DNA of 64,000 bases. Source: Tribonema minus. Its lineage: Eukaryota; Sar; Xanthophyceae; Tribonematales; Tribonemataceae. A model generated the notes under the pieces. The model was not told where the DNA came from. It searched no databases and worked only from the letters and a program-made list of their open reading frames with translations. Shown here in pieces: positions 1 through 64,000 of this stretch; within the stretch, counting starts at the first letter, position 1; each line of letters opens with the position of its first letter. The translations under genes were made by a program, and so were the position numbers. The DNA lies in assembly GCA_017506865.1 (NCBI GenBank), contig JAFCMP010000130.1:1-64000 (forward strand), in the 5' to 3' direction.

Positions 1-1094
1 TGCTTTGCCTCACCTCTCCCTCGGTGCGACGGCGGCAACACTGAGGGTACTCATCGCACGGGAGGGCAGGCACACACACAGTGCACAGCCCGATACATTT
101 GCCCAAAACACAAGGTACCCGCGCAGCAGGAGCAGCCACCACAGCACTCCCTGCGGAGGCAACGCTTAGGCACATGGCAAAAAGTAGACGAGTGTGCGGA
201 CTTCATCATGCTCGCCTGCGGAAGCATGAAGTGCAGCTGAGGACTGTGAGAATGGTATTTTGAAATTACAGTACTCCGTGCTTAGCGCCTGCTGCTCGGG
301 CGAGCGGCAGGAGGAGGCAGCGAAGGAGGAGCCGCTGGCGGAGCGGCGGCGCGGAAGGCGAGGATGCACAGGGACACTGAGGGCACAGCAGCACCGCACG
401 CTCAACCTGTCGGCCTGGCTACAGCCGAGGACTAGAGAGCGGATTTTCGCTCCACCGCGGGCCTGAGGCGAACAAGGCCAGACACGCAGCGTGGGTCGCC
501 GGTGTAAGCAAGTAAGCCTCGCATTGATATTGCTAAAGCTACCTACGCACACAGCGACATCGGCCGAAGCACAAGAAGGGCAAACTAAAAAAACAACAAA
601 AAAACAAAACATCAGACGATATCGCCGTCGACGGATCGGGAAGGGGGAACCTAGGGCACACTGGATCGCAGGGCAGTAGATAGCAGTTCACCAGATTAAG
701 GTTTGAACGCTTGCTGACCAGCTTGATTTGCAGCCGCACAAGGACCTCGCCTGGCAGAGACTGACTGCATTCAGCACACGCACAGACACGACAGGACCAC
801 GACACTGCAGCGGCAAGGACACGAATTGCACAGCATTGCATTCAGCCCAGCTGCCTTGTGTTGGTCAGAGGCAGAGAGCTTGAGCACACCGACTCGTTCC
901 ACCACCGCTCGTTTCACGACGGCGGGAGAAGCACCTCAACAGATACACCAGAGCAGGACGGGATCTTGAACTGAAAGTGGTATAGTTGTGCAGGGGTATT
1001 CGCGGTTGGCAGCCGCGCATTCGAGACCGAGCCTGGGCTCTTTTTTTTTTTTTTTTTTTTTTTTCCTCGCGCCTCAAAGTCGCCTTTCAAAGCT
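1..1094. other. Left flank / possible LINE 5' untranslated region
   Basis: No protein-coding region is recognised here. Open frames on both strands are short and low in complexity. A run of about 24 T lies at 1041-1064. Because the LINE ORFs begin just downstream, part of this stretch may be its 5' UTR or promoter, but no element boundary or target-site duplication can be seen. Confidence 0.3.
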
Positions 1095-1484
1095 ATGGCT
1101 CTCCACTGGCTTACCAGCCCTGCCTCACGTGGGGAGGGGTCACCTCTGAAACGCAAACGGGAACAGCGCAACCACGGGCTGAATACTGGCTTGTGGTGGT
1201 GGCAGGTCAAAGCTGCACGCCAATCTGACACACGCCGCAGACGCCGCCATGGTGTTGGCCGTTGGGTACGCCTAGTGATACCGCCGCCGCCACCGATCCC
1301 GGGCCCGCCGCCAATCCCGGGCCCGCCGCCGATCCCGGGCCCGCCGCCGATCCCGGGCCCGCCGCCGATACCGGGCCCCCCGCCGATACCGGGCCCGCCG
1401 CCGATACCGGCCCACCGCCGATACCGGGCCCGCCGCCGATACCGGACCCGCCACCGATACCCGGCCCGCCACCACCTCAGCTGA
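1095..1484 (+). CDS. Candidate LINE ORF1 (Pro-rich, basic)
   Basis: An ATG at 1095 opens a 129-codon frame: a basic stretch (around KRKREQ), then an Arg-rich block, then a run of PPPIPG units encoded by the minisatellite. Its TGA stop (1482-1484) overlaps the first in-frame ATG of ORF2 (1484-1486) as TGATG. Such stop-start overlaps are used for coupled reinitiation in some LINEs, which is the main reason for listing it. The composition is biased and no domain is recognisable, so it may be only leader sequence. Confidence 0.35.
   Translation: MALHWLTSPASRGEGSPLKRKREQRNHGLNTGLWWWQVKAARQSDTRRRRRHGVGRWVRLVIPPPPPIPGPPPIPGPPPIPGPPPIPGPPPIPGPPPIPGPPPIPAHRRYRARRRYRTRHRYPARHHLS
1283..1468 (+). repeat. 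GC-rich coding minisatellite
   Basis: About eleven imperfect 15-18 bp units of the form GCCGCCGATCCCGGGCCC. The array is open in both the ORF1 frame (PPPIPG units) and the upstream-extended ORF2 frame (GPAAD, then PPPIPG units after a length change), so changes in unit number could move translation between the two frames. Confidence 0.85.
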
Positions 1485-4400
1485 TGGCCCAGAGCTCTAG
1501 ACCGCGGCCGATGCCAGAGGTGCCAGTGTGCAGTCAGGTTGCAGAGCTGTGCAGAAGCATGCGCAGACTACACTTGTCGTCAGCCGACTCGGACGAGCCT
1601 CAGGGCAGTGGCAGCCACGCGCACGTCAAGAAGCGCCGCCGCCATCTGTCTAGCCCAGGTGCCGCTAATCACTGTGACAGGGGATGCTCACAGACGAAGC
1701 GCCCGCGGCATCAGCCTGCCAGTGACTCGGAGTCTCAAGCGGCGAGTTTACGGGAGGCACTGCCGCCAGCAGCGATGATTGTACTGAGCTTGGTGGTACT
1801 ACCGCCACCAGCGGCAAATAAACGCCGTCGGGCGACACTGCCGCCGGATTCACCAGTAGCGACAACGCCAATGCCAAAACGACGTTCGCGGCGGAAAACG
1901 CCTTTAGTGACGGCTGCCACTGCCGCACCAGCGGCGGGGCCCGCACCGGCCAACCCGGTGGTTGCACAGCCACGGACGACTGTCACAGCCGCCGCTGCAT
2001 GCGGTCGCAAGGTTACCTCCGACTTAACGGCGGCGGCAACGCCACGTGCGGCAGACATGGTGCCAAAACCGCCGGCAGGCGCTGCCGCATCAGATGGCCA
2101 ACGCGGGGCAGCTGCATCCCGGCGGGGTCGGCGTCGCGGCGCCAGCGCCGGGCCGCCCCTGGGACGCCTCGGAAGCATTGGCAGCATCAACCGCCCAGAG
2201 TCGCCGTCTGGCAAACTGAGTGCGCTGGCAAAGGCGGTCACCACGACCGTGCCCGTACCGATGGAAGTTGGCGAACCTACCAGTGGGCCAGCGGGTCACC
2301 AGAGACGGATCACGTCGCGGCCTTCGCAGCCAGCTAGCAGCGGCGCCTCTCCCCAGTGGCATCCCGGTCCTCAGCCGATGGAGGTCACCGCAGCGGAAAC
2401 CCCATGTACTGCAGACATGGTGACAACAGCACCAGCGGCCGCAGCGGCTGCTGCACCGGGCGGCGAACGTGGGGCGGCTGCACCCCGGCGGGGTCGGCGC
2501 CGCGCCAGCGCCCAAAGCACTGGCAGCGTCACCCGTCCAGAGCCACAGTCTGGCGGTGCGCTGGCAAAGCCGGTCACCGTGACCATGCCTGTACCGATGG
2601 AAGTTGGCGAACCTGGGCCGGCGGGTCACCAGAGACGAATCACGTCCCGGTCTTTGCAGCCAGCTGGCAGCGGCGCCTCTCTGTCAGGCGGCAGCGTCAC
2701 CTCTGACGGTAACAGTCGCAACGGGCACCCAATATCCGGCATCACCGCTATGACAGTTTTGGCGCCCGCCAAGACACCCGCTGCCAACCGGAAGGTCAAT
2801 ATCCCGGGGCTGGACTGCCGCATGTGCGACAAGTTCATAGTGCGAGCAAATCCTCGGGCCCCGGGAAAGAATTGCCCAGCGGCACACGCATGTGCACACC
2901 AGCGCACGCGCCACACAGGGAAAGGGAAGCAATTTGCAGAACTGCATGTTCAGCTTTTCCTAGACCACCGACCAATATACGGCGGCCTAGAGCAGGTCTG
3001 CGACGGGTGCGGCAACCTCTTCATCAGACGCACAGCAGCAAGCGCCACGACACCATCTGGTGATCTAGGGGCCCTGGACCAGTGCGACGTGTGGCGCTGC
3101 GCCGACTGCCTCGCAGGCCCGGTCGCCGCGACAGCATGCACACTGTCAGGCTGTGACCGTGCATCAGGCCATGATCACATTGCTGACATACACACCCGAC
3201 CAACGACATGCGCGGCGGCAGCGGGTGGTGCAGCTGTTGGTGGGGGGAATAGCCTGAAGCCAACAGCCGCGCTGCTCGCCGCCGCTAGCAAATGTGGTCC
3301 CATACGCAAATTCCTCGGATGCGAGCACCTGGGGGTAGACCCCAGGCAAGCCCATGCATCTACGTTGGACGGTGTGGCAGATGCGCCGCTGCCGAGACTG
3401 ACCCGGAGCAGCACAATGGGTGTGCTGCCTGGCGAAAGTCGTGCTAGCGATAGCGGCGCAACGATGTCAAGCAACGATCGTGTGCCCAGCACACCTGGCA
3501 GTGCCGCAGCTGCTGTCGCAGCGGGCGCTCAGTCTAGCGAATGCCCCAGGGACCCGACGGGATCACACTGGCAAGGCCTGCTGGGGGCGGCTGGCGCACT
3601 CGCGCGCAGGGTACGTGCACTGGCCCTTGCCCCCAATCGGGCACGCGTCACGGTGCTTTGCGCTTGGCCGACGGGTACCAAGCTTGGACCCTGCCGCACG
3701 TCACGCCGACTGCATATGCGGCCGGCGCCCAGCGACGCGCCAGCAACACAGACCCTGCTGGGCCGGACTTCCTGCGCACCGCTGGTGAGTCAGATGCATG
3801 ACCTGACGGTCACGTTCAGCTTGCTCTCCCTCCGAGAAGAAGGTAATGACCTGGCAACGGTGTTTGACCAACTCTCCCTTAGGGAACCGGTCGTTGCCAG
3901 GTCGCCTCGCCAGCCAGCCGGGAAACGTGGTGAGTCAGACGTAACGCAGGCTGGTGATAACAGCACCCACGCAACAATGACCGAGACAGCACCTGTCACG
4001 GCTATGGTTGCCAGTGGAAAGCGCAGTCGACGCAGAGGTAAACACAGACGGCGGACGCAGGAGCGACAGGCCCAGTGCGACAATTCTCGTGCACCCCTGG
4101 CACCAGCCACCACACCGCCGAGGGGCGGTGCCTCTGCCCCCTCAGCACCAATATCCGGGCCGGCGAAGGTCACCACCGTGACGGTGGCGACCCGGATACC
4201 CTCAACCGTGTGCCATACAGTCACCGTGGAGGAGCAGCAAGACGCGCTGGCAAAAGCCACCAACTATGGTTTTTCCACTTGGCACACGGGCCCGCAGGCA
4301 CTCCACAAACAGGCGCTTGGGGAAAACACAGCGACGCTAGCACGTGGTGGGGAGCTTCGCCCCGTGAGCAACGTGGGCAACGGCAACTGCCTGATTCATA

Positions 4401-7400
4401 CAGCTCTACACGGCATAGACAGCGTCGCAGTTGAGCACGGACTGCCGGCCCCAGCACTGGTGATTGCCATGCGAGAGGCACTGCTGGACGGGATGGTGGC
4501 ATACGTCACGCAGGGGGCGGGCAAACAAGGGGCCAGCATGTCATCGATGCGTCAACTGACCGCGCATGCAGCAGCCCAACCTGCGTGTACACGTGAACAA
4601 TTCGACACGTACGGGACACGCGCTCGCTGCCTCGCAATCGAGTACGGCACAAATGAAACGGACAGCGCGGACAGCGGGCACACGCTCCTGCTGCAACGCC
4701 TACAGGAAGAGGGCGTGTGGGGACGGCCCCTCGGTTTGTCTGTGTGGGCCATTGTTGCAGCGGTCTACGCGGTCTCGGTGACGGTGTGGCAGGCCGAGCC
4801 TCAGGCCACTGGCAGCACGCAAAAATCAACAGGGCTGGTGCTGGCACAACTGATGGGGCTGCCAGCGGTATTCGCACCGGCAACTCCAGCTCAGCCTGAC
4901 TGCCATCTGGATGTGCTGTGGACGCCGCCTGGGCTATATACAAATGTGGGACACTTTGAACTGCTTGTCGCCCCTGCGGCAGCTCCGCCCTTGCCAACCA
5001 CTATGACAGCGTCGGCGACCACTCAAGCTAACAGCACCCACATCACGGCTCCGAGTCGGACACAGCCCCGTACTGCGCTGCAGTTGCCACAGCAGCCTGA
5101 GCCACTGAGGTGTCCTTTATGCACACTGGCATTTTGGCAGCTTGGTCAGAAAGAGGACAGCAAACAGCGAGGCAAACTGTCAGCTGCGAGCCGCATGGCA
5201 CCGGTAGTGGCCCACTTCAACGGTGGTAGCTGCACGAGGTCGATGCTGAACCCTGAGGCGAGCACATCACACTGTCAGCAAAATCTGGCGGCAGCATACG
5301 CCAAGGGCATCCGGCAGCAGGTTGATCACGACCCATCCGGTGACCGTGCCCCTTCAGGCAGCAGTACCTGCAACACTGGGGCACACCATGCCAAGCGTGT
5401 GCAGGAGATGAGCACCATGTATGGTTGCACGGCAGAAGACTTCCTACGGGCGGTAAGGAAGCTGAGTGCATGCACAGGTGCCTGCGGTCTGGTCCATATG
5501 TCAGCCAGCGCGGGGCAGAGGCAATGCGCGCTGACCTCGCCATGCCACACGTGTCGACGGAATGGAAGCGCCCCCACGCGCGCACGCCCGGCAGTACCCC
5601 CGGGCCAGTCCGAGGGCGGGGGTGCGGGTAGCGACGGCGCGGCCGCGGCGGCGGGGGCTGCCGCAGCGACACCTCCAAAGCCACCGGCGGTGCCGGCTAG
5701 TGGCGCTGCCAACTCAAAGTCCAGCAAGAAACGCCCGGCGGCCACGGCAACCGGCGCGCAACGCCGGCGCCGAACGGCAGCTGCTGCAGCACCGCCTGGC
5801 AGCGCCGGCAGCCGCACTCAGTCTAACAGCCTAAGGCTGCAGGACAGCAGCCCCCCCCACGGGACGGCCGTGGGATGGGCGGACATGGACTTGGACCCGC
5901 CGGACGATGCCGCGTCACCGCCCCCCCCGACCACCACCACCAGTGGCAGGCCCTCAAAGCCCCAGTCACGAGCATCCCTGGCTTGGGACCTCTCGACGCC
6001 CTCGGTCGTCCACGCACTTGACCAGACCAATGAGGCGGATCTACTGCTGCTACGGTTCACCACGACTGCCAACCCCTTCCGCACTCAGCTGCAGTGCACC
6101 CAGTGGGCACGGCTAGTGGAGCACGCCACACGACTACTGGCGGACGCCACAGACAGTGCACGTGAGGCGGCACGGGTGCGCCTCCACCATGGTGCCGGGG
6201 CGTTTGCTCATCAGGTTTCTCAGACTCTAGTGCAGCGCGGCTACAGGCTGCTGCACCTGCTAGCAGCAATGGCCTTTGGTAGGCAACCGGAGGGAACCGG
6301 TATGCCGCCTGCGGCCCGGCTGGCAGCGTTGCTGTCTGGCGACTTTGCGGAGCTACTGAGAAAGACGCTGTCAGCAGCAGCGGCGCTGCGGGCCCCCAAA
6401 CCAAACAACGCAGCTACGGCGTCGGCACAAACGAACTTCGATGCCGACTGGACGGAGGCTGACTCCAGGCAGCAAACAGCATGCGCTGCCCTCTCAGGCA
6501 AGCGACGGGGGGTAGGCCTGGCTGCCGCACGACTAGAGGCGCGTGAAGCATGCGCCCCAGCAGACGAGGTCACGGCACAGGTGCTGGCAGCAAAGCACCC
6601 TGAAACTGGCACCCGGCCCGGGGTAGTCGATACGCCAATGGAGCAAGTGCGCGGCCTGGTACGCGACGCCCGGCGGCACTGCTTGCACGGCGCAGGGGTG
6701 GCAACGACCGCCGGGCCCGCTGGCAGCGGCAGTCCCGTCTTCGAATCGGGTCAGGCGCATGATCGCAGCGATAGGCCTGAGGATGCTGCCAGCGCAGCCG
6801 GACGGCGCCTCGAGGTGGAGGCGACAGACATACTGTCGACCTTGTCCGCAGCAGGGGCGGGGAAGGCAGGAGGGCTGGACGGCCTACGCTATGAACACCT
6901 CTTGATGGCCGCTGGGCCTGGTGCACCAGTGAAAGCAGCCACCCGCCCCGTGGGCAGTGCCTCGCCAGGACTAGCTGGTGATTCAGAATCGGATGTGATG
7001 GAACCGGCATTCGCCCATCACCTGGCCAAGGTGTTCACGACGCTGCTTGTTGAGCCCGAACTGCTGCCGGAGCAATCGCAACGGCTTCTCCGCGCCGCGG
7101 CCCTCTCAGGCATAGGACAGAAGCGGCGTCCGATCGCCTGCTCCAGTGTCTGGCGCAGACTCCTCGGGTCCACAGCGGCACGGGGTGTCAAGGGCAAAAT
7201 ATCGGGGCTGCTGGCCTCCATGTCGCAGTTTGGCGTAGGATACCGGTCTGGCGTCGAGCATGTGGCAGCGCGCGCGCGCGTGTGGCACGAGCTGTATGGC
7301 ACCACAATCCAGCTGGACTGTGAGAACGCATTTAACAGTGTGGATCGCGCCGCCATTGTGCGGGGACTTATGCTCTTCTGTCCGGAGCTGCTCCCGCACT

Positions 7401-9946
7401 TTGAGTCCGTATACTGTGGTGACACTGCCCCAGAGATGCGAGTGGAGGTGAACGGTGAAGCTCGCATTATCTGCTCCCACCTAGGGTGCCAGCAAGGGGA
7501 CCCTCTAGGGCCGCTGTACTTTGCAGTGGCAGCGGCATTCCTACTCTTCTACCCTGATGGAGTGAGTGCGACGCCCGGCAGTATGCCGGCCTACGGCCAC
7601 AGCACAGCGGAACCGCCAGCCCCGCACTGCGCTTTCCTGGATGACCTCAACGTGCTGCAAGCTGCCTACTTCGACGATGCAGCGGCCGCTGGGGTGGCAG
7701 AGGTGATCCGTCGGCTTGCGGCAGGGGGCCTACGCGTTCGACCAGACAAGTCGCTGGCCATTGCCATGCGCGGCACAGTGTTTGATGAAGCGGCCAGAGC
7801 ACGCCTGCGCGCCCTTGACATACCGTTTGTGGACGCCACCATGCCAGAATCCAGTCAGGGCTTTACGTCGGTCGGGGTACCGGTAGGGCACCCAGCCTAT
7901 GTGCATGCTGCCATGAGCAAGCATCTTGTTGACGCAGGGACATGGCGATTGTCGTGGCAGCTAGCTGGGATGGCGCGGCATCACCTACAGGCAGCACAAT
8001 TCATTCTGCGCAGGTCACTGACAAAGCGCATGGGCTTCTTAGCTCGGGTCGTTGACACGGCTTTGAGTGAGACATGGCTGCACGCATTTGACGGGTTCTG
8101 TGCATGGACGCTTGAACGCATGCTGCACCTGCACGGCTGCGCTACCGCGGCAGTCATGAAGTCACACCTGCTGGCCGCCTGCACTGCTGGTGACAATGAG
8201 GTAGCCAGCAGTGGCAGCGTGCTGGTATTGCCGCGCTTGGGCCCGCCAGAACTCACGGACATCGCAGTGCCACTGCGGGCGTCACGGTTGCCGGAGCGAC
8301 GAGGCGGTCTGGGCATGCCGCTTTTGGGGCTACTGGCACCAGCCGCATACACGGCCCAGGCATGCACAACACTGCGGCCTGCAATAATTCATGCCACTGT
8401 GGCAGCAGGGGCCCTGAGGCTCGGCACTGACGAACACGGCGCAGTCACCTGGTTCGCGCAGCACTCATGCGCAATACGCGAGGACCAGGGACTGCCGCCA
8501 ATCATCGAGGCCGTGCGACGCTCTACGCGAGCGCTGACAGCTGATGGCGGCGAAAAATCACGCACAGCTGTGGCCGAGCAGCTCCCAGCATCGTTGCTAC
8601 GGTGGGCAGCGGATACAACGGCCGCAGCGTCGACGCTCCCCACTGCGGTGCAAGCGATCTACGCCGCAACTGCCGTCACGGAGACGGGGACCACTGAGCC
8701 AGCCCCACACACCCACGGCATTGTGCCTGGCGCCGAGGCGGCCGCTGCGGCGGCGACCGTACCTGGCCCTCAAGCCGCTGCCGCGGCTGCCTCTTCCACG
8801 CCCGCTAAAACACAAACTAGCGCGGAAGAAAGCAGCTGCAGCGGCGGGCAGGAGGACGACGACGACGACTGGGAGGCCTATGCTGACGAGATCTGCAGAA
8901 AGGTAGTGCCCCGCCGCCGGCGCGGTCACTTCACGCACGGACTACAAGCCGGCCTTTCAAATGTTCTTCGACGTCAATACGAGGACTGCCTGGTGGAGGA
9001 CCTAGAGGCTGCCTCGGCTGGTGCCGTGGGCAAGCCGACGCAGGCTACACTTATTGGTGACTTGCGTGACACCAGCCGCCGCCGCCAACAGGCTAGCGCG
9101 CGGGTCCTGGCGCAGCTGCGCAGCCAGCGTGCGTCCGGGGCAATGGCGTGGATGAGCGTGCCACCCGCTGCCAATGACCGCCCGGGTGCGGCGCCCATGT
9201 CCAGTATGGCAGCAGCCACGATGATTATGGTTGCGATCTTTATAGACGGGTGGGGCATACAGGGCGAGGTGTGCCCATGGCGGTGCAGTGACGTGAGCCC
9301 CACCTCCACGCATGCGATCAGCTGCCCCAGCCAGCACATACGGGGGCACAACGCGACACACACTGCCCAAAAGCGGTGCCTACAGCGCATCTTGAGACAG
9401 CACCATGTCTCTATTGTCCGCAATGAGGACGCTAGCGTCTTCAAGGTACCGGGGTATCGGGCGGACACAGTCATTGACCCAGGGTGTCTGCACTTTAGCA
9501 GTGCATACCGTAACAAGGGAATAGTGCTAGACACAAGTGTGCGCGCACCCACAGCGAGCTCGTACCTGACAGGCAAAACAAATGCCTCGAACACGGACGG
9601 CTATGCTGCTGGGGTGGGGGAGGACGCGAAGGTCAAGCACCACACCGGCACCTTGACGTCATCTTGGGCTTTTGTGCCATTCGTGCAGGAGTCGTACGGA
9701 CGGCTGGGCAAGCAGACAAGCCTTTTTGTTAAGGAGTTGGCAATGCACTCAGCACTGTGCTCAGGGGGGGGGAAGGCAGATGTGTTACGCAAGGCCGGGT
9801 TAGCTAAGCGTCAGATCCACATTGAGCTGAGCATATCGCTGGCGCGGGAGTTGGCGGAGCGCGTCATGGCATACACACGTGGAGCGCGAATGCTGGGCTG
9901 TGTTGCGGCGCCGGTATCCAAACTCCTAGGGCACAGCGCAGACTAG
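1484..9946 (+). CDS. LINE ORF2 polyprotein: zinc fingers, OTU-like protease, reverse transcriptase, RLE
   Basis: About 2,820 codons from the ATG at 1484. The frame is also open upstream to 1262, but without an ATG. Numbering from 1484: a Cys/His cluster begins near residue 445 (CRMC). An OTU-like domain spans about 960-1165, with the NGNC catalytic Cys near 969 and a GHFELL His near 1157. Another CPLC...H...C finger follows. The reverse transcriptase shows QLDCENAFNSVDR (Asp near 1945), QQGDPLGPL and FLDD (near 2053). The C-terminus has a CCHC knuckle (C near 2597) and a restriction-like endonuclease core (Asp near 2661 in RADTVID, Asp near 2683 in VLDTSV). Long Ala/Pro-rich linkers separate the domains. 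Expected role: target-primed reverse transcription, with proteolytic or deubiquitinating activity from OTU. FLDD replaces the usual YxDD box. Confidence 0.9.
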   Translation: MAQSSRPRPMPEVPVCSQVAELCRSMRRLHLSSADSDEPQGSGSHAHVKKRRRHLSSPGAANHCDRGCSQTKRPRHQPASDSESQAASLREALPPAAMIVLSLVVLPPPAANKRRRATLPPDSPVATTPMPKRRSRRKTPLVTAATAAPAAGPAPANPVVAQPRTTVTAAAACGRKVTSDLTAAATPRAADMVPKPPAGAAASDGQRGAAASRRGRRRGASAGPPLGRLGSIGSINRPESPSGKLSALAKAVTTTVPVPMEVGEPTSGPAGHQRRITSRPSQPASSGASPQWHPGPQPMEVTAAETPCTADMVTTAPAAAAAAAPGGERGAAAPRRGRRRASAQSTGSVTRPEPQSGGALAKPVTVTMPVPMEVGEPGPAGHQRRITSRSLQPAGSGASLSGGSVTSDGNSRNGHPISGITAMTVLAPAKTPAANRKVNIPGLDCRMCDKFIVRANPRAPGKNCPAAHACAHQRTRHTGKGKQFAELHVQLFLDHRPIYGGLEQVCDGCGNLFIRRTAASATTPSGDLGALDQCDVWRCADCLAGPVAATACTLSGCDRASGHDHIADIHTRPTTCAAAAGGAAVGGGNSLKPTAALLAAASKCGPIRKFLGCEHLGVDPRQAHASTLDGVADAPLPRLTRSSTMGVLPGESRASDSGATMSSNDRVPSTPGSAAAAVAAGAQSSECPRDPTGSHWQGLLGAAGALARRVRALALAPNRARVTVLCAWPTGTKLGPCRTSRRLHMRPAPSDAPATQTLLGRTSCAPLVSQMHDLTVTFSLLSLREEGNDLATVFDQLSLREPVVARSPRQPAGKRGESDVTQAGDNSTHATMTETAPVTAMVASGKRSRRRGKHRRRTQERQAQCDNSRAPLAPATTPPRGGASAPSAPISGPAKVTTVTVATRIPSTVCHTVTVEEQQDALAKATNYGFSTWHTGPQALHKQALGENTATLARGGELRPVSNVGNGNCLIHTALHGIDSVAVEHGLPAPALVIAMREALLDGMVAYVTQGAGKQGASMSSMRQLTAHAAAQPACTREQFDTYGTRARCLAIEYGTNETDSADSGHTLLLQRLQEEGVWGRPLGLSVWAIVAAVYAVSVTVWQAEPQATGSTQKSTGLVLAQLMGLPAVFAPATPAQPDCHLDVLWTPPGLYTNVGHFELLVAPAAAPPLPTTMTASATTQANSTHITAPSRTQPRTALQLPQQPEPLRCPLCTLAFWQLGQKEDSKQRGKLSAASRMAPVVAHFNGGSCTRSMLNPEASTSHCQQNLAAAYAKGIRQQVDHDPSGDRAPSGSSTCNTGAHHAKRVQEMSTMYGCTAEDFLRAVRKLSACTGACGLVHMSASAGQRQCALTSPCHTCRRNGSAPTRARPAVPPGQSEGGGAGSDGAAAAAGAAAATPPKPPAVPASGAANSKSSKKRPAATATGAQRRRRTAAAAAPPGSAGSRTQSNSLRLQDSSPPHGTAVGWADMDLDPPDDAASPPPPTTTTSGRPSKPQSRASLAWDLSTPSVVHALDQTNEADLLLLRFTTTANPFRTQLQCTQWARLVEHATRLLADATDSAREAARVRLHHGAGAFAHQVSQTLVQRGYRLLHLLAAMAFGRQPEGTGMPPAARLAALLSGDFAELLRKTLSAAAALRAPKPNNAATASAQTNFDADWTEADSRQQTACAALSGKRRGVGLAAARLEAREACAPADEVTAQVLAAKHPETGTRPGVVDTPMEQVRGLVRDARRHCLHGAGVATTAGPAGSGSPVFESGQAHDRSDRPEDAASAAGRRLEVEATDILSTLSAAGAGKAGGLDGLRYEHLLMAAGPGAPVKAATRPVGSASPGLAGDSESDVMEPAFAHHLAKVFTTLLVEPELLPEQSQRLLRAAALSGIGQKRRPIACSSVWRRLLGSTAARGVKGKISGLLASMSQFGVGYRSGVEHVAARARVWHELYGTTIQLDCENAFNSVDRAAIVRGLMLFCPELLPHFESVYCGDTAPEMRVEVNGEARIICSHLGCQQGDPLGPLYFAVAAAFLLFYPDGVSATPGSMPAYGHSTAEPPAPHCAFLDDLNVLQAAYFDDAAAAGVAEVIRRLAAGGLRVRPDKSLAIAMRGTVFDEAARARLRALDIPFVDATMPESSQGFTSVGVPVGHPAYVHAAMSKHLVDAGTWRLSWQLAGMARHHLQAAQFILRRSLTKRMGFLARVVDTALSETWLHAFDGFCAWTLERMLHLHGCATAAVMKSHLLAACTAGDNEVASSGSVLVLPRLGPPELTDIAVPLRASRLPERRGGLGMPLLGLLAPAAYTAQACTTLRPAIIHATVAAGALRLGTDEHGAVTWFAQHSCAIREDQGLPPIIEAVRRSTRALTADGGEKSRTAVAEQLPASLLRWAADTTAAASTLPTAVQAIYAATAVTETGTTEPAPHTHGIVPGAEAAAAAATVPGPQAAAAAASSTPAKTQTSAEESSCSGGQEDDDDDWEAYADEICRKVVPRRRRGHFTHGLQAGLSNVLRRQYEDCLVEDLEAASAGAVGKPTQATLIGDLRDTSRRRQQASARVLAQLRSQRASGAMAWMSVPPAANDRPGAAPMSSMAAATMIMVAIFIDGWGIQGEVCPWRCSDVSPTSTHAISCPSQHIRGHNATHTAQKRCLQRILRQHHVSIVRNEDASVFKVPGYRADTVIDPGCLHFSSAYRNKGIVLDTSVRAPTASSYLTGKTNASNTDGYAAGVGEDAKVKHHTGTLTSSWAFVPFVQESYGRLGKQTSLFVKELAMHSALCSGGGKADVLRKAGLAKRQIHIELSISLARELAERVMAYTRGARMLGCVAAPVSKLLGHSAD

Positions 9947-10194
9947 GCTGCTGCGTTGACGCAAGCTTTTCGATTGCATAGGCAACCCGGCCTCCCTTGG
10001 GCCTTTATAAATACAAGTCCATACGTACTCATTTCTTTGACAAATGTCTCAGAATTTGCATTTGATGTCAGATGCAGTCACGGGTGCTCAAACTTGAAGC
10101 TAAAGCGCTGCATAGTACAGGTGATGCGAAGTTATTCGTTTTGTTTCGGGTCGCATGGGGGCTGACCCGATTAAACGGGCTTTGCGATAACTAT

Positions 10195-10385
10195 GTACTG
10201 TCTACGGGGGCCCGGCCGGCGCTGGCTGGCGAGGGCCGCGGCACCTGCTTACTGTGCGATGCGGTGATAAGGCGCTGACGTCGCCATCAGGGGTTATGGC
10301 TGCGTTTCAGTTGTCAATCAATAGCGTGGAGCGAGGGATGTGCGGCGGCGCCAGAAGGCACGCGCAGCTGCGAAGTGAAGTTGAA
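10195..10385 (-). mobile_element. 5'-truncated fragment of a second LINE family (3' end)
   Basis: The stretch with GGCGAGGGCCGCGGCAC, GCTGACGTCGCCATCAGGGG and TGCGGCGGCGCCAGAAGGCA matches the 3' end of the larger minus-strand remnant at 21.8-24.0 kb, with many small indels. It would encode the tail end of the RLE-region protein, now out of frame. It lies between two copies of the first LINE's 3' end. Confidence 0.7.
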
Positions 10386-10941
10386 GGCCGAAGAAGCTGA
10401 AGTTGACGACTGAGACGCATGCACCATGCACGCGACGGTCACCTGGGGATGGCGCTTGGGGATGCTGGCGTGAGTGTGTGACTGAATTACTAATCCACGG
10501 CCCACACGGGCGGGCCCGCCCGCTCGCTTTTGCTTTCGCAACACGAATTTTCTTGACTTCAGTTGGGCGGCTGGTCGGTCACGTGCGCGCTGGGCCGGGT
10601 CGCGAGAGACCAGTACTGGGACCAACACAGGTCTGCAGGCCACGTCGTCAGAAGACAGCACGTCGTCGCAGGTCAGGTCAGCCTACGGAACTGTCTGCCT
10701 CTCAATGCGCGCTGTCACATCAACCAACATGAAGATACTTCGATATGTAGCCAATCTTGAAATATTGAATGCGTGTGCAAGTGCGCCCTGATCATTGACG
10801 ATGGCGGTGGCGATGGCAATGACTCTTTGTCTTGTCATGCACAGCACACGATGTAAGATGGCACCCTGGCTTGCTCATGCCAGGTTGACATTGGTCGGCC
10901 CCCAGGTGTGGGAGCATTGATGAAATTTCATTAAACAAACA

Positions 10942-11040
10942 GCACAGCGCAGACTAGGCTGCTGCGTTGACGCAAGCTTTTCGATTGCATAGGCAACCCG
11001 GCCTCCCTTGGGCCTTCCAAGAATACAAGTCCATACGTAC
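10942..11040 (+). mobile_element. 5'-truncated 99-bp copy of the first LINE's 3' end
   Basis: Matches 9931-10028 almost base for base: the last ORF2 codons, the stop codon and the short 3' UTR, ending at CATACGTAC in both. The only clear difference is TATAAATAC versus CCAAGAATAC. Flanking sequences are unrelated, as expected for an independent, strongly 5'-truncated insertion, though a local duplication is also possible. Confidence 0.75.
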
Positions 11041-13690
11041 AGCTGGCCAGGATGGCCAGGATGACATGAGGCTATCATTGAAATCTTGCCCTAATTTGGC
11101 ACTCAATTTTAAGGATTTCTGCGCTGTGGCGCGAGTAAACAAAGCACCCACGAAGCAGCAGAATTTGTATGCCATAATCCTCGACCATAGAATTTGCATT
11201 GTATAATGTCTGGTAACAACCGCACCAAGTTCAATGTTATTGAAAGTTAAGTTCAAGAGAATGTGCCACCGTTAATCACGTGCGTTGTTGATGAAGGTAA
11301 GCATAGTGCTACAGCTACCACTTTCGTGCTCCAAGAGGACGGCCGCCGCTTGCAAGTCAATGGTGCAGTTTCACCCTCAAGCGCTCGCCTAGTCTTGCAC
11401 TGCCTGCTTCCTAATGAAGCTGCTGATTGGCAGATGAACTCGCCCCAAGCCGCACCCCCGTTTAACGCAGTCAGACACCTCAACGAGACCTCCAGCAAGT
11501 GGCACCTGCTGTAGATATTTGCGAATAGAGCGACCGCCTGCTTCAGGAACTCTCAGTACAAGTTTATGACCCCCATGAGCTGCGCTTGCCACAATGCCAC
11601 GTGGGCCTCTGCCTGGGCCATTAATGTCAAAGACGGCCCGTGCGCATACAAGATGAGAATGCCTAACACATGCAATCAAGCAATTGACCTCTGCATGTTC
11701 GTGTTGGTGTCATGTAAGAGCCATCATAATTGCCTACTTGTCAATCCCTGCGCATTACCTCACTGGCGCAGCACGACATGCCCCTTGCAAACCGCGGTGT
11801 GCATCAGCTCCGCGATGCTCTGCCATCACTCTGTGACCACACTCGGCTATAGGTTCATGCGTCGCTTTGCCGGCATTAACCGTCAGCATGCTGCAGTGAT
11901 AGGGCGTGCCTTGAGCACCGGCCCAGGCGCGCATGCCATCACCTTTCGCACTTTGAAATGTTGTCAAACAGTACATAGCCTGCCCGCTGTCACAGTTGCA
12001 TGCAGATGATATCTGAAAAGGATGTGTCAGCACATTACCTGCGCAACAACCATCTTGAAATGATCTACAAGGTCATTCCTGTAAAACACTCGAAGCACAA
12101 ACTGCTGCAAGTGCGCTACAGATGCCATCCATCACCTTCACAATGTGTACCTGTAGTCTGTGGTGAATGTAATTCAGTAAATTTGTTATGATGTGCCAAA
12201 CACTGCCAAGCAAACAACATCATGTTGTCATGATGTTGAATATCAGAGCAGCCTGCGAGCTGTGCTGCTTCAGTGGACTGAGTGCAGCACGAGCAACAAG
12301 TGTCACAGTGCATATGCACATGGTCAATATTTATAAAACCCCAAGCACTAGCATGACATCAGCACCAAAAATGTGGGTACAAGGGGAAGGCAACACAGAT
12401 ACAAAGGAATGCTTGAGGGAGTTTGCATTCATTGAGTTGATGTAGTTGCCATGCGGGACACATGCAGCGTAGTGCAAACACCCCACGAGCATCGTGCCAA
12501 TCCGCCGAGACTTCCTGTGTACATGGCCAACTTGATCTCCATACACCAACCATCACACACACACACGTGCAAACTCATTCAGTCTAAGGATGGGGACTGG
12601 CAAGCGGCGGCGATGGCATACACCACAGCGAGCCAGCAAACGTGTCCAAGATATTGTGGGGCCATGGCCGTACAGCACTGTACGTACCCACACCTCTTGC
12701 GCCACCAGAAAAAACAGGGCAGGCAGGTGGGGACATCGCTGTCGGCGCTTGATCTATGGTAGGCGCATCGGCAACCAGGAGCCCTAAGCGCAACGTGAAT
12801 GAGGTGTCGTACACAACCCCCCCCTTCCCCTTTCCCAAGTACTTACGCGGCGTTGGACAGGTATGGAGATTGTGGGTGCCAGAGGGAGGGTGGAGGGAGA
12901 GTGGAGGTAGGGGCATTGTGTGTGCGGCACATCAGTTGAAGGCTTTTCTGAACCTATGGACTATCTGTGGTCTCCCTTTGCTGAAATTCTACCGAAACCG
13001 CAAACCCTGAGCGGTAGATGGTGGATGCCCGACTCAAGGAGGCAAAAAAGGGTGTGGGCGTCAGCGTCTTTGGAGAAAGAAGCACGGTCGGTGTCCTCCA
13101 GCACTAGCTGCAACGCGCAGCCGCACGCAGGGGGTTGGCTGAGCGCTGCACAACCCCTAAGAAGGCTAGGCACAAGAACTGCGTCAAATCGCGCCGTGTA
13201 TGCCGATTACTGACACCACCGCCGAAGTGCCACGTCAAAACACGACTAGAGTGGAGGCGGAGCTGCGCCACAAGGCGGCGTATGTGCAGAGAAGGGAGGG
13301 CTGAAACGGGCACTCGCAAACCCTACCCTTTACCAAGCCCCAGTTAGCTGTGGTTGCGGATAAAAGGCGGCTTAGGGCTTTATGGGATTTCAGCAGATAT
13401 TCTGCAGTCCAAGCCAGCTTCTAGTGTAAGCGTTGAAAAGAAGCAGCTACCCCTATGCATAGCCTCAGCCGAACCTGTGCCGCGCTGAAGCAGCGACAAC
13501 CAGTCGCAGCGCTACTGACAAGGCAGGCCAATGCTGCTGCTGCTGGTGGTGGTGGTGGCGCTGACACCGCCACACTGCTGCGGCTACTGCTACCGCCGCC
13601 ACACCAGCAGCGGCAGCGCAATGACAGCAGCAGCGACCCACACGCACCGATATCAACCACCACATGGTCAGGGTCGGCACACCTGATGGT
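11041..13690. other. Intergenic stretch without a recognised gene
   Basis: Open frames are short and none shows a recognisable motif or convincing splice structure. The right end probably holds the 3' UTR of the minus-strand membrane-protein gene. Confidence 0.4.
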
Positions 13691-14055
13691 TCACACCTCG
13701 GATATCGGTGCTGCCGCATCAATATCATCAGACACCGATGCTGCCACTTCGATGTCCTCTGATGGGGCAGTGGTGTCCTTGTACAGCGGGACGGCGTGCA
13801 CCACCTGCTGCCGTGTGGTCGTTGAGGCACTCGTTGCCGCAGTGGCAGTTACGGAGGACCCCACCTCATGCCCCTGGGCGGAGGGCCCCGCGAAGCGCTC
13901 CGCAAGGTCGCTGCAGCTCGCGAAGTAGATGCAAATGAGCGTACTTGTGATGTCGGTGATGGAAAGGACTGTTGTCGGGTAGCCCTTCCGCTGGGCCAGG
14001 ATGACCAGCACCGTCACGATGATGGTGACGATGCTCGATATTGTCATGGCGATCA
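13691..14055 (-). CDS. Membrane protein last exon (stop)
   Basis: Begins after CTGCGCAG, in a frame starting V-IAMTISSIVTIIVTVLVIL, a clear membrane helix, then a second hydrophobic stretch (TSTLICIYFASC) and a long Ser/Thr/Ala-rich acidic tail ending PISEV-stop. The intron's C/T tract is a C homopolymer of about 30 bases (G on the + strand at 14070-14099), an extreme polypyrimidine tract. Confidence 0.7.
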
Positions 14056-17000
14056 CTGCGCAGCGTGGCGGGGGGGGGAGGGGGGGGGGGGGGGGGGGGC
14101 TATGGTCAGACCTATGAAAATACTTTTGGCGCAATACTGCATTGAAATTAATTACTTTGAACACCAGAATAGTCATGACAGCGCGTGACTATTGGTCAGC
14201 GCTACAGCGCGTGACTATTGGTCGGGGCTCTCAGAGCAATCACACGGTTAGTAGAGGAGAGGCAGTAATTGTTATCTGTGCCTAACAAATGGGCGTCACA
14301 ATGGTCAGTGCCTGCAATGCAGTGAAATGATTTTTGGCTCAAGAGGCTAATTGTTCAGTGCCTCAGACCCGCCATGGCGATGGATATCTGAAACTTTAAT
14401 GAGCTTTCGTGAACCTCGTGAAGCTTTTGTCTGTTCAAGTCATCGATAGTGGACCACGCCATGGCTGGTGATTGTATCATCACATCGTCCTCACAGCTTG
14501 CGCAAAGCTTGACAACAGTAACAATGTGTTCAACTCAACAGTAACAATGTGTTCAACTCAAACCAGGGATGATAACTACTTCAAGGCTCTTGTTGTGCGC
14601 CAACGGGCAAGATTGTTGATAGCTTTACTGCCGGTACCATGCCTGCTTGGTCCACGTGCTGCTAATGTTTGCATGCATGCACAAGGCACACAGGTACGTG
14701 CACTCACTGTCCCCAGCACCTAACAGCCCACACTTGACAAACACTCCTCTGTGCATGGTGAAGTGTTTGCAGCTTGCCGTCGTACCTCTCCTATGACCAC
14801 GCTATAGGAAATTATGTCGACATGTGGCACAGACACATACGTACACCTACTCACTCAACAAGGCATAGCTACCCTGATGCCTTCAGAGCTGTCACTGCAA
14901 AGAAATGTTCTAGCGATCATGTACTTCAAGCCACAAATTGAGAAATGCTATGGCAACAGCTTCTCGGTTTGCTAACCGCCGTTGTTGACACATAGCACAA
15001 GCACCGCCATGTTTCCAGCGCAGAGCTCTGCGTCATGTACCCACTGCTTTGAGAACAGGCTGCCGCTCCATTCGGAGCACTCGTGCAGAACATTGCTGAA
15101 TATACAGGTGGCATGACCAAAAAGCGAAGACCCACCTGCTCTTTTTGCCATATGCCGATAAACGGCGACTGATGAGCTAGTGCCGAGCCCCGCTCGTCGT
15201 CCCTTGTCTAAGAGCCGTATGTGCACGATCAGCGGCCATACGAAGAAGGCAGACTGGAGCACCACACATGCGCGCGAGCAAGGGGGAAGCAGGCACGCAC
15301 GTGAGCCCCTGGTGCATGTGTGTGTGGCAACAGTGTAACGGCGTGGCGGCGCACTTGAAGCTTAGTTTAGGTAAAAGTTCATGTAATGGCCTGTGTGACC
15401 ACTGTGCATGCAGCATAAGCTGGCTCCACAGAGGCGAGCGATGCAGAGCAGCAAATACATAGGGGGGACGCCATATGAGAGCGCTCAATACAGGAGGAGT
15501 CTGACGGCTGGACACGGATCTGGTCGATATGAGAGCGGTTTGGCGCTCCTCAGGCTGACCTCTCTTATAGGTGTCCACCTACCACTAGCCGTTTCACGAT
15601 CAATGCATGAGCGACATCTTGCGCGTAATGTTCAACAATGCTCAACGCATTGCAGCGATTATATCGAACGGTGCCACAGCCGCAGTGCTGTTCGCTGTGT
15701 GTTTCGATTAATTCGAAGCCATCTACAAATGATGGCAGACGAACCCTTAGTTGATTACTCCAAACCCGAGTTCTAGGGTTAGGCTTAGTGTAGGGTCAGT
15801 GCTAACCTACTTCATGGACGATATAGGAGGTCACGGTATAAGAGCGTTAAGGCTGCTGGGACGATCCCGCTCTTACATCGTGACCCCCCCTGCACAAGTG
15901 TAGGCATGGGCGGTTGCTGAGCGCAGCACGTGCAGGCACAGAAACCACACGTCAGGAGGAAGTGCGCTGGGTGTGCCCAATGCATGACCCTAATCACGCA
16001 ACCAGGAGTATGCATGTATGCATGCCGTTTGTGACGCCCAGCAGAGGCCGTGCTCATCGGACCTGCAGCAATATGATAAGTGAGAGACTCGAGGTGGAGT
16101 TTGAGCAACTTTGCTGTACGCGGTCGGCCTTATTCCAAAGCCACATGTCCTGGTAGGCAAGTTCAAGTGCTAAAAAAATCAGTAAACACGCGCATGCGAG
16201 AGGCGCAGGTGGCTCAGACATTGGTTTGCGGAAGCAGACACGACAAAGCTCACCTGCACCACGTGATTGACCAGCTGCACGAGGAACTTGACGCGGAAGA
16301 CGACCAGCCCCGGAATGAACAGGCACCGCGTGCCATCCGGCCCGTTCACCTCCTTGAACTTGCGGTCCACGACCACCCCCCCAAGCACTGCCCAGTTGGC
16401 AATGACGAGAAATAGGGCAAAGATGCGCAGGTATCGCCATCTGGGATTCAGGGCATTGATGGCGTCGGCACGCTGGAACAGGTGCAGGAACGCCATGGAG
16501 TTGCACGCGCCCTGCAGGATGCCCGCGACCATCTGCGAACGAGCGGGGTTGAGCACTGCCACGTCAGGACTCTTGCTTCTGGTTCCCTGTGTGTGTGCGT
16601 CGTGTTGGTGTCGGATTGGCCTGTGGCGCATGTTTTCATGGTCCATGATGCACAGGACGAGCTGGCAGTCACAGCTGTTGCATTGTGAAAGGTGTGCATG
16701 TATGGTGAATTGAATCATGAGGAGGGCTTAGGGGCAGGAGAGCCAGAGAGCAACATGCCCTACAGCATGCTAGATGTAGTCAGCAACAGGAGCAAAGAGA
16801 GGGTTCACTTTTTGGGTTCAATAGAAAAACACACATGCCATCTCCTTGCAAAGCGCGCAGGACGTTCGCTGCCAGTGCTCACACATGTATGAAGCTCCCA
16901 AATGTTGCGACACGGATGGACGCATGTAAGACGCGGTTCTCAAATTGGCTTGCTGTGCTAATCATATCAGGAAAGTTGACTCTATGCTGGTTGACCCTCA

Positions 17001-18262
17001 AAACAGAGCTAGACGGTCATATCGTTGAGTCAAAAACGGTATATACCTGGACCATGTATAAGACTGTACTTGTTCATTGACCAGAGCGAATCGCTGTATC
17101 TGACTTTATGTCACCGTGCCCTGGACTCCGATGTGACCAACTTGCACTGCTCTTCAAAAAAGTAGGGCACCGCAGTACATATTTATTATCATCATACGAT
17201 GCATATAATGAACTTCAGGTATAAACTTTGAAAAGTTTAGCATGCACGTGTTCAATAGTTTAGACGCACCAGAACCGACTGGCAGTCGTAGTAGGGGCCC
17301 AGGCCAGCAAACCAGTAACCTGTTTTGTACGCCGCATATCTGAAACAAGAAGACACAAGAACGCAGAGTCAGAGGAGGAAAAACAGACTAAGTTTTAAGA
17401 CAGCGCGCGGACAGCTGAACTTGTCCCGGATGATTTCTGCAAGAGTGAGGCCATGATTGGTTTCTGAGAACTCCAGACTGGAAGCATGCGCAAGCCACTT
17501 GATGTCACACAGTTCTCAAAGTTGATGGCGCACAACACACCGCAGCAAGCCACATACCGAAGGACATTGCAGCTCTACATAGATGAGTGCACCAGATGCA
17601 GGGGACGACACCTGCTGGCGCAGAATAGTATCCAGTCAGCAGCAATAATCACGCTTGGTGCTACGAATGGTGCGTATGAAGGTGGTCTAACCGACAACAC
17701 ACTCCAGGGGACGACACCTGCTGGCGCAGAATCGTATCCAGTCAGCAGCAATAATCACGCTTGGTGCTACGAATGGTGCGTATGAAGGTGGTCTAACCGA
17801 CAACACACTCCGCACACATCTTGCACTTTTGACGCACAAGCTGATTGGATACAAGACCAATGAGAAGTCAATTCTTGGCTCGAAAAAGCGAGCACTCACG
17901 TTAAAGCCAGCGCACTGGCGAGAAAAGCTGAGAAGTTCATCCAAACTCGTCTGTAGAAGAAGTACCGATTACCAAACACCAGCGTCGTCTGCAAACAGCG
18001 CAGGGAACATGAAAGCAGATTAGTCCAACGATGGATCAAAAAGACAGGAAGAGGGCAGTCTCATCGACATTGAGCTAGACTGAGGGCGGGTCAACACAGA
18101 GACATGTTGCCATGATGCTGAAGAAGTCTTTTGTGCATGCTCGCGCGGCCACTCCGTGTGTGTTGTCCTGGCGCCAGCTCGAAGGCATACCTGGAGAGAA
18201 ATGCAGAAGAGCACTCCCAGCGCCGCCATTTCAAGCAAGCATTTGAAAGCTGTCAGCGCCAT
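13691..18262 (-). CDS. Spliced gene for an uncharacterised multi-pass membrane protein
   Basis: Gene-level call joining exons at 18191-18262 (ATG), 17900-17950, 17558-17611, 17270-17339, 16254-16532, a tentative 15041-15095, and 13691-14055 (stop). The first three and the 17270/16254 pair agree in phase, and the tentative 55-nt exon converts phase 0 to the phase needed by the last exon. At least one exon between 17558 and 17339 is not located. The protein starts with a hydrophobic segment, has a Cys-containing luminal part, three or more membrane spans, and a Ser/Thr-rich acidic C-terminal tail. I do not recognise the family. Confidence 0.7.
14061..14099. repeat. Poly-G/poly-C tract serving as a polypyrimidine tract
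   Basis: An almost pure G run on +, broken by single A and T/C bases. On the minus strand it lies immediately upstream of the last-exon acceptor. Confidence 0.8.
15041..15095 (-). CDS. Tentative 55-base membrane protein exon
   Basis: Acceptor GTATATTCAG and donor GTACAT flank 18 codons plus one base, exactly the phase conversion needed between the 16254-16532 exon and the last exon. The encoded segment is basic (QCSARVLRMERQPVLKAV). Support is splice sites and phase only; another frame is also open here. Confidence 0.35.
16254..16532 (-). CDS. Membrane protein internal exon with two or more membrane segments
   Basis: 93 codons, acceptor TCGTTCGCAG, donor GTGAGC, phase 0 on both sides. Hydrophobic segments include YLRIFALFLVIANWAVLGGV and FIPGLVVF...FLVQLV, separated by a polar Cys-containing loop (VNGPDGTRC). 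No family recognised. Confidence 0.75.
17270..17339 (-). CDS. Membrane protein internal exon
   Basis: 70 bases: one base then 23 codons (YAAYKTGYWFAGLGPYYDC...). Acceptor CTTGTTTCAG with a long pyrimidine tract, donor GTGCGT. The aromatic-rich composition and in-phase exit into the 16.5-kb exon support it. The exon supplying the first two bases of its split codon was not found. Confidence 0.6.
17558..17611 (-). CDS. Membrane protein exon 3
   Basis: 18 codons (VSSPASGALIYVELQCPS), acceptor CGCCAGCAG, donor GTATGTGG, phase 0 on both sides. Its acceptor side, including the first 13 exon bases, is duplicated in the upstream intron (17705-17810). Confidence 0.6.
17599..17810 (-). repeat. 106-bp tandem duplication of an intron-3' / exon-5' junction
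   Basis: Bases 17599-17704 and 17705-17810 are near-identical direct copies, differing at about one position. Each unit holds the first 13 bases of exon 3, the CAGCAG acceptor and upstream intron, so the distal copy is a decoy acceptor. Confidence 0.9.
17900..17950 (-). CDS. Membrane protein exon 2
   Basis: 17 codons (TSLDELLSFSRQCAGFN) between acceptor TTCTACAG and donor GTGAGTGC, phase 0 on both sides. Confidence 0.6.
18191..18262 (-). CDS. Membrane protein exon 1 (start)
   Basis: ATG at 18262, 24 codons beginning MALTAFKCLLEMAAL and continuing hydrophobic (GVLFCISLQ), which looks like a signal anchor or first membrane segment. The donor CAG|GTATGC gives phase 0. An in-frame ATG at 18379 would add a Gly/Ser/Arg-rich leader of 39 residues. 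Confidence 0.65.
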
Positions 18263-18420
18263 AATAGCCCCCCCTCCGCCAGCGCCACCTCCACCTCTGG
18301 CCTCGCTGCTTGCTTGTGTTGTTTTCCTGCTCCCTGCTCCCCTCCGAAACACACCGATACTCCCTTGCGCGTTGGGCAATCAGGCGGCGGGCGCGAGCGC
18401 GAAGGCTTAGCCACTACGTC

Positions 18421-18447
18421 CTATATAGCCACTACGTCCTATATAGT
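18421..18447 (-). promoter_or_regulatory. Tandem TATA boxes upstream of the membrane-protein gene
   Basis: CTATATAG occurs twice (18421-18428 and 18440-18447) within a direct repeat of CACTACGTCCTATATAG, about 160-185 bases upstream of the ATG at 18262. The spacing leaves room for a 5' UTR of roughly 130 bases. Confidence 0.5.
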
Positions 18448-21400
18448 CCACCGCGATTCCGCCACACTGCGGACTGGACTATTGGATGAGAGCAATTATG
18501 AAAAGCTCTCGCTCGCTTGTGACACAGCGAAAGAATTCGCGGAACAAACTTTTTGGCCGACGTGACGCGCAGCGAACACGAACGCCCCCAAGCTGTGATG
18601 CCGCACCTAGCGGCACGCGCTAGTGAGACGCTCGCCAGCATCTCCAGCATCTTGGTGGGCTGGAGCAAAGGAGCGTGAGCTTGGGACTCGCCAAAACCGC
18701 GAGAGCTAGGAACCTATGTATGTATGTATGTGATTGATTGCTGTGATCATTGATCACCGCGAGTGCAACAACGGCGGGGACGTGTGGTGCTGGAGCCCTC
18801 ACGGCTTTGTCAACCCCCTGCGCCTGCCTGCGCGTGCAGCACAGCTGAAGGACATTATCTTGTGCAACATCTTGGGGGCTTCATGAGTCCAGCGGAGTTG
18901 TCCGCGAAATCGGGTTGGAGTGCATTCAGCGCTAGCCTAAGCTTTGCAGCTGGGGGGGCAGTAGCGTAGGAGGAGCAGTAGTAGTAGCCGCAATTGCCAA
19001 GTTGGGGGTGGGGTAGCCTTCTGCACCCACAGCCAGTTCAACAAGTTGCTGACGGTGTGTTGTTAGTGTACATACGCACATGGTACATCATTATGGGGTT
19101 TCTCGCCCTTCAAGTGTCCACGAATCAAAGCTCTAAAGCAATTGTCGAGCTGCTACATAGCAGCTATCACAAAGGTTGCAAGAGTGTAGAACTGGCCGCC
19201 AACACCAGCAGCCGCTGAGCGCCAGCAGCAGCCTGAGCAGCAGCAGCAGCACCTTCCCTTGACCCCCATGCAGAGGCCTTATACTGGGGTCTGATGCCGC
19301 CCATATTATCATATTTTTATGCGGAGGATGGAGTAGGGGCCCCAGGCTGGATCGCGCTTGTCGACTACGAATCGCTACCGGCGCCAGCAGCACCAATGCC
19401 TGCAGCTATAGCTCTTGTCGTGAAGCGGCATATTAGCGTGCATTAGGATGATAGATGTGTGTTGGCAGCACGTAGCATGCCTTGAGGTGGCCAGGGCTCA
19501 ATTGGAGAGTTGTGCCCGTATTTGTCAACAGTCACCTCAAGTTGAATGGCAGCAGCGCTCAGCTGCTTTTGTGCTTGTGTTCGCCTAATGATCAGAAACC
19601 GATCTACATGCTTTGAGGAAGGCTTTTGTCTGCTTTTGCACCGCCACGTTTACCGGCGCCATGGCTCTTGGAATCTGGAGAGAGTAGTTGCAAGCGCCGC
19701 TGCTTTCTCAAGGCAACATTCGCAGGCTTTAGGCTGTAACTGGAGCAATGGAGCAGTTCCTCACTCCTGAAGAGTCAACACTGTGAGCTGGGACACTACC
19801 CAGTCACCACAAAAGGTGCCACTGGTCTGGCAATTTGAAAGCTGGACCAGGTGCTGCTGCAGCAGCTGCTGTCAGTCTTGCTAGCACTGGCAGCTGTCAG
19901 TCTGCAGAATCTGATGCTGCAGCTGCTGCTGGCGAGTCCGAAGCCGTTTTGACTGGAAGGCTTACACTAGTAGTGCTCCAGCCCGCAGCCGCTGCATCCT
20001 GATGCGGGCAACACTCCAGATGATGATCCTCGAGTGGTGACCATTGTGGCAATCATGGGCATCATCACGCCCTCGAGGATAGTGCCTCTGCATGCACTGG
20101 CAGGACCTGGTGCCGCAGTGCGCCCCCCCGGGAGCTGCTCCCCTGTGCAGTCCTGTTAGCGCGGCTGTAGCTGCTGCTGCTGCTGCTGGCGCCGCCGGCG
20201 GTGCTGGGATTGCTGCTGCGGCATGCGGCTGCTGGACTCCACTCGGAGCTGCTGCTGTTGCTTGCGACTCCACAAGCGGGCTCCAATCCCTCAGGCTAGT
20301 AGCTCAATGATTGAGAGTGTGCGTCCAGGTGTTGTCGACACATGTGCCATGCACGTGTCTCGGTACCTGTACGACATCATATTTAGCATGAGTTGCCTCA
20401 CTGCTGTGTTTATGAACTACTGCTAGAACTACACACCTGGTGACTCCTGAGACCTCAGTGCCACATGCCCATGTGCTGTGTGCAAACCCATATCAAATGA
20501 GAGCATAGCCAGAGGCCAAAGGCAGTGGAGAGAAGTCCTGTCAGGAAGTCATGGTGTTGGGTATCTTATATAGCACACAAGGCATGTCGCGCACCGGCGG
20601 TTACGCAACCCTACTTAAACAACGGCTCCACCTAGGGTCGCCTCACCACACTTTGAGGTGCCAGCACTACTGGGGACTCCGAGCCTGATGGCGCCCATAA
20701 ACGCTACTGTAACAACTACTCTTAAAACTTCTGCAGCCTCGCCAGCAAGACTTCTGCAGCCTCGCCAGCAAGGTGTCCACTCAGTCTGGCAGTGGGAAGG
20801 GACATGTGCTGAGTGCAGCCATTGGATGATCGACAAGCAGCTGCTGGGGAGTTGTGCGACATCTGGGGACTCGGAGGGCACTCATTGAGGCACTGACAGA
20901 CTGAGTCTGGCAGTGCGTTACAGACTATCATACAGTAAATACTAGTAGGAGTAGTGGTGGTGGTAGCAATGACTGTAGCTACAAAAAATATAAATACAAG
21001 CTCGATCACAGTGACCCCAAGCTATTAGTAAGCAGCTACTAGTAAGCCGGGCAATTGGATCTCCGAGCCTGCTACTTGCTACCACCGCCGTGACACACCG
21101 TGACGCTTGACATAAGCACCAGTCCGTTAAGGGCATGGCAGGCGGGCTGAATGATGTAGGTTGAAACTGTTACAACAGGCGCGCAGACGCACCAGCACTG
21201 AGTGTGCAGCACCGCTCAACTTGTTGAAAGTTACGGTAGTCTACAGAGTGCCGCTGAGCCTAGTAGCAGTACGCTGTGCCCGGGCCGGCAGGGCAGACTC
21301 TGAGAGTCCGAGAGTCTGAGTGAACTCCAGAAGATTGCCAGAGGGCCGCCCCACAGCTCGTGCAGACTGAGTGCGTGCTGCCAGCAGTGCGGCTCTCAGA

Positions 21401-21785
21401 CTGGCCGGCGGCCCATGCAGCAGCAGTTTTTTGCACCAACACTGCGCCCGGCCCGGCAGCGCTGTGCGTCGGACCACCACCACGGGCGACTGTCCATGCC
21501 GTCGGTGGCACAGTGACTCACGACGGCTCCGACGCGGCATGATGGACCCGTGGGGACGTAGTTCCTGTACCTAACTTATAACGTTGCAGTGCCAGCACTG
21601 ACACATATGTCTAGCCTGAGACCGTGCCACAGTGACGGCGCCGCCCGAGCTAGCAGAGGCGGTGGCCCGGGGGAGCGGTTGCTGGTGTGCGTCCAGGTGT
21701 TCGTCTGCAACTAGCGCGCTTTCTTTCGCAAATTTTTAAAGTTGAAGCTGTATATTATGTCCTGGACCGCATGGGTTGAGCGCAC
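18448..21785. other. Repeat-rich intergenic stretch, no gene recognised
   Basis: Contains GCT/GCA-rich low-complexity patches (19.85-20.25 kb), a TATG run near 18.72 kb, and short direct repeats. Open frames on both strands over the GC-rich patches are compositional. No protein motif or RNA gene was found. Confidence 0.4.
20320..20385 (+). repeat. Dispersed repeat also at 24000-24052 and partly at 38167
   Basis: The core GTTGTCGACACATGTGCCAT, followed by GCACGTGTCTCGGT and a CCTGTACGACA motif, occurs here and at 24000-24052, where it abuts the 5' end of the minus-strand LINE remnant. A shorter form (CCAGGTGTTGTCGA) is near 38167. Confidence 0.7.
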
Positions 21786-21789
21786 AATA

Positions 21790-24002
21790 AATCGGGCAAT
21801 AACTAAATCTACGGAGGGGCCGGCGGTTCGGCGCTGGCCGGCGAGGGCCGCGGCACTTGCAACAGTGCGATGCGGCGGTAAGCGCTGACGTCGCCATCAG
21901 GGGCAATGACTGCGTTCCAGTTGTCGATCACGACACGTGTGAGCGCGCGCTGTAGCGCGAGGGAGGTGCGGCGGCGCCAGAAGGCAACGCGCTGCGCGAG
22001 ATTGTAGCTGCCCTGCGAGCTCTGCTCGGCGAGTGCGTGTAGCAGCGCTTGGGTGTCGCGTGACATAGCGCCGAAGTGGTCAACGGCTGCGGAAAATAGG
22101 ATGTGTGTAGTGGGGTCCAGGGCCCCTGAGACTACGTATGTGTCTATCTTTTCCTGCGAAGCCGATTCAAGCACGCGCTGCACATCGCGCGCGCCCCCCT
22201 GAGCCTGACGGAGGCGGGAGGGACATAAGCTGTCACGTATGGTGACGTCTATGCAACAAGCTACTTTAAAGCCGCCGCGCAGTTTAGTGCACCGGCCTGC
22301 CGCTACCGCGTCGGCGCTCGCTCGGCTGCACTTTAGGGACTGGAAGGCAAACCTGGTTGCTGCCGAAGACGATGTCCATGAACTTGTTGAACCCGTGGCG
22401 CGCCGCGTAGCGGCGGAAGGGGGCAAAGGTGTCCCGGTCGAGACCGCGGAGGTGGGCCACCTGCTTGAGCAGCTGAAAGAGCGCGTCTGCGAGCAAGTTG
22501 TGTCGCGTGACGTTAAGCCCTTGTGTGCAGCGGCGCAGGTGGGCACCTAAGTCCACTGGCTTATGGCACTTGGGGCACCGTGCCTCAGCGGGGGCGGGGC
22601 GCTCCACGCCCAGGTGGCGCCGCAGCGTCTCGCGGAATTCTGGCGGCGACATGGTCTCCGCTGGGTCAGTGCTCGGCAGTTGCGCCAAGAAACCCATGGC
22701 CCCCTTAGAGGCGCCGCTGCGCCACGCCGCGACTGCTTCCAACGCATTCGCTGCTTCAAGCCGGCGCAGCTGCGTGGCGGCGAGCGCTGCGTCTAGCACC
22801 CGTGATAGCGCGGCTTGACGCCGCGGCAGCACGGCGGCCGGCGGGGCCTGGGCAGAGCCTGCCTCGCGCGCCGCCGCTGGCGCAGCGCGGCACGCGCCGG
22901 CGCGAGTCCACATGCCCAGCCCCGCAGCTCCGCCTGCCCGTTGCAGCAGATCGCGCAGTGCCCACCATGCGCCGTTGTCCTGGCGCCAGTCCTGGTACCA
23001 GACCAGGGCAGGAGCAGTGCGAGGGCCGCTGCGGCATCATCGCTGCCGCTGCGCAGCTGCTGCAGGCAGGTAGCTATCTGAGTGAAGGTGACGCCGTAGC
23101 GAGCGTGCTCCAGGACGCGGCTGCGTGCCGCCACTGGAAACGCCGCCAGTGCCGGTCCCATGCACTCGAGGGTACGTGCAGCAAATGCGGCACATGCACG
23201 AGGCGCCGCGCCCAGCACGCCAAAGCCACCGCTCCCCAGCCGCAGATGCATGCGTACCTGCTGATGTGCTAGTAGCGTCACCCGGGCCTCGCCACCCCAG
23301 TCGGCGCCGCGTACCCATGCCGCCCACAGAGAGGGCGGTGCCGCCGCCGCCGCAACCGCCGGCGGGCCGCGGCAATCGTCACCAGCCGCCAGCGCGCCCT
23401 CGTGGGCCGGCGGCGTAACGCCTGCCGATGGCTCCTGCGCCAGCGCAGCCACGGCCGCTAGCGTGATGGCGTCGAAGCGCCGTAGCTCCTCGTGCGTATT
23501 ACTGTAAGGGATGGCGCCGTGTTGCGCGCGACATGCCCTGCGCGGGCGGGGACGGCAAGACGCAGAATCGAGAAGGCAGCCTGCACATCCTCCATCTGCA
23601 CCAGCTCCGCCACCAGGCGGTCGGTGCCGGGGGCACAAAGGGTCGCCGCTACGTGTGCGCGCACGAGGTCCTCGGTGCCGACCGGCACCCCCATCAGCGT
23701 GATGCCGTCGTCACATACTGGTACGGGGACATTGGCGGCGGCGAAGACGGCGGCAGCGCGCTCGCGAGCGCCGCCTGAGGCCGGCACCAGCGCCGCGCAT
23801 TTCGTGACGTTGACCTGAATGTTTAGGTCGCTCAGCGCCTAGGCAGTACAGCTGTTGTATGAAGCAGAACGCGCGGCCAACTTGAAACGTGGCCGAGCAC
23901 CGGCGCGTCACAGCTGGGCGTCATGATGGTGAGGTCATCGAGGTAGCCAAGAAGCGCCAGCTGCGGGAACTTGGCGCGGGCAGCCACCATGGTGCCGCGC
24001 GG
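21790..24002 (-). pseudogene. Frameshifted remnant of a second non-LTR retrotransposon (RT to RLE)
   Basis: Read right to left on the minus strand: an RT box LGYLDDLTIM near 23.95 kb; a post-RT segment with ITLMGVPVGTEDLV near 23.7 kb; a region containing VRMHLRLGSGGFG near 23.25 kb; a CCHC-type knuckle (CPKCHKPVDLGAHLRRC) near 22.57 kb; then an RLE-like CIDVTIRD near 22.24 kb and a C-terminal Arg-rich helix ending near 21.8 kb. These pieces lie in at least three frames, so several indels have broken the ORF. The part 5' to RT is missing. It differs from the 1-10 kb element (YLDD rather than FLDD) and shares its 3' end with the fragment at 10.2 kb. Confidence 0.8.
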
Positions 24003-24052
24003 TTGTCGACACATGTGCCATGCACGTGTCTCGGTTACCGTACCTGTACGAC

Positions 24053-25564
24053 AACACCTGCCAGTGGACGCCACTGGCAAAGGCTGCTCGTGAGGGTGTG
24101 TGCTGCTTTGAGCTGCGTGCCGGCCCGGGCAGTTCAATGGTTTCTTGAGGTTCGCAGGGCACAATGGGCGTAGTTCAACGTGAGAGAACCACTTTTAGCC
24201 AGGGTGAGGGGGGGGGGGGGGAGGTTCACCCGTCACGGTATACTACAGGTTCAACTTCATTTGTTCCGCAGTGCGGTCCTTGCTCTTCGCAGAACCGCTG
24301 GTGTGTGGTGCACTGCTGCTTGCAAGGCGCAGCTCTGCTTGCCCACAAGCGGCCTGTGTCCACAGCTTCTTTCGTTGCATGCTTCACCAACCAAACCGGC
24401 CACGTAATTTAGCGTAATTACCGATTCGTTCGTCATGTCACTTTTTCGTTATCTAGGTGTAGCTCGGCTAATCATCGCGCACCACCTCCCGCATCAAAGC
24501 AAGAAAACTAACGCCGCGGTCGAGAACGACATCGCGGCGACGGCCCGAGCACTGCCTGGAGCCCGCAACTGGTGCGGGCACAACAAAGAGCTTGACATTG
24601 AATGACCTTGCGACGGTGAGTTTTTCCGTATGGGATTTGCCTGTCTACAAGATCAACAGTCTGTCGCTCGCTCGCGTGAACAAAACCCGGCATTCGGGCT
24701 TGCATGATGCCCCCATCTCATCTGGTCGTCAACGACAAGGCGGAGCTTCGCGCTGCTGCTGTTCGTGCGCGGCGGCGCTAGCTGGCGCATGATCAAATAA
24801 CGTGTTTAAAGGTGGAAATCGTGCGGGGGACGCCACCGCTGCCGGCTCCGAATTACAGTGCTCTTCACCAGTAGTTATTGCTTGGGCGAGCCATCAACTC
24901 GTAGCAGGGATCAATACGCGAATGAGCGCTTGAACTTTTTTGGAAAGGTGAGATTGTGTCGGTCGCGCGCATTCAGCAGCTGCCACAAAGTTTGCGAGTC
25001 GCTGCGTCCTTTTAGAGTCAATTATCATTACGAGAATCACCATCAATCCGTACCAGGGTCGGCCGCGGCGAAAATGAGTGATGTTACAGAGCTTAACTTC
25101 AAGTCAAACTTGAACTTCGATCCATTTAAAAAAAGTTTCAGTCAGTCCAACATAGGTTGAGGTCGAAGCACAGCGGCTGTGATGCTGATTCAGGAAACTC
25201 CTACGGCTACTGTACTAGACAGTCTAATAGTCTTCACTGTTGCAGTATACTACTGATGGACTTAGTATGTGTATTAAATTTCATAAACTTCAAGGCCACC
25301 GTGACTGTGACAAGCCTGAGGGAGGCCGGGTGTCCCATGCAATAGCGGGAAGTTTGCTCTCACTGTGGTTCTACTAGTAGTATAATAATAGCTGCTACTT
25401 TGGCACCCGCCGGCGTGTTAAACTTTGTGCTGCAAGAAGTCGCCCAGACTGAGTGTCTTTAAACCAGCGTTCAACTTGTTGTTCGTCTTGACTCAATGAC
25501 ATGCTGCTGGTGTGGGTCATGTGCTTGTTGTAGGTCGACGAGCCTGAGGGACCATCTCTGTGCA
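24053..25564. other. Probable upstream region of the secreted-protein gene
   Basis: No domain recognised. Two GTGAGT/GTGAGA donor-like sites follow short GC-rich stretches near 24.61 and 24.95 kb, and a short frame (MSDVTELNFKSNLNFDPF..., 28 codons) starts near 25.07 kb. These could be leader exons or upstream ORFs, but nothing proves it. A G run lies near 24.21 kb. Confidence 0.3.
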
Positions 25565-25813
25565 ATGTACGCAGTGGGAAGACTGGTCGCGGTCACCGTG
25601 CTGTTGCTACCTTTATTGAGCACAGCCCTGGATGTCACATCTGGAAGAAATGGCGCGAGTCAGCAACTTGAAGAAGTCTTAGAGTGGACGTCAAACCTGA
25701 CAATGAAGCTTTGGCCAGCCGCTGCGGCAGCGCCTATACGTATTTCAAGGACTACTAGCACTGCTCCTACTAGTACTAGTAGGAGTCTTGCCGCACCCAA
25801 GCCCACCAGCAAG
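25565..25813 (+). CDS. Secreted protein exon 1 with signal peptide
   Basis: ATG at 25565, then 83 codons. MYAVGRLVAVTVLLLPLLST is a textbook signal peptide, followed by a Ser/Thr/Ala/Pro-rich stretch. The donor AAG|GTAAGT is a perfect consensus. An upstream in-frame ATG at 25496 exists, but the signal-peptide start is preferred. Confidence 0.6.
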
Positions 25814-28800
25814 GTAAGTGGCCCCTGGGCACTGAGTTCAACGAAGTTTGCTTCGGCACTCAGAGCCTCCGGGTCATCAACTTAAAATTGAATCTGATTC
25901 AGTATACTATGGAACTTCACTCAGTATACTTTTATAGGCTTAGCCAGAATGCCTACTAGCCTAGTAGGCTATGATAGCCACTGTATGATACTCAGTCTGG
26001 CAATGTTACTATAGTATCATGATGATCACACTCTGAGTCCGAGGCTCTATGACAATGTTGGCACAGTGACTCAGGCGTACTGCTGCTGCTGCCAGTGCCA
26101 GTGGAAGCCACTGTCAATGTGGCTGCCACAGTGTACTTATGATCTTGTATTTATAGCAGCCCCAAGGTGGGCTTGATGCGTTGGATAAGAATGCAAAAAA
26201 CTAAAATCGGACGGGCCCTTAGAGCCCTGCGTTGCAGGCTTGTACTAGACTCATGGGGGGCAGACACAGCGGCACCCAGTCTGAGCCACACCTATCGTAG
26301 CCGATGTCTCCATCTCTTGAGCGAAAACGCCGGAGGACCGCGGTTATGCCTCTAGTATACATTTGGGCCAGAGGCGCCCGGTCCTCGATTCCTTGCCTAA
26401 GCACGCCGCTGACGTGCCTGGCCGAGGTTCTCTTTCTTGCGTGTTCAAGCAAACGATCTACAGTGTGCCCTGATGCTATCCGTATCCCCATGTTCCAATA
26501 TCCCCTGCTGCTGCCCAAAGCCGTATCCTCACCACACGCGACTCCGCAGCTCCTGCTCACAGCCAGCATCTCCCATCCCCTTGCTGCCTGATGCACCCTC
26601 GCCACCATCAGCGCCACCGCGAGTGCTGCCGCACCTCTCGGTGCTAACGAGCAGTATTTGTGTACAGGTCTGCAACTACAGTGTACATGTATATCGTCAA
26701 ATGGTGCAACAGAAATCGAGTGCGCTGCAGAATCTGATGTTCTCGTGACAATCATTACTACGCATAGTGAGTATTACTAAGTTGTACTGCTTAAGTTAGT
26801 ATAGTAATCACTCAGTTAATGTCGGACGTTCAGAATTAAAATTGCAGGTTGCCTTTGAACAATATGTCGGTTCTTAGATCTGATTCAATCAATTTGAAAT
26901 TGTGAAATCATATGGTCATTGTCATCCGAATGCTGTCAATTTGAATGCCAGCTCCTGGGCGATGCTCTCGTGATCACCACTAGCACTGGACACATTGAAC
27001 CGTCGCCAATGACTGTGAATTTGGCACCATGGCATTGCAAACAAGCACCGGTCTGTGTTCTACTAGTGCCATTGTGGCCTTATATCACTCATTGACAGGC
27101 TGATGGCTTACTGCATGCAGCAGCAGTCGTCACGGTAATGATCGCTTCGATGATCATCGACCGGGGCACCTGGTCCACTGGCATGTAGCGATACTTAATT
27201 GCTGGCATTGCAGCAATTGTATACAGGTGTGAGCCTGCGGCAAACTGAACTTGAAGGTGACTCAGAGGTGCCACCAGGGCCCGGGGTGACCGGGTGCAAA
27301 GCACACAGAGCAGATTTGCGTTTGGATACCGCATTGGACTCTCTAGCAACAAAGCACCTAGTAATGCATTTCAATTGAGTCAAATATTGAACTTTGAATG
27401 TTGAATGTGCAGGTCAGGGTCTGAGTCAAAGTTTGTTTACTGCTCTGTAGACTAATACAGCAACTGACAGCCTGAGTGTGAATCTGTCGTTGTTGCCTTC
27501 TTGGCCATTCTTGATGTATGCAACGGACCTAATGGCTACTTGCCAGTGACTGCCTAATGCCTACTGGCCTTACCGTTTCTGCTTCTGCCATTTACATGCG
27601 GCGCCTGCACCTGCACATCAAAGCCGTCCAGCAAGCCCACACGCAGGCCCACCAGAAGCCCAACCCGCACACCCACATCAAAACCATCCGCCAAGCCCAC
27701 AAGCAGGCCCACCCTCTCGCCAGATGCAGTTGACATATGTGCTGCCAGCGGAGGTATCTGTGCCATGAACTGTGGTGCTGCCGATGGGTGCCGGGCAGCT
27801 TGTACAGCTCAGAGCATTCCCTATGGCGGAAGCCCGTCGCAGTGCCAGGGCCTGCTGGGCCAGGCCAGTGATTACTGTGATGCTCGGATGTACGGTGTCT
27901 GCTGCAGGTATGTGCATGAACTTCGATTGGATATGTGCGCGCATGTGGCTGATACAGCACTCCAGACAATTTGAATGTAGCTCTTTGACTTGGCGTTCAA
28001 CGCAACTTGAAGTTCAAATTCTTCCTGTCAGTGGCAGCAATGATAACACGAGGTGCAATGTGGTGCTGCAGACGTCGCCAAACTTTGATTTGTACACTTA
28101 CCACAGCCGCTCTCACATCCGGTCCCTACAGCAATCTGTCTTGCAGTAGTAGTACTAAGAAGCATTGGACATTGCTTGCAAGTCACCAGTTGAAGGGACC
28201 CAACTGCCCATGGGCTATGGCCCAGGGGTCCATGCTATCAATTATTGTTAATGCTTAAGCTACTAGTAGTACTTGCTCTCAAGGATCCACATGCTTCACA
28301 CTGAGTGCGCAACTGCATGGCCTCCAGTCTTAGTGACTTAATTGAACTTGAAAGGTGTTGTAATGGTATCCTGGCATCCCAGAAGGGACGGCTTCCCTGC
28401 TAAGTGTGCACAAAATTTGGGGGGGGGAGTGTGGTGGTATGCTGGCACCCCAGAAGGGGACAGCTACCCTGCTAAGTGTGCACAAGCTTTCAGCTCAGTG
28501 GTAAAGCCAGAGTCGCCACAGTGTATGGGAGACACTGCTTGCTTGCTCCTGCAATATGACAATGCAGCTACCATGAGTCGATTCATGCAGCAAGTCGAAT
28601 GTGTTTTGCCAGTAAAGTATTGTCATGTGGTAACAGAGCGCGCAGTGTCAAATTAGCAACAGCAGTGTTTCAGCAACAGACTCCATTATGAACTTTTTTT
28701 TCATGTGCAGAAAGCTTTTTTGAAACAACCTTCAGTGATGCGCACCTGCGCCAACGGAATTTTGGGCACACAGTGTAGTACCACAAGCCGCATGTCAGTG

Positions 28801-31800
28801 TGTACACTTCAGAAGTACTATAGGTCTCAGAAAGGGTTTGATAAATGTGGGCTTCCAACGCCAGCTGACGCACATGTTGAGAACAAAAACGATGATATTT
28901 GCCAGATCATCCTACATGTCAACGACAGCATCACAGACTGTGCTCAAAACTTTGCAATCTAGCTGCAGCATGTTACAGTTCCCTGAAGGAGTAGGTTGCA
29001 GCAGCATCAGGACGGCTGCGCAACAAGGCTTTATGGGCTTTGTGGCCCGGGGGTCTGTGCTTGTCACATATGACCCTGACGCTTCTGCCAGAGGTCACCG
29101 GAACCCTTTAACGCTCAAGCCGAATTCTGATGCGTCAACATGACGCCGCACCTGCTGCACGCTTGAGCCTGTCACCATATATTATCATGCTTTGGAATGC
29201 AAATGGTGCTGTGGATCCGCATGAATCGGAATGCCTGCACTTTCCAGCTTCATAAGTTCGGGCTGTCACTGCAAGCTTGACGTTGCACAACTACTATGCG
29301 GGAGGCCGGCTCAGAGCATCAGGGTATCTCTGTGCCTGAATGCACGGTGTGCCGCAGTGGTCTGGTGACCCTGCCATGTATGGTGGGCTAGGTCTATCAG
29401 GCGACGACACTTACCTGATCACACTCGGCAAGGACTGACTTAAGTTAAGTGGCAACAACTGTTACAGCTGCACCTCACACAATCTGAACTCTTGTGCTAA
29501 TGCCAACCACAGGTGCAAGGGGACAAGATTTCCAACCTCACAGCCTACAGCCACGCCCACTGCAGTCCCAACTGCTGAGCCAACAGCTGAGCCGACAGCT
29601 GAGCCTACTGCTGAGCCTACTGCTGAGCCCACAGCTGAGCCCACTGCTGTGCCTACTGCCACACCTACCACTGCTACGCCTACCGCACAGGTGGGTCAGG
29701 TTGTCCTACCACACCACATGTTGCATCCGTCCGTGATTGGTCGATATACTATAGTTCATGTGTACTTCGACTTACAAGTGCACTAATACTAGTATGCTTG
29801 TCTTGTGCAGAGCTGTGAAAGCCCCAGAATGTGTTGTTCAGTGATGTGGCCCTGCTGGCTGAGATCGTGACGCATGTAATCGCATGCACACACATGTCAC
29901 AAAGAAGTACTTTGTGAGCTGTTGCTCCCGCGTCTGATGTCATCAACAGCCATTTTTCTTGACAATGTACACTACTTCTGCTTCATACAACCTAGATACT
30001 GCGGTATATAGTGAACAGTACTACAGTAACTACATCCCGCAAGTGTCACTAAAATGGCAGTTGTTGTTGTTTTGACAAATCATCATACCTACACCAGCTG
30101 CTAGTTGTCAGCTGCTAGTAGGTAGCAGCTGTCACCTACCGGTATTAGGCAGAAGCAAGGACGGCATGCTGTACAGGGTCAGCATGTTGGTTTTCACCTG
30201 CACACGCCTTTCTTCAGCAACAGCTGGAGTCACATCAAAACGCGAGTATGGCATACAGTAGGGTTGTCTTGATCTCATATTCTCAAGTTGTCATGTTTAC
30301 ACAGAGAAGTACAATACTTCAGAAACTTATGCCTTCCAATTGTCAGGCAGCAATTATAGTGACAGTTGCTGCTTCACAATAGCCAACGCTGATGGAATGC
30401 TTTGACTACATCGACAACCTAGTCTGACATTGCATCTGGGGGCAATTTGTCGCAGGCACAAGCTCTAAATCGGTATGTTTGTGAATACTTCGACCTCCTG
30501 TCTGGACATTTGCTGTCAAAGTGCGCAAAAGTGCAAATGTGCCAACTCTATGTATGCTGACTGTGCTATACGTTTCGTTTTTGCCTGCATGTGCATGTGC
30601 GACTCAACCTGCGACTTGGACTGCAGCCTACGAGTGAGTTTTCTTTGACTTGCAACATGAAACGTAACTCTCAACAGTTCAGGATTGTCTAGAAATGAAC
30701 AGCGAGTCGTCGATCAGCACATGCACACACTTGTGTTGCTACTGACAGTATCACATGCTACAATTGCTGTCACCTTGTGCATGTGATGATATAGTCTGCC
30801 GCAGTGATGGTTCGCTTCCTTCTAGCTGTACACCCTGGGACTCGTCGGATTCAAATTTCTTGGCACTGTGCACAAAGCATGGTCGAGTAGTGCTTTTGCT
30901 ATAGCATATATATATATATATGGTGGTTGCCTTGTTTCTTCTGAGCACATGGCCGCCGTGGATCGAGAGCGCCACAAATCATCCGCTGACAGAGCATGCT
31001 AGTATATGCAGGTGAAGTGGTTTGAAGTGCAGTGTCAGCCACTCACACCACAGCAATTGTTAACTGTCCACAATGCCAGAGCCACCCTGATGATGCTGGG
31101 CTTGTTTGTTGAGAATGCGCTGAGTCACTGTACTTGCGGCATTAAACTTTGAAACTAAAATTTTCGGCGTGTTGATGAGTTTGTATACTGAGGCTCTCCA
31201 AATACTATGCACAGTCTGGCGTATTCGTCAATAAATATCAAGTGGTGGACTGCGTTGAAGGCCATGTACATGGATGATAGTACAAACTTAAAGGCGTGGT
31301 CTTGAGCACGCTCATTGCGCTGAAACTCAGGCTGGCGCCACTCATTGATAGCCTTGAGTCACAGCACTCTAAAGCGGGTTTTCGCCGAGGTTTGTGTGCA
31401 ACTTTTCCCTCGTTCCACAACAGTTGTTGGCGAACTTCACATTGACTTGTGTTCAGTTGCTCCCATTGCAGATTCCCAGCCGTGCTCTCTTCGGTTTGAG
31501 TGTTCGTAGGTTTCTTCTGGCTCACATATGGCTCATCGTTTTGTCACAATGTGTGTAATCTGTCTACGCATATCCCTTAATGTCATATTACTGGGAAGTG
31601 CTTCAAGTTTGGCTAATTGTCTGCAGTCAATACCGACAGTAGTGTTAGCACTGAGTTAGAGCTCTCTTCAGCGACATATTACCGATTGTGCAGGCAACTT
31701 GAAGGTACACAAGGCTCACTCATGACTGCGCTGCCTCTTGTACCTGCCACCTTAGCGTGCCCGCAAGGATACACCGGGCCGCCTAGCTGCTCGCAGTGTG

Positions 31801-32258
31801 CCAAGGGCTACGGAAGCACGGATGGCACAACGTGCGTGGACTGCGGCCCCAACGGAGCGTCACCCGGCGGTGATCCTGCTGACGCTGCCACAAAGTGCAC
31901 GGTGTGCAGTCTGACAGTTTCAGCAGCGTGCGTCGGGCCCAGCGCTGATAGAAGTGTGTGCGGGTCGCAGTACCCCAAGTGCAGTCAGCCTCCTGCGCCA
32001 GTAGCCGGTCAAAAAGTTGATTTTGTCGCGGGCATTGACCTCAACTACGATGATCCTGGAACCACCCAGCCGGACGCCTGCCGTTGCTGCGAGGTCTGCA
32101 ACGCGAATGCGTTCTGCTACGTGTGGGAGTACAATGCCAGCACCGATACGTGCAAGACGCACACAACTTACTACCAATGCAACACCGCTGCTGTCGCCTT
32201 TACGGCGGATAGCAACAGCGTGCATGGTGGTAGCAACTGCCCATATGAGCTTTTTTAA
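25565..32258 (+). CDS. Fragmentary gene model: secreted Cys-rich, PT-repeat, PAN/Apple protein
   Basis: Four recognisable exon regions share strand and character: a signal-peptide exon (25565-25813), a PT-rich plus Cys-rich exon (about 27600-27907), a PTAEPT-repeat exon (29513-29690), and a terminal EGF-like plus Apple-like region (to 32258). The 27907 donor and 29513 acceptor agree in phase and rebuild a CCRCKG motif. Architecture resembles secreted algal extracellular-matrix or cell-surface proteins, where Thr/Pro linkers are typically glycosylated. Exons are probably missing, and two adjacent genes cannot be excluded. Confidence 0.5.
27600..27907 (+). CDS. Secreted protein exon: PT-rich linker plus Cys-rich module
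   Basis: The frame reads a SKPTRRPTRSPTRTPTSKPS linker, then a module with nine Cys (CAASGGICAMNCGAADGC...CCR). Donor TGCAG|GTATGT with two bases left over. The acceptor is uncertain (27595-27635). No named domain is assigned, but the Cys spacing and the linker mark an extracellular protein. Confidence 0.55.
28366..28492 (+). repeat. Tandem duplication, about 65-bp units
   Basis: Two copies share GGCATCCCAGAAGGG-like and CCCTGCTAAGTGTGCACAA cores. The second ends CTTTCAG, an acceptor-like site. A G run separates them. It may be another junction-linked duplication of the secreted-protein gene. Confidence 0.6.
29513..29690 (+). CDS. Secreted protein exon: PTAEPT repeats
   Basis: Acceptor CCAACCACAG, then one base, then CKGTRFPTSQPT followed by PTAVPT, about six PTAEPT-type units, and PTATPTTATPTAQ. 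Donor CAG|GTGGGT in phase 0. Proline-threonine repeats of this kind form extended O-glycosylated spacers in algal wall and surface proteins. The minus strand is open only because the repeat is regular. Confidence 0.65.
31750..32258 (+). CDS. Secreted protein terminal region: EGF-like plus PAN/Apple-like domain
   Basis: An open frame running to the stop at 32256-32258. It shows an EGF/laminin-like Cys cluster (CPQGYTGPPSCSQCAKGYG), a second Cys segment, and a PAN/Apple-like module with CRCCEVCNANAFCYVWEYN followed by DTCKTH. Apple modules bind proteins or carbohydrates outside the cell. A probable acceptor is CCACCTTAG near 31755; the frame also opens upstream to 31617. Confidence 0.65.
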
Positions 32259-32439
32259 TCCACAGTCGAAAGGCACGACAGGTGGCCGTCTCTGAACCAG
32301 ACGGCATGTGCAAGGCGCAGCACTGAGTCTCAGCACAGCATATGCATGGTTTCCGCTTGGCCTAGTACAGCTGTGCCAGCACCAGTCTAAGGTAGAGGCC
32401 CGACTTTAGGTTATGATATCATCCGTGAGGGTGCTGGGA

Positions 32440-32565
32440 CAATCCGGCAAGATGCCTACTGCTTCTGCTGACATGCAAAACGCACAAGGGCTGCTATCTG
32501 TGGAGGTACAATGCAGTCACCGACACATGCGGGACGCACGCACTGCATTGCCACTCCCCCCCAGA
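32440..32565 (+). pseudogene. Decayed second copy of the Apple-module exon
   Basis: About 380 bases downstream of the Apple core, the frame GCYLWRYNAVTDTCGTH lines up with CYVWEYNASTDTCKTH, and a TGCTTCTGCTGACATGC stretch aligns with the CC..C part once small indels are allowed. The flanks are degenerate and the frame is broken, so this is a relic of a local exon duplication. Confidence 0.65.
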
Positions 32566-35500
32566 CTGAGTGCGGTAATACCTCGATTGACCGCGGACGC
32601 GATTGCAGACAGCATTTGCGTCCTTTCCTTTTGCCAATTGGTTAACGTTAACGCGCGACATATGATGTCATTGAGTGCACCCATCGTTCCAGGTCTCACA
32701 TATCTTGGGCTCAGCGGCGCGTGCCAAACCGCACTCGTGTGCCATGGACGGCAGGGGTCAATCGGTGAAAGATGACTGAGCAATTGGAATGATTGATTTT
32801 GCTACCACTGCCATGATAATGCTGTCTTCTTACTGCCACTGCTGCTACTGCTCAGCGGCTGCTGCACTGAAGTTGCAATGACTGCGTCAACAACATACGC
32901 GCATGAGGACTTCGAGACTGCCTAGGCATCTGCGTCTACCAAGCTCAGCGCCCAATTTGCAGTGCGCTGTGCTGAGCACACTGGCAGGCTGGCAGCAGGG
33001 CAACGCCAACACCACTGGCAGGATCATGCCAGCATATGCATATGCATGCGAACACGTCTCAACCAACCCCTGCAAATGACACACAAATTTCCATTCATGA
33101 CGCGCTGATGTCAGTTTCATACCGGGATGCTCCCATATGCAGTGCCCTTGCGTTGCTAAGATTGTCAGCAGTTCCATCTGCAAATTGAATGTCTTGCAGC
33201 CATCTCAGCGTAGTTCTTTACTGGTCATTGTCCCTGCACAGGATACATGTACGTGTATGGTATCTCCTGTAACAGTTCCACAGCGCACATGTCCTGAACC
33301 TGTCGTTGTAATCTGCACCACACTGGCGAGAGTCCGACACTGTGGGCAACACTGGGCCCTCAGTACTTGATGCATCATGATTACTGGTCAGTGGCGGGCG
33401 CAAAATTGTTACCACTTGGTACACGTACCACTTGGCAAATGAGGGTCCGAGTCATCGTGATCATGCCATGGCATTGGTTTGGTGACAGTGCACGGGCCGC
33501 TGCTCAGCGGCGGAACCTGCAAGCATCATCTACATGCGCACTGACTCATCGGATGTGTGCCTGCACGACGCCAATAACTTTGTCAAGTCTGGGCTTTTTC
33601 GCGCCCTGCAGGAGAGGGAATGAGTAAAAAGTGCAGGACAGCATCGCCTGCTCAGCAGCAGGGATCTTGAACTTGACGTAAGACACAGCCAGGACCTCTG
33701 CAGTGCTCACACAATTGTTTGTTTAGAGGCTATACACACCAAGGAAACGGCGCTACGTCCACCCGGCAGTGCACACAATGCAGGAGCTGAAGAGCCGGTG
33801 CGCAGCGGCACGTGGCTGGCGCCGCAGCAGCAGCATGCTGCAGGTTCTACCAGTAGTAGAATAGGATGAGACGGGGTATGTGCTTGTGCCTCAGTGAGCG
33901 TACTACGCGGGGGGGGGATCAGGGCAGAACCGTTGACTGCTCACCGGCAGGCAGCCGCTTCAAAATGCAGACGCGGCGCCATTCCAACAGTGTCAATGAT
34001 ACGACTGCGGCACAGCATTGTTTCGAACTTTATGTACGCCGCACACTCAGGCACCGATGCTGTCCATCGGCCCAGATGACACAACTGCTGGCAATGTGTG
34101 CATGCCACGCGCCACGGCAACACCTGCGCAGCGCCATGGCCCGGCAAGGGCAACAACTTGAAAGCTCGCGCGCCTCGCGACGGCGATGCCGCAGCAGCCT
34201 GAGCGCCGCGGGGGCAGCAGCGCGAGGGCGGCTTGTGGTGGCAATACCTGCGCTACAGTCTGCCAGAAGCAGCAGCGCACACAGCCCCAACAGTAGCTTC
34301 GCGACTGCATTGCAGCTCGAAAACGGCAGCGGCGCACATGCACGGTGCACAATGACAGCAGCCGGCGACGGCACCGCTGCTCGGCAATGGCGCCGGGGCA
34401 TGTATGACGCGCGACGGTAGCGCCACGGCGGGCGACAGCTCGGCACTGTAACAGCGGCAATGCACAACACGCAGCGCGCCACAGGAGCGCCGCAGCGGTG
34501 CTGCAGCTCGGCAAAAGCAGCGACGCACAAGTGGCACAGGACGGCAGCACTGCGGCGGCGGCGGCGCACGCATCATGGCGCGTCACAGCTAGCGCGGCGT
34601 GCAACAGGGGCGCCGCTGTGGTGCGCCGCGGCCGGCCGCCACAACTGGCAGGCAGCAGCGCTCAGGCAGCACGTGACGCAGCGCTAACGCAGCTCAGCGA
34701 AGGCAGCGTCACATGCGCGGCACGCAATGCGGAGATGGGATAGCCACACATTGGTGCAGGAGCTGCGGCAACGGCTTGCGCAGGCGAATGGCGCGCTGGC
34801 GCATGGTGCTCCTGATACAATATCGCGAGAGCTCCTCGCGCACATGCAGCCCGGCAAGCTCAGAAGGCTTCCGAAGTCTTGGACAGCCAGCACCATGGCA
34901 TGACATGAGCAACTTGTCAATGAGCAATATGCCGCCAAGTGACTCAGGCGCTCATCCCTGATGACACCACTGGCAGCCCAATATTGCAGAAGTCAATGAC
35001 TTTGTGGTGCTGTTTACGCAGTACACAGGCTGCTTTGGTATTGAAGGTCATCACGTCGGCAACGCCACCACCATTTTAATGTATATGTCGGGTGTATACG
35101 TTTAGGCATGGACTCTGACACCACTCCTTCTTGGCATTTGCACATGATGGGACATTGCATGCTCTGAAAGACGTTTTGATCCCACACCGGCGCGTACTTT
35201 GATCGAAAATGATGGCATCAGCCATGCGCCATGTAGCACCTCAGTATCACTGACCTCACAGGCTGCTTACTGCATGATGAGACACTGAACAAGACCACAT
35301 GCTATGACTTCCTGCAAGCTGAAATGACTGTCAAATCAATCAGTGATGACATCAGGTTTGAGTTGTGCAATGCACAAAATAATTCACTGACCTCAGCGGG
35401 CCCGCCCCTTGCAGCGACAGTCGTGCGCAGGACGGGTCAGGCCGTGCAGTATGGCTGCCACGTGGTACATGAGCGGCAACACAAGGGATTCGTACTGTAG

Positions 35501-36529
35501 GCTGCAACACAATGAGCTAGGAATGTCACAGCATGTGTGCGCAAACTCGAAGTCATACACTACAAGCTGGCATTGCTACCGCTTGGGGTTCAGCGCATGG
35601 GATGAGTTGCCGCAGCATTGACGTGCATGTGTATATCAAGTCATGATTGCAAGGCTTGCAATTGAAATCACATGGCTCTTATGCCAGCGTTCGGTACTCT
35701 GGAAGGTCAACAGAAGTGCTCGTTGCAACATGTTCAAAAATGCATGCACGCAAGCATGCAATGACCCACTCAGGTTGACAACCTCATATCAAACCTATGG
35801 TATGCAGGCACTGGTCACTGGTGCACCTGCATGCTGCTGAACTACAAGCACTCCTTGTTTGACGAGTTCAAAAACAAAACATCAGGAAGGGCAGCCAGCA
35901 GCTGCGCATTGAAGTACGATCGTGATATAACCATGATCTTCCATGTATGTTTAGCAAAAGTCAAATCAAGAGTAATGCACCAATCTTGTCCGCGTAGACC
36001 AACAAGTCTTGGGGTGCACTTCAGCTAGCACTTCATACAGCCCGCGGCGCAGACAGAATGGGCTAACCAGATAAACGTGCTCACAAAGGAATGCACGAGC
36101 GATACCATCAGCTTGTGAAGCTGCGCATGCCTGTCCAAATCAAAAAGCTACAATCAGCAGTAGACCACTTATGCTGCGGCTCAGGCGCAGCAGCAGCCTT
36201 TGCAAAAGCAACAATTGTCATAAGAGCCTGAGGCCATACCACCTCCACATGAACGTGCTGCGCACCTATAGTCATGGTACACCATGTTGCTTCCAACAGG
36301 TGACTTGCAGCGCTTACCCTACCGGACCTTGCCCGCCTGCTTGATGCCCAGCCAGCCTGAGATCTTGGTGCACACTCAGTCTGACAGCAGCGGCCTGCCT
36401 GGTGGCTCAGGGCGACATTAAAAACTGGCAGCCGCAGAGCACAGGGCAGACAGTCACAGCCTGCACGTGCAGACCGCGTGCGTGCAGACCGCGTGCCAAC
36501 CGCATGCAAACCGCAACTTGAAGTTGAGT
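32566..36529. other. Intergenic stretch without a recognised gene
   Basis: 33.86-34.95 kb is strongly GC/GCA-biased and open in several frames on both strands, with no motif. The rest shows only short open frames. No RNA gene or mobile element was identified. Confidence 0.35.
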
Positions 36530-37217
36530 CTACGCAACAGTCTCAGCGGCGTCAACGAAGATGTCGGCGCGCCCGAGCACAGAGTACCCCGCGGGCAGGT
36601 CAGCCAGGTTCAGCGGCGGCTGCTTCAGGTATTTGATGTCCACTGTGCCCGTGAGCGCGCCCTCCTTGATCCTGTCGGTGCAGTAGTCGTGCGTGCGGGA
36701 GCCCTCGCTGGACACGCACTTGGCGCCGATGCAGCGCTCGCCCGTGTACGTGACCGTCTCGTCGATGCGCTTCTGGCACTGCAGCGCCACGTCCACAACG
36801 ACCTTGCTGTCCGGCAGCGCGACCTCCTTGCCCTTGGTGGTCTTGGTGCCCTGAAGCGTCAGCGTGGAGGACAGCTGCGCGAGCGGCAGATTGCCGTCCT
36901 GGGTGGGGGTCACCTTGAAGACGCTGCCCGCCAGCGGGAAAAAAACAATTCCGCCGAGATCCGTGGAGTCCTCGCAGCACTCTGGGGGGCTGTCGGAGGA
37001 TGAGGAGAAGTTCTCCAGCTCATCCGCCGTGCATTCGCGGCGCTTTGCCAGCCTGTACGCAAATTCGATGTAGCCGAAATTGCTGCTGTCCGCGCCTGTC
37101 ACGGTGTCGCGGACCGCGAAGAGGTTGATGGCGGTGTACTGTCCCGTGCAGCTGTGTGAGCCGTTGACATTGCCCTTCTCGATGCTGACGCTGAGGTACT
37201 TGGTGACGTCCTTGTAC
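36530..37217 (-). CDS. Last exon of an unrecognised Cys-containing protein
   Basis: Follows the acceptor GTTGCACTGCCAG and runs 229 codons to a TAG at 36530. Starts YKDVTKYLSVSIEKGNVNG and contains eight Cys, including ECCED, CTADE and CIGAKC, with no membrane segment. Coding character is good (G/C third positions). The Cys content suggests an extracellular or luminal domain. No family recognised. Confidence 0.7.
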
Positions 37218-40200
37218 CTGGCAGTGCAACGGGAGGCATCAACATTTGTTTGCAACTGCATTAGCACGCCGTTTGAAGCACGTGTGCAGCTTAATGTATG
37301 CTACTGAGCCAGGCTTGAAGTGTCCTGTAATTTGAATGATTTGTTGATCTACAGTCGTATTTGATATTCTTCCTCAACTACGTGTATTTAACACAACGTT
37401 TGATGCTGGTAAACGTTTGATGCTGGCAAACGATCACAAGGTAAATCAAGCAAGTCACTGAGAGCATGAATGTCTCTGATACTCTGTGTGACACTCACAG
37501 TGTCGAAAGAGGCTGAGTCATGAATTGTGTGCTCACATTGATGTTGCACCTGATCTACTAGCATTAGCCTTGCAATGCGACCGGCAGGTTAACTAAACCA
37601 GAGATGCCTGACTTCAGAACCCACGGGCTGACATGGGCACAGCCACTGGTATGGTGAGTGATCAGCATGTCATTGTTCAGCATTGTAGTCATGTCTGCCG
37701 CAGTGTCACACGGTGAAGCAGGTGACAGTAGTGTCAAAGGTCGCTGTGCCACAGTGCCACGCTGCAATACATGCCATGCACTGCCAGGTGAGTGCAAGTG
37801 GCATTTGACAAAAAAGGAAAAACAAAGACACACACTCGACACGACATTTGCACAATTGTTAAGCCTTGAGTCCAACGCCGCTCGTGGCACCTATTGGACT
37901 CGTAAGGTTTGCTGAGGGTTTCTGCATATTCAATTGCTGCGGTTGGCACAGTCTCCTTTGCGAATGCAACTGGAAAGCTTCAGGCCAGGCCACTTTTTCA
38001 TTCCCTGAAGACATTTGGCTTTTTGGGTGACATGCCGATAGGGTGTAGCTGTCACAACGCTTGCACTGCACTGGCAGTCACCGCTGCTGCGCAGCGCCAC
38101 TTGACAACTTTGAAATGCATCCTACTACATACTACTAGTAGTGATCGACATTGAAACTGAGCTCCCAGGTGTTGTCGATACTATGGTTACCGTAGTACAT
38201 CGCATCTGGGCGCCTGCCAGCGTACACATTATACATGATGACACCATGTATGAACCAACACATGACAGAGTATCGTGATGTTGACACAAAGTTTCAGATT
38301 GCTGATGAAAAGACGGTCAGCTTGCCATGCTTTAAACGGATTGTTGCTATTCGAACAGTTTTTTTTGCCTGTTGCAACGATTTCCGCTGTAACAGTTGCA
38401 TCTGGCAGCCTGAGATTGGTCGCAGCAACGTCATACATTGTGTATGTACCACAAAGCGTAAATGCTCGGACACACTGCTGCAAAGCATCGTCCATTGAAG
38501 CTCAAACTTAAAGTGGCTTGCTCCTGAAAACGGAGATTTTTACTTGTACTACTAGTAGCTACTAGTACCGCGAGGCATTTCTGACAGATGTGGACAGGTA
38601 TTATAGTATACTAAGTGTAGCCTAAGCGTGGTGAGCAGCAGCTTCGTCCTCGGTACTAGTAAGTGCACGGCGAGTGGGCGCGGGGTAGTCTATAGTGTTT
38701 CAGATTGTGCCACAGTGTGTACGAGTTCAACGTGTTATCATTGGATGATTGTGCAGCCACGGGACCTGATGATTTAGTGTTCAGCCACGGGTGACGAATC
38801 AAAGTACGTGTCAAAGAAGCGTACTTGCGCCCGTGCCACGGTGACCGTGCCGGGTGTTCGTGCCATCTACTACTCAGTAGTACTCAGTTAGGCTAGTAGC
38901 CTACTAGACTATTTTTAACTTAAGTACTACTAGTCTAAGATCTTCTCAGTAGTACTGAGACGGCTTGTCATCACTGTCACAGTGGCACACATGCCACTGT
39001 CACAGTGACAGTGCGCAGTCACGGTGCACATGGCAAATTGCGATCGCCGGTCTCATAATGGTCACGGCCCGGGACAGACTGAGTGTCACTCAGAGTCATT
39101 GAGCACTCGTTGGGGTGTTCCACACTCCTGGGGGCCCATGCTATCACTGAGACTGATTCAAAGTTTCGGCCTCGTCATCATGATAGTGCTTCTCTTAAAA
39201 GCAATTGCGTGACCTTTAAGCTGATTCGAGTCGGTGAGCTCATTTAGTGTCGAGTGCTAAATGTGACGACGCGCATTTTTGCCAGGTAACCTGAGGTCAG
39301 CCTGTAAGTAATTAACAAGCACAGTGACTGCGGCACAAGACGGTATATTCAACATTCGGTCATGAGTCACTCAGTCACCAATCAATTGCCAACTTCAACT
39401 TGCCACTGATTCAGAAATACATCAGCGGACCATATCCTGAAGCAAGCAGTGCACCGCAAGCCTGGCAGCGCCCGCCATGGATCGTAACAGTGTTGCGCTG
39501 CTCGCTGCGTCAAGCTAGTAAAACTCTGCCGTCTCCGTTGAACGCAAGGTCAATTGCACCGGCCGGTGAGTCGAACCTTTCAAAACATATTGTGATTGCA
39601 TCAACTGTGTAGGGTAGCGGATCATAACTCTGTTTGATTTGACAGCGAAGAGAAGACCGCAGGAGCCTGACCGATTCAGCGACATCTTAAACATCTCGAG
39701 AGAGCTCCGCAGTGAAGTGAATCAGATGCGAGCTACCTTTAAACAGTTTTCAGAGTGCATGTAATGTGACTCAGAGTGCATGTCGCCGGAGTCCGCGTCG
39801 CACGATTTGCAGAACTCACTTGTCGCCCGGTCCTGCAAGGCTGCCCAGGTGGCTGGCGAACCCAGGATCTGCGACCTTCTCTGCTGTGCTGGCCAAGGCA
39901 GCCGCAGCGGCTGGCGCCATCATCAATCCCAGCGCCACGGCCCGCAAGGATTCGGCGCGCATGGTGATGGATCGGCACTTGTACCCGTGGCTCCGCGGCT
40001 GAGCAATTGCCACTGTCGAGCAAAGAGCGCGCGCTGTCGAGTGTGTGGCGGGTTGCGGCGGTCTGGTATCGCCGCCATAGTTTCCCCTCAAAACCAGATG
40101 GAAAGTTCTTTGGAAAATTTTTCTTGAAGTTGTCGTGGGGAAGGGGGGGGGTCAACGTCGTTAAGGATCTGTGATTGGTGTTGTTACAGTATTGGTATCA

Positions 40201-41041
40201 GTTATCATTCTGACACATGACGCTGTGGTCGTTCTGCACCTATATGGACTCTTGCCAGCTCCTGTGCCACAGATCGGCTCAAGATCTGATGCTCGCAAAT
40301 GCAGCACTGACAACAGGCTGATAAAAGTTGTCTGCCTCCCCCTGTCTGCTGATGAGCACACGCTGCATGCATCACAAGCTCCTCAGCACTGTTGTAATCG
40401 TTATTGTATGACCTTAGGTTCGTTTATTTCACATTTAAACAAAGGATATGCTCGTGGTGCCTGAGCGTGCCAGCAACTGGTATGTACGTCTTCAACAAGT
40501 CAACACCACCACCAACCTCAAGCACTTTTCATTTATTCTAGCTTTGAGGTACTTTTTATTGATTCTCGCTCAGGGCGCGAAAAAGCCCAGATGATTGGCA
40601 TCTAGCTGTAAGGAATCTACATGTCGTATGACAGTCTGAAAGTGTCGCAACGACAACCACTCAAACGCCGCCGCCGCCAAATGGCATCTCGGGGTCCTCC
40701 CCTACGTCCTCCTCCATGTGCCCCCCCCCCCGGGATTCTGCCATGTGTGTCATGACACGGCCAGAGTACGCCATGTGGAGCGCTGCCGACAGTGCCGAGC
40801 GTACTTGTATATTTATAGTAAATAAATGAATGAATAAATGCTACTTCACAAGTGACTTGGCAATCAGATTTGCAAGCATGACCTAAACCCTGCTTCCAAA
40901 CTCTGCAGTGTTGCTGCAAGTAAGTTTTCAAGTTCAAGTTCCTGACAGGATACACCCATGATAACCACAAACACAATATAGTGTCCATGAGGGCAGGTTA
41001 GTTGTGGCTTCATCAACGAAGGTCGCAGGGCGTTGACTCAC
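37218..41041. other. Presumed intron or intergenic stretch
   Basis: Mostly short open frames and many CTAGTA-rich patches. A + strand stretch at 39.64-40.0 kb resembles an exon (acceptor TTTGACAG, then frame AKRRPQEPDRFSDILNISRE, with a stop near 39.76 kb), but without a partner exon it is not called. Confidence 0.3.
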
Positions 41042-41154
41042 ATGTGCTCCACAACAGACCGCAACGTGCGATGATCGGCGGTGAATGCCAGGGTGAACCA
41101 CAGGTGCAATGTGTTGTAGACGTTGTGCACCGACGAGAACTTCCCGAGTCTCCT
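41042..41154 (-). CDS. Probable internal exon of the same minus-strand gene
   Basis: Acceptor TTGTGCACAG, donor GTGAGTCAA, 37 codons plus two bases (RRLGKFSSVHNVYNTLHLWF...). The two leftover bases match the single base needed by the exon at 36530-37217, so the two are phase-compatible, with an intron of 3.8 kb or further unseen exons between. No domain recognised. Confidence 0.45.
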
Positions 41155-42643
41155 CTGTGCACAAGCTCCATACCGCCAGCGTACAAAAGCAACACGGCAC
41201 TGGCAAACAGTAGCGCCAGACGAAGGCAAAGCACACTGTGGTATCACGGGGCACACTATAGTTGTTCTTGTATTACATTCCCCAGCTGGCACGCGATGCC
41301 GCGGCGCTGCACCCTTGAGGCCAGGTCAGCAAGCCCTAGAGTCAGCACCCCCGTGTTGAATCAGAAGCGGGGCTGGTCTGAGCTTCCAGGCAGCCTGAGC
41401 AAGCTCTGCGTGCTGAACAACTGCTCCATGCCAGATGGGCTAGGCCGAGGAAGCAGGTTTTCATTTGGGCACGGCCAGGGTAGCAACAGCGCGTGCCAGG
41501 GAAGGGAAAGAGAGAAGCGGCTGCGAAGGGCTGTTGTGCCGATGCCAGTGGAGTAGACATGCGGTGCAAAGGTGATGCATGCGCTCCGCATCATTCGGCA
41601 ACTGTGCGTCCATCGCACACCCTCCGCAAAGGTGCTACTCTCAGGAATTTTTATGCGTGACACTGTTTTGAATTTTCCTCCAGCAATTGTGAGCTGGAGA
41701 CCTAAGTAGACGCAATGGCGCAAAGCCTGCTGAGATGTATCACCTCGCAAGCATGCCGGTGACCGTATCCCCTTGCAGTGAAACAACCAACAATGTACTT
41801 GAATGTGCTTGCCCCTCGCTCAGTAGGCCTTCTGGGGAGCACGCGCAGCAACCTCACTTGCTGTCTTTGCTCGTTTTTTTTATCCCAAGCTTTGCTGGTA
41901 GAACTGGAGCAGCAACATGTGCTGCGGTGCAGGTGGTCTTTTGTCCGCCTCAGCCAAAGATGGTGATGAGGTCACCGAGACGTGCCTGCGGCAGCACGAG
42001 CGTTGCACTGGCTGGTGAGATGGCGCTTACATTTGGTCAATGATTTGAACACTGCATCCGCGTTGCATGATACTTCTATGTTTTTGGTGTATGCTGGCGA
42101 ACGCCCATGTACAGGCGTGTATTGCACAAAGTGTTGGCATCGCGTGCTTGCAACGGGTATGCTTGAGCATGTCGTGCAAAGACATGTTGTGCAAAGTCTG
42201 CAGCATGCAGTTGCATGGCCATTGCCATAGTGTACTTCTTGCACATACTTTGAAGTACCCGAGGTTTGAAATAGTCACAGAAGCTGCACACTTCAAAATC
42301 AGGGCAACAACAGGCTGCACGGCCCATATGCATAACTTCGTGCACTGCTCGAACGATCCGTCACACGTGGTTCAATTCTTCTGTCATCATGTGAGTCACA
42401 GGGTGAACATGTGCAATCTGCATTGCGCCGCAGAGCATCACGATTTCAGTGGGTACGCCCCCAGCTCTTGATGGTTTGCAATGTGGCCTCAAGCAGCAAT
42501 GCAGCGTTTAGGGCAAAGCCAGACCGTCAGAGCGCACTGCAAGTTCAAGTAGACATGAATAATCTGGTGCCTGCAAGAATAATCCCTCGCCTGTGCTCGT
42601 GCGCATACAGAAGACGTGCTGAACGGAGCCCCTACATACAATA
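41155..42643. other. Spacer between two minus-strand genes
   Basis: Lies downstream of the HLTF-like stop. Presumably holds its 3' UTR and the promoter or 5' exons of the next minus-strand gene. No exon was identified with confidence; 42.1-42.2 kb is rich in short GTGCAAAG / ATGC repeats. Confidence 0.35.
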
Positions 42644-42748
42644 CTACCGTGACACCTCTGCTAGGGAGTGGAGTGCGCAGCGCACCTTGCGGATCTCCTC
42701 TGCGGACAGCTTGTTGAGAGCGCCGGTGCCGAGAACTTTCTTGGACTC
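42644..42748 (-). CDS. HLTF-like exon U: C-terminus and stop
   Basis: 34 codons and TAG at 42644-42646: [20 protein letters not shown] ... LAEVSR. The LSAEEIRK...L tail is the usual end of this family. Acceptor TGCCTGTTGCAG. Confidence 0.88.
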   Translation of the reverse strand, partial: ESKKVLGTGALNKLSAEEIRKVRCALHSLAEVSR

Positions 42749-45700
42749 CTGCAACAGGCAGCGAGACAGGCACATGATGTCAAGCTACTGCAGTATACTG
42801 TAAACAACTGACAAATATGATAGGCACATGAGGTCAAGCTACATTGCAGTCTAGGTAGGCACATGAAGTCGAGCGACGCTGCGGTCTACTGTAAAACATA
42901 GACACAGATGATCCACCGCTGGCATCAACAGGTTCTGCCGGCGCATGTCTCAAATGTCGTGTCATGACATGTTGTGCCACAAATTCTAAAGTGTAATTTG
43001 TACAGTGGCTTATGTCACCGCCATGACTGATTCTGTGGCTGCAATTTGGTCCTTGGCGCAAATGAGAATAGTTGAAGCTGGCACCTGTAAGTATGTCATC
43101 ATGTCCAGTGCCGTGTTTGGCATGTTGAACAACAGTGCCGATATTGCGCGCGCACCCTTTGTGCAACAATGTGCCATCAAAAGGCAGCTGCAGGGTGGCA
43201 TGACTGTTTGCACAGCATGCGTCTGGTTATCGTTTTATGAGAGCAGCCCAGCAAGCTGCATGCTTGATAGGTGCCACATGTAGGAATCTACTGCTCGCAG
43301 GCACCAAAAACTAGAGTTTTCTGGAGCTCTCACAATTATTATACCAGCCATGGGAGCGCCCCAAGTATGCGAGATGACACGCGCTCCAATCTTCACCGTG
43401 ACGTGCCTGCATTTCCAGTACGAGTACTGAACAGCTGTATTGGTCTCAGCAGTTCGCACCGCCAGAATCAGGTATTTCCTGGGACTCTCCATTTCTACAA
43501 TAAGTCAAACTTTCATAAATAATGAGTACCCAAAACAAAAAACAGTTGCACTTGCAATTTCACATTAACCCACCTGCATCTCCAGTATCTTCGGTTCCAG
43601 CGTGTCTTCGGTGATGAAGCGGATCACTTTGACTGGCTTCTTCTGTCCGATGCGGTGCACACGGTCCATGGCCTGGTCCTCCACACTGCAATAGAGGGAT
43701 GCGAAAAGAGGATGCGAGATGTCAGATTAAATCGAGACAGCCCGTGCGTGATAATGCTGTAGGCATGCTTCAATCATCGTCAGAGCAAGCCCGCACCGTG
43801 ATGTCGGATTAAATTGAGCAAGCCGTGCACAATAGTGCTGGAGGCCTGCTTTCGATTATGATTAGAGCAAGTCCGCACCAGACATGCAGGTGAGACACAA
43901 GGTGAAGTCTGTGCCAGTATCACTACCATGAAGTACCTGCTGATGATAACCTAGCTACAGACTAGCTGTCTGCCCGAATTATTGCACACTGGCGCGCGCG
44001 AATTCGCGCACAGTAGCGCACACGATGCACCACCTGCTTGGACCTCAGGATAAAGCCTGCCAGACCCTCGTCTCAACCTTAAGCTTCTGTAACTGCTTAA
44101 CAAGGCGCGAGTTGAAACACCAATGGCAAAGTGAACGCCACTGCTTACTTCAGATGCAGTCAAAGAGGGGGGGGGAAATAGATGCACCAACAACAGCAAA
44201 GTGAACGCCACTGCTTACTTCCGATAAAGTTGAAGATGGAAAAAAGAAGTGATGCAAACAGAAGGCCGTACTCAATGCGGAGCTGCTGAATAAGAGCACA
44301 AACAGCAAGGCACCAAGCGTATGCCTGCCTGGCAAACTGTTAGTGGGGCTGCAATCGCACTTATATACAGGCTTGTCTGTTCTTCTTGAAGTTGTGGAAA
44401 AGGCTTAAGTTTTGATTGCAGCATTCCACAATCCCCCACGGGTATGGTGCTCCACCAGGGCCAGCACGATATCCATAGCACGAGCTCCAGCGTGCGACTT
44501 TCCAATTACACAAATAACACAACGGTGTAGCCCCGCACTACTGGATACTTGTGGACGTGTATATACTAAGGCGCCGGCACGATGTAACGCACCTTCCATT
44601 CCACCACAGATCCATGAGGAAGACGTTGTTGGCCGCCGTCAGCGTGATGCCCGTGCCACCCGCCATGAGTGACACCAGCATCACAGTCGGCGCCCGGGGC
44701 CCGCTTTCCTCGGAAAACGCCTGCAGGGAAACAAGTCATGAGAAAGGCTCAACAGGCGTGCAGGGAAACAAGTCATGGGATAGGCTCAGCAAGCTTGGGC
44801 AGCTGATGTGGCAGAGACACCAGCAGGGGGGCGTTTATATGACGGGACTATGGAAGCAAAAACTACCACGTTCACAACCTGACATTGGACACTTGTCGGC
44901 AGCTATTTTATTGATGTCTGTGCCACTGCTAAAAGCAGAAGCAGTACCGTGCAAATGGCAATAGCGAAGGGACACTCTCCTGGTATCTGGGTGTGTACAT
45001 TGCAGTTATCACTGCTGCTGCTTGCAGCCCTTCACATCAGCCAGTCGCCCCATTGAAGTGCCAGGGTGCTCAATGTAAGTGCATGCGAGAAAATGACAAA
45101 TGCACTTGACGTACCACATTGCTCCAGGCCTGCGACTACATCAAATTGCCTAGCTGAATGGATTAAAGTACTAGTAGATATGCTGGTACTCACCTTGAGA
45201 GAGGCGCGCCTGTTGTTGGCTGAGCACTTGCCATCCAGACGCGCGCACTTGAAGCCGGCCGCCTGTTGCAGCGCTCAACAGCAACAGCAGAACGCACCTC
45301 GAACCGTCACGTGTGGCCCAAGTAGGCAGAAGGCAGTCATGAACTTGCACGGCAAGCATGAAGGACAAAGTGGCATTAAGTTGAAGCTGTAGGTCTACTT
45401 TCAAGCACGGCACTAGGGACCGAAGCAAGGTGGGCAACTTGCGCCTCACACGCAGCGGAATATGTGCAAATCGCTGAGCTGTGCCACAACGCAGCATTTT
45501 GCAGGTGCAGCAGCAGTGTGGTGCTTAGCGTTCTAACAGGTGGTGTTGATAGGCAGCCGGTGCTGCTGCCTGTGCGCAAACCTCTGAGCATTGAACATAC
45601 TACCCATAGGTGGCATAATGCCATCTACCTGCACAGCTGCGCCAGGGCGCAATGACAGTGTGGGCTCAAGGGCGATTCACAAGGTGCAATCCGCAGGCAC

Positions 45701-47781
45701 CAAATTCAAAGTCATGGCGAGGGTCAGGGCAAAGCGCAGCTGGGGGTTGGTTCAATGTTCTGCCCCACAATGTAGCAATCCAACTACAAAGTTTAATTCC
45801 GCCGTGATCAGGGCATCCTGCCTCGTGTCATGGAGGCAAGCAATCAATTGAATGTAGACAAGGGAGAGGTGAGTTCAAAACTGCATTGCACAGTGCTTCA
45901 ACGTACCACCAGGTGACGCTCGATGACGTCGAGAAATCCCGTGAACTGCGAGAACACGACGGACTTTTCGCTGGCGTCGTTGGCCTTGATGCCCTGGAGC
46001 GCCTGCAGCAGCGACGCCACCTGGCAATCAACACCGCAGCACAGCGCTCAGGTGAGCGTATTGTGGTTCATGTGTATTCATGTGTATTCACTTTTCCTCA
46101 GAAAGAGCCACTCCGTATGGACAAGGTCTGCATGAAGTACTTGCAGCAGGGTCGCCACCTGGCGATAAACACCGCAGCACAGCGCTCAGGTGAGCATTTT
46201 GTGATTCATGTGCATTCACTTTCTGCGACAACGGATATAGAAGTACTTTGAGATATTAGTGGTTTTCACGCAGTGGTGAGACAACAATGAGAGGAAGCAG
46301 AGGTCAATATATGTCATTCCAGGCGCCAGTCAGCAGACCACACTCTGTCAGCATGCCTTGAAGCGCCTGCAGCAGGGCTGCCACCTGGCAATGAACACAA
46401 CAGCACAGCGCTCAGCTTTCATGGAAACGAATCAAAAGATCGTGGAGCTCTAGGTGACAAGGTGTGGTTAGCCGCAAGTGCCTTCCACCAATAACCATAT
46501 TGTGGTTTGTGTGTATTCTTTTTCCCCAAAAAGAGCCACTCCGTACGGACACGTTCTGCATAAAGTACTCGCGGCAGGGCCGCCACCTGGCAATGAACAC
46601 CGAAGCACAGCGCTCAACTTTAATGAAAACGAAGGGACTGCACAAGTTAGGCCGCGCGTTGCATGGGCGCTCGGCAGTACTCAGCAGCATGTATGCCACA
46701 AACTCTACTGTTTGCAATGGCATGTGTTGCTTAACCTAGCGCCCTCAACCCTACAGACGCTAACCTTAGCCTTCTCACCCTACAGCAGCGTTTCATCCAT
46801 GGGAAGAATCAAAAGACCGTAGGAGCTCTAGGTGCAAGGTGTGGTTAGCCGCAAGTGCTTTCCACCAATGGCCGTGGTCGCCGCTGCTGCGGCATTTGGC
46901 CATGAGTCAAACAGTGCCACCGTATTGTGGTTCATGTGTGTTCACTGTATTAAAAAGAGCCACTCCGTACGGCAAGCTCTGCATGAAGTACTTGCAGCAG
47001 GGCCGCCACCTGTAAGGCAGACACCACAGCGCAGAGCGCTTGACCGTTGACTGACCAAGGTAGAGTTAATGATGTGCATTCATATTCCACGATGAAGCAT
47101 GTACTTTCCAGTGCAGATATTGGTGATGTTGAAAACGGTGAGGCAATGCCTGAAGGTATGCACTTGTGAAGCACTTGTGAAGCACAGTGAGCAGATCACA
47201 ACATTTCAGCATCCATACCTGCAGAGTTTTGGCAGAGGAACCCTGCAGTTCCGGAGCTTACTCGACACTTACTCCGTGCTGTTAATCGTACGCGCAGCAA
47301 GTGACAGTGGCATCCTTACTGTAGCAACGCCCTACCCTTAGGGTTAGGGCTAGGGCTAAATTGTGCTTGCGCGCAGTCCAGTGCCCAAGTCCATATTGCT
47401 AATTTGGCAATGTCAGGAACAAGGCAGCATGCTTCAACAATGAAGCATTTACCAATCCAGTAGGGTTGGGTCCCGGTCCCCCTGTTCGGTATCGGGATGA
47501 TGGTGTTCGGGAATGCACCGGTATCGGGATGCAATACTGGTATACCGGTTAGGCTGCGTGGCATGGACCGGAATGGACCGGGATTGACCGGAATGACCGG
47601 TAATGCCGGCTTCCGACCGGTATTTATCCGCTCTTACGGTTACACAGCAACGGTTCCTCGCGCACAGCAGCAACAACAGCAGAACGACAGCAGCAAGTGA
47701 CAAGCACCCATCTTGAAGGCTCAGTAAAGAGATCCAACCTTCATTTGTGCGCACCAAAACGTACCAACAGCAGGGGCCTCT

Positions 47782-47814
<33 letters not shown>

Positions 47815-50800
47815 AAGCAACATGGCGCCACTGCAAAAAAAAACGCTAGCTCATGCTGCCGCCCGCTGCTTCTGCTTCTTGCACCAATCATCGACTGTGT
47901 CCCAAGCGCTCTTAAGCCACACCAGTAGGGTGACTGCCTCGCCAACAAGGCGATTGCGGTGCTTAGTCGCAGCCAGCCGCAGAAAACAGCCGCTCAGAGG
48001 GAGCTGAAGTGGCAGGGACACAAAGCACACGGTGTGCGAGCTTAGACAGGTGCGGAAACTGCACCATGTGGTCGCGCCACCAATGCAGAGGGTTTGAAAG
48101 CTTCTCCCCCTCGTACATGGCCAGAATGGGGAGGAAAGAGGCTGGCTCTTAAACTGCTGCACGGTGTCCTTGCACGCCCCACAGACAACGTACTCGACCA
48201 TGTCGGCATCAGCATAGTTGTAGAACGTGAGCCCCACGTTCCACACTGCCGACATGGTCTTCGTTGTAGTCTTCTTTAGCAGCGCCCAAGTAGTCAGACG
48301 CTGCCACTTGGCCTCCATGTCTTCCTTTGCCTTGGCTTTGCCTGCTGCTGACCGTTTTTTGGACCTCGCTTGAGGCTGGCGAGCCTCGTCCTCATGATCA
48401 GAAGACACCAGGTCGACCGCTCCCACCTCAGCGTTACTCGCATCGTCAGCCATACTACCAGGCTGCACACTACAGCGATCTCACAAGCCAAACCCAAGCC
48501 ACAGGCGGGCTTTTTCAAAAATGGACCCCAAGGTGACCGTTTAAGTAACCCTGTGACGTGATGTGTGGTGTTTGAGGGTGCAAAGCGATCATAAATGCTG
48601 TGGAGACATGAAAGAGTAGTGCTGAAGTGACAACAAGTCACTAGGGGGCAGTTTGAGGCTGTTTATCACCAAATCCCGGTTCAGCCACCTCCCTCGACCG
48701 GTATCGGGATCGGGATGACCGGATTTCCGGTCTGCGACCGGAAATCCCGGTTCCGGGACCCAACCCTACAATCCAGACACCGTTGACACCACTGAGGGCG
48801 CACGTGGCCGCTATGCGGCGGTATTGAAACGGCGTGCAGAATTCCAATGGCAATGGCTTGACTCATCCGAAGTACGTTGCACTGTCCTAAGCGTTGCATA
48901 TCCTGCCAGTGTCATGTACGCTGCTGTTGAGCGCTGGCTAAGCGCTGCCATTGAAGAGCGTCCTGCTGTTCATCTTTGGTGTTTTGTGAAGCGGGCAGCA
49001 CGTTGTATCATCAAGCAGCACATCAAGAATATGGCATTGGGTTCAGATGTAATCAATGAATCACGGCCAGTATTGACAGATACTCACTTTGGGTGGCGGC
49101 GCGTTCGCTGAGTCCTTGCTTGACGCCGCTGCTGCTTCCGCATCAGGGGGAGCGTTGCCATTGGATGTGTTCTGGTCTTCCTGTTTGGTGCACACATTCA
49201 TGAATGAGTCAGCGGCCAACATAAGGGGATGCTGACAAGGCCACTGCAGTTGAATCATATCAAGAATGTGTGCAGGTGTGTGCCAGCAAATGAACAGCTT
49301 GAGTTCAACAAACATACATACTCGCGTGTGGCGTCAACTTCAACTGTGAAGTGCTGGCTGTACCCCCGGTTCAACACCTGTTTGTGCCTGTCCAGCATTC
49401 TGATTGGCACACTGCGCGCATGGTGGCGACAAGTAGACAGGACGCTGCTGTCGCGTGTGTAACTGCATCTGCAACATCACAATGAAATGCTGTAACTGGA
49501 TACAGGCTTCAGCTGATGGTATCTGCTGCTGCCAGCAGTGACAACTGTCCGCTCCTGCACCACACACGGCGGGCAATTGCAGGTGCGAGCTTAAAATCCT
49601 GGTCAACTGTGGCATCAGACTTGAAACACAAAACTGCACCTGTTGCACAAGCCAACTTCAACTTGCCTTCTCGGCAGCCGCCTTGAGCTGAGCGCTGGTA
49701 ACAATGTCCGCCTTGGTGAACTCCGCGCGGCACAGCGGGCACTTGCTGCCGCCGCCGTAGCCAGTGCCGCCGTGGCCTGCAACACCCTCCAAGCATCTGG
49801 TGCAGAATGCGTGGCCACAGATCTGCAGCACACAGGCCTGCGGACACTAGAAGCATTTGTTGTCAGCAGCTGCTGAAACTCGGGTGCAATCTGCAAACAG
49901 AATGATAAAGGAAAGAATCATTACTATAATGATAAATCATAAGCTTCTGATCAACATCGACTTTCAATCCCTCACACAAGTGCAGTGCGCACAGTGCCTG
50001 TCGGCCGTGAGTGTGATGATAGGCCATGTGCATGCCGGCTACGCATTTAAGGCACATTTGGTGCTGCATCTAGGGTGTGAATGCCGAGGTATGCTAATAA
50101 AAGGCCACGTGCACGTCGGCGGCACGACACCGCGCAAAAAAAGTAGTTGGGCAAAGGTGGGGGATCAAGCTTTGCCAGCACCTCCAGGCAAATTGCAAAC
50201 TTTGAACTTATACATACTGACTGCCGGTAAAAGAATACATACAGGCGCGTCACCTGCTCTTTTGCCAGCAATCCAGGCAAACTTTGAACTCTCCGCCATC
50301 CTCTGCAGCCAATCAATCGGCATGGCATAGTAGCCAATACATCACACATCTTTGCAAAACATGGATATATACTTGCAGGCCGTGTTAATGGGCATACCAC
50401 CTGTTCCTCGGCCAGTGGTTCCAGGCACACCGCACACTCACCACCGTCCTCCGCAGCCGATCAATCAATCAGCATAGCAGAGTAGTTCAATAAAAAATAT
50501 ATGTTCGGATGCACACAGCATTGATGGGCACGTCACCTGTTCCTCAGCCAGCGGTTCCAGGCAGACCGCGCACTCGCCACCTTCGTCTGCGGCCGCCTCC
50601 TGCAGCACGCCCCGCAGCTTGTCAAACAGCTCCTTAGCCTTCTCTGCCGTGATGGTGGACTTCTTGCCTTTGGCCTGCACGCAGCGCGGAAGGTGACAGG
50701 TGGCGGCAAGTGATTTGGGACTCGTGAGTAGGTCTTGAGTCGCACCGCCCCCCGAGGCGCATTTTGAAAAGGCAGGTGCAGCTCCTGCTCCAATGGCTGC

Positions 50801-53800
50801 CATGTTGCCATGTTCGGTACTTTGAAGTATCATGCCATGGCGCTGCAGGCTTAGCACGGTGCCTACATAGTGGTGTCTCGTCCTGCGTTTAGCCTTCCTG
50901 CCACACTGGTCAGTAGTTGATCAATGCCGATCTTGAGACGATGATCTACTTTGCAGACCGTTTCTCACATTATTGCCTCTTCATGAGCACTTCATTGTAC
51001 TCTTCACTAATTCCAACGACTGACTCTCGCTTAAGGCGCAAAAAGCCATTTAAAATTGTACTTCTGCTCATAGAAGCGCAAAATTGCACACCGGTATTGA
51101 AATCAAACCAGTTTCATTTACATTAAACTGCTTTTGAAAACAAGCATACGTACCTTGCCGCTGCCAATAAGGCCTTCCATCTGCGCCAACGTTGCCTTGG
51201 CGCGTGCAATGCGCTCAGGATCGATGAGGCTCCGCGAGAGGCAGGCCTGTGAAGCAGCCAGGTGGCAGCGTCCCATTGGTGAGAACACAGACAGAAACTT
51301 TGACTGTCATGTACTGCAAGCCAGTGGTCACTGGTAGGTATAGAGATACAGGCACCACTACAAGCACCAGGCATCGTCGATACCAGCAATGTGTGCGCAC
51401 AGATATGATGAGCGTGATTGTGAGTGGCAGTGTGTGAGACCTCATGAGGTGCGGGCCTGCAGAGCAGTTATGTAACAGCTGCGGATGTTCCTGGTACTGC
51501 AACATGACTGTGACATCGCAGATGCTCAGCGCGTTTGTACGTACCTGAACTGCACTGTTTGAGCACTGCAGAATCATCAGGTTCAACCAGCACTGTGCTT
51601 TACGCAGACCAGTAGTCCGTGATACCAGTGATTCCTAGTTGGTGACGTTGAAGTTATGCAGGCACCTACCTATTTAACTGTCGCAGGCGCAGCAGGCACT
51701 CCATCACAAAGGCAAGCTGTGACATCATACTGTACAACTTAATACTAAAGTAGAAGTACTGTAGACGCCCACCCGTCAATGCTGAGATCGCGTTTGTGAG
51801 TACTTCAATGCTCTATTTATTTGTGGTATCAATAGCTTCTGTACCACTGTATCATGAGATACAACAAACGCGCGCCTGTCGTACATGTAGCAGGCACTCA
51901 CTCCAGCATGGAAGAGCACTGCAACATGACAGCCAACGCTCAGCATGTGTCTATGCACCTGAAACACACTATTAAAGTGCCGGCCACCACTAAATCACCA
52001 CTAACCACACTAGCTGCAGTTCCTACCTGTCGCAGGCGCAGCAGGCACTCCAGCGCCTCGCCAACGCTCAGCGTGTTTCTATGCACTTAAAACACACTAG
52101 TAAGGTGCCATAGCCACCACTTCACAACAACATAGCAGCAGATGCCTACAGTACCTGTCGCAGGCGCAGCAGGCACTCCAGGAAGGAAGAGCACTGCGAC
52201 ATGACAGCGCCTTCGCCAACGCTTAGCGTGTTTTTATGCACTATCAAGGTGCCATAGCCACCACTTCATCTGGCAGAAGATGCCCACCTGTCGCAAGCGC
52301 AGCAGGCACTCCAGCACAGAGGAGTACTGCGACAAGACAGCGCCTTCGCCGATGCTCAGCGTGTTTCCATGCACCTGAAACACACTATTGAGACGCCGTA
52401 GCCACCACTTCACCAATATGGCAGCAGATGGTGCCTGCCTGTCGCAGGCGCAGCAGGCACTCCAGCACGGAGGAGTACTGCGACATGACAGCGCCAACGC
52501 TCAGCGTTCTGTGCACTTTGAATGCACTATTAAGGTGCCATGCCACCACTTCATCATGATAGCAGGAGATGCGTACCTGTCGCAGGCGTAGCAGGCACTC
52601 CAGCACAGAGGAGTACTGCGACATGACAGCGCCTTCGCCGACGCTCAGCGCGAGCTTGAAGGCCGTGCTGGCGCTCTTGTGCAGCACATCGTAGGTCTCA
52701 CGGTGCGCCTCGTCCAACTTCAACGTGTGCACCTGAACTCCAAACAAAGGTCAACAATGTAGAGCGGCTGTGACATCACCACATGCACCTTCTGGCATGC
52801 GTTAACTGTTGTTGCGGAGTATGATGATATAAATTGAACGCATAGCTGTATGCCTGGTTCGGCTTCAGCGTGCACACCTGTGAATTCATGTTTTACAGCA
52901 GCTGTGATGTGATGGAAGATGACGAGAATGACGCACCTACTATACTTGAGAAGATCCTGTGAACTGCTTGCACAGTTTTCCTGCATATTCCGCTACCCCC
53001 GAACCTCTCCCCGACTTCGTGTCCACGCGGCATGATGACATGTGTTGCGCAACATGTCATTGATCTCAAGATGGACCCTCCCTCTTCAATGTCAACAGCA
53101 AGGCATCTGCAGGTCTGGGGCCCTTGCAACAGAACCATCAGGTGCTTGAAGTGCTGCAAAGCACAACGGCAGTTGAGCTGATGATTGTATTTTTGGATGA
53201 TGTCAGGGTGAGGGTTAGGGTTAGGGTTGGGGTTGAGGGGTAACCCTAAGTGGTTGCCGCCCAGGACCATTGACGTATGTATGTAGGTTGTAAATGTGCG
53301 CTGATGTATGTTGGCCACTCATGGCCCACTCAAGTATTGTAAAAGTGTGTAGAGCAGTGGCCGCATATATGTAGGCTAACCCTAACCCTAACCCTAATGC
53401 ATGCACGGGCACCTCGGTGCTGCTGTTCGATGACTGAAATGTGCGCAGAAAATTGTGGTGGAAGGCAGAGCGTGCTGCATGTCTCACCTGGGGCGCAAAA
53501 AGTGTAAACAAACATGCATACAAAGGTAAACATACCGGCTGGACTCTGCAGATGAGCGATGCCGCTATGCTCTCAGCGCGCAGCACCTTGATTCAGTATA
53601 ACCACTGAAACTACTACCTACACACCTTCATACGGCCTGATGCTCAGCAAGCAACAGTGCCACCTACTTACATAACTTGTGTACCCACTTCAATGGTCTT
53701 GGGCGGCAGGTGCTGAGCGAGCAGCGCCGTGGTTTAATAAAACATACCTACACACCTCAACGTTGGCAGATGCTCAGCAAGCACAAGTGCTACCAACATA

Positions 53801-56800
53801 TTATCATTGATCAATGTAGTACATAGCCTACATACCTCGATGGTCTTGGGCGGCAGGTGGTCGGCGAGCAGCGCCTTTGCTCGTAAAACCACTTCGCACA
53901 CGCTTGCATATGGGGTAATGCTCAGCAAACAAAAGTGCCACCTACACACATACCTCAATGATCTTGCGGCAGGTGGTCGGCGCAACCTACATTGGATGAT
54001 GCTCAGCAAGCAATAGCGCTACCTACTATACACTGTTAGTAACAGGAATACCTCAATGGTCTTGGGCGGCACGTGGTCGGCGAGCAGCGCCATGGTGCGG
54101 CGCAGGCACAGCGAGCGCAGCAGCACGCGCAGCCGCGACAGGCCGTCCAGGTCGCCGCGCATAATGGGCCCGCTGCGCATGTGAAGGTGACGGGCAAGGC
54201 AACTTCAGCAGGATGTGCAGGCAACTTCAACTGGCTGTACAGGCAGATAACTTGACTATGGAGCGTGAAACCACTGTGCATACTTTGAAGTATGAATTTG
54301 GCCAAGCGATTTTTACATAAAGTGTCGCCAGCTCGCGCGCATGTATGTATCTCGTGCCTTCACACTCTGGAGCACGTGCATGTACCCATGATGTTGAGAG
54401 ACTGGAGCCTCAGTCGTCGAAGACTTCCACTTGATTGAACCTGTTGTTAGATGCAGCGGGGTGGTCATTGACTACAAGTAGGCTGCTCTCGCACGATGCT
54501 GGTGCATCACCTGTTTGCTGGGATCACACCAGTAAAATATTGATAAAGTTCATGCACGCAATTGAGAGGCAAGCCTCCTACCTGATGGAGCGCTTGAAGA
54601 TGCCAGCATCGCTGACAGGTGGCAGCTGCAGGAAGCTCAGCAGCGAGCCAATGTCGGCGGGCTTGTTCTGGAGCGGCGTGCCGGTGACGCACCAGCGCCG
54701 ACGCGTCTTGAGCGCTGCGCCTGCGGTAACATCAAGTTGCAGTTTGGATGGATGACTCTCATGCTGAAAAAAACAATCGCGATGAAGTGATCATGATTAT
54801 CAGCAGCACGCATGCATGGGGCCTATGAAGCCTACCAAATCAACTCCGGCAGCGCCGCATGCTAATCAGAATAATTGGGGGGTTGCGCAGTTTCGTCTGT
54901 GGGCGGCGCATAATGTGGCGCACCTGTGCAGTGCCGGTCCACATCCATAAACGTGCATGTGAATGCATATCTCTTATTAGTTGAAACAGACAAACGTTTG
55001 TCAAACTGCAGTACTGCGAGTTCACAACTGCGAGGTCATGCACAGCATTGTCCGCCGTACATGCGTGGGCTGTTCAGCGATTTCCCTTCCAAAAACATCA
55101 CTTTGCGCAGCACGTTTGGCATTCACCCTATCCTGCAAGAACAAAAGATCTCTGAGCATCGTCTTTAAAGACAAAACTTGTCCAACATGACACTGACACA
55201 GTGTGTGTCAAAGTTTGATGCCACGTTTCTGGTTGTCCTTTTGCAGCCATCACAGCTACTTAGTAGTGACCCCTTTCTATTCTATGAAGCCAGGGTACTG
55301 ATACCCCAGCGGTGGACCCCACTCAGCACTTCAATCAAGTAACTTCAACTACTGCGATCCTTCTTTTGTGCTCACGCGTTAAAGCTACAGTAAGGGTCGG
55401 GGGGGTAGGTGTGTACTCACAGGCTTTGTGCACCTTGGTCCTGGCATTGCGTATGACGTGAGCCTCGCGCCTTTGAGATACGGTTAGGGACAGGAGTAGG
55501 CAAGTACTCACAGGCTTTGTGCATCTTGGTCCTGGGATTGCGTATCACATGAGCCTCGTCCAACACCACGCGGTGCCAGTCAGTGCTAAGCAGCACCTGG
55601 CTTGCGCCGCGCTTGCGCTTGGCTGGCACAGCGCTCCCGCCACCCTGTGACAAGGCGCACATGAAGCGGCAGTTTCAGCAGGAGTGAGATTACGTAACTG
55701 TAACTTCATGGGGCTGGCATGGCACGCCTGCCACACTGATGGCACGGCAGGTGAAGCGGTGGCTTTAGCATCATCGGAGAGAAGCACCGGCAAGTTACCC
55801 TTGAACTCCATGTGGCATTGGTTCGTGGAGATGTTTGGAAGTCAATGTGTATGACGAAGTGCATGCATGGCAGTTCAGAGCATGTCTCTCAGCTTGTCTA
55901 CATGCAGTGAGACAGGTTCAAACCTTATTTGGGTCTCCACGCCCTAGTAGCACAGTCAGCAGAGGCATGCGAGTGATCGCTCCGGCACTAGGGTTAGGGT
56001 TAGGGGTTAGCCTTCTGCTCTCAACAACCCTGTCATTAAGGTTAGGGTTAAGGTTACAATTAGGCTTTGCCACCAATAGGGCTAAGGGCCAGGTTAGCTG
56101 TCTGCAACAACAACCCTGTAGGGTCAGAGTTAGGGTTAGCCTTTTGCTCGTAGCAACCCTGTCACAGCGCTCACCTCCGCATCACCGCCGTCAAACTCCG
56201 CCGCAAGTGTCCCGTAAGTGGTAATGACCAGGTCCATCTGGCCGAGCTCGCCATCGCCAAACATCTCCGCGCGCCCCGCGCCGTGGTACGTGCACACGCG
56301 CAGCGCGCCATCGCGAATGTGCGACAGCGCCTAGGGGGCGCAGAAGGTTGGAGTTGAAGTTAGCAATAGGTGTGAGAGTAATTGAGCACTGCCAAACATC
56401 TCCGCGCGCCCCGCGCGGTGGTATGTGCACGCGCGCAGCGCTCCATCGCGTATGTGCGACAGCGCCTAGGGGGCGCAGAAGTGTGGAGTTGAAGGTAGCA
56501 ATAGGTCGTGAAAGCAATTGAGCACTGCCGAACATCTCCGCACGCCCCGCGCCGTGGTACGTGCACACGCGCAGCGCTCCATCGCGTATGTGCGACAGCG
56601 CCTAGGGGGCGCAGAAGTGTGGAGTTGAAGTTAGCTATAGGTCGTGAAAGCAATTGAGCACTGCCGAACATCTCCGCACGCCCCGCGCCGTGGTACGTGC
56701 ACACGCGCAGCGCACCATCGCATATGTGCGACAGCGCCTAGGCAGACAAAGGGTTAAAGAAAGGGTGAAATGGGGGCTTGAAGCTGGAAATGGGTCAGGT

Positions 56801-59800
56801 GTAGGAGTGGTTCAGCATTGCCCAACATGGCCTTGCGTCCACGGTGTGATACGTATGTGCACACACGCAGCGCTCCATCGCGAATATGCAACAGTGCCTG
56901 CCCCGTGATGTGTACGTGCACATGCGCAGTGCTCCATCGTGAATGTGCGACAGCGCCTAGGGGGCGCGAAAGTGCAGACAGGGGGTTAAGAGAAGGGTGA
57001 AAGGTGGGGTTATAGGTGGAAACGGGTCAGGTGAAGTGGGGTTGAGCATTGCCCTACATGTCCTTGCGTCCACGGTGTGATACGTACATAACTATATATG
57101 TATGTGTATGTTCACATGTGCAGCGCTCTAACGTGGACATGCGGCAGTGCCTGGGAGGGTGCAGGGCATTTGAGGGTTAGGCGGGTCACCACAGTGTAAG
57201 CGGTAGGGTAGAAGTTAGCGCTGGGTGGTCAAGCATGATAGCGCTTTCAGGAGCTGGCAATGTTTGATATCCAGCAAATCTATCATGAACGGCGTAATCA
57301 GATCGCCTAGCCCCATTGCGCTTTTCCGGACGGTGCAACAAGCATAAAAAACAGTTGCCCAGTGAGACATGAAGTGGGTGACACAGCCGGACAAACATGC
57401 CCCCCCCGCCTCTTCCCACACAGTCGCCCTACCCTTGCTCTTGGAAAAGGCAAAAGGCATTCACACAGATTGACCTGCATTGCATGCAGAAAAGTGCTGA
57501 CTCTACCTGCGTCTACTAGTCCGCCAGAACGCATATGAGGCAGATGCTAAGGTTTTGCACCCTGCTGAATCAACCCCCTTCCCACCACCCGTGCACAGGC
57601 AAAGCTAAGACAAATTGCATCAACCATAGCCCCCACCTGAGTCTCCCAGTTGGCCAACACGCTCATGGGGCAGACAATGAGAGTCGCGCGCCCGATCGAG
57701 TCGTCGTTCGCGGCCGCAGCTGCCTTTGCTGCTGCGATAGCCGCCGTCGCTGCCCGCTCCTTCTGCAAGGGCGGAACAGGGGCTGTTGTCAGTGACCATC
57801 ATTGCTGTTGAAGAAAGTGCATCTTCGATGACAAGCGTACTTCAATTCTTCAACTGCCATGAAGGAAAGGACACGGAACAGTGGCTCCGCTGGGCGGCGG
57901 AAATGATCAGCCCCAGGTAGGGCATTCACATGCTTCAACGCATGCATTCATACGCGGAACTTCAAATATGAAGCGCGGGTGACAGCGCTCACATCGGCAC
58001 CGCCACATTCTTGAGCGCTTGTACTCACTCAAAAGTGAAGTACACGTGTCAGTGCTCACCTTCGGGCGCGCAATCTATGCAAGCACCTTGCGGCGCTCAT
58101 GAGCGTCTCCATGGCGCCCGCCAAACATGATGACTTCAGCTTCTACTTCAAGGTTTTTATCATGGTATGGGAAGCAATGACAGATGGCAGCGCAACACAT
58201 AACTCGGCCGTGGCACTTCCACATTCCTTAGCACATCATCAGCTCAGGCACCTACACATCCTCCGCGTCTGCTGTCATACACATAAGTAAAAAATTAAGT
58301 ATCCACTCAAAGTTGGACAGCTACACATCCTCAGTCTCTACTATCACACACGGATGTGCAAATATCAACTTGAAGTTGGACGTGCAGCAGTGCTCACCTT
58401 GGCGCGCGTCATGTCCGCCAGCACCTGGCGGCGCTTCGCGGGCGTCTCCATGGACTCCCAAAACAAAGCAGCTTTTACGTCAAGGTTTTCCAAAGGAGGG
58501 GGACGGCAGCTGGCGGCGCAACTAAATGCTTAGCCCCCGCACTTTAGTATTCTTCAGCAAATGATCAGCCCTCGCACTGTCGCATTGTCATCATCTATTG
58601 TCATACACGGAAGTACAGATGTCAAGTATCCACTTGAAGTTGAATGTGCAGCAGCGCTCACCTTGGCATGTGCGATCTCCGCCAGCACCTTGCGGGAAGT
58701 AAAAGATTAAGCACCCACTTGAAGTTGGGCGTGCAGCAGCGCTCACCTTAGCGCGTGCGATGTCCGCCAGCACCTTGCGGGAAGTAAACGGTTTTAATTT
58801 AGAAGCACCCACTTGAAGTTGAATGTGCAGCAGCGGCGCTCACCTTGGCGCGCGCCATGTCCGCCAGCAAGTATCCACTCAGCGTCTGCTGTCATACACG
58901 GAAGTAAACACTCAAGTACGCACTTTTTTATGTGCAGCAGCGCTCACCTGAGTGCGTGCGATGTCTGCCAGCACCTTGCGGCGCTTCGCAGGCGTCTCCA
59001 TGGACCCTGCATAAGCCTCGGGCGTCACCGGCTTCCCCGACAACTTCAAGATGTTGTGGACGAGGACGTCTTTCGTGCCGCTGACGGGGGCCCCAACTTC
59101 CTTGGCGCGCGACTTGAGGTTGGCCACCTTCATGTGTTGAAGTTCGGCGAGCAGTTCGATGGTCGCGGTGGGCAGCGCAGAGAATGCCGCCGACGCCGCC
59201 GCTGCACAGGCGGTCCAAGGTTTGGCATTGAGATTTGCGAATAGTGCCCTAGAGCTGAACTTCATGTTGTGGCGCTGAGATCGGAAGCGTGACACTGGGA
59301 TCGAGGGCTAGAATTAATCCCTTCAAATGTGAAGGCGCCCTACATCAATAAATACCGCAATTGAGTGTAGATTCCGGCGCTGCTGCAGTAGCTGTCGACA
59401 GTAAAGAGCGCTGTCGCTAGCTGCTGAACCTCTGTGTTGGGCTGCCGGCTGGAGCTGGCCTACCGAACACGTGAGACCTTTCCAATACTGAACACCCATG
59501 CCTCGAACGCTAAACGCTTGCACACAAAGTCTTTTGACTGGTGGATACGGTGGTACTGTTTGACTAGTGGCCAATTGCTGCAGCAGCGGCGACCACGGTT
59601 ATTGGTGGAAGGCACTTGCGGCTAACCATCCCTTGTCACCTAGAGCTCTACGATCTTTTGATTCGTTTTCATAAAGGTTCACTCAGCACACGCCGCCGCG
59701 AATCAGTCAAAATCCGGGTGCACATCCAGACATGTAGGTAAGCTGCAACACAACACGCCCCTGTGATGCCCGGCGCAACCATGACTGGAATCGAATCGAA

Positions 59801-62800
59801 AGGTCGTAGAGCTCTAGGTGACAAGGGGTGGTAAGCCGTCAAATTGAATGCCTTCCACCAATAAGCATGAATCACGTTTTGCAGGGTTTCGCCATACCGT
59901 CAGCTGCCGCTTCCTCCGCCGCCGCCGCCGCTGCTGCTGCTGCTGCTTTCTCCTCTGCGCTCATTTCTGCCGGCGCCGCCGCCGCGGCTGCTCCTGCTGT
60001 CTCCGTATCGCCATTTGCCGCGTATGTGACTCCCGTGGGGGGGTTGACGAGCATGAGCGCGAGCACCTGCAGCACCAGAAGTGGTGGAGAGTCACAGTTG
60101 AAGTTGCTGATGCGAAGCATGAGTGCGAGTACCTGAAAGCACCGCAGAACAGTGGTGGAGAGTCTAAGTTGAAGTTGTTGATGCGGATCACGCGCAAGCA
60201 GCAGTGCACGTCAACTGAACAGTCACAAATGTCTTCATACAATGGGATGCAAAACGGCAACCCGTCGTAACCACATCGCATGGCACAAGTACACGAGAGT
60301 CTTGTGAACTACTACAGTGATGTGCCTGTGCTGCTCTCAAGCGCCTGTGCCCTGCTGAACTTGAACTTCCACAACACAACGCTCAGCACGGTGACTTGCC
60401 TGCAGCGTCTTGCCCAAGCCCATTTCGTCAGCGAGTATGCCGCCGCGCACACTCTCGGGTTTGCTGCAGCGCGAGATACCGTATGGCAATGCACAGGCAC
60501 AGAAGTGAGGCCACGCAACAGATTGTCATCTTTGACATGACTTACCGGCAAACAGCGAGGATACCGCCGCGTACACTCTAACCTTAACCCTAACCCAAAC
60601 CCCTGACCCGAACCCTAACCCTAAGGGTTTGCTGCAGCGCGAGGTACCGTATGGCTAGGCGAAGGTACAAGGTTGAGCGTTGGCCACGCAACAGACATCA
60701 ATTTCAACTTTACACATCGGCAAAGAGATCTCAAAATGTAGACGCGATGCGAGGGATATGCATACGCAATCTATGCTGTGGTTGATGCATATTTGTGTGC
60801 GGCACGTCAACTTCGCCGTACTAAGCATTCAAAAACCTGGGCCAGAGTGTCATGTTCCCAATACCTCTGCTAATGATTCCCTCAGGTGCCATGCAGAAAC
60901 AGATACAAGGGGGAAGGGAAGGATCAGGGAACCCAAGACCACACACATTTACTTCACAACAGTCATTGGTGCATGCACGACCTCCACCAAAATCTGTAAC
61001 GTGTAACGTTGCTTCAACCTCAATCTTATGGACAGTGTACCCTCGTTCGCAACCTCGACCCTAGCTTCCAGCTTTCGCAATCTCAACCCTAGCTTCCAGC
61101 TTGTCCTGTCCCGTGTAGAGTCACCCACCTGGTACTGGAGCTGTTTGTGATGGTGTTGAACCACACCTGACGGCCCTGCTCTACGCGGGCCTGAGTCATC
61201 ATGGAAAAGGGAGAGCATGAGGCCACATTGTCAGGTATCATGGAAGAGGGACCGCATCAGGCCACCATTGTTGGTCGGTATAAGAACAAGAGGGTTCTGA
61301 AGTGATGCACATTGGTACACGAGCAATGAATGACAGAGCAGAGTAAGGCCAGCGCCAGTATCGCCATGCAGCAAGCTGCCAGAGCGTGGTGCGTACAGCA
61401 TCCCGTGACACTGGGTTTCAGAGGGTATAACAGCGCTCACGTAAAGTGGGCAACAGTGCTCAGTCCACTACATGACAGCGCTCAGTGGAAGGTGTCACAG
61501 CGCTCAGTCCACAGAGAGGCAACGCTCAGCTGCAGCATGGTGTGACGCTCAGTGCATGGCATGGCAGCGCTCGGCCACAGCATGGCAGCGCTGTGTAGAA
61601 GGTGTGACAGCTCTCAGAGCAGACTTCAACAACACCTGTGCCCTGTGCGGTGGGTGCACTGCCAACATGGCTCAACCCAACGTGTAAGACGGGCACACTC
61701 GGCGCAGAGAAGGCTTGGATGGAGGGGGCAATTGTACGACAGGCTGAAGTCTCAATGAGCCCGTCTGATCACTGTCCCCCAAAGACGTGCAGAGATTATT
61801 AGTAGCTGTGGCCACGATGAAGATCAGTGCTCTCAATGGGGGCCGTCACCACTGTTAGCACGGCCTCTGCTCTATAGCTTGCCCGCAATAATTGCCGTCT
61901 ATGCCAATAGACTGCCACTTACCGCTCGTACTTTATTCTGATACCAAGGAACGAAGCAGAAATAGGTGACGACGATCGAGCGTGAAACAAGAACATCAAC
62001 TAGAAACCCTAATAATCTTGTGCTCCACTACTGCGTGAGTAGGGGCGGGGAGGTAAGGGGTTGGGCGGGTTGAAAAAGAAGGTCACCCCGTGCATTTGAC
62101 GTACGTACCTCCCAAAAGGGCGGCAGCCCTGACGGGTCTGGGTTCTTCTCCCTGCGCAGCATGTAGGCCAGGCCCTGACGCAGGGCGCAGCAAACAACAA
62201 ACGTGGCGCAGCAGACGCTGAGAGACGTGGTTTTCAAGGGCATCGGACGCATTCCAGCTTCAGCATCTGAGCGCTGCTGATGCAAACGCACTGACACGGC
62301 AGTGATGATCATGGCATGGCTGGATCTCTCATACAAAGAATTCATGAAAGTGAAGTGTTTGGTGTCAATATACGCAAGCACTGAGCACTGAAGTTACGTG
62401 CTCGTGGATGCTGAAGAGTGTGTCAGAAGGACCCTCAACAAATTCACAATCCTGCTTTGGTCATGCCTGCCGGAAAACTTCTGTCGAGGCATGGCATAAA
62501 GCGCTTCCTGCTGCTGGTCGTGGTATGCAGGCACGTTCGGTTGCGTTTACAAAAGCACCAGGTAATGCCGCGCACATAAAATCAACGTGCTCACAGAATC
62601 GCCTCTGCAGCTTGATGATTCGATCGCCTGCTGCTAACAATACTTGCAAGGTACCTACAAGACAGCATGCCCTCCGGTATGACCCTGCCACTGTGGCTGT
62701 TGTGCGCCATGTTATATGCGAGGATTGCACAGAAGCACGTGATACTGAAGCGTACTGACATGTCAGCTAGCTGCGGTGCATCGTTTGCATGCGTTGACGG

Positions 62801-63594
62801 CAGTGGCTGCGGGTGAAGTAAATTGCCCACGAGTACAGCACAAGGTACAGTATACAGCACACATCCCTTTCTGGTGGGGGAACAGGGGCGCGTTGAGCAG
62901 CTGCGACGAGCGCTGTTGTGCTCGTCTTGCGCAACACCGCAGGGTACTAGCTGAAATGCCCAAAGGAGACATTATGGCCGAACGCGTGCACAATCCACAT
63001 ACCTCCTTCTGATGGGGGAAGAGGGGCATGTTGAGCTGCCTGACCCTAGTACTTCTACAACGCAGGTAAAGTGTACAGCATACATACCTCTTTCTGGTGG
63101 GGCAAGAGGAGCTCGTTGAGCAGCCTGACCCTAGTACAGCACCAGTACAGCATGCAGCATACATACCTCTTTGTGGTGGGGGAAGGGGGGCACGTTGAGC
63201 TCCTGCGACGAGCGGTCCTGCTGCGCAACACTGCAAGGTACTAGCTGATGCGGCCCGAAAGAGAGGCCATGGCTGAGCGTGTGCGCAACATACCTCCTTC
63301 TGGTGGTGGAAGAGGGGCACATTAAGCAACCTGACTAACGGCCTAGTGCAACGCAAGGTAAAGTATCCAGCATGCATACCTCTTTCTGGTGGGGGAAGAA
63401 GGGTACGTTGAGCAGCCTGACCCTAGTACAGCGCAAGGTACTAGCTACCCAAAGGAGGTATCATGGCCGAATGCGTGAGCAACCTACATACATACCTCCT
63501 TCTGGTGGGGGAAGAGGGGCACGTTGAGCAGCTGTGACGCATCTTCGCCAGCCTTGACGGCGGCGGCAGCGTCTTCTTCGGAGACCACCAGCAG
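42644..63594 (-). CDS. HLTF: HLTF/RAD5-like SNF2 ATPase with RING finger and inserted SAP domain (5' partial)
   Basis: Twenty-one exons (listed separately) join with consistent phase at all 20 junctions into 858 codons plus stop. Order: FPHQKE lead-in, PPFWE and WFNTITN motifs typical of HLTF, motif [14 protein letters not shown], an Ala-rich linker and SAP domain, motif Ia [16 protein letters not shown] box, TGTPLQNKP, a C3HC4 RING, then the Helicase_C motifs VVFSQF, AGGTG and [15 protein letters not shown]5 proteins are nuclear DNA translocases and ubiquitin ligases that polyubiquitinate PCNA and remodel stalled forks. All catalytic residues are present, so the gene looks functional. Any N-terminal HIRAN domain would lie to the right of the window. 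Introns average about 0.9 kb and are packed with junction duplications. Confidence 0.93.
42760..42900 (-). repeat. Three short intronic tandem units upstream of exon U
   Basis: AGGCACATGA(T/G/A)GTC(A/G)AGC units with CTGCAGT and CTGTAAA ends recur three times, without exon sequence. Confidence 0.7.
43574..43685 (-). CDS. HLTF-like exon T: motif VI
   Basis: One base plus 37 codons: [20 protein letters not shown] ... LEPKILEMQ, with the arginine fingers of motif VI. Acceptor CTATTGCAG, donor GTGGGT. Intronic tandem copies without exon sequence lie at 43.70-43.88 kb. Confidence 0.93.
44110..44235 (-). repeat. Intronic duplication in the HLTF-like gene
   Basis: GCAAAGTGAACGCCACTGCT followed by TACTTC occurs twice about 75 bases apart, with a G run between. 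No exon sequence is included. Confidence 0.75.
44593..44720 (-). CDS. HLTF-like exon S: AGGTG (motif V)
   Basis: 42 codons plus two bases: [20 protein letters not shown] ... FLMDLWWNG. Acceptor TTCCCTGCAG, donor GTGCGT. Confidence 0.93.
45194..45262 (-). CDS. HLTF-like exon R: RLDG
   Basis: 23 codons, phase 0: [20 protein letters not shown], then SLK. Acceptor GCTGCAACAG, donor GTGAGT. Confidence 0.92.
45907..46020 (-). CDS. HLTF-like exon Q: VVFSQF (Helicase_C start)
   Basis: 38 codons, phase 0: [10 protein letters not shown] ... [20 protein letters not shown]. Acceptor GATTGCCAG, donor GTACGT. Confidence 0.92.
46021..47050 (-). repeat. Array of four extra copies of exon Q's acceptor edge
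   Basis: Copies at about 46130-46215, 46345-46425, 46540-46625 and 46960-47045. Each keeps CCAG or ACAG before GTGGC and the first codons (VA-LLQ-L). Three also share an AAAGAGCCACTCCGTA(C/T)GG flank. Confidence 0.9.
47781..47815 (+). repeat. CAG/AGC trinucleotide run in the hAT element
   Basis: About ten to eleven AGC units within the transposon's 3' part. Confidence 0.9.
47851..48468 (-). pseudogene. Remnant hAT transposase (BED-like and dimerisation pieces)
   Basis: The N-terminal part has an acidic/basic start and [15 protein letters not shown] ... [15 protein letters not shown], resembling a BED finger. About 300 bases on, in another frame, [16 protein letters not shown] ... [15 protein letters not shown] is the classical hAT dimerisation motif. 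A further one-base shift follows before [11 protein letters not shown]. The roughly 400-residue catalytic core is deleted. Confidence 0.85.
49088..49180 (-). CDS. HLTF-like exon P: polar linker
   Basis: 31 codons, phase 0: [20 protein letters not shown] ... PPPK, a low-complexity linker between RING and Helicase_C. Acceptor CACCAAACAG, donor GTGAGT. Confidence 0.75.
49667..49846 (-). CDS. HLTF-like exon O: second half of the RING finger
   Basis: 60 codons, phase 0: [20 protein letters not shown] ... CPLCRAEF. With exon N this completes a C3HC4 RING, the E2-binding ubiquitin ligase domain. Acceptor ATGCTTCTAG. The donor is AAG|GCAAGT, the second GC-AG intron of the gene. Confidence 0.93.
50158..50485 (-). 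repeat. Three progressively decayed copies of the RING-1 exon edge
   Basis: 50390-50485 still reads [18 protein letters not shown] then GTGGTA; 50244-50333 reads [13 protein letters not shown], with the first Cys lost; 50158-50210 keeps only a trace (FKVCNLPGG). The first two share upstream ATCAATC-rich flank. Confidence 0.9.
50537..50674 (-). CDS. HLTF-like exon N: first half of the RING finger
   Basis: 46 codons, phase 0, ending [15 protein letters not shown], the first two zinc ligands. Acceptor GCTGCGTGCAG, donor GTGACG. Confidence 0.92.
51154..51246 (-). CDS. HLTF-like exon M
   Basis: 31 codons, phase 0: [20 protein letters not shown], then [11 protein letters not shown]. Links lobe 1 to the RING insertion. 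Acceptor GCTTCACAG, donor GTACGT. Confidence 0.85.
51660..52545 (-). repeat. Array of about six exon-L-derived mini-exon copies
   Basis: Copies centred near 52475, 52330, 52185, 52050, 51930 and 51690. Several keep both an acceptor-like site before GTGCA and the CGACAG|GT donor, but lack the middle of exon L. Copy 52288-52374 is intact: 29 codons, phase 0 at both ends. The 52430-52520 copy has a GC donor, and the most distal copy has lost its donor. Confidence 0.9.
52577..52732 (-). CDS. HLTF-like exon [11 protein letters not shown]
   Basis: 52 codons, phase 0: [20 protein letters not shown] ... [15 protein letters not shown], the end of the first RecA-like lobe. Acceptor GGAGTTCAG, donor GTACGC. 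Confidence 0.92.
53213..53398. repeat. Inverted pair of interstitial telomere-like tracts
   Basis: GGGTTAGGGTTAGGGTTGGGG at 53213-53235 and CTAACCCTAACCCTAACCC at 53374-53397 face each other (G-rich then C-rich on +) about 140 bases apart, inside the intron between exons K and L. Confidence 0.85.
53690..53990 (-). repeat. Three decayed copies of exon K's donor edge
   Basis: At about 53690-53735, 53818-53882 and 53935-53990, forms of LPPKTIE followed by GTGGGT or GTATGT. Shared flank GATGCTCAGCAAGCAA(C/T)AG marks the repeating unit. Confidence 0.88.
54052..54172 (-). CDS. HLTF-like exon K: LCLRRT ... PPKTIE
   Basis: One base plus 40 codons: [11 protein letters not shown]...[13 protein letters not shown]...PPKTIE, the conserved RAD5/HLTF motif IV region. 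Acceptor CACATGCGCAG, donor GTATTC. Confidence 0.9.
54582..54720 (-). CDS. HLTF-like exon J: TGTPLQN (motif III)
   Basis: Two bases, 45 codons, two bases. [20 protein letters not shown], then LLSFLQLPP. Acceptor TTACCGCAG, donor GTAGGA. Confidence 0.92.
55413..55468 (-). repeat. Duplicate of exon I's donor edge
   Basis: Repeats the last 48 or so bases of exon I and its GTGAGTAC donor 91 bases downstream, with a few substitutions (minus: [13 protein letters not shown]). Confidence 0.85.
55512..55644 (-). CDS. HLTF-like exon I: DEAH box (motif II)
   Basis: 44 codons plus one base. Basic lead PAKRKRG, then [20 protein letters not shown]. Acceptor CTTGTCACAG, donor GTGAGT. DEAH coordinates Mg-ATP. 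Confidence 0.92.
55985..56160. repeat. Degenerate telomere-like repeat cluster
   Basis: Several TTAGGG units (for example AGGGTTAGGGTTAGGGG) mixed with a repeating GTTAGCCTT(C/T)TGCTC...CAACCCTGT unit, in the intron between exons H and I. Confidence 0.75.
56175..56330 (-). CDS. HLTF-like exon H: CTYHG ... DLVITTYGT
   Basis: 52 codons, phase 0. Contains [11 protein letters not shown] and [11 protein letters not shown], the segment between motifs Ia and II. Acceptor GCCCCCTAG, donor GTGAGC. Its acceptor edge is tandemly repeated upstream. Confidence 0.92.
56331..57160 (-). repeat. Array of exon H acceptor-edge copies, 136-bp period then decayed units
   Basis: Three very similar 136-bp units (centred near 56430, 56565 and 56700) each hold the CTAG acceptor, about 65 bases of exon H and intron. 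Three more divergent units follow at about 56815-56900, 56900-56960 and 57050-57155. The first units keep an uninterrupted minus-strand frame of over 110 codons. Confidence 0.92.
57637..57762 (-). CDS. HLTF-like exon G: motif Ia
   Basis: 42 codons, phase 0: Ala/Lys-rich start, then [18 protein letters not shown]. Acceptor CCCTTGCAG, donor GTGGGG. Confidence 0.92.
58045..58870 (-). repeat. Array of five decayed copies of exon F's donor edge
   Basis: Copies at about 58806-58870, 58711-58790, 58625-58700, 58365-58460 and 58045-58125. Each reads (minus) a form of [10 protein letters not shown] followed by GTGAGC; the 58365 and 58045 copies reach back to METPAKRR or METL. All keep the GTGAGC donor, and most share a downstream ACTTGAAGTTG motif. 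Confidence 0.9.
58948..59201 (-). CDS. HLTF-like exon F: SAP domain
   Basis: Two bases plus 84 codons. The segment [20 protein letters not shown], then [15 protein letters not shown], fits the SAP helix-extended-helix consensus (hydrophobic-x-LK...G....G.K..L...I). It is followed by a basic [15 protein letters not shown]. Acceptor GCCTGTGCAG matches exon E's phase; donor GTGAGC. An ATG upstream (59265) opens the same frame, so a separate small SAP transcript is possible. Confidence 0.8.
59898..60066 (-). CDS. HLTF-like exon E: end of motif I and Ala/Glu linker
   Basis: 56 codons plus one base. Starts [12 protein letters not shown], completing the Walker A helix, then an Ala-rich acidic linker. 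Acceptor GGTGCTGCAG, donor GTATGG. Confidence 0.85.
60118..60185 (-). repeat. Degenerate duplicate of exon E's acceptor edge
   Basis: GAGTGCGAGTACCTG...AGTGGTGGAGAGTC and TTGAAGTTGTTGATGCG repeat the real junction region at 60056-60120. Confidence 0.75.
60400..60463 (-). CDS. HLTF-like exon D: Walker A / motif I
   Basis: One base plus 21 codons with [16 protein letters not shown]. Acceptor CGCGCTGCAG. The donor is CAG|GCAAGT, a GC-AG intron. Lys of GKT is the ATP-binding residue. Confidence 0.93.
60555..60660 (-). repeat. Duplicate of the Walker A exon's acceptor edge, split by telomere-like repeat
   Basis: Matches 60436-60486 (acceptor, CAAACCC, then GTG/GTA-CGCGGCGG) but carries about 45 bases of imperfect CCCTAA-type repeat inserted exactly between CAAACCC and the AGAGTGT that follow each other in the real exon. 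Confidence 0.85.
61129..61190 (-). CDS. HLTF-like exon C: WFNTITN
   Basis: 20 codons plus two bases ([20 protein letters not shown]), acceptor ATGACTCAG, donor GTGGGT. The (Y/F)NTITN motif precedes the Walker A exon in HLTF relatives. Confidence 0.9.
62109..62174 (-). CDS. HLTF-like exon B: PPFWE
   Basis: 22 codons ([16 protein letters not shown], then LPPFWE), phase 0, acceptor CTGCGTCAG, donor GTACGTACG. The LPPFWE motif is a hallmark of HLTF relatives. Confidence 0.9.
62861..63495 (-). repeat. Array of six extra copies of exon A's donor edge
   Basis: Copies of the CTTTCTGGTGGGGGAAGAGG-type sequence (minus: [12 protein letters not shown] then GTATG) lie at about 62861-62910, 63000-63052, 63080-63140, 63160-63215, 63288-63340 and 63373-63430. 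Most keep the GTATG donor. Longer shared flanks (GTACTAGCT...GGCCATGGC) show that the duplicated unit included intron. Confidence 0.9.
63496..63594 (-). CDS. HLTF-like exon A: FPHQKE lead-in
   Basis: 33 codons, phase 0 on both sides. Acceptor CGCTGTGCAG, donor GTATGTATG. Ends [10 protein letters not shown], the conserved start of the SNF2 module. The donor edge is repeated six more times downstream. Sequence to its right (63595-64000) shows no recognised exon. Confidence 0.85.
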
Positions 63595-64000
63595 CTGCAC
63601 AGCGGAAAACAGCCATGGCAGCAGCGCCGCAGGCAAAGCAGCACAGTGTGAGTTGCAGAACAGCAGTGGCAGCAGCGCAGTGGGCAGTATGGTTGAGAAC
63701 TTGACAGCAGTGCTCGGCAGCAGAGTGTGACGATTACAGCCACCTGGCTCGCATGCATGGAAGGATGTGATAAGCTTGTCAGCGAGTAGCACTTTCAGCA
63801 GCGAATGGCGGTTGTGCGTGGCCATTGCAGGTCTGGCTGTCTGAAAGCGCTGCGACGACTGCGGCCCAAGCGCAGTGCAAAGGCTCTGCACTGCTCGAGG
63901 TGTGTCTCGGGCACTCATACATCCTGCCTTGAATGCTTGAACTCGAGAGAGCCAATGAGGCAGCGCAGGCCCTTCGCACGTGGCGTGATTGCCCATGCGT

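Follow-up and report, generated by a model that had tools for sequence, protein, structure and literature searches.

The window analysed here comprises positions 1-64000 of contig C130, one of 554 contigs in the 158-Mb assembly of Tribonema minus, and includes a RAD5/HLTF-like gene on the minus strand (63594 to 42644), defined by exon modelling together with Pfam and PDB matches. The model comprises 21 exons separated by GT/GC-AG introns, carries a single uninterrupted frame and ends in a stop; since the first modelled exon starts at an acceptor, the gene appears to extend upstream, with its 5' part lying outside the 64-kb window. The host protein displays the domain order SNF2-rel_dom (Pfam 1.2e-71), RING (2.2e-8), and Helicase_C (1.1e-17), the RING finger being placed between the SNF2 domain and Helicase_C as in RAD5/HLTF-type proteins, and the best PDB match is the RAD5 structure 6l8n (E 1.9e-66). 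A SAP-like stretch (58948-59201, minus strand) lies within the helicase core, with a Pfam E-value of 2.4e-4, below the cut-off. Intron 16, the longest of the gene (3067 bp), contains a hAT family C-terminal dimerisation domain (47966-48148, minus strand, Pfam 6.7e-15), and short telomere-like TTAGGG/CCCTAA runs occur in introns at about 53205-53235, 53380-53400, 55990-56130, and 60575-60625, as well as in some donor flanks of other genes. The rest of the window includes (i) an open frame at 1229-9946 (plus strand, 2905 aa) in GC-rich DNA, whose match to reverse transcriptase (RVT_1, 2.3e-6) is weak and falls just short of the curated cut-off; (ii) two GC-rich open frames at 21809-22546 and 22793-23710 (minus strand) with no Pfam match; and (iii) a PT disordered repeat protein fragment at 27558-27974 (plus strand, Pfam 1.7e-7). 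Elsewhere in the assembly, two RuBisCO large-subunit-like fragments, with one stop each, are found at G000 C334:714136-714324 and C112:516888-517037.

Self-comparison of the 22 kb carrying the RAD5/HLTF-like gene discloses 89 tandem pairs at E<=1e-3, including two within the alanine-rich exon 5; the same procedure yields none in each of 20 Markov-shuffled control sequences. A preliminary description of this DNA had assigned partial copies to the edges of ten exons, lettered A, D, E, F, H, I, K, L, N, and Q, which correspond to modelled exons 1, 4, 5, 6, 8, 9, 11, 12, 14, and 17. Direct copies are present at all ten edges, each on the donor or acceptor side originally stated, exon 4 being the weakest case. 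The donor-side arrays, all on the minus strand, comprise (i) array A at exon 1 (63496-63594), with six half-exon copies at 62832-63539; (ii) array F at exon 6 (58948-59201), with five copies by BLAST and four by a strict ungapped scan at 58050-59010; (iii) array I at exon 9 (55512-55644), with one copy of a 91-bp unit (47 exon and 44 intron bases) at 55371-55558; (iv) array K at exon 11 (54052-54172), with about three copies at 53608-54096; (v) array L at exon 12 (52577-52732), with about six copies at 51494-52650; and (vi) array N at exon 14 (50537-50674), with two copies at 50244-50595. The acceptor-side arrays, also on the minus strand, comprise array E at exon 5 (59898-60066), with one copy at 60050-60190; array H at exon 8 (56175-56330), with three ~136-bp copies that are young (94% identity) and further, older ones at 56256-57158; array Q at exon 17 (45907-46020), with about four copies at 45989-47037; and array D at exon 4 (60400-60463), with one old copy at 60457-60727. 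The latter shows 73% identity over 104 bp and extends only 7 nt into exon 4 as placed, so that it is scored as interior under a 10-nt rule. Pair identities within the gene range from about 69% to 97%, in line with the wide spread of ages first suggested, and the remaining 11 modelled exons show no junction-crossing pair at E<=1e-3.

The gene also contains interior arrays, which the preliminary description had not listed. Three minus-strand single pairs are counter-examples to junction anchoring: one at 61454-61617, without exon sequence, one at 44110-44239, and one at 43715-43879, which stops about 30 nt before the exon 20 acceptor. Further interior arrays lie at 55989-56164 (telomere-like) and 46420-46869, with a weaker pair at 42768-42912. 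Altogether, positions 42501-64000 hold 15 arrays, compared to five, each a single pair, in the adjoining 32.5 kb (10001-42500). A tandem duplication of 106 bp at 17599-17811, outside the gene, shows 99% identity and is apparently very recent.

The generality of the pattern was addressed in 71 introns with both edges known, from 28 gene segments, comprising 20 introns of the RAD5/HLTF-like gene and others from SNF2 and kinesin loci. These introns are bracketed by consecutive exons of SNF2 or kinesin domain genes, with splice sites subsequently refined, and derive from 47 SNF2 and 81 kinesin (73 + 8) matches used among the 75 and 132 matches listed. Matches with a stop in their span (17 of the first 120) were retained. 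Two exon pairs without an acceptable splice solution were left out, as were purely exonic arrays and hits below 45 bits when arrays were counted; three loci enter only the edge scan described below. The regions were picked by domain matches before their arrays were known, in a way that favours runs of several consecutive exons, so that the share of introns with arrays may be inflated while the balance of crossing and interior arrays should be unaffected. The splice consensus of the sample is MAG/GTRAGY at donors and GCAG/G at acceptors (the slash marks the junction), which resembles that of green algae, but KIF9 chains (294 and 293 bits) score above the Chlamydomonas chain 7n61_0X (282 bits) against one kinesin fragment.

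The 71 introns contain 50 arrays, of which 20 cross a donor, 15 cross an acceptor, and 15 cross neither. Random placement of the units within each intron predicts 14.9 crossing arrays, compared to the 35 observed; without the RAD5/HLTF-like gene the figures are 26 of 35 against 11.7 expected (binomial p 9e-7), and the gene-bootstrap interval of the crossing fraction is 0.55-0.88. Crossing arrays occur in 15 of the 28 gene segments, among SNF2 and kinesin loci on many contigs. Two outcomes that the preliminary description had named as contrary to its reading, absence from other genes and equal frequency in intron interiors and intergenic DNA, are therefore not what the sample and the adjoining 32.5 kb display. 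More than one repeat pair is found in 19 arrays, every one of which is junction-crossing, and in none of the 15 interior arrays. The junction-crossing arrays are direct tandem units with periods of 59-403 bp, as in minisatellites, and make up 22% of the 55,111 sampled intron bases (26% counting all arrays). Introns with junction arrays have a median length of 853 bp (n=30), 1.75 times the 486 bp of introns without any array (n=31). This evidence for a junction preference covers two gene families and one gene of a single genome, at the level of DNA.

A strict ungapped scan of 219 edges, using a threshold of 25 set from a control in which 2 of 219 edges still pass (scores 28 and 32), is positive for copies at 31 of the 115 donors and at 19 of the 104 acceptors. 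Genes differ in this respect, with copies at most edges in some and at none in others (17 genes, p 1.6e-4). Donor copies comprise the last ~20-90 exon bases, the splice site, and some intron, and acceptor copies are the mirror image. Accordingly sided, they lie downstream of 30 of 115 donors and on the wrong, upstream side of 2, and upstream of 19 of 104 acceptors with none on the wrong, downstream side; no inverted copies (score 22 or more) occur at the 219 edges. Exon homology ends within the exon in most arrays, the 90-nt limit of the scan being reached at three donor edges and one acceptor edge. Tandem duplication of whole exons with both splice sites does not describe these arrays, as copies are one-sided and half-exon. 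The accumulation of cassette exons once proposed for these introns finds no support for the same structural reason, each copy having a single exon edge without a partner splice site. As had been remarked, the splice dinucleotide is usually preserved, with GT or GC in 62 of 70 donor copies and AG in 31 of 38 acceptor copies. However, a duplication that straddles the junction and spares the protein must put the copy and its splice site on the intron side, and neither the side nor the kept dinucleotides are thus evidence of a splice-based mechanism.

Several simpler determinants of position were considered but not retained. In the bracketed introns, 11 of 20 donor arrays begin 42-48 nt inside the exon, as would suit a constant offset from the splice site, but the spread is broad in a wider scan. 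Inspection by eye of the breakpoint contexts revealed no motif or microhomology, edges that have copies do not differ in splice-site strength from those that lack them, and a GC-rich hotspot is contradicted by interior arrays having a GC content of 0.547 compared to 0.548 for their introns. Dispersed exon copies are absent from the RAD5/HLTF-like gene beyond a few matches of the alanine-rich exons 5 and 7, and three exon-edge queries against the whole genome (best candidates scored) match their own locus only, in place of the near-identical sequence across the introns of many genes that characterises Introners. Rogers-type intron gain, in which a duplicated exonic AGGT segment turns into a new intron, is likewise set aside, given that the units contain intron sequence and lie next to an intact exon, within an intron already present.

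Copies beside a conserved exon remain recognisable for longer, a detection bias that was therefore simulated by combining uniform tandem duplication, neutral decay, exon constraint, and detection as for the real data. Uniform random duplication, acting with a selective filter and easier detection beside conserved exons and without any junction preference, is an unlikely account of the arrays. The filter and the detection advantage are real: with matched intron lengths (three settings of 40 runs) the mean crossing fraction is 0.32-0.34, compared to 0.30 from placement alone in the 71 introns, and an earlier simulation with shorter introns reaches 44-55% crossing, which makes the magnitude of the excess dependent on intron length. 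Nevertheless, the maximum with matched lengths is 0.54 against an observed 0.70, and multi-pair crossing arrays number about three on average (in settings with ~50 arrays) and at most 7, against 19. Multi-pair interior arrays, absent from the real data, average 4.5-4.9 in the two settings with ~50 arrays, although single runs reach 0 or 1. The preliminary claim that random duplication should not favour junctions so strongly thus holds beyond both placement and simulated detection bias, and in other genes too.

The size of the preference was explored by suppressing interior events. A 6-fold suppression comes near the real numbers, with 35.8 crossing arrays (real 35) and 16.8 interior ones (real 15), but yields only 7.9 multi-pair crossing arrays compared to the real 19; 8- and 12-fold settings raise the latter to 15.6 and 26.5, but with crossing totals of 54 and 67, which are too many. 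The data thus call for a several-fold preference, and even then large arrays are clumped more strongly than independent events would predict: at least three copies are found at 9 of 115 donors, compared to 34 of 864 in a simulation with duplication at the live edge.

The divergence of the copies bears on how the arrays grow and on whether they are maintained. In the 25 arrays with several copies, similarity to the exon drops with distance (mean rho about -0.4; permutation p 0.004-0.008), and 13 of them have their best match in the copy nearest the exon, a modest excess over the 9.0 expected; it is as if new copies tend to enter beside the exon. The gradient was discarded as a means of discriminating the live edge from exon-like sequence, the simulated spread being too large. 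Differences common to at least two copies are mostly synonymous (101 of 130), which indicates that the exon changed while its copies kept the old state. The private changes of nearest copies comprise 17 synonymous and 38 nonsynonymous, compared to 15.3 and 39.7 expected (ratio 0.86), giving no sign of coding constraint; nearest copies drift like non-coding DNA. Relative to expectation, the nonsynonymous-to-synonymous ratio stands at 0.66 when all copies are taken together (interval 0.49-0.87) and at 0.62 for farther copies, a lowering that follows from older copies retaining exon states later replaced, and coding selection on the copies was accordingly rejected.

Selection could also retain the copies as decoy or reserve splice sites, regulatory half-exons, or cassette exons, a reading that we regard as quite improbable. 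It would agree with the preservation of the exon-like part together with the splice site, preservation falling off steeply immediately beyond the donor consensus, with the slow decay of exon-like halves described below, and with the overall ratio of 0.66; yet the drop is partly expected because only the real site is constrained, and the overall ratio is lower than that of the nearest copies in the manner expected of older copies. Moreover, 8 of 108 copies contain in-frame stops, each copy offers one splice site, and its dinucleotide is kept no better than the neighbouring exon-like bases. From the preliminary proposal that either a mechanism acting at splice junctions or selection for splice signals is at work, the junction preference therefore stands, the sidedness and the dinucleotides are uninformative, and selection for splice signals goes unsupported.

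The two halves of the copies evolve differently. At donors, copy-copy mismatches per site are 0.112 in exon-like and 0.311 in intron-like halves (53 pairs, nine edges, comprising HLTF exons 1, 6, and 12 and loci on C53, C124, C178, C548, C168, and C516), and at acceptors 0.147 and 0.227 (20 pairs, nine edges), with the exon-like half slower in 16 of 18 arrays even though the two are expected to be of the same age. When donor edges are simulated under neutrality with the same detection, the ratios are 1.2-1.9, a range that contains the real acceptor value of 1.5 but not the donor value of 2.8; donor exon-like halves decay slower than neutrality allows. Conversion from the exon refreshing the exon-like half, or faster change of the donor-side intron, would fit. 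Faster mutation at the live intron edge was tried in 55 triples of one topology, whose intron-like part shows 292 changes private to the real edge and 233 private to the nearer copy, counts too close for such a process to explain the excess.

The well-preserved exon-like halves, compared to their intron-like counterparts, and the gathering of large arrays at few edges beyond what independent events would produce lend some weight to an exon-anchored recombination process, which we consider a tentative alternative. Duplications would start anywhere, but a conserved exon would stay a good recombination partner, and unequal exchange and conversion would multiply and refresh the exon-like part, while interior duplicates would diverge and stop. 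Simulated unequal exchange with uniform starts (three unfitted settings, eight runs each) increases the proportion of crossing arrays and gives crossing-to-interior ratios of 1.0, 1.4, and 3.0, around the real 2.3, with ~7-22 arrays per 71 introns compared to the real 50. However, 53-63% of the interior arrays turn multi-pair in these runs, against none of the 15 real ones, and frequent conversion would erase the synonymous states that the copies so often keep after the exon has lost them.

Two further sources of the copies can be addressed more briefly. Insertion via RNA or cDNA, or by a mobile element, is very improbable: no support was found for it, the hAT-like fragment lies in one intron away from the arrays, and the copies carry intron sequence and are tandem, direct, local, and edge-specific. 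An assembly artefact is hardly credible, as the copies differ from one another, keep old synonymous states, and are present on many contigs.

The explanation that we favour, to which we give about an even chance, is that recurrent local tandem duplication preferring exon edges lengthens introns with decaying half-exons. Short direct tandem duplications, typically of ~80-200 bp, would recur across exon edges at a rate per base several times that inside introns. Where a duplication falls within an exon or takes in the whole of it, the protein would be harmed and the duplication lost, whereas one straddling an edge would spare the exon and push a half-exon, comprising the exon end, the splice site, and adjacent intron, into the intron, where it presumably stays unspliced and decays. 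Repeated duplication would move older copies outward from the exon as the intron grows. The copies are local, direct, and half-exon in form, prefer junctions in both gene families and in the RAD5/HLTF-like gene, drift as non-coding DNA when nearest to the exon, and lose similarity with distance; we infer in addition that the preference is mutational rather than selective. As a guess, the initiating lesion might consist of nicks, staggered or in pairs, close to live boundaries between exon and intron, which are then filled in and end-joined. On the other hand, 15 of 50 arrays cross no junction, and no single preference setting fits everything.

A more specific form of edge-preferring duplication, which we regard as rather doubtful, is that working exon-intron boundaries are duplicated time after time by a DNA-level process tied to them through splicing, paused transcription, R-loops, or exon chromatin. 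If so, splicing or transcription would mark where introns grow, and past exon states would be preserved, as in a fossil record, in about a fifth of the intron sequence sampled. Intron lengthening is usually ascribed to transposons and random drift; if exon edges were true duplication hotspots, intron growth would have an endogenous, gene-linked engine. The half-exons store earlier synonymous exon states, and exon evolution could thus be dated within one genome.

Among known systems, minisatellites comprise tandem units of similar size with diverged copies and varying copy number, but the arrays described here are anchored on exon edges and begin with a unit that belongs to a working exon. Tandem exon duplication and cassette exons also repeat exon sequence beside its source; here, in contrast, a single edge is copied, so that the copies lack a pair of splice sites of their own. 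The accessible parts of the Haematococcus genome paper (PMC7617258) describe no such arrays, and the papers listed by a literature search, judged on title and opening portion of the abstract and mostly outside subscription journals, include no account of junction-anchored arrays or of exon-edge copying that enlarges introns genome-wide. The stwintrons of Lipomyces, according to the portions of the report available, arise from 4-7 nt donor duplications that generate nested introns, and their authors attribute the donor duplication to end joining of asymmetric breaks (PMC7138796). Both cases share a duplication at the 5' splice site, whereas the units reported here measure ~60-400 bp, include tens of exon bases, and occur at acceptors too. 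Introner elements, as presented in the available text of PMC3443670, resemble the present arrays as a genome-wide intron change linked to transcribed genes; their related sequences are dispersed between genes, while the arrays of T. minus are specific to their own edge. Tandem duplication at splice sites is a known route to new introns (PMC4974935, PMC3443670), and in the potato case, judging from the accessible sections of PMC4974935, an intron-exon structure is duplicated, the likeness lying in a tandem duplication that creates extra splice signals. The cases set out in the available parts of these two papers make a new intron or exon; in T. minus, an existing intron is lengthened beside an unaltered exon, the same edge is copied repeatedly, and several genes show the pattern.
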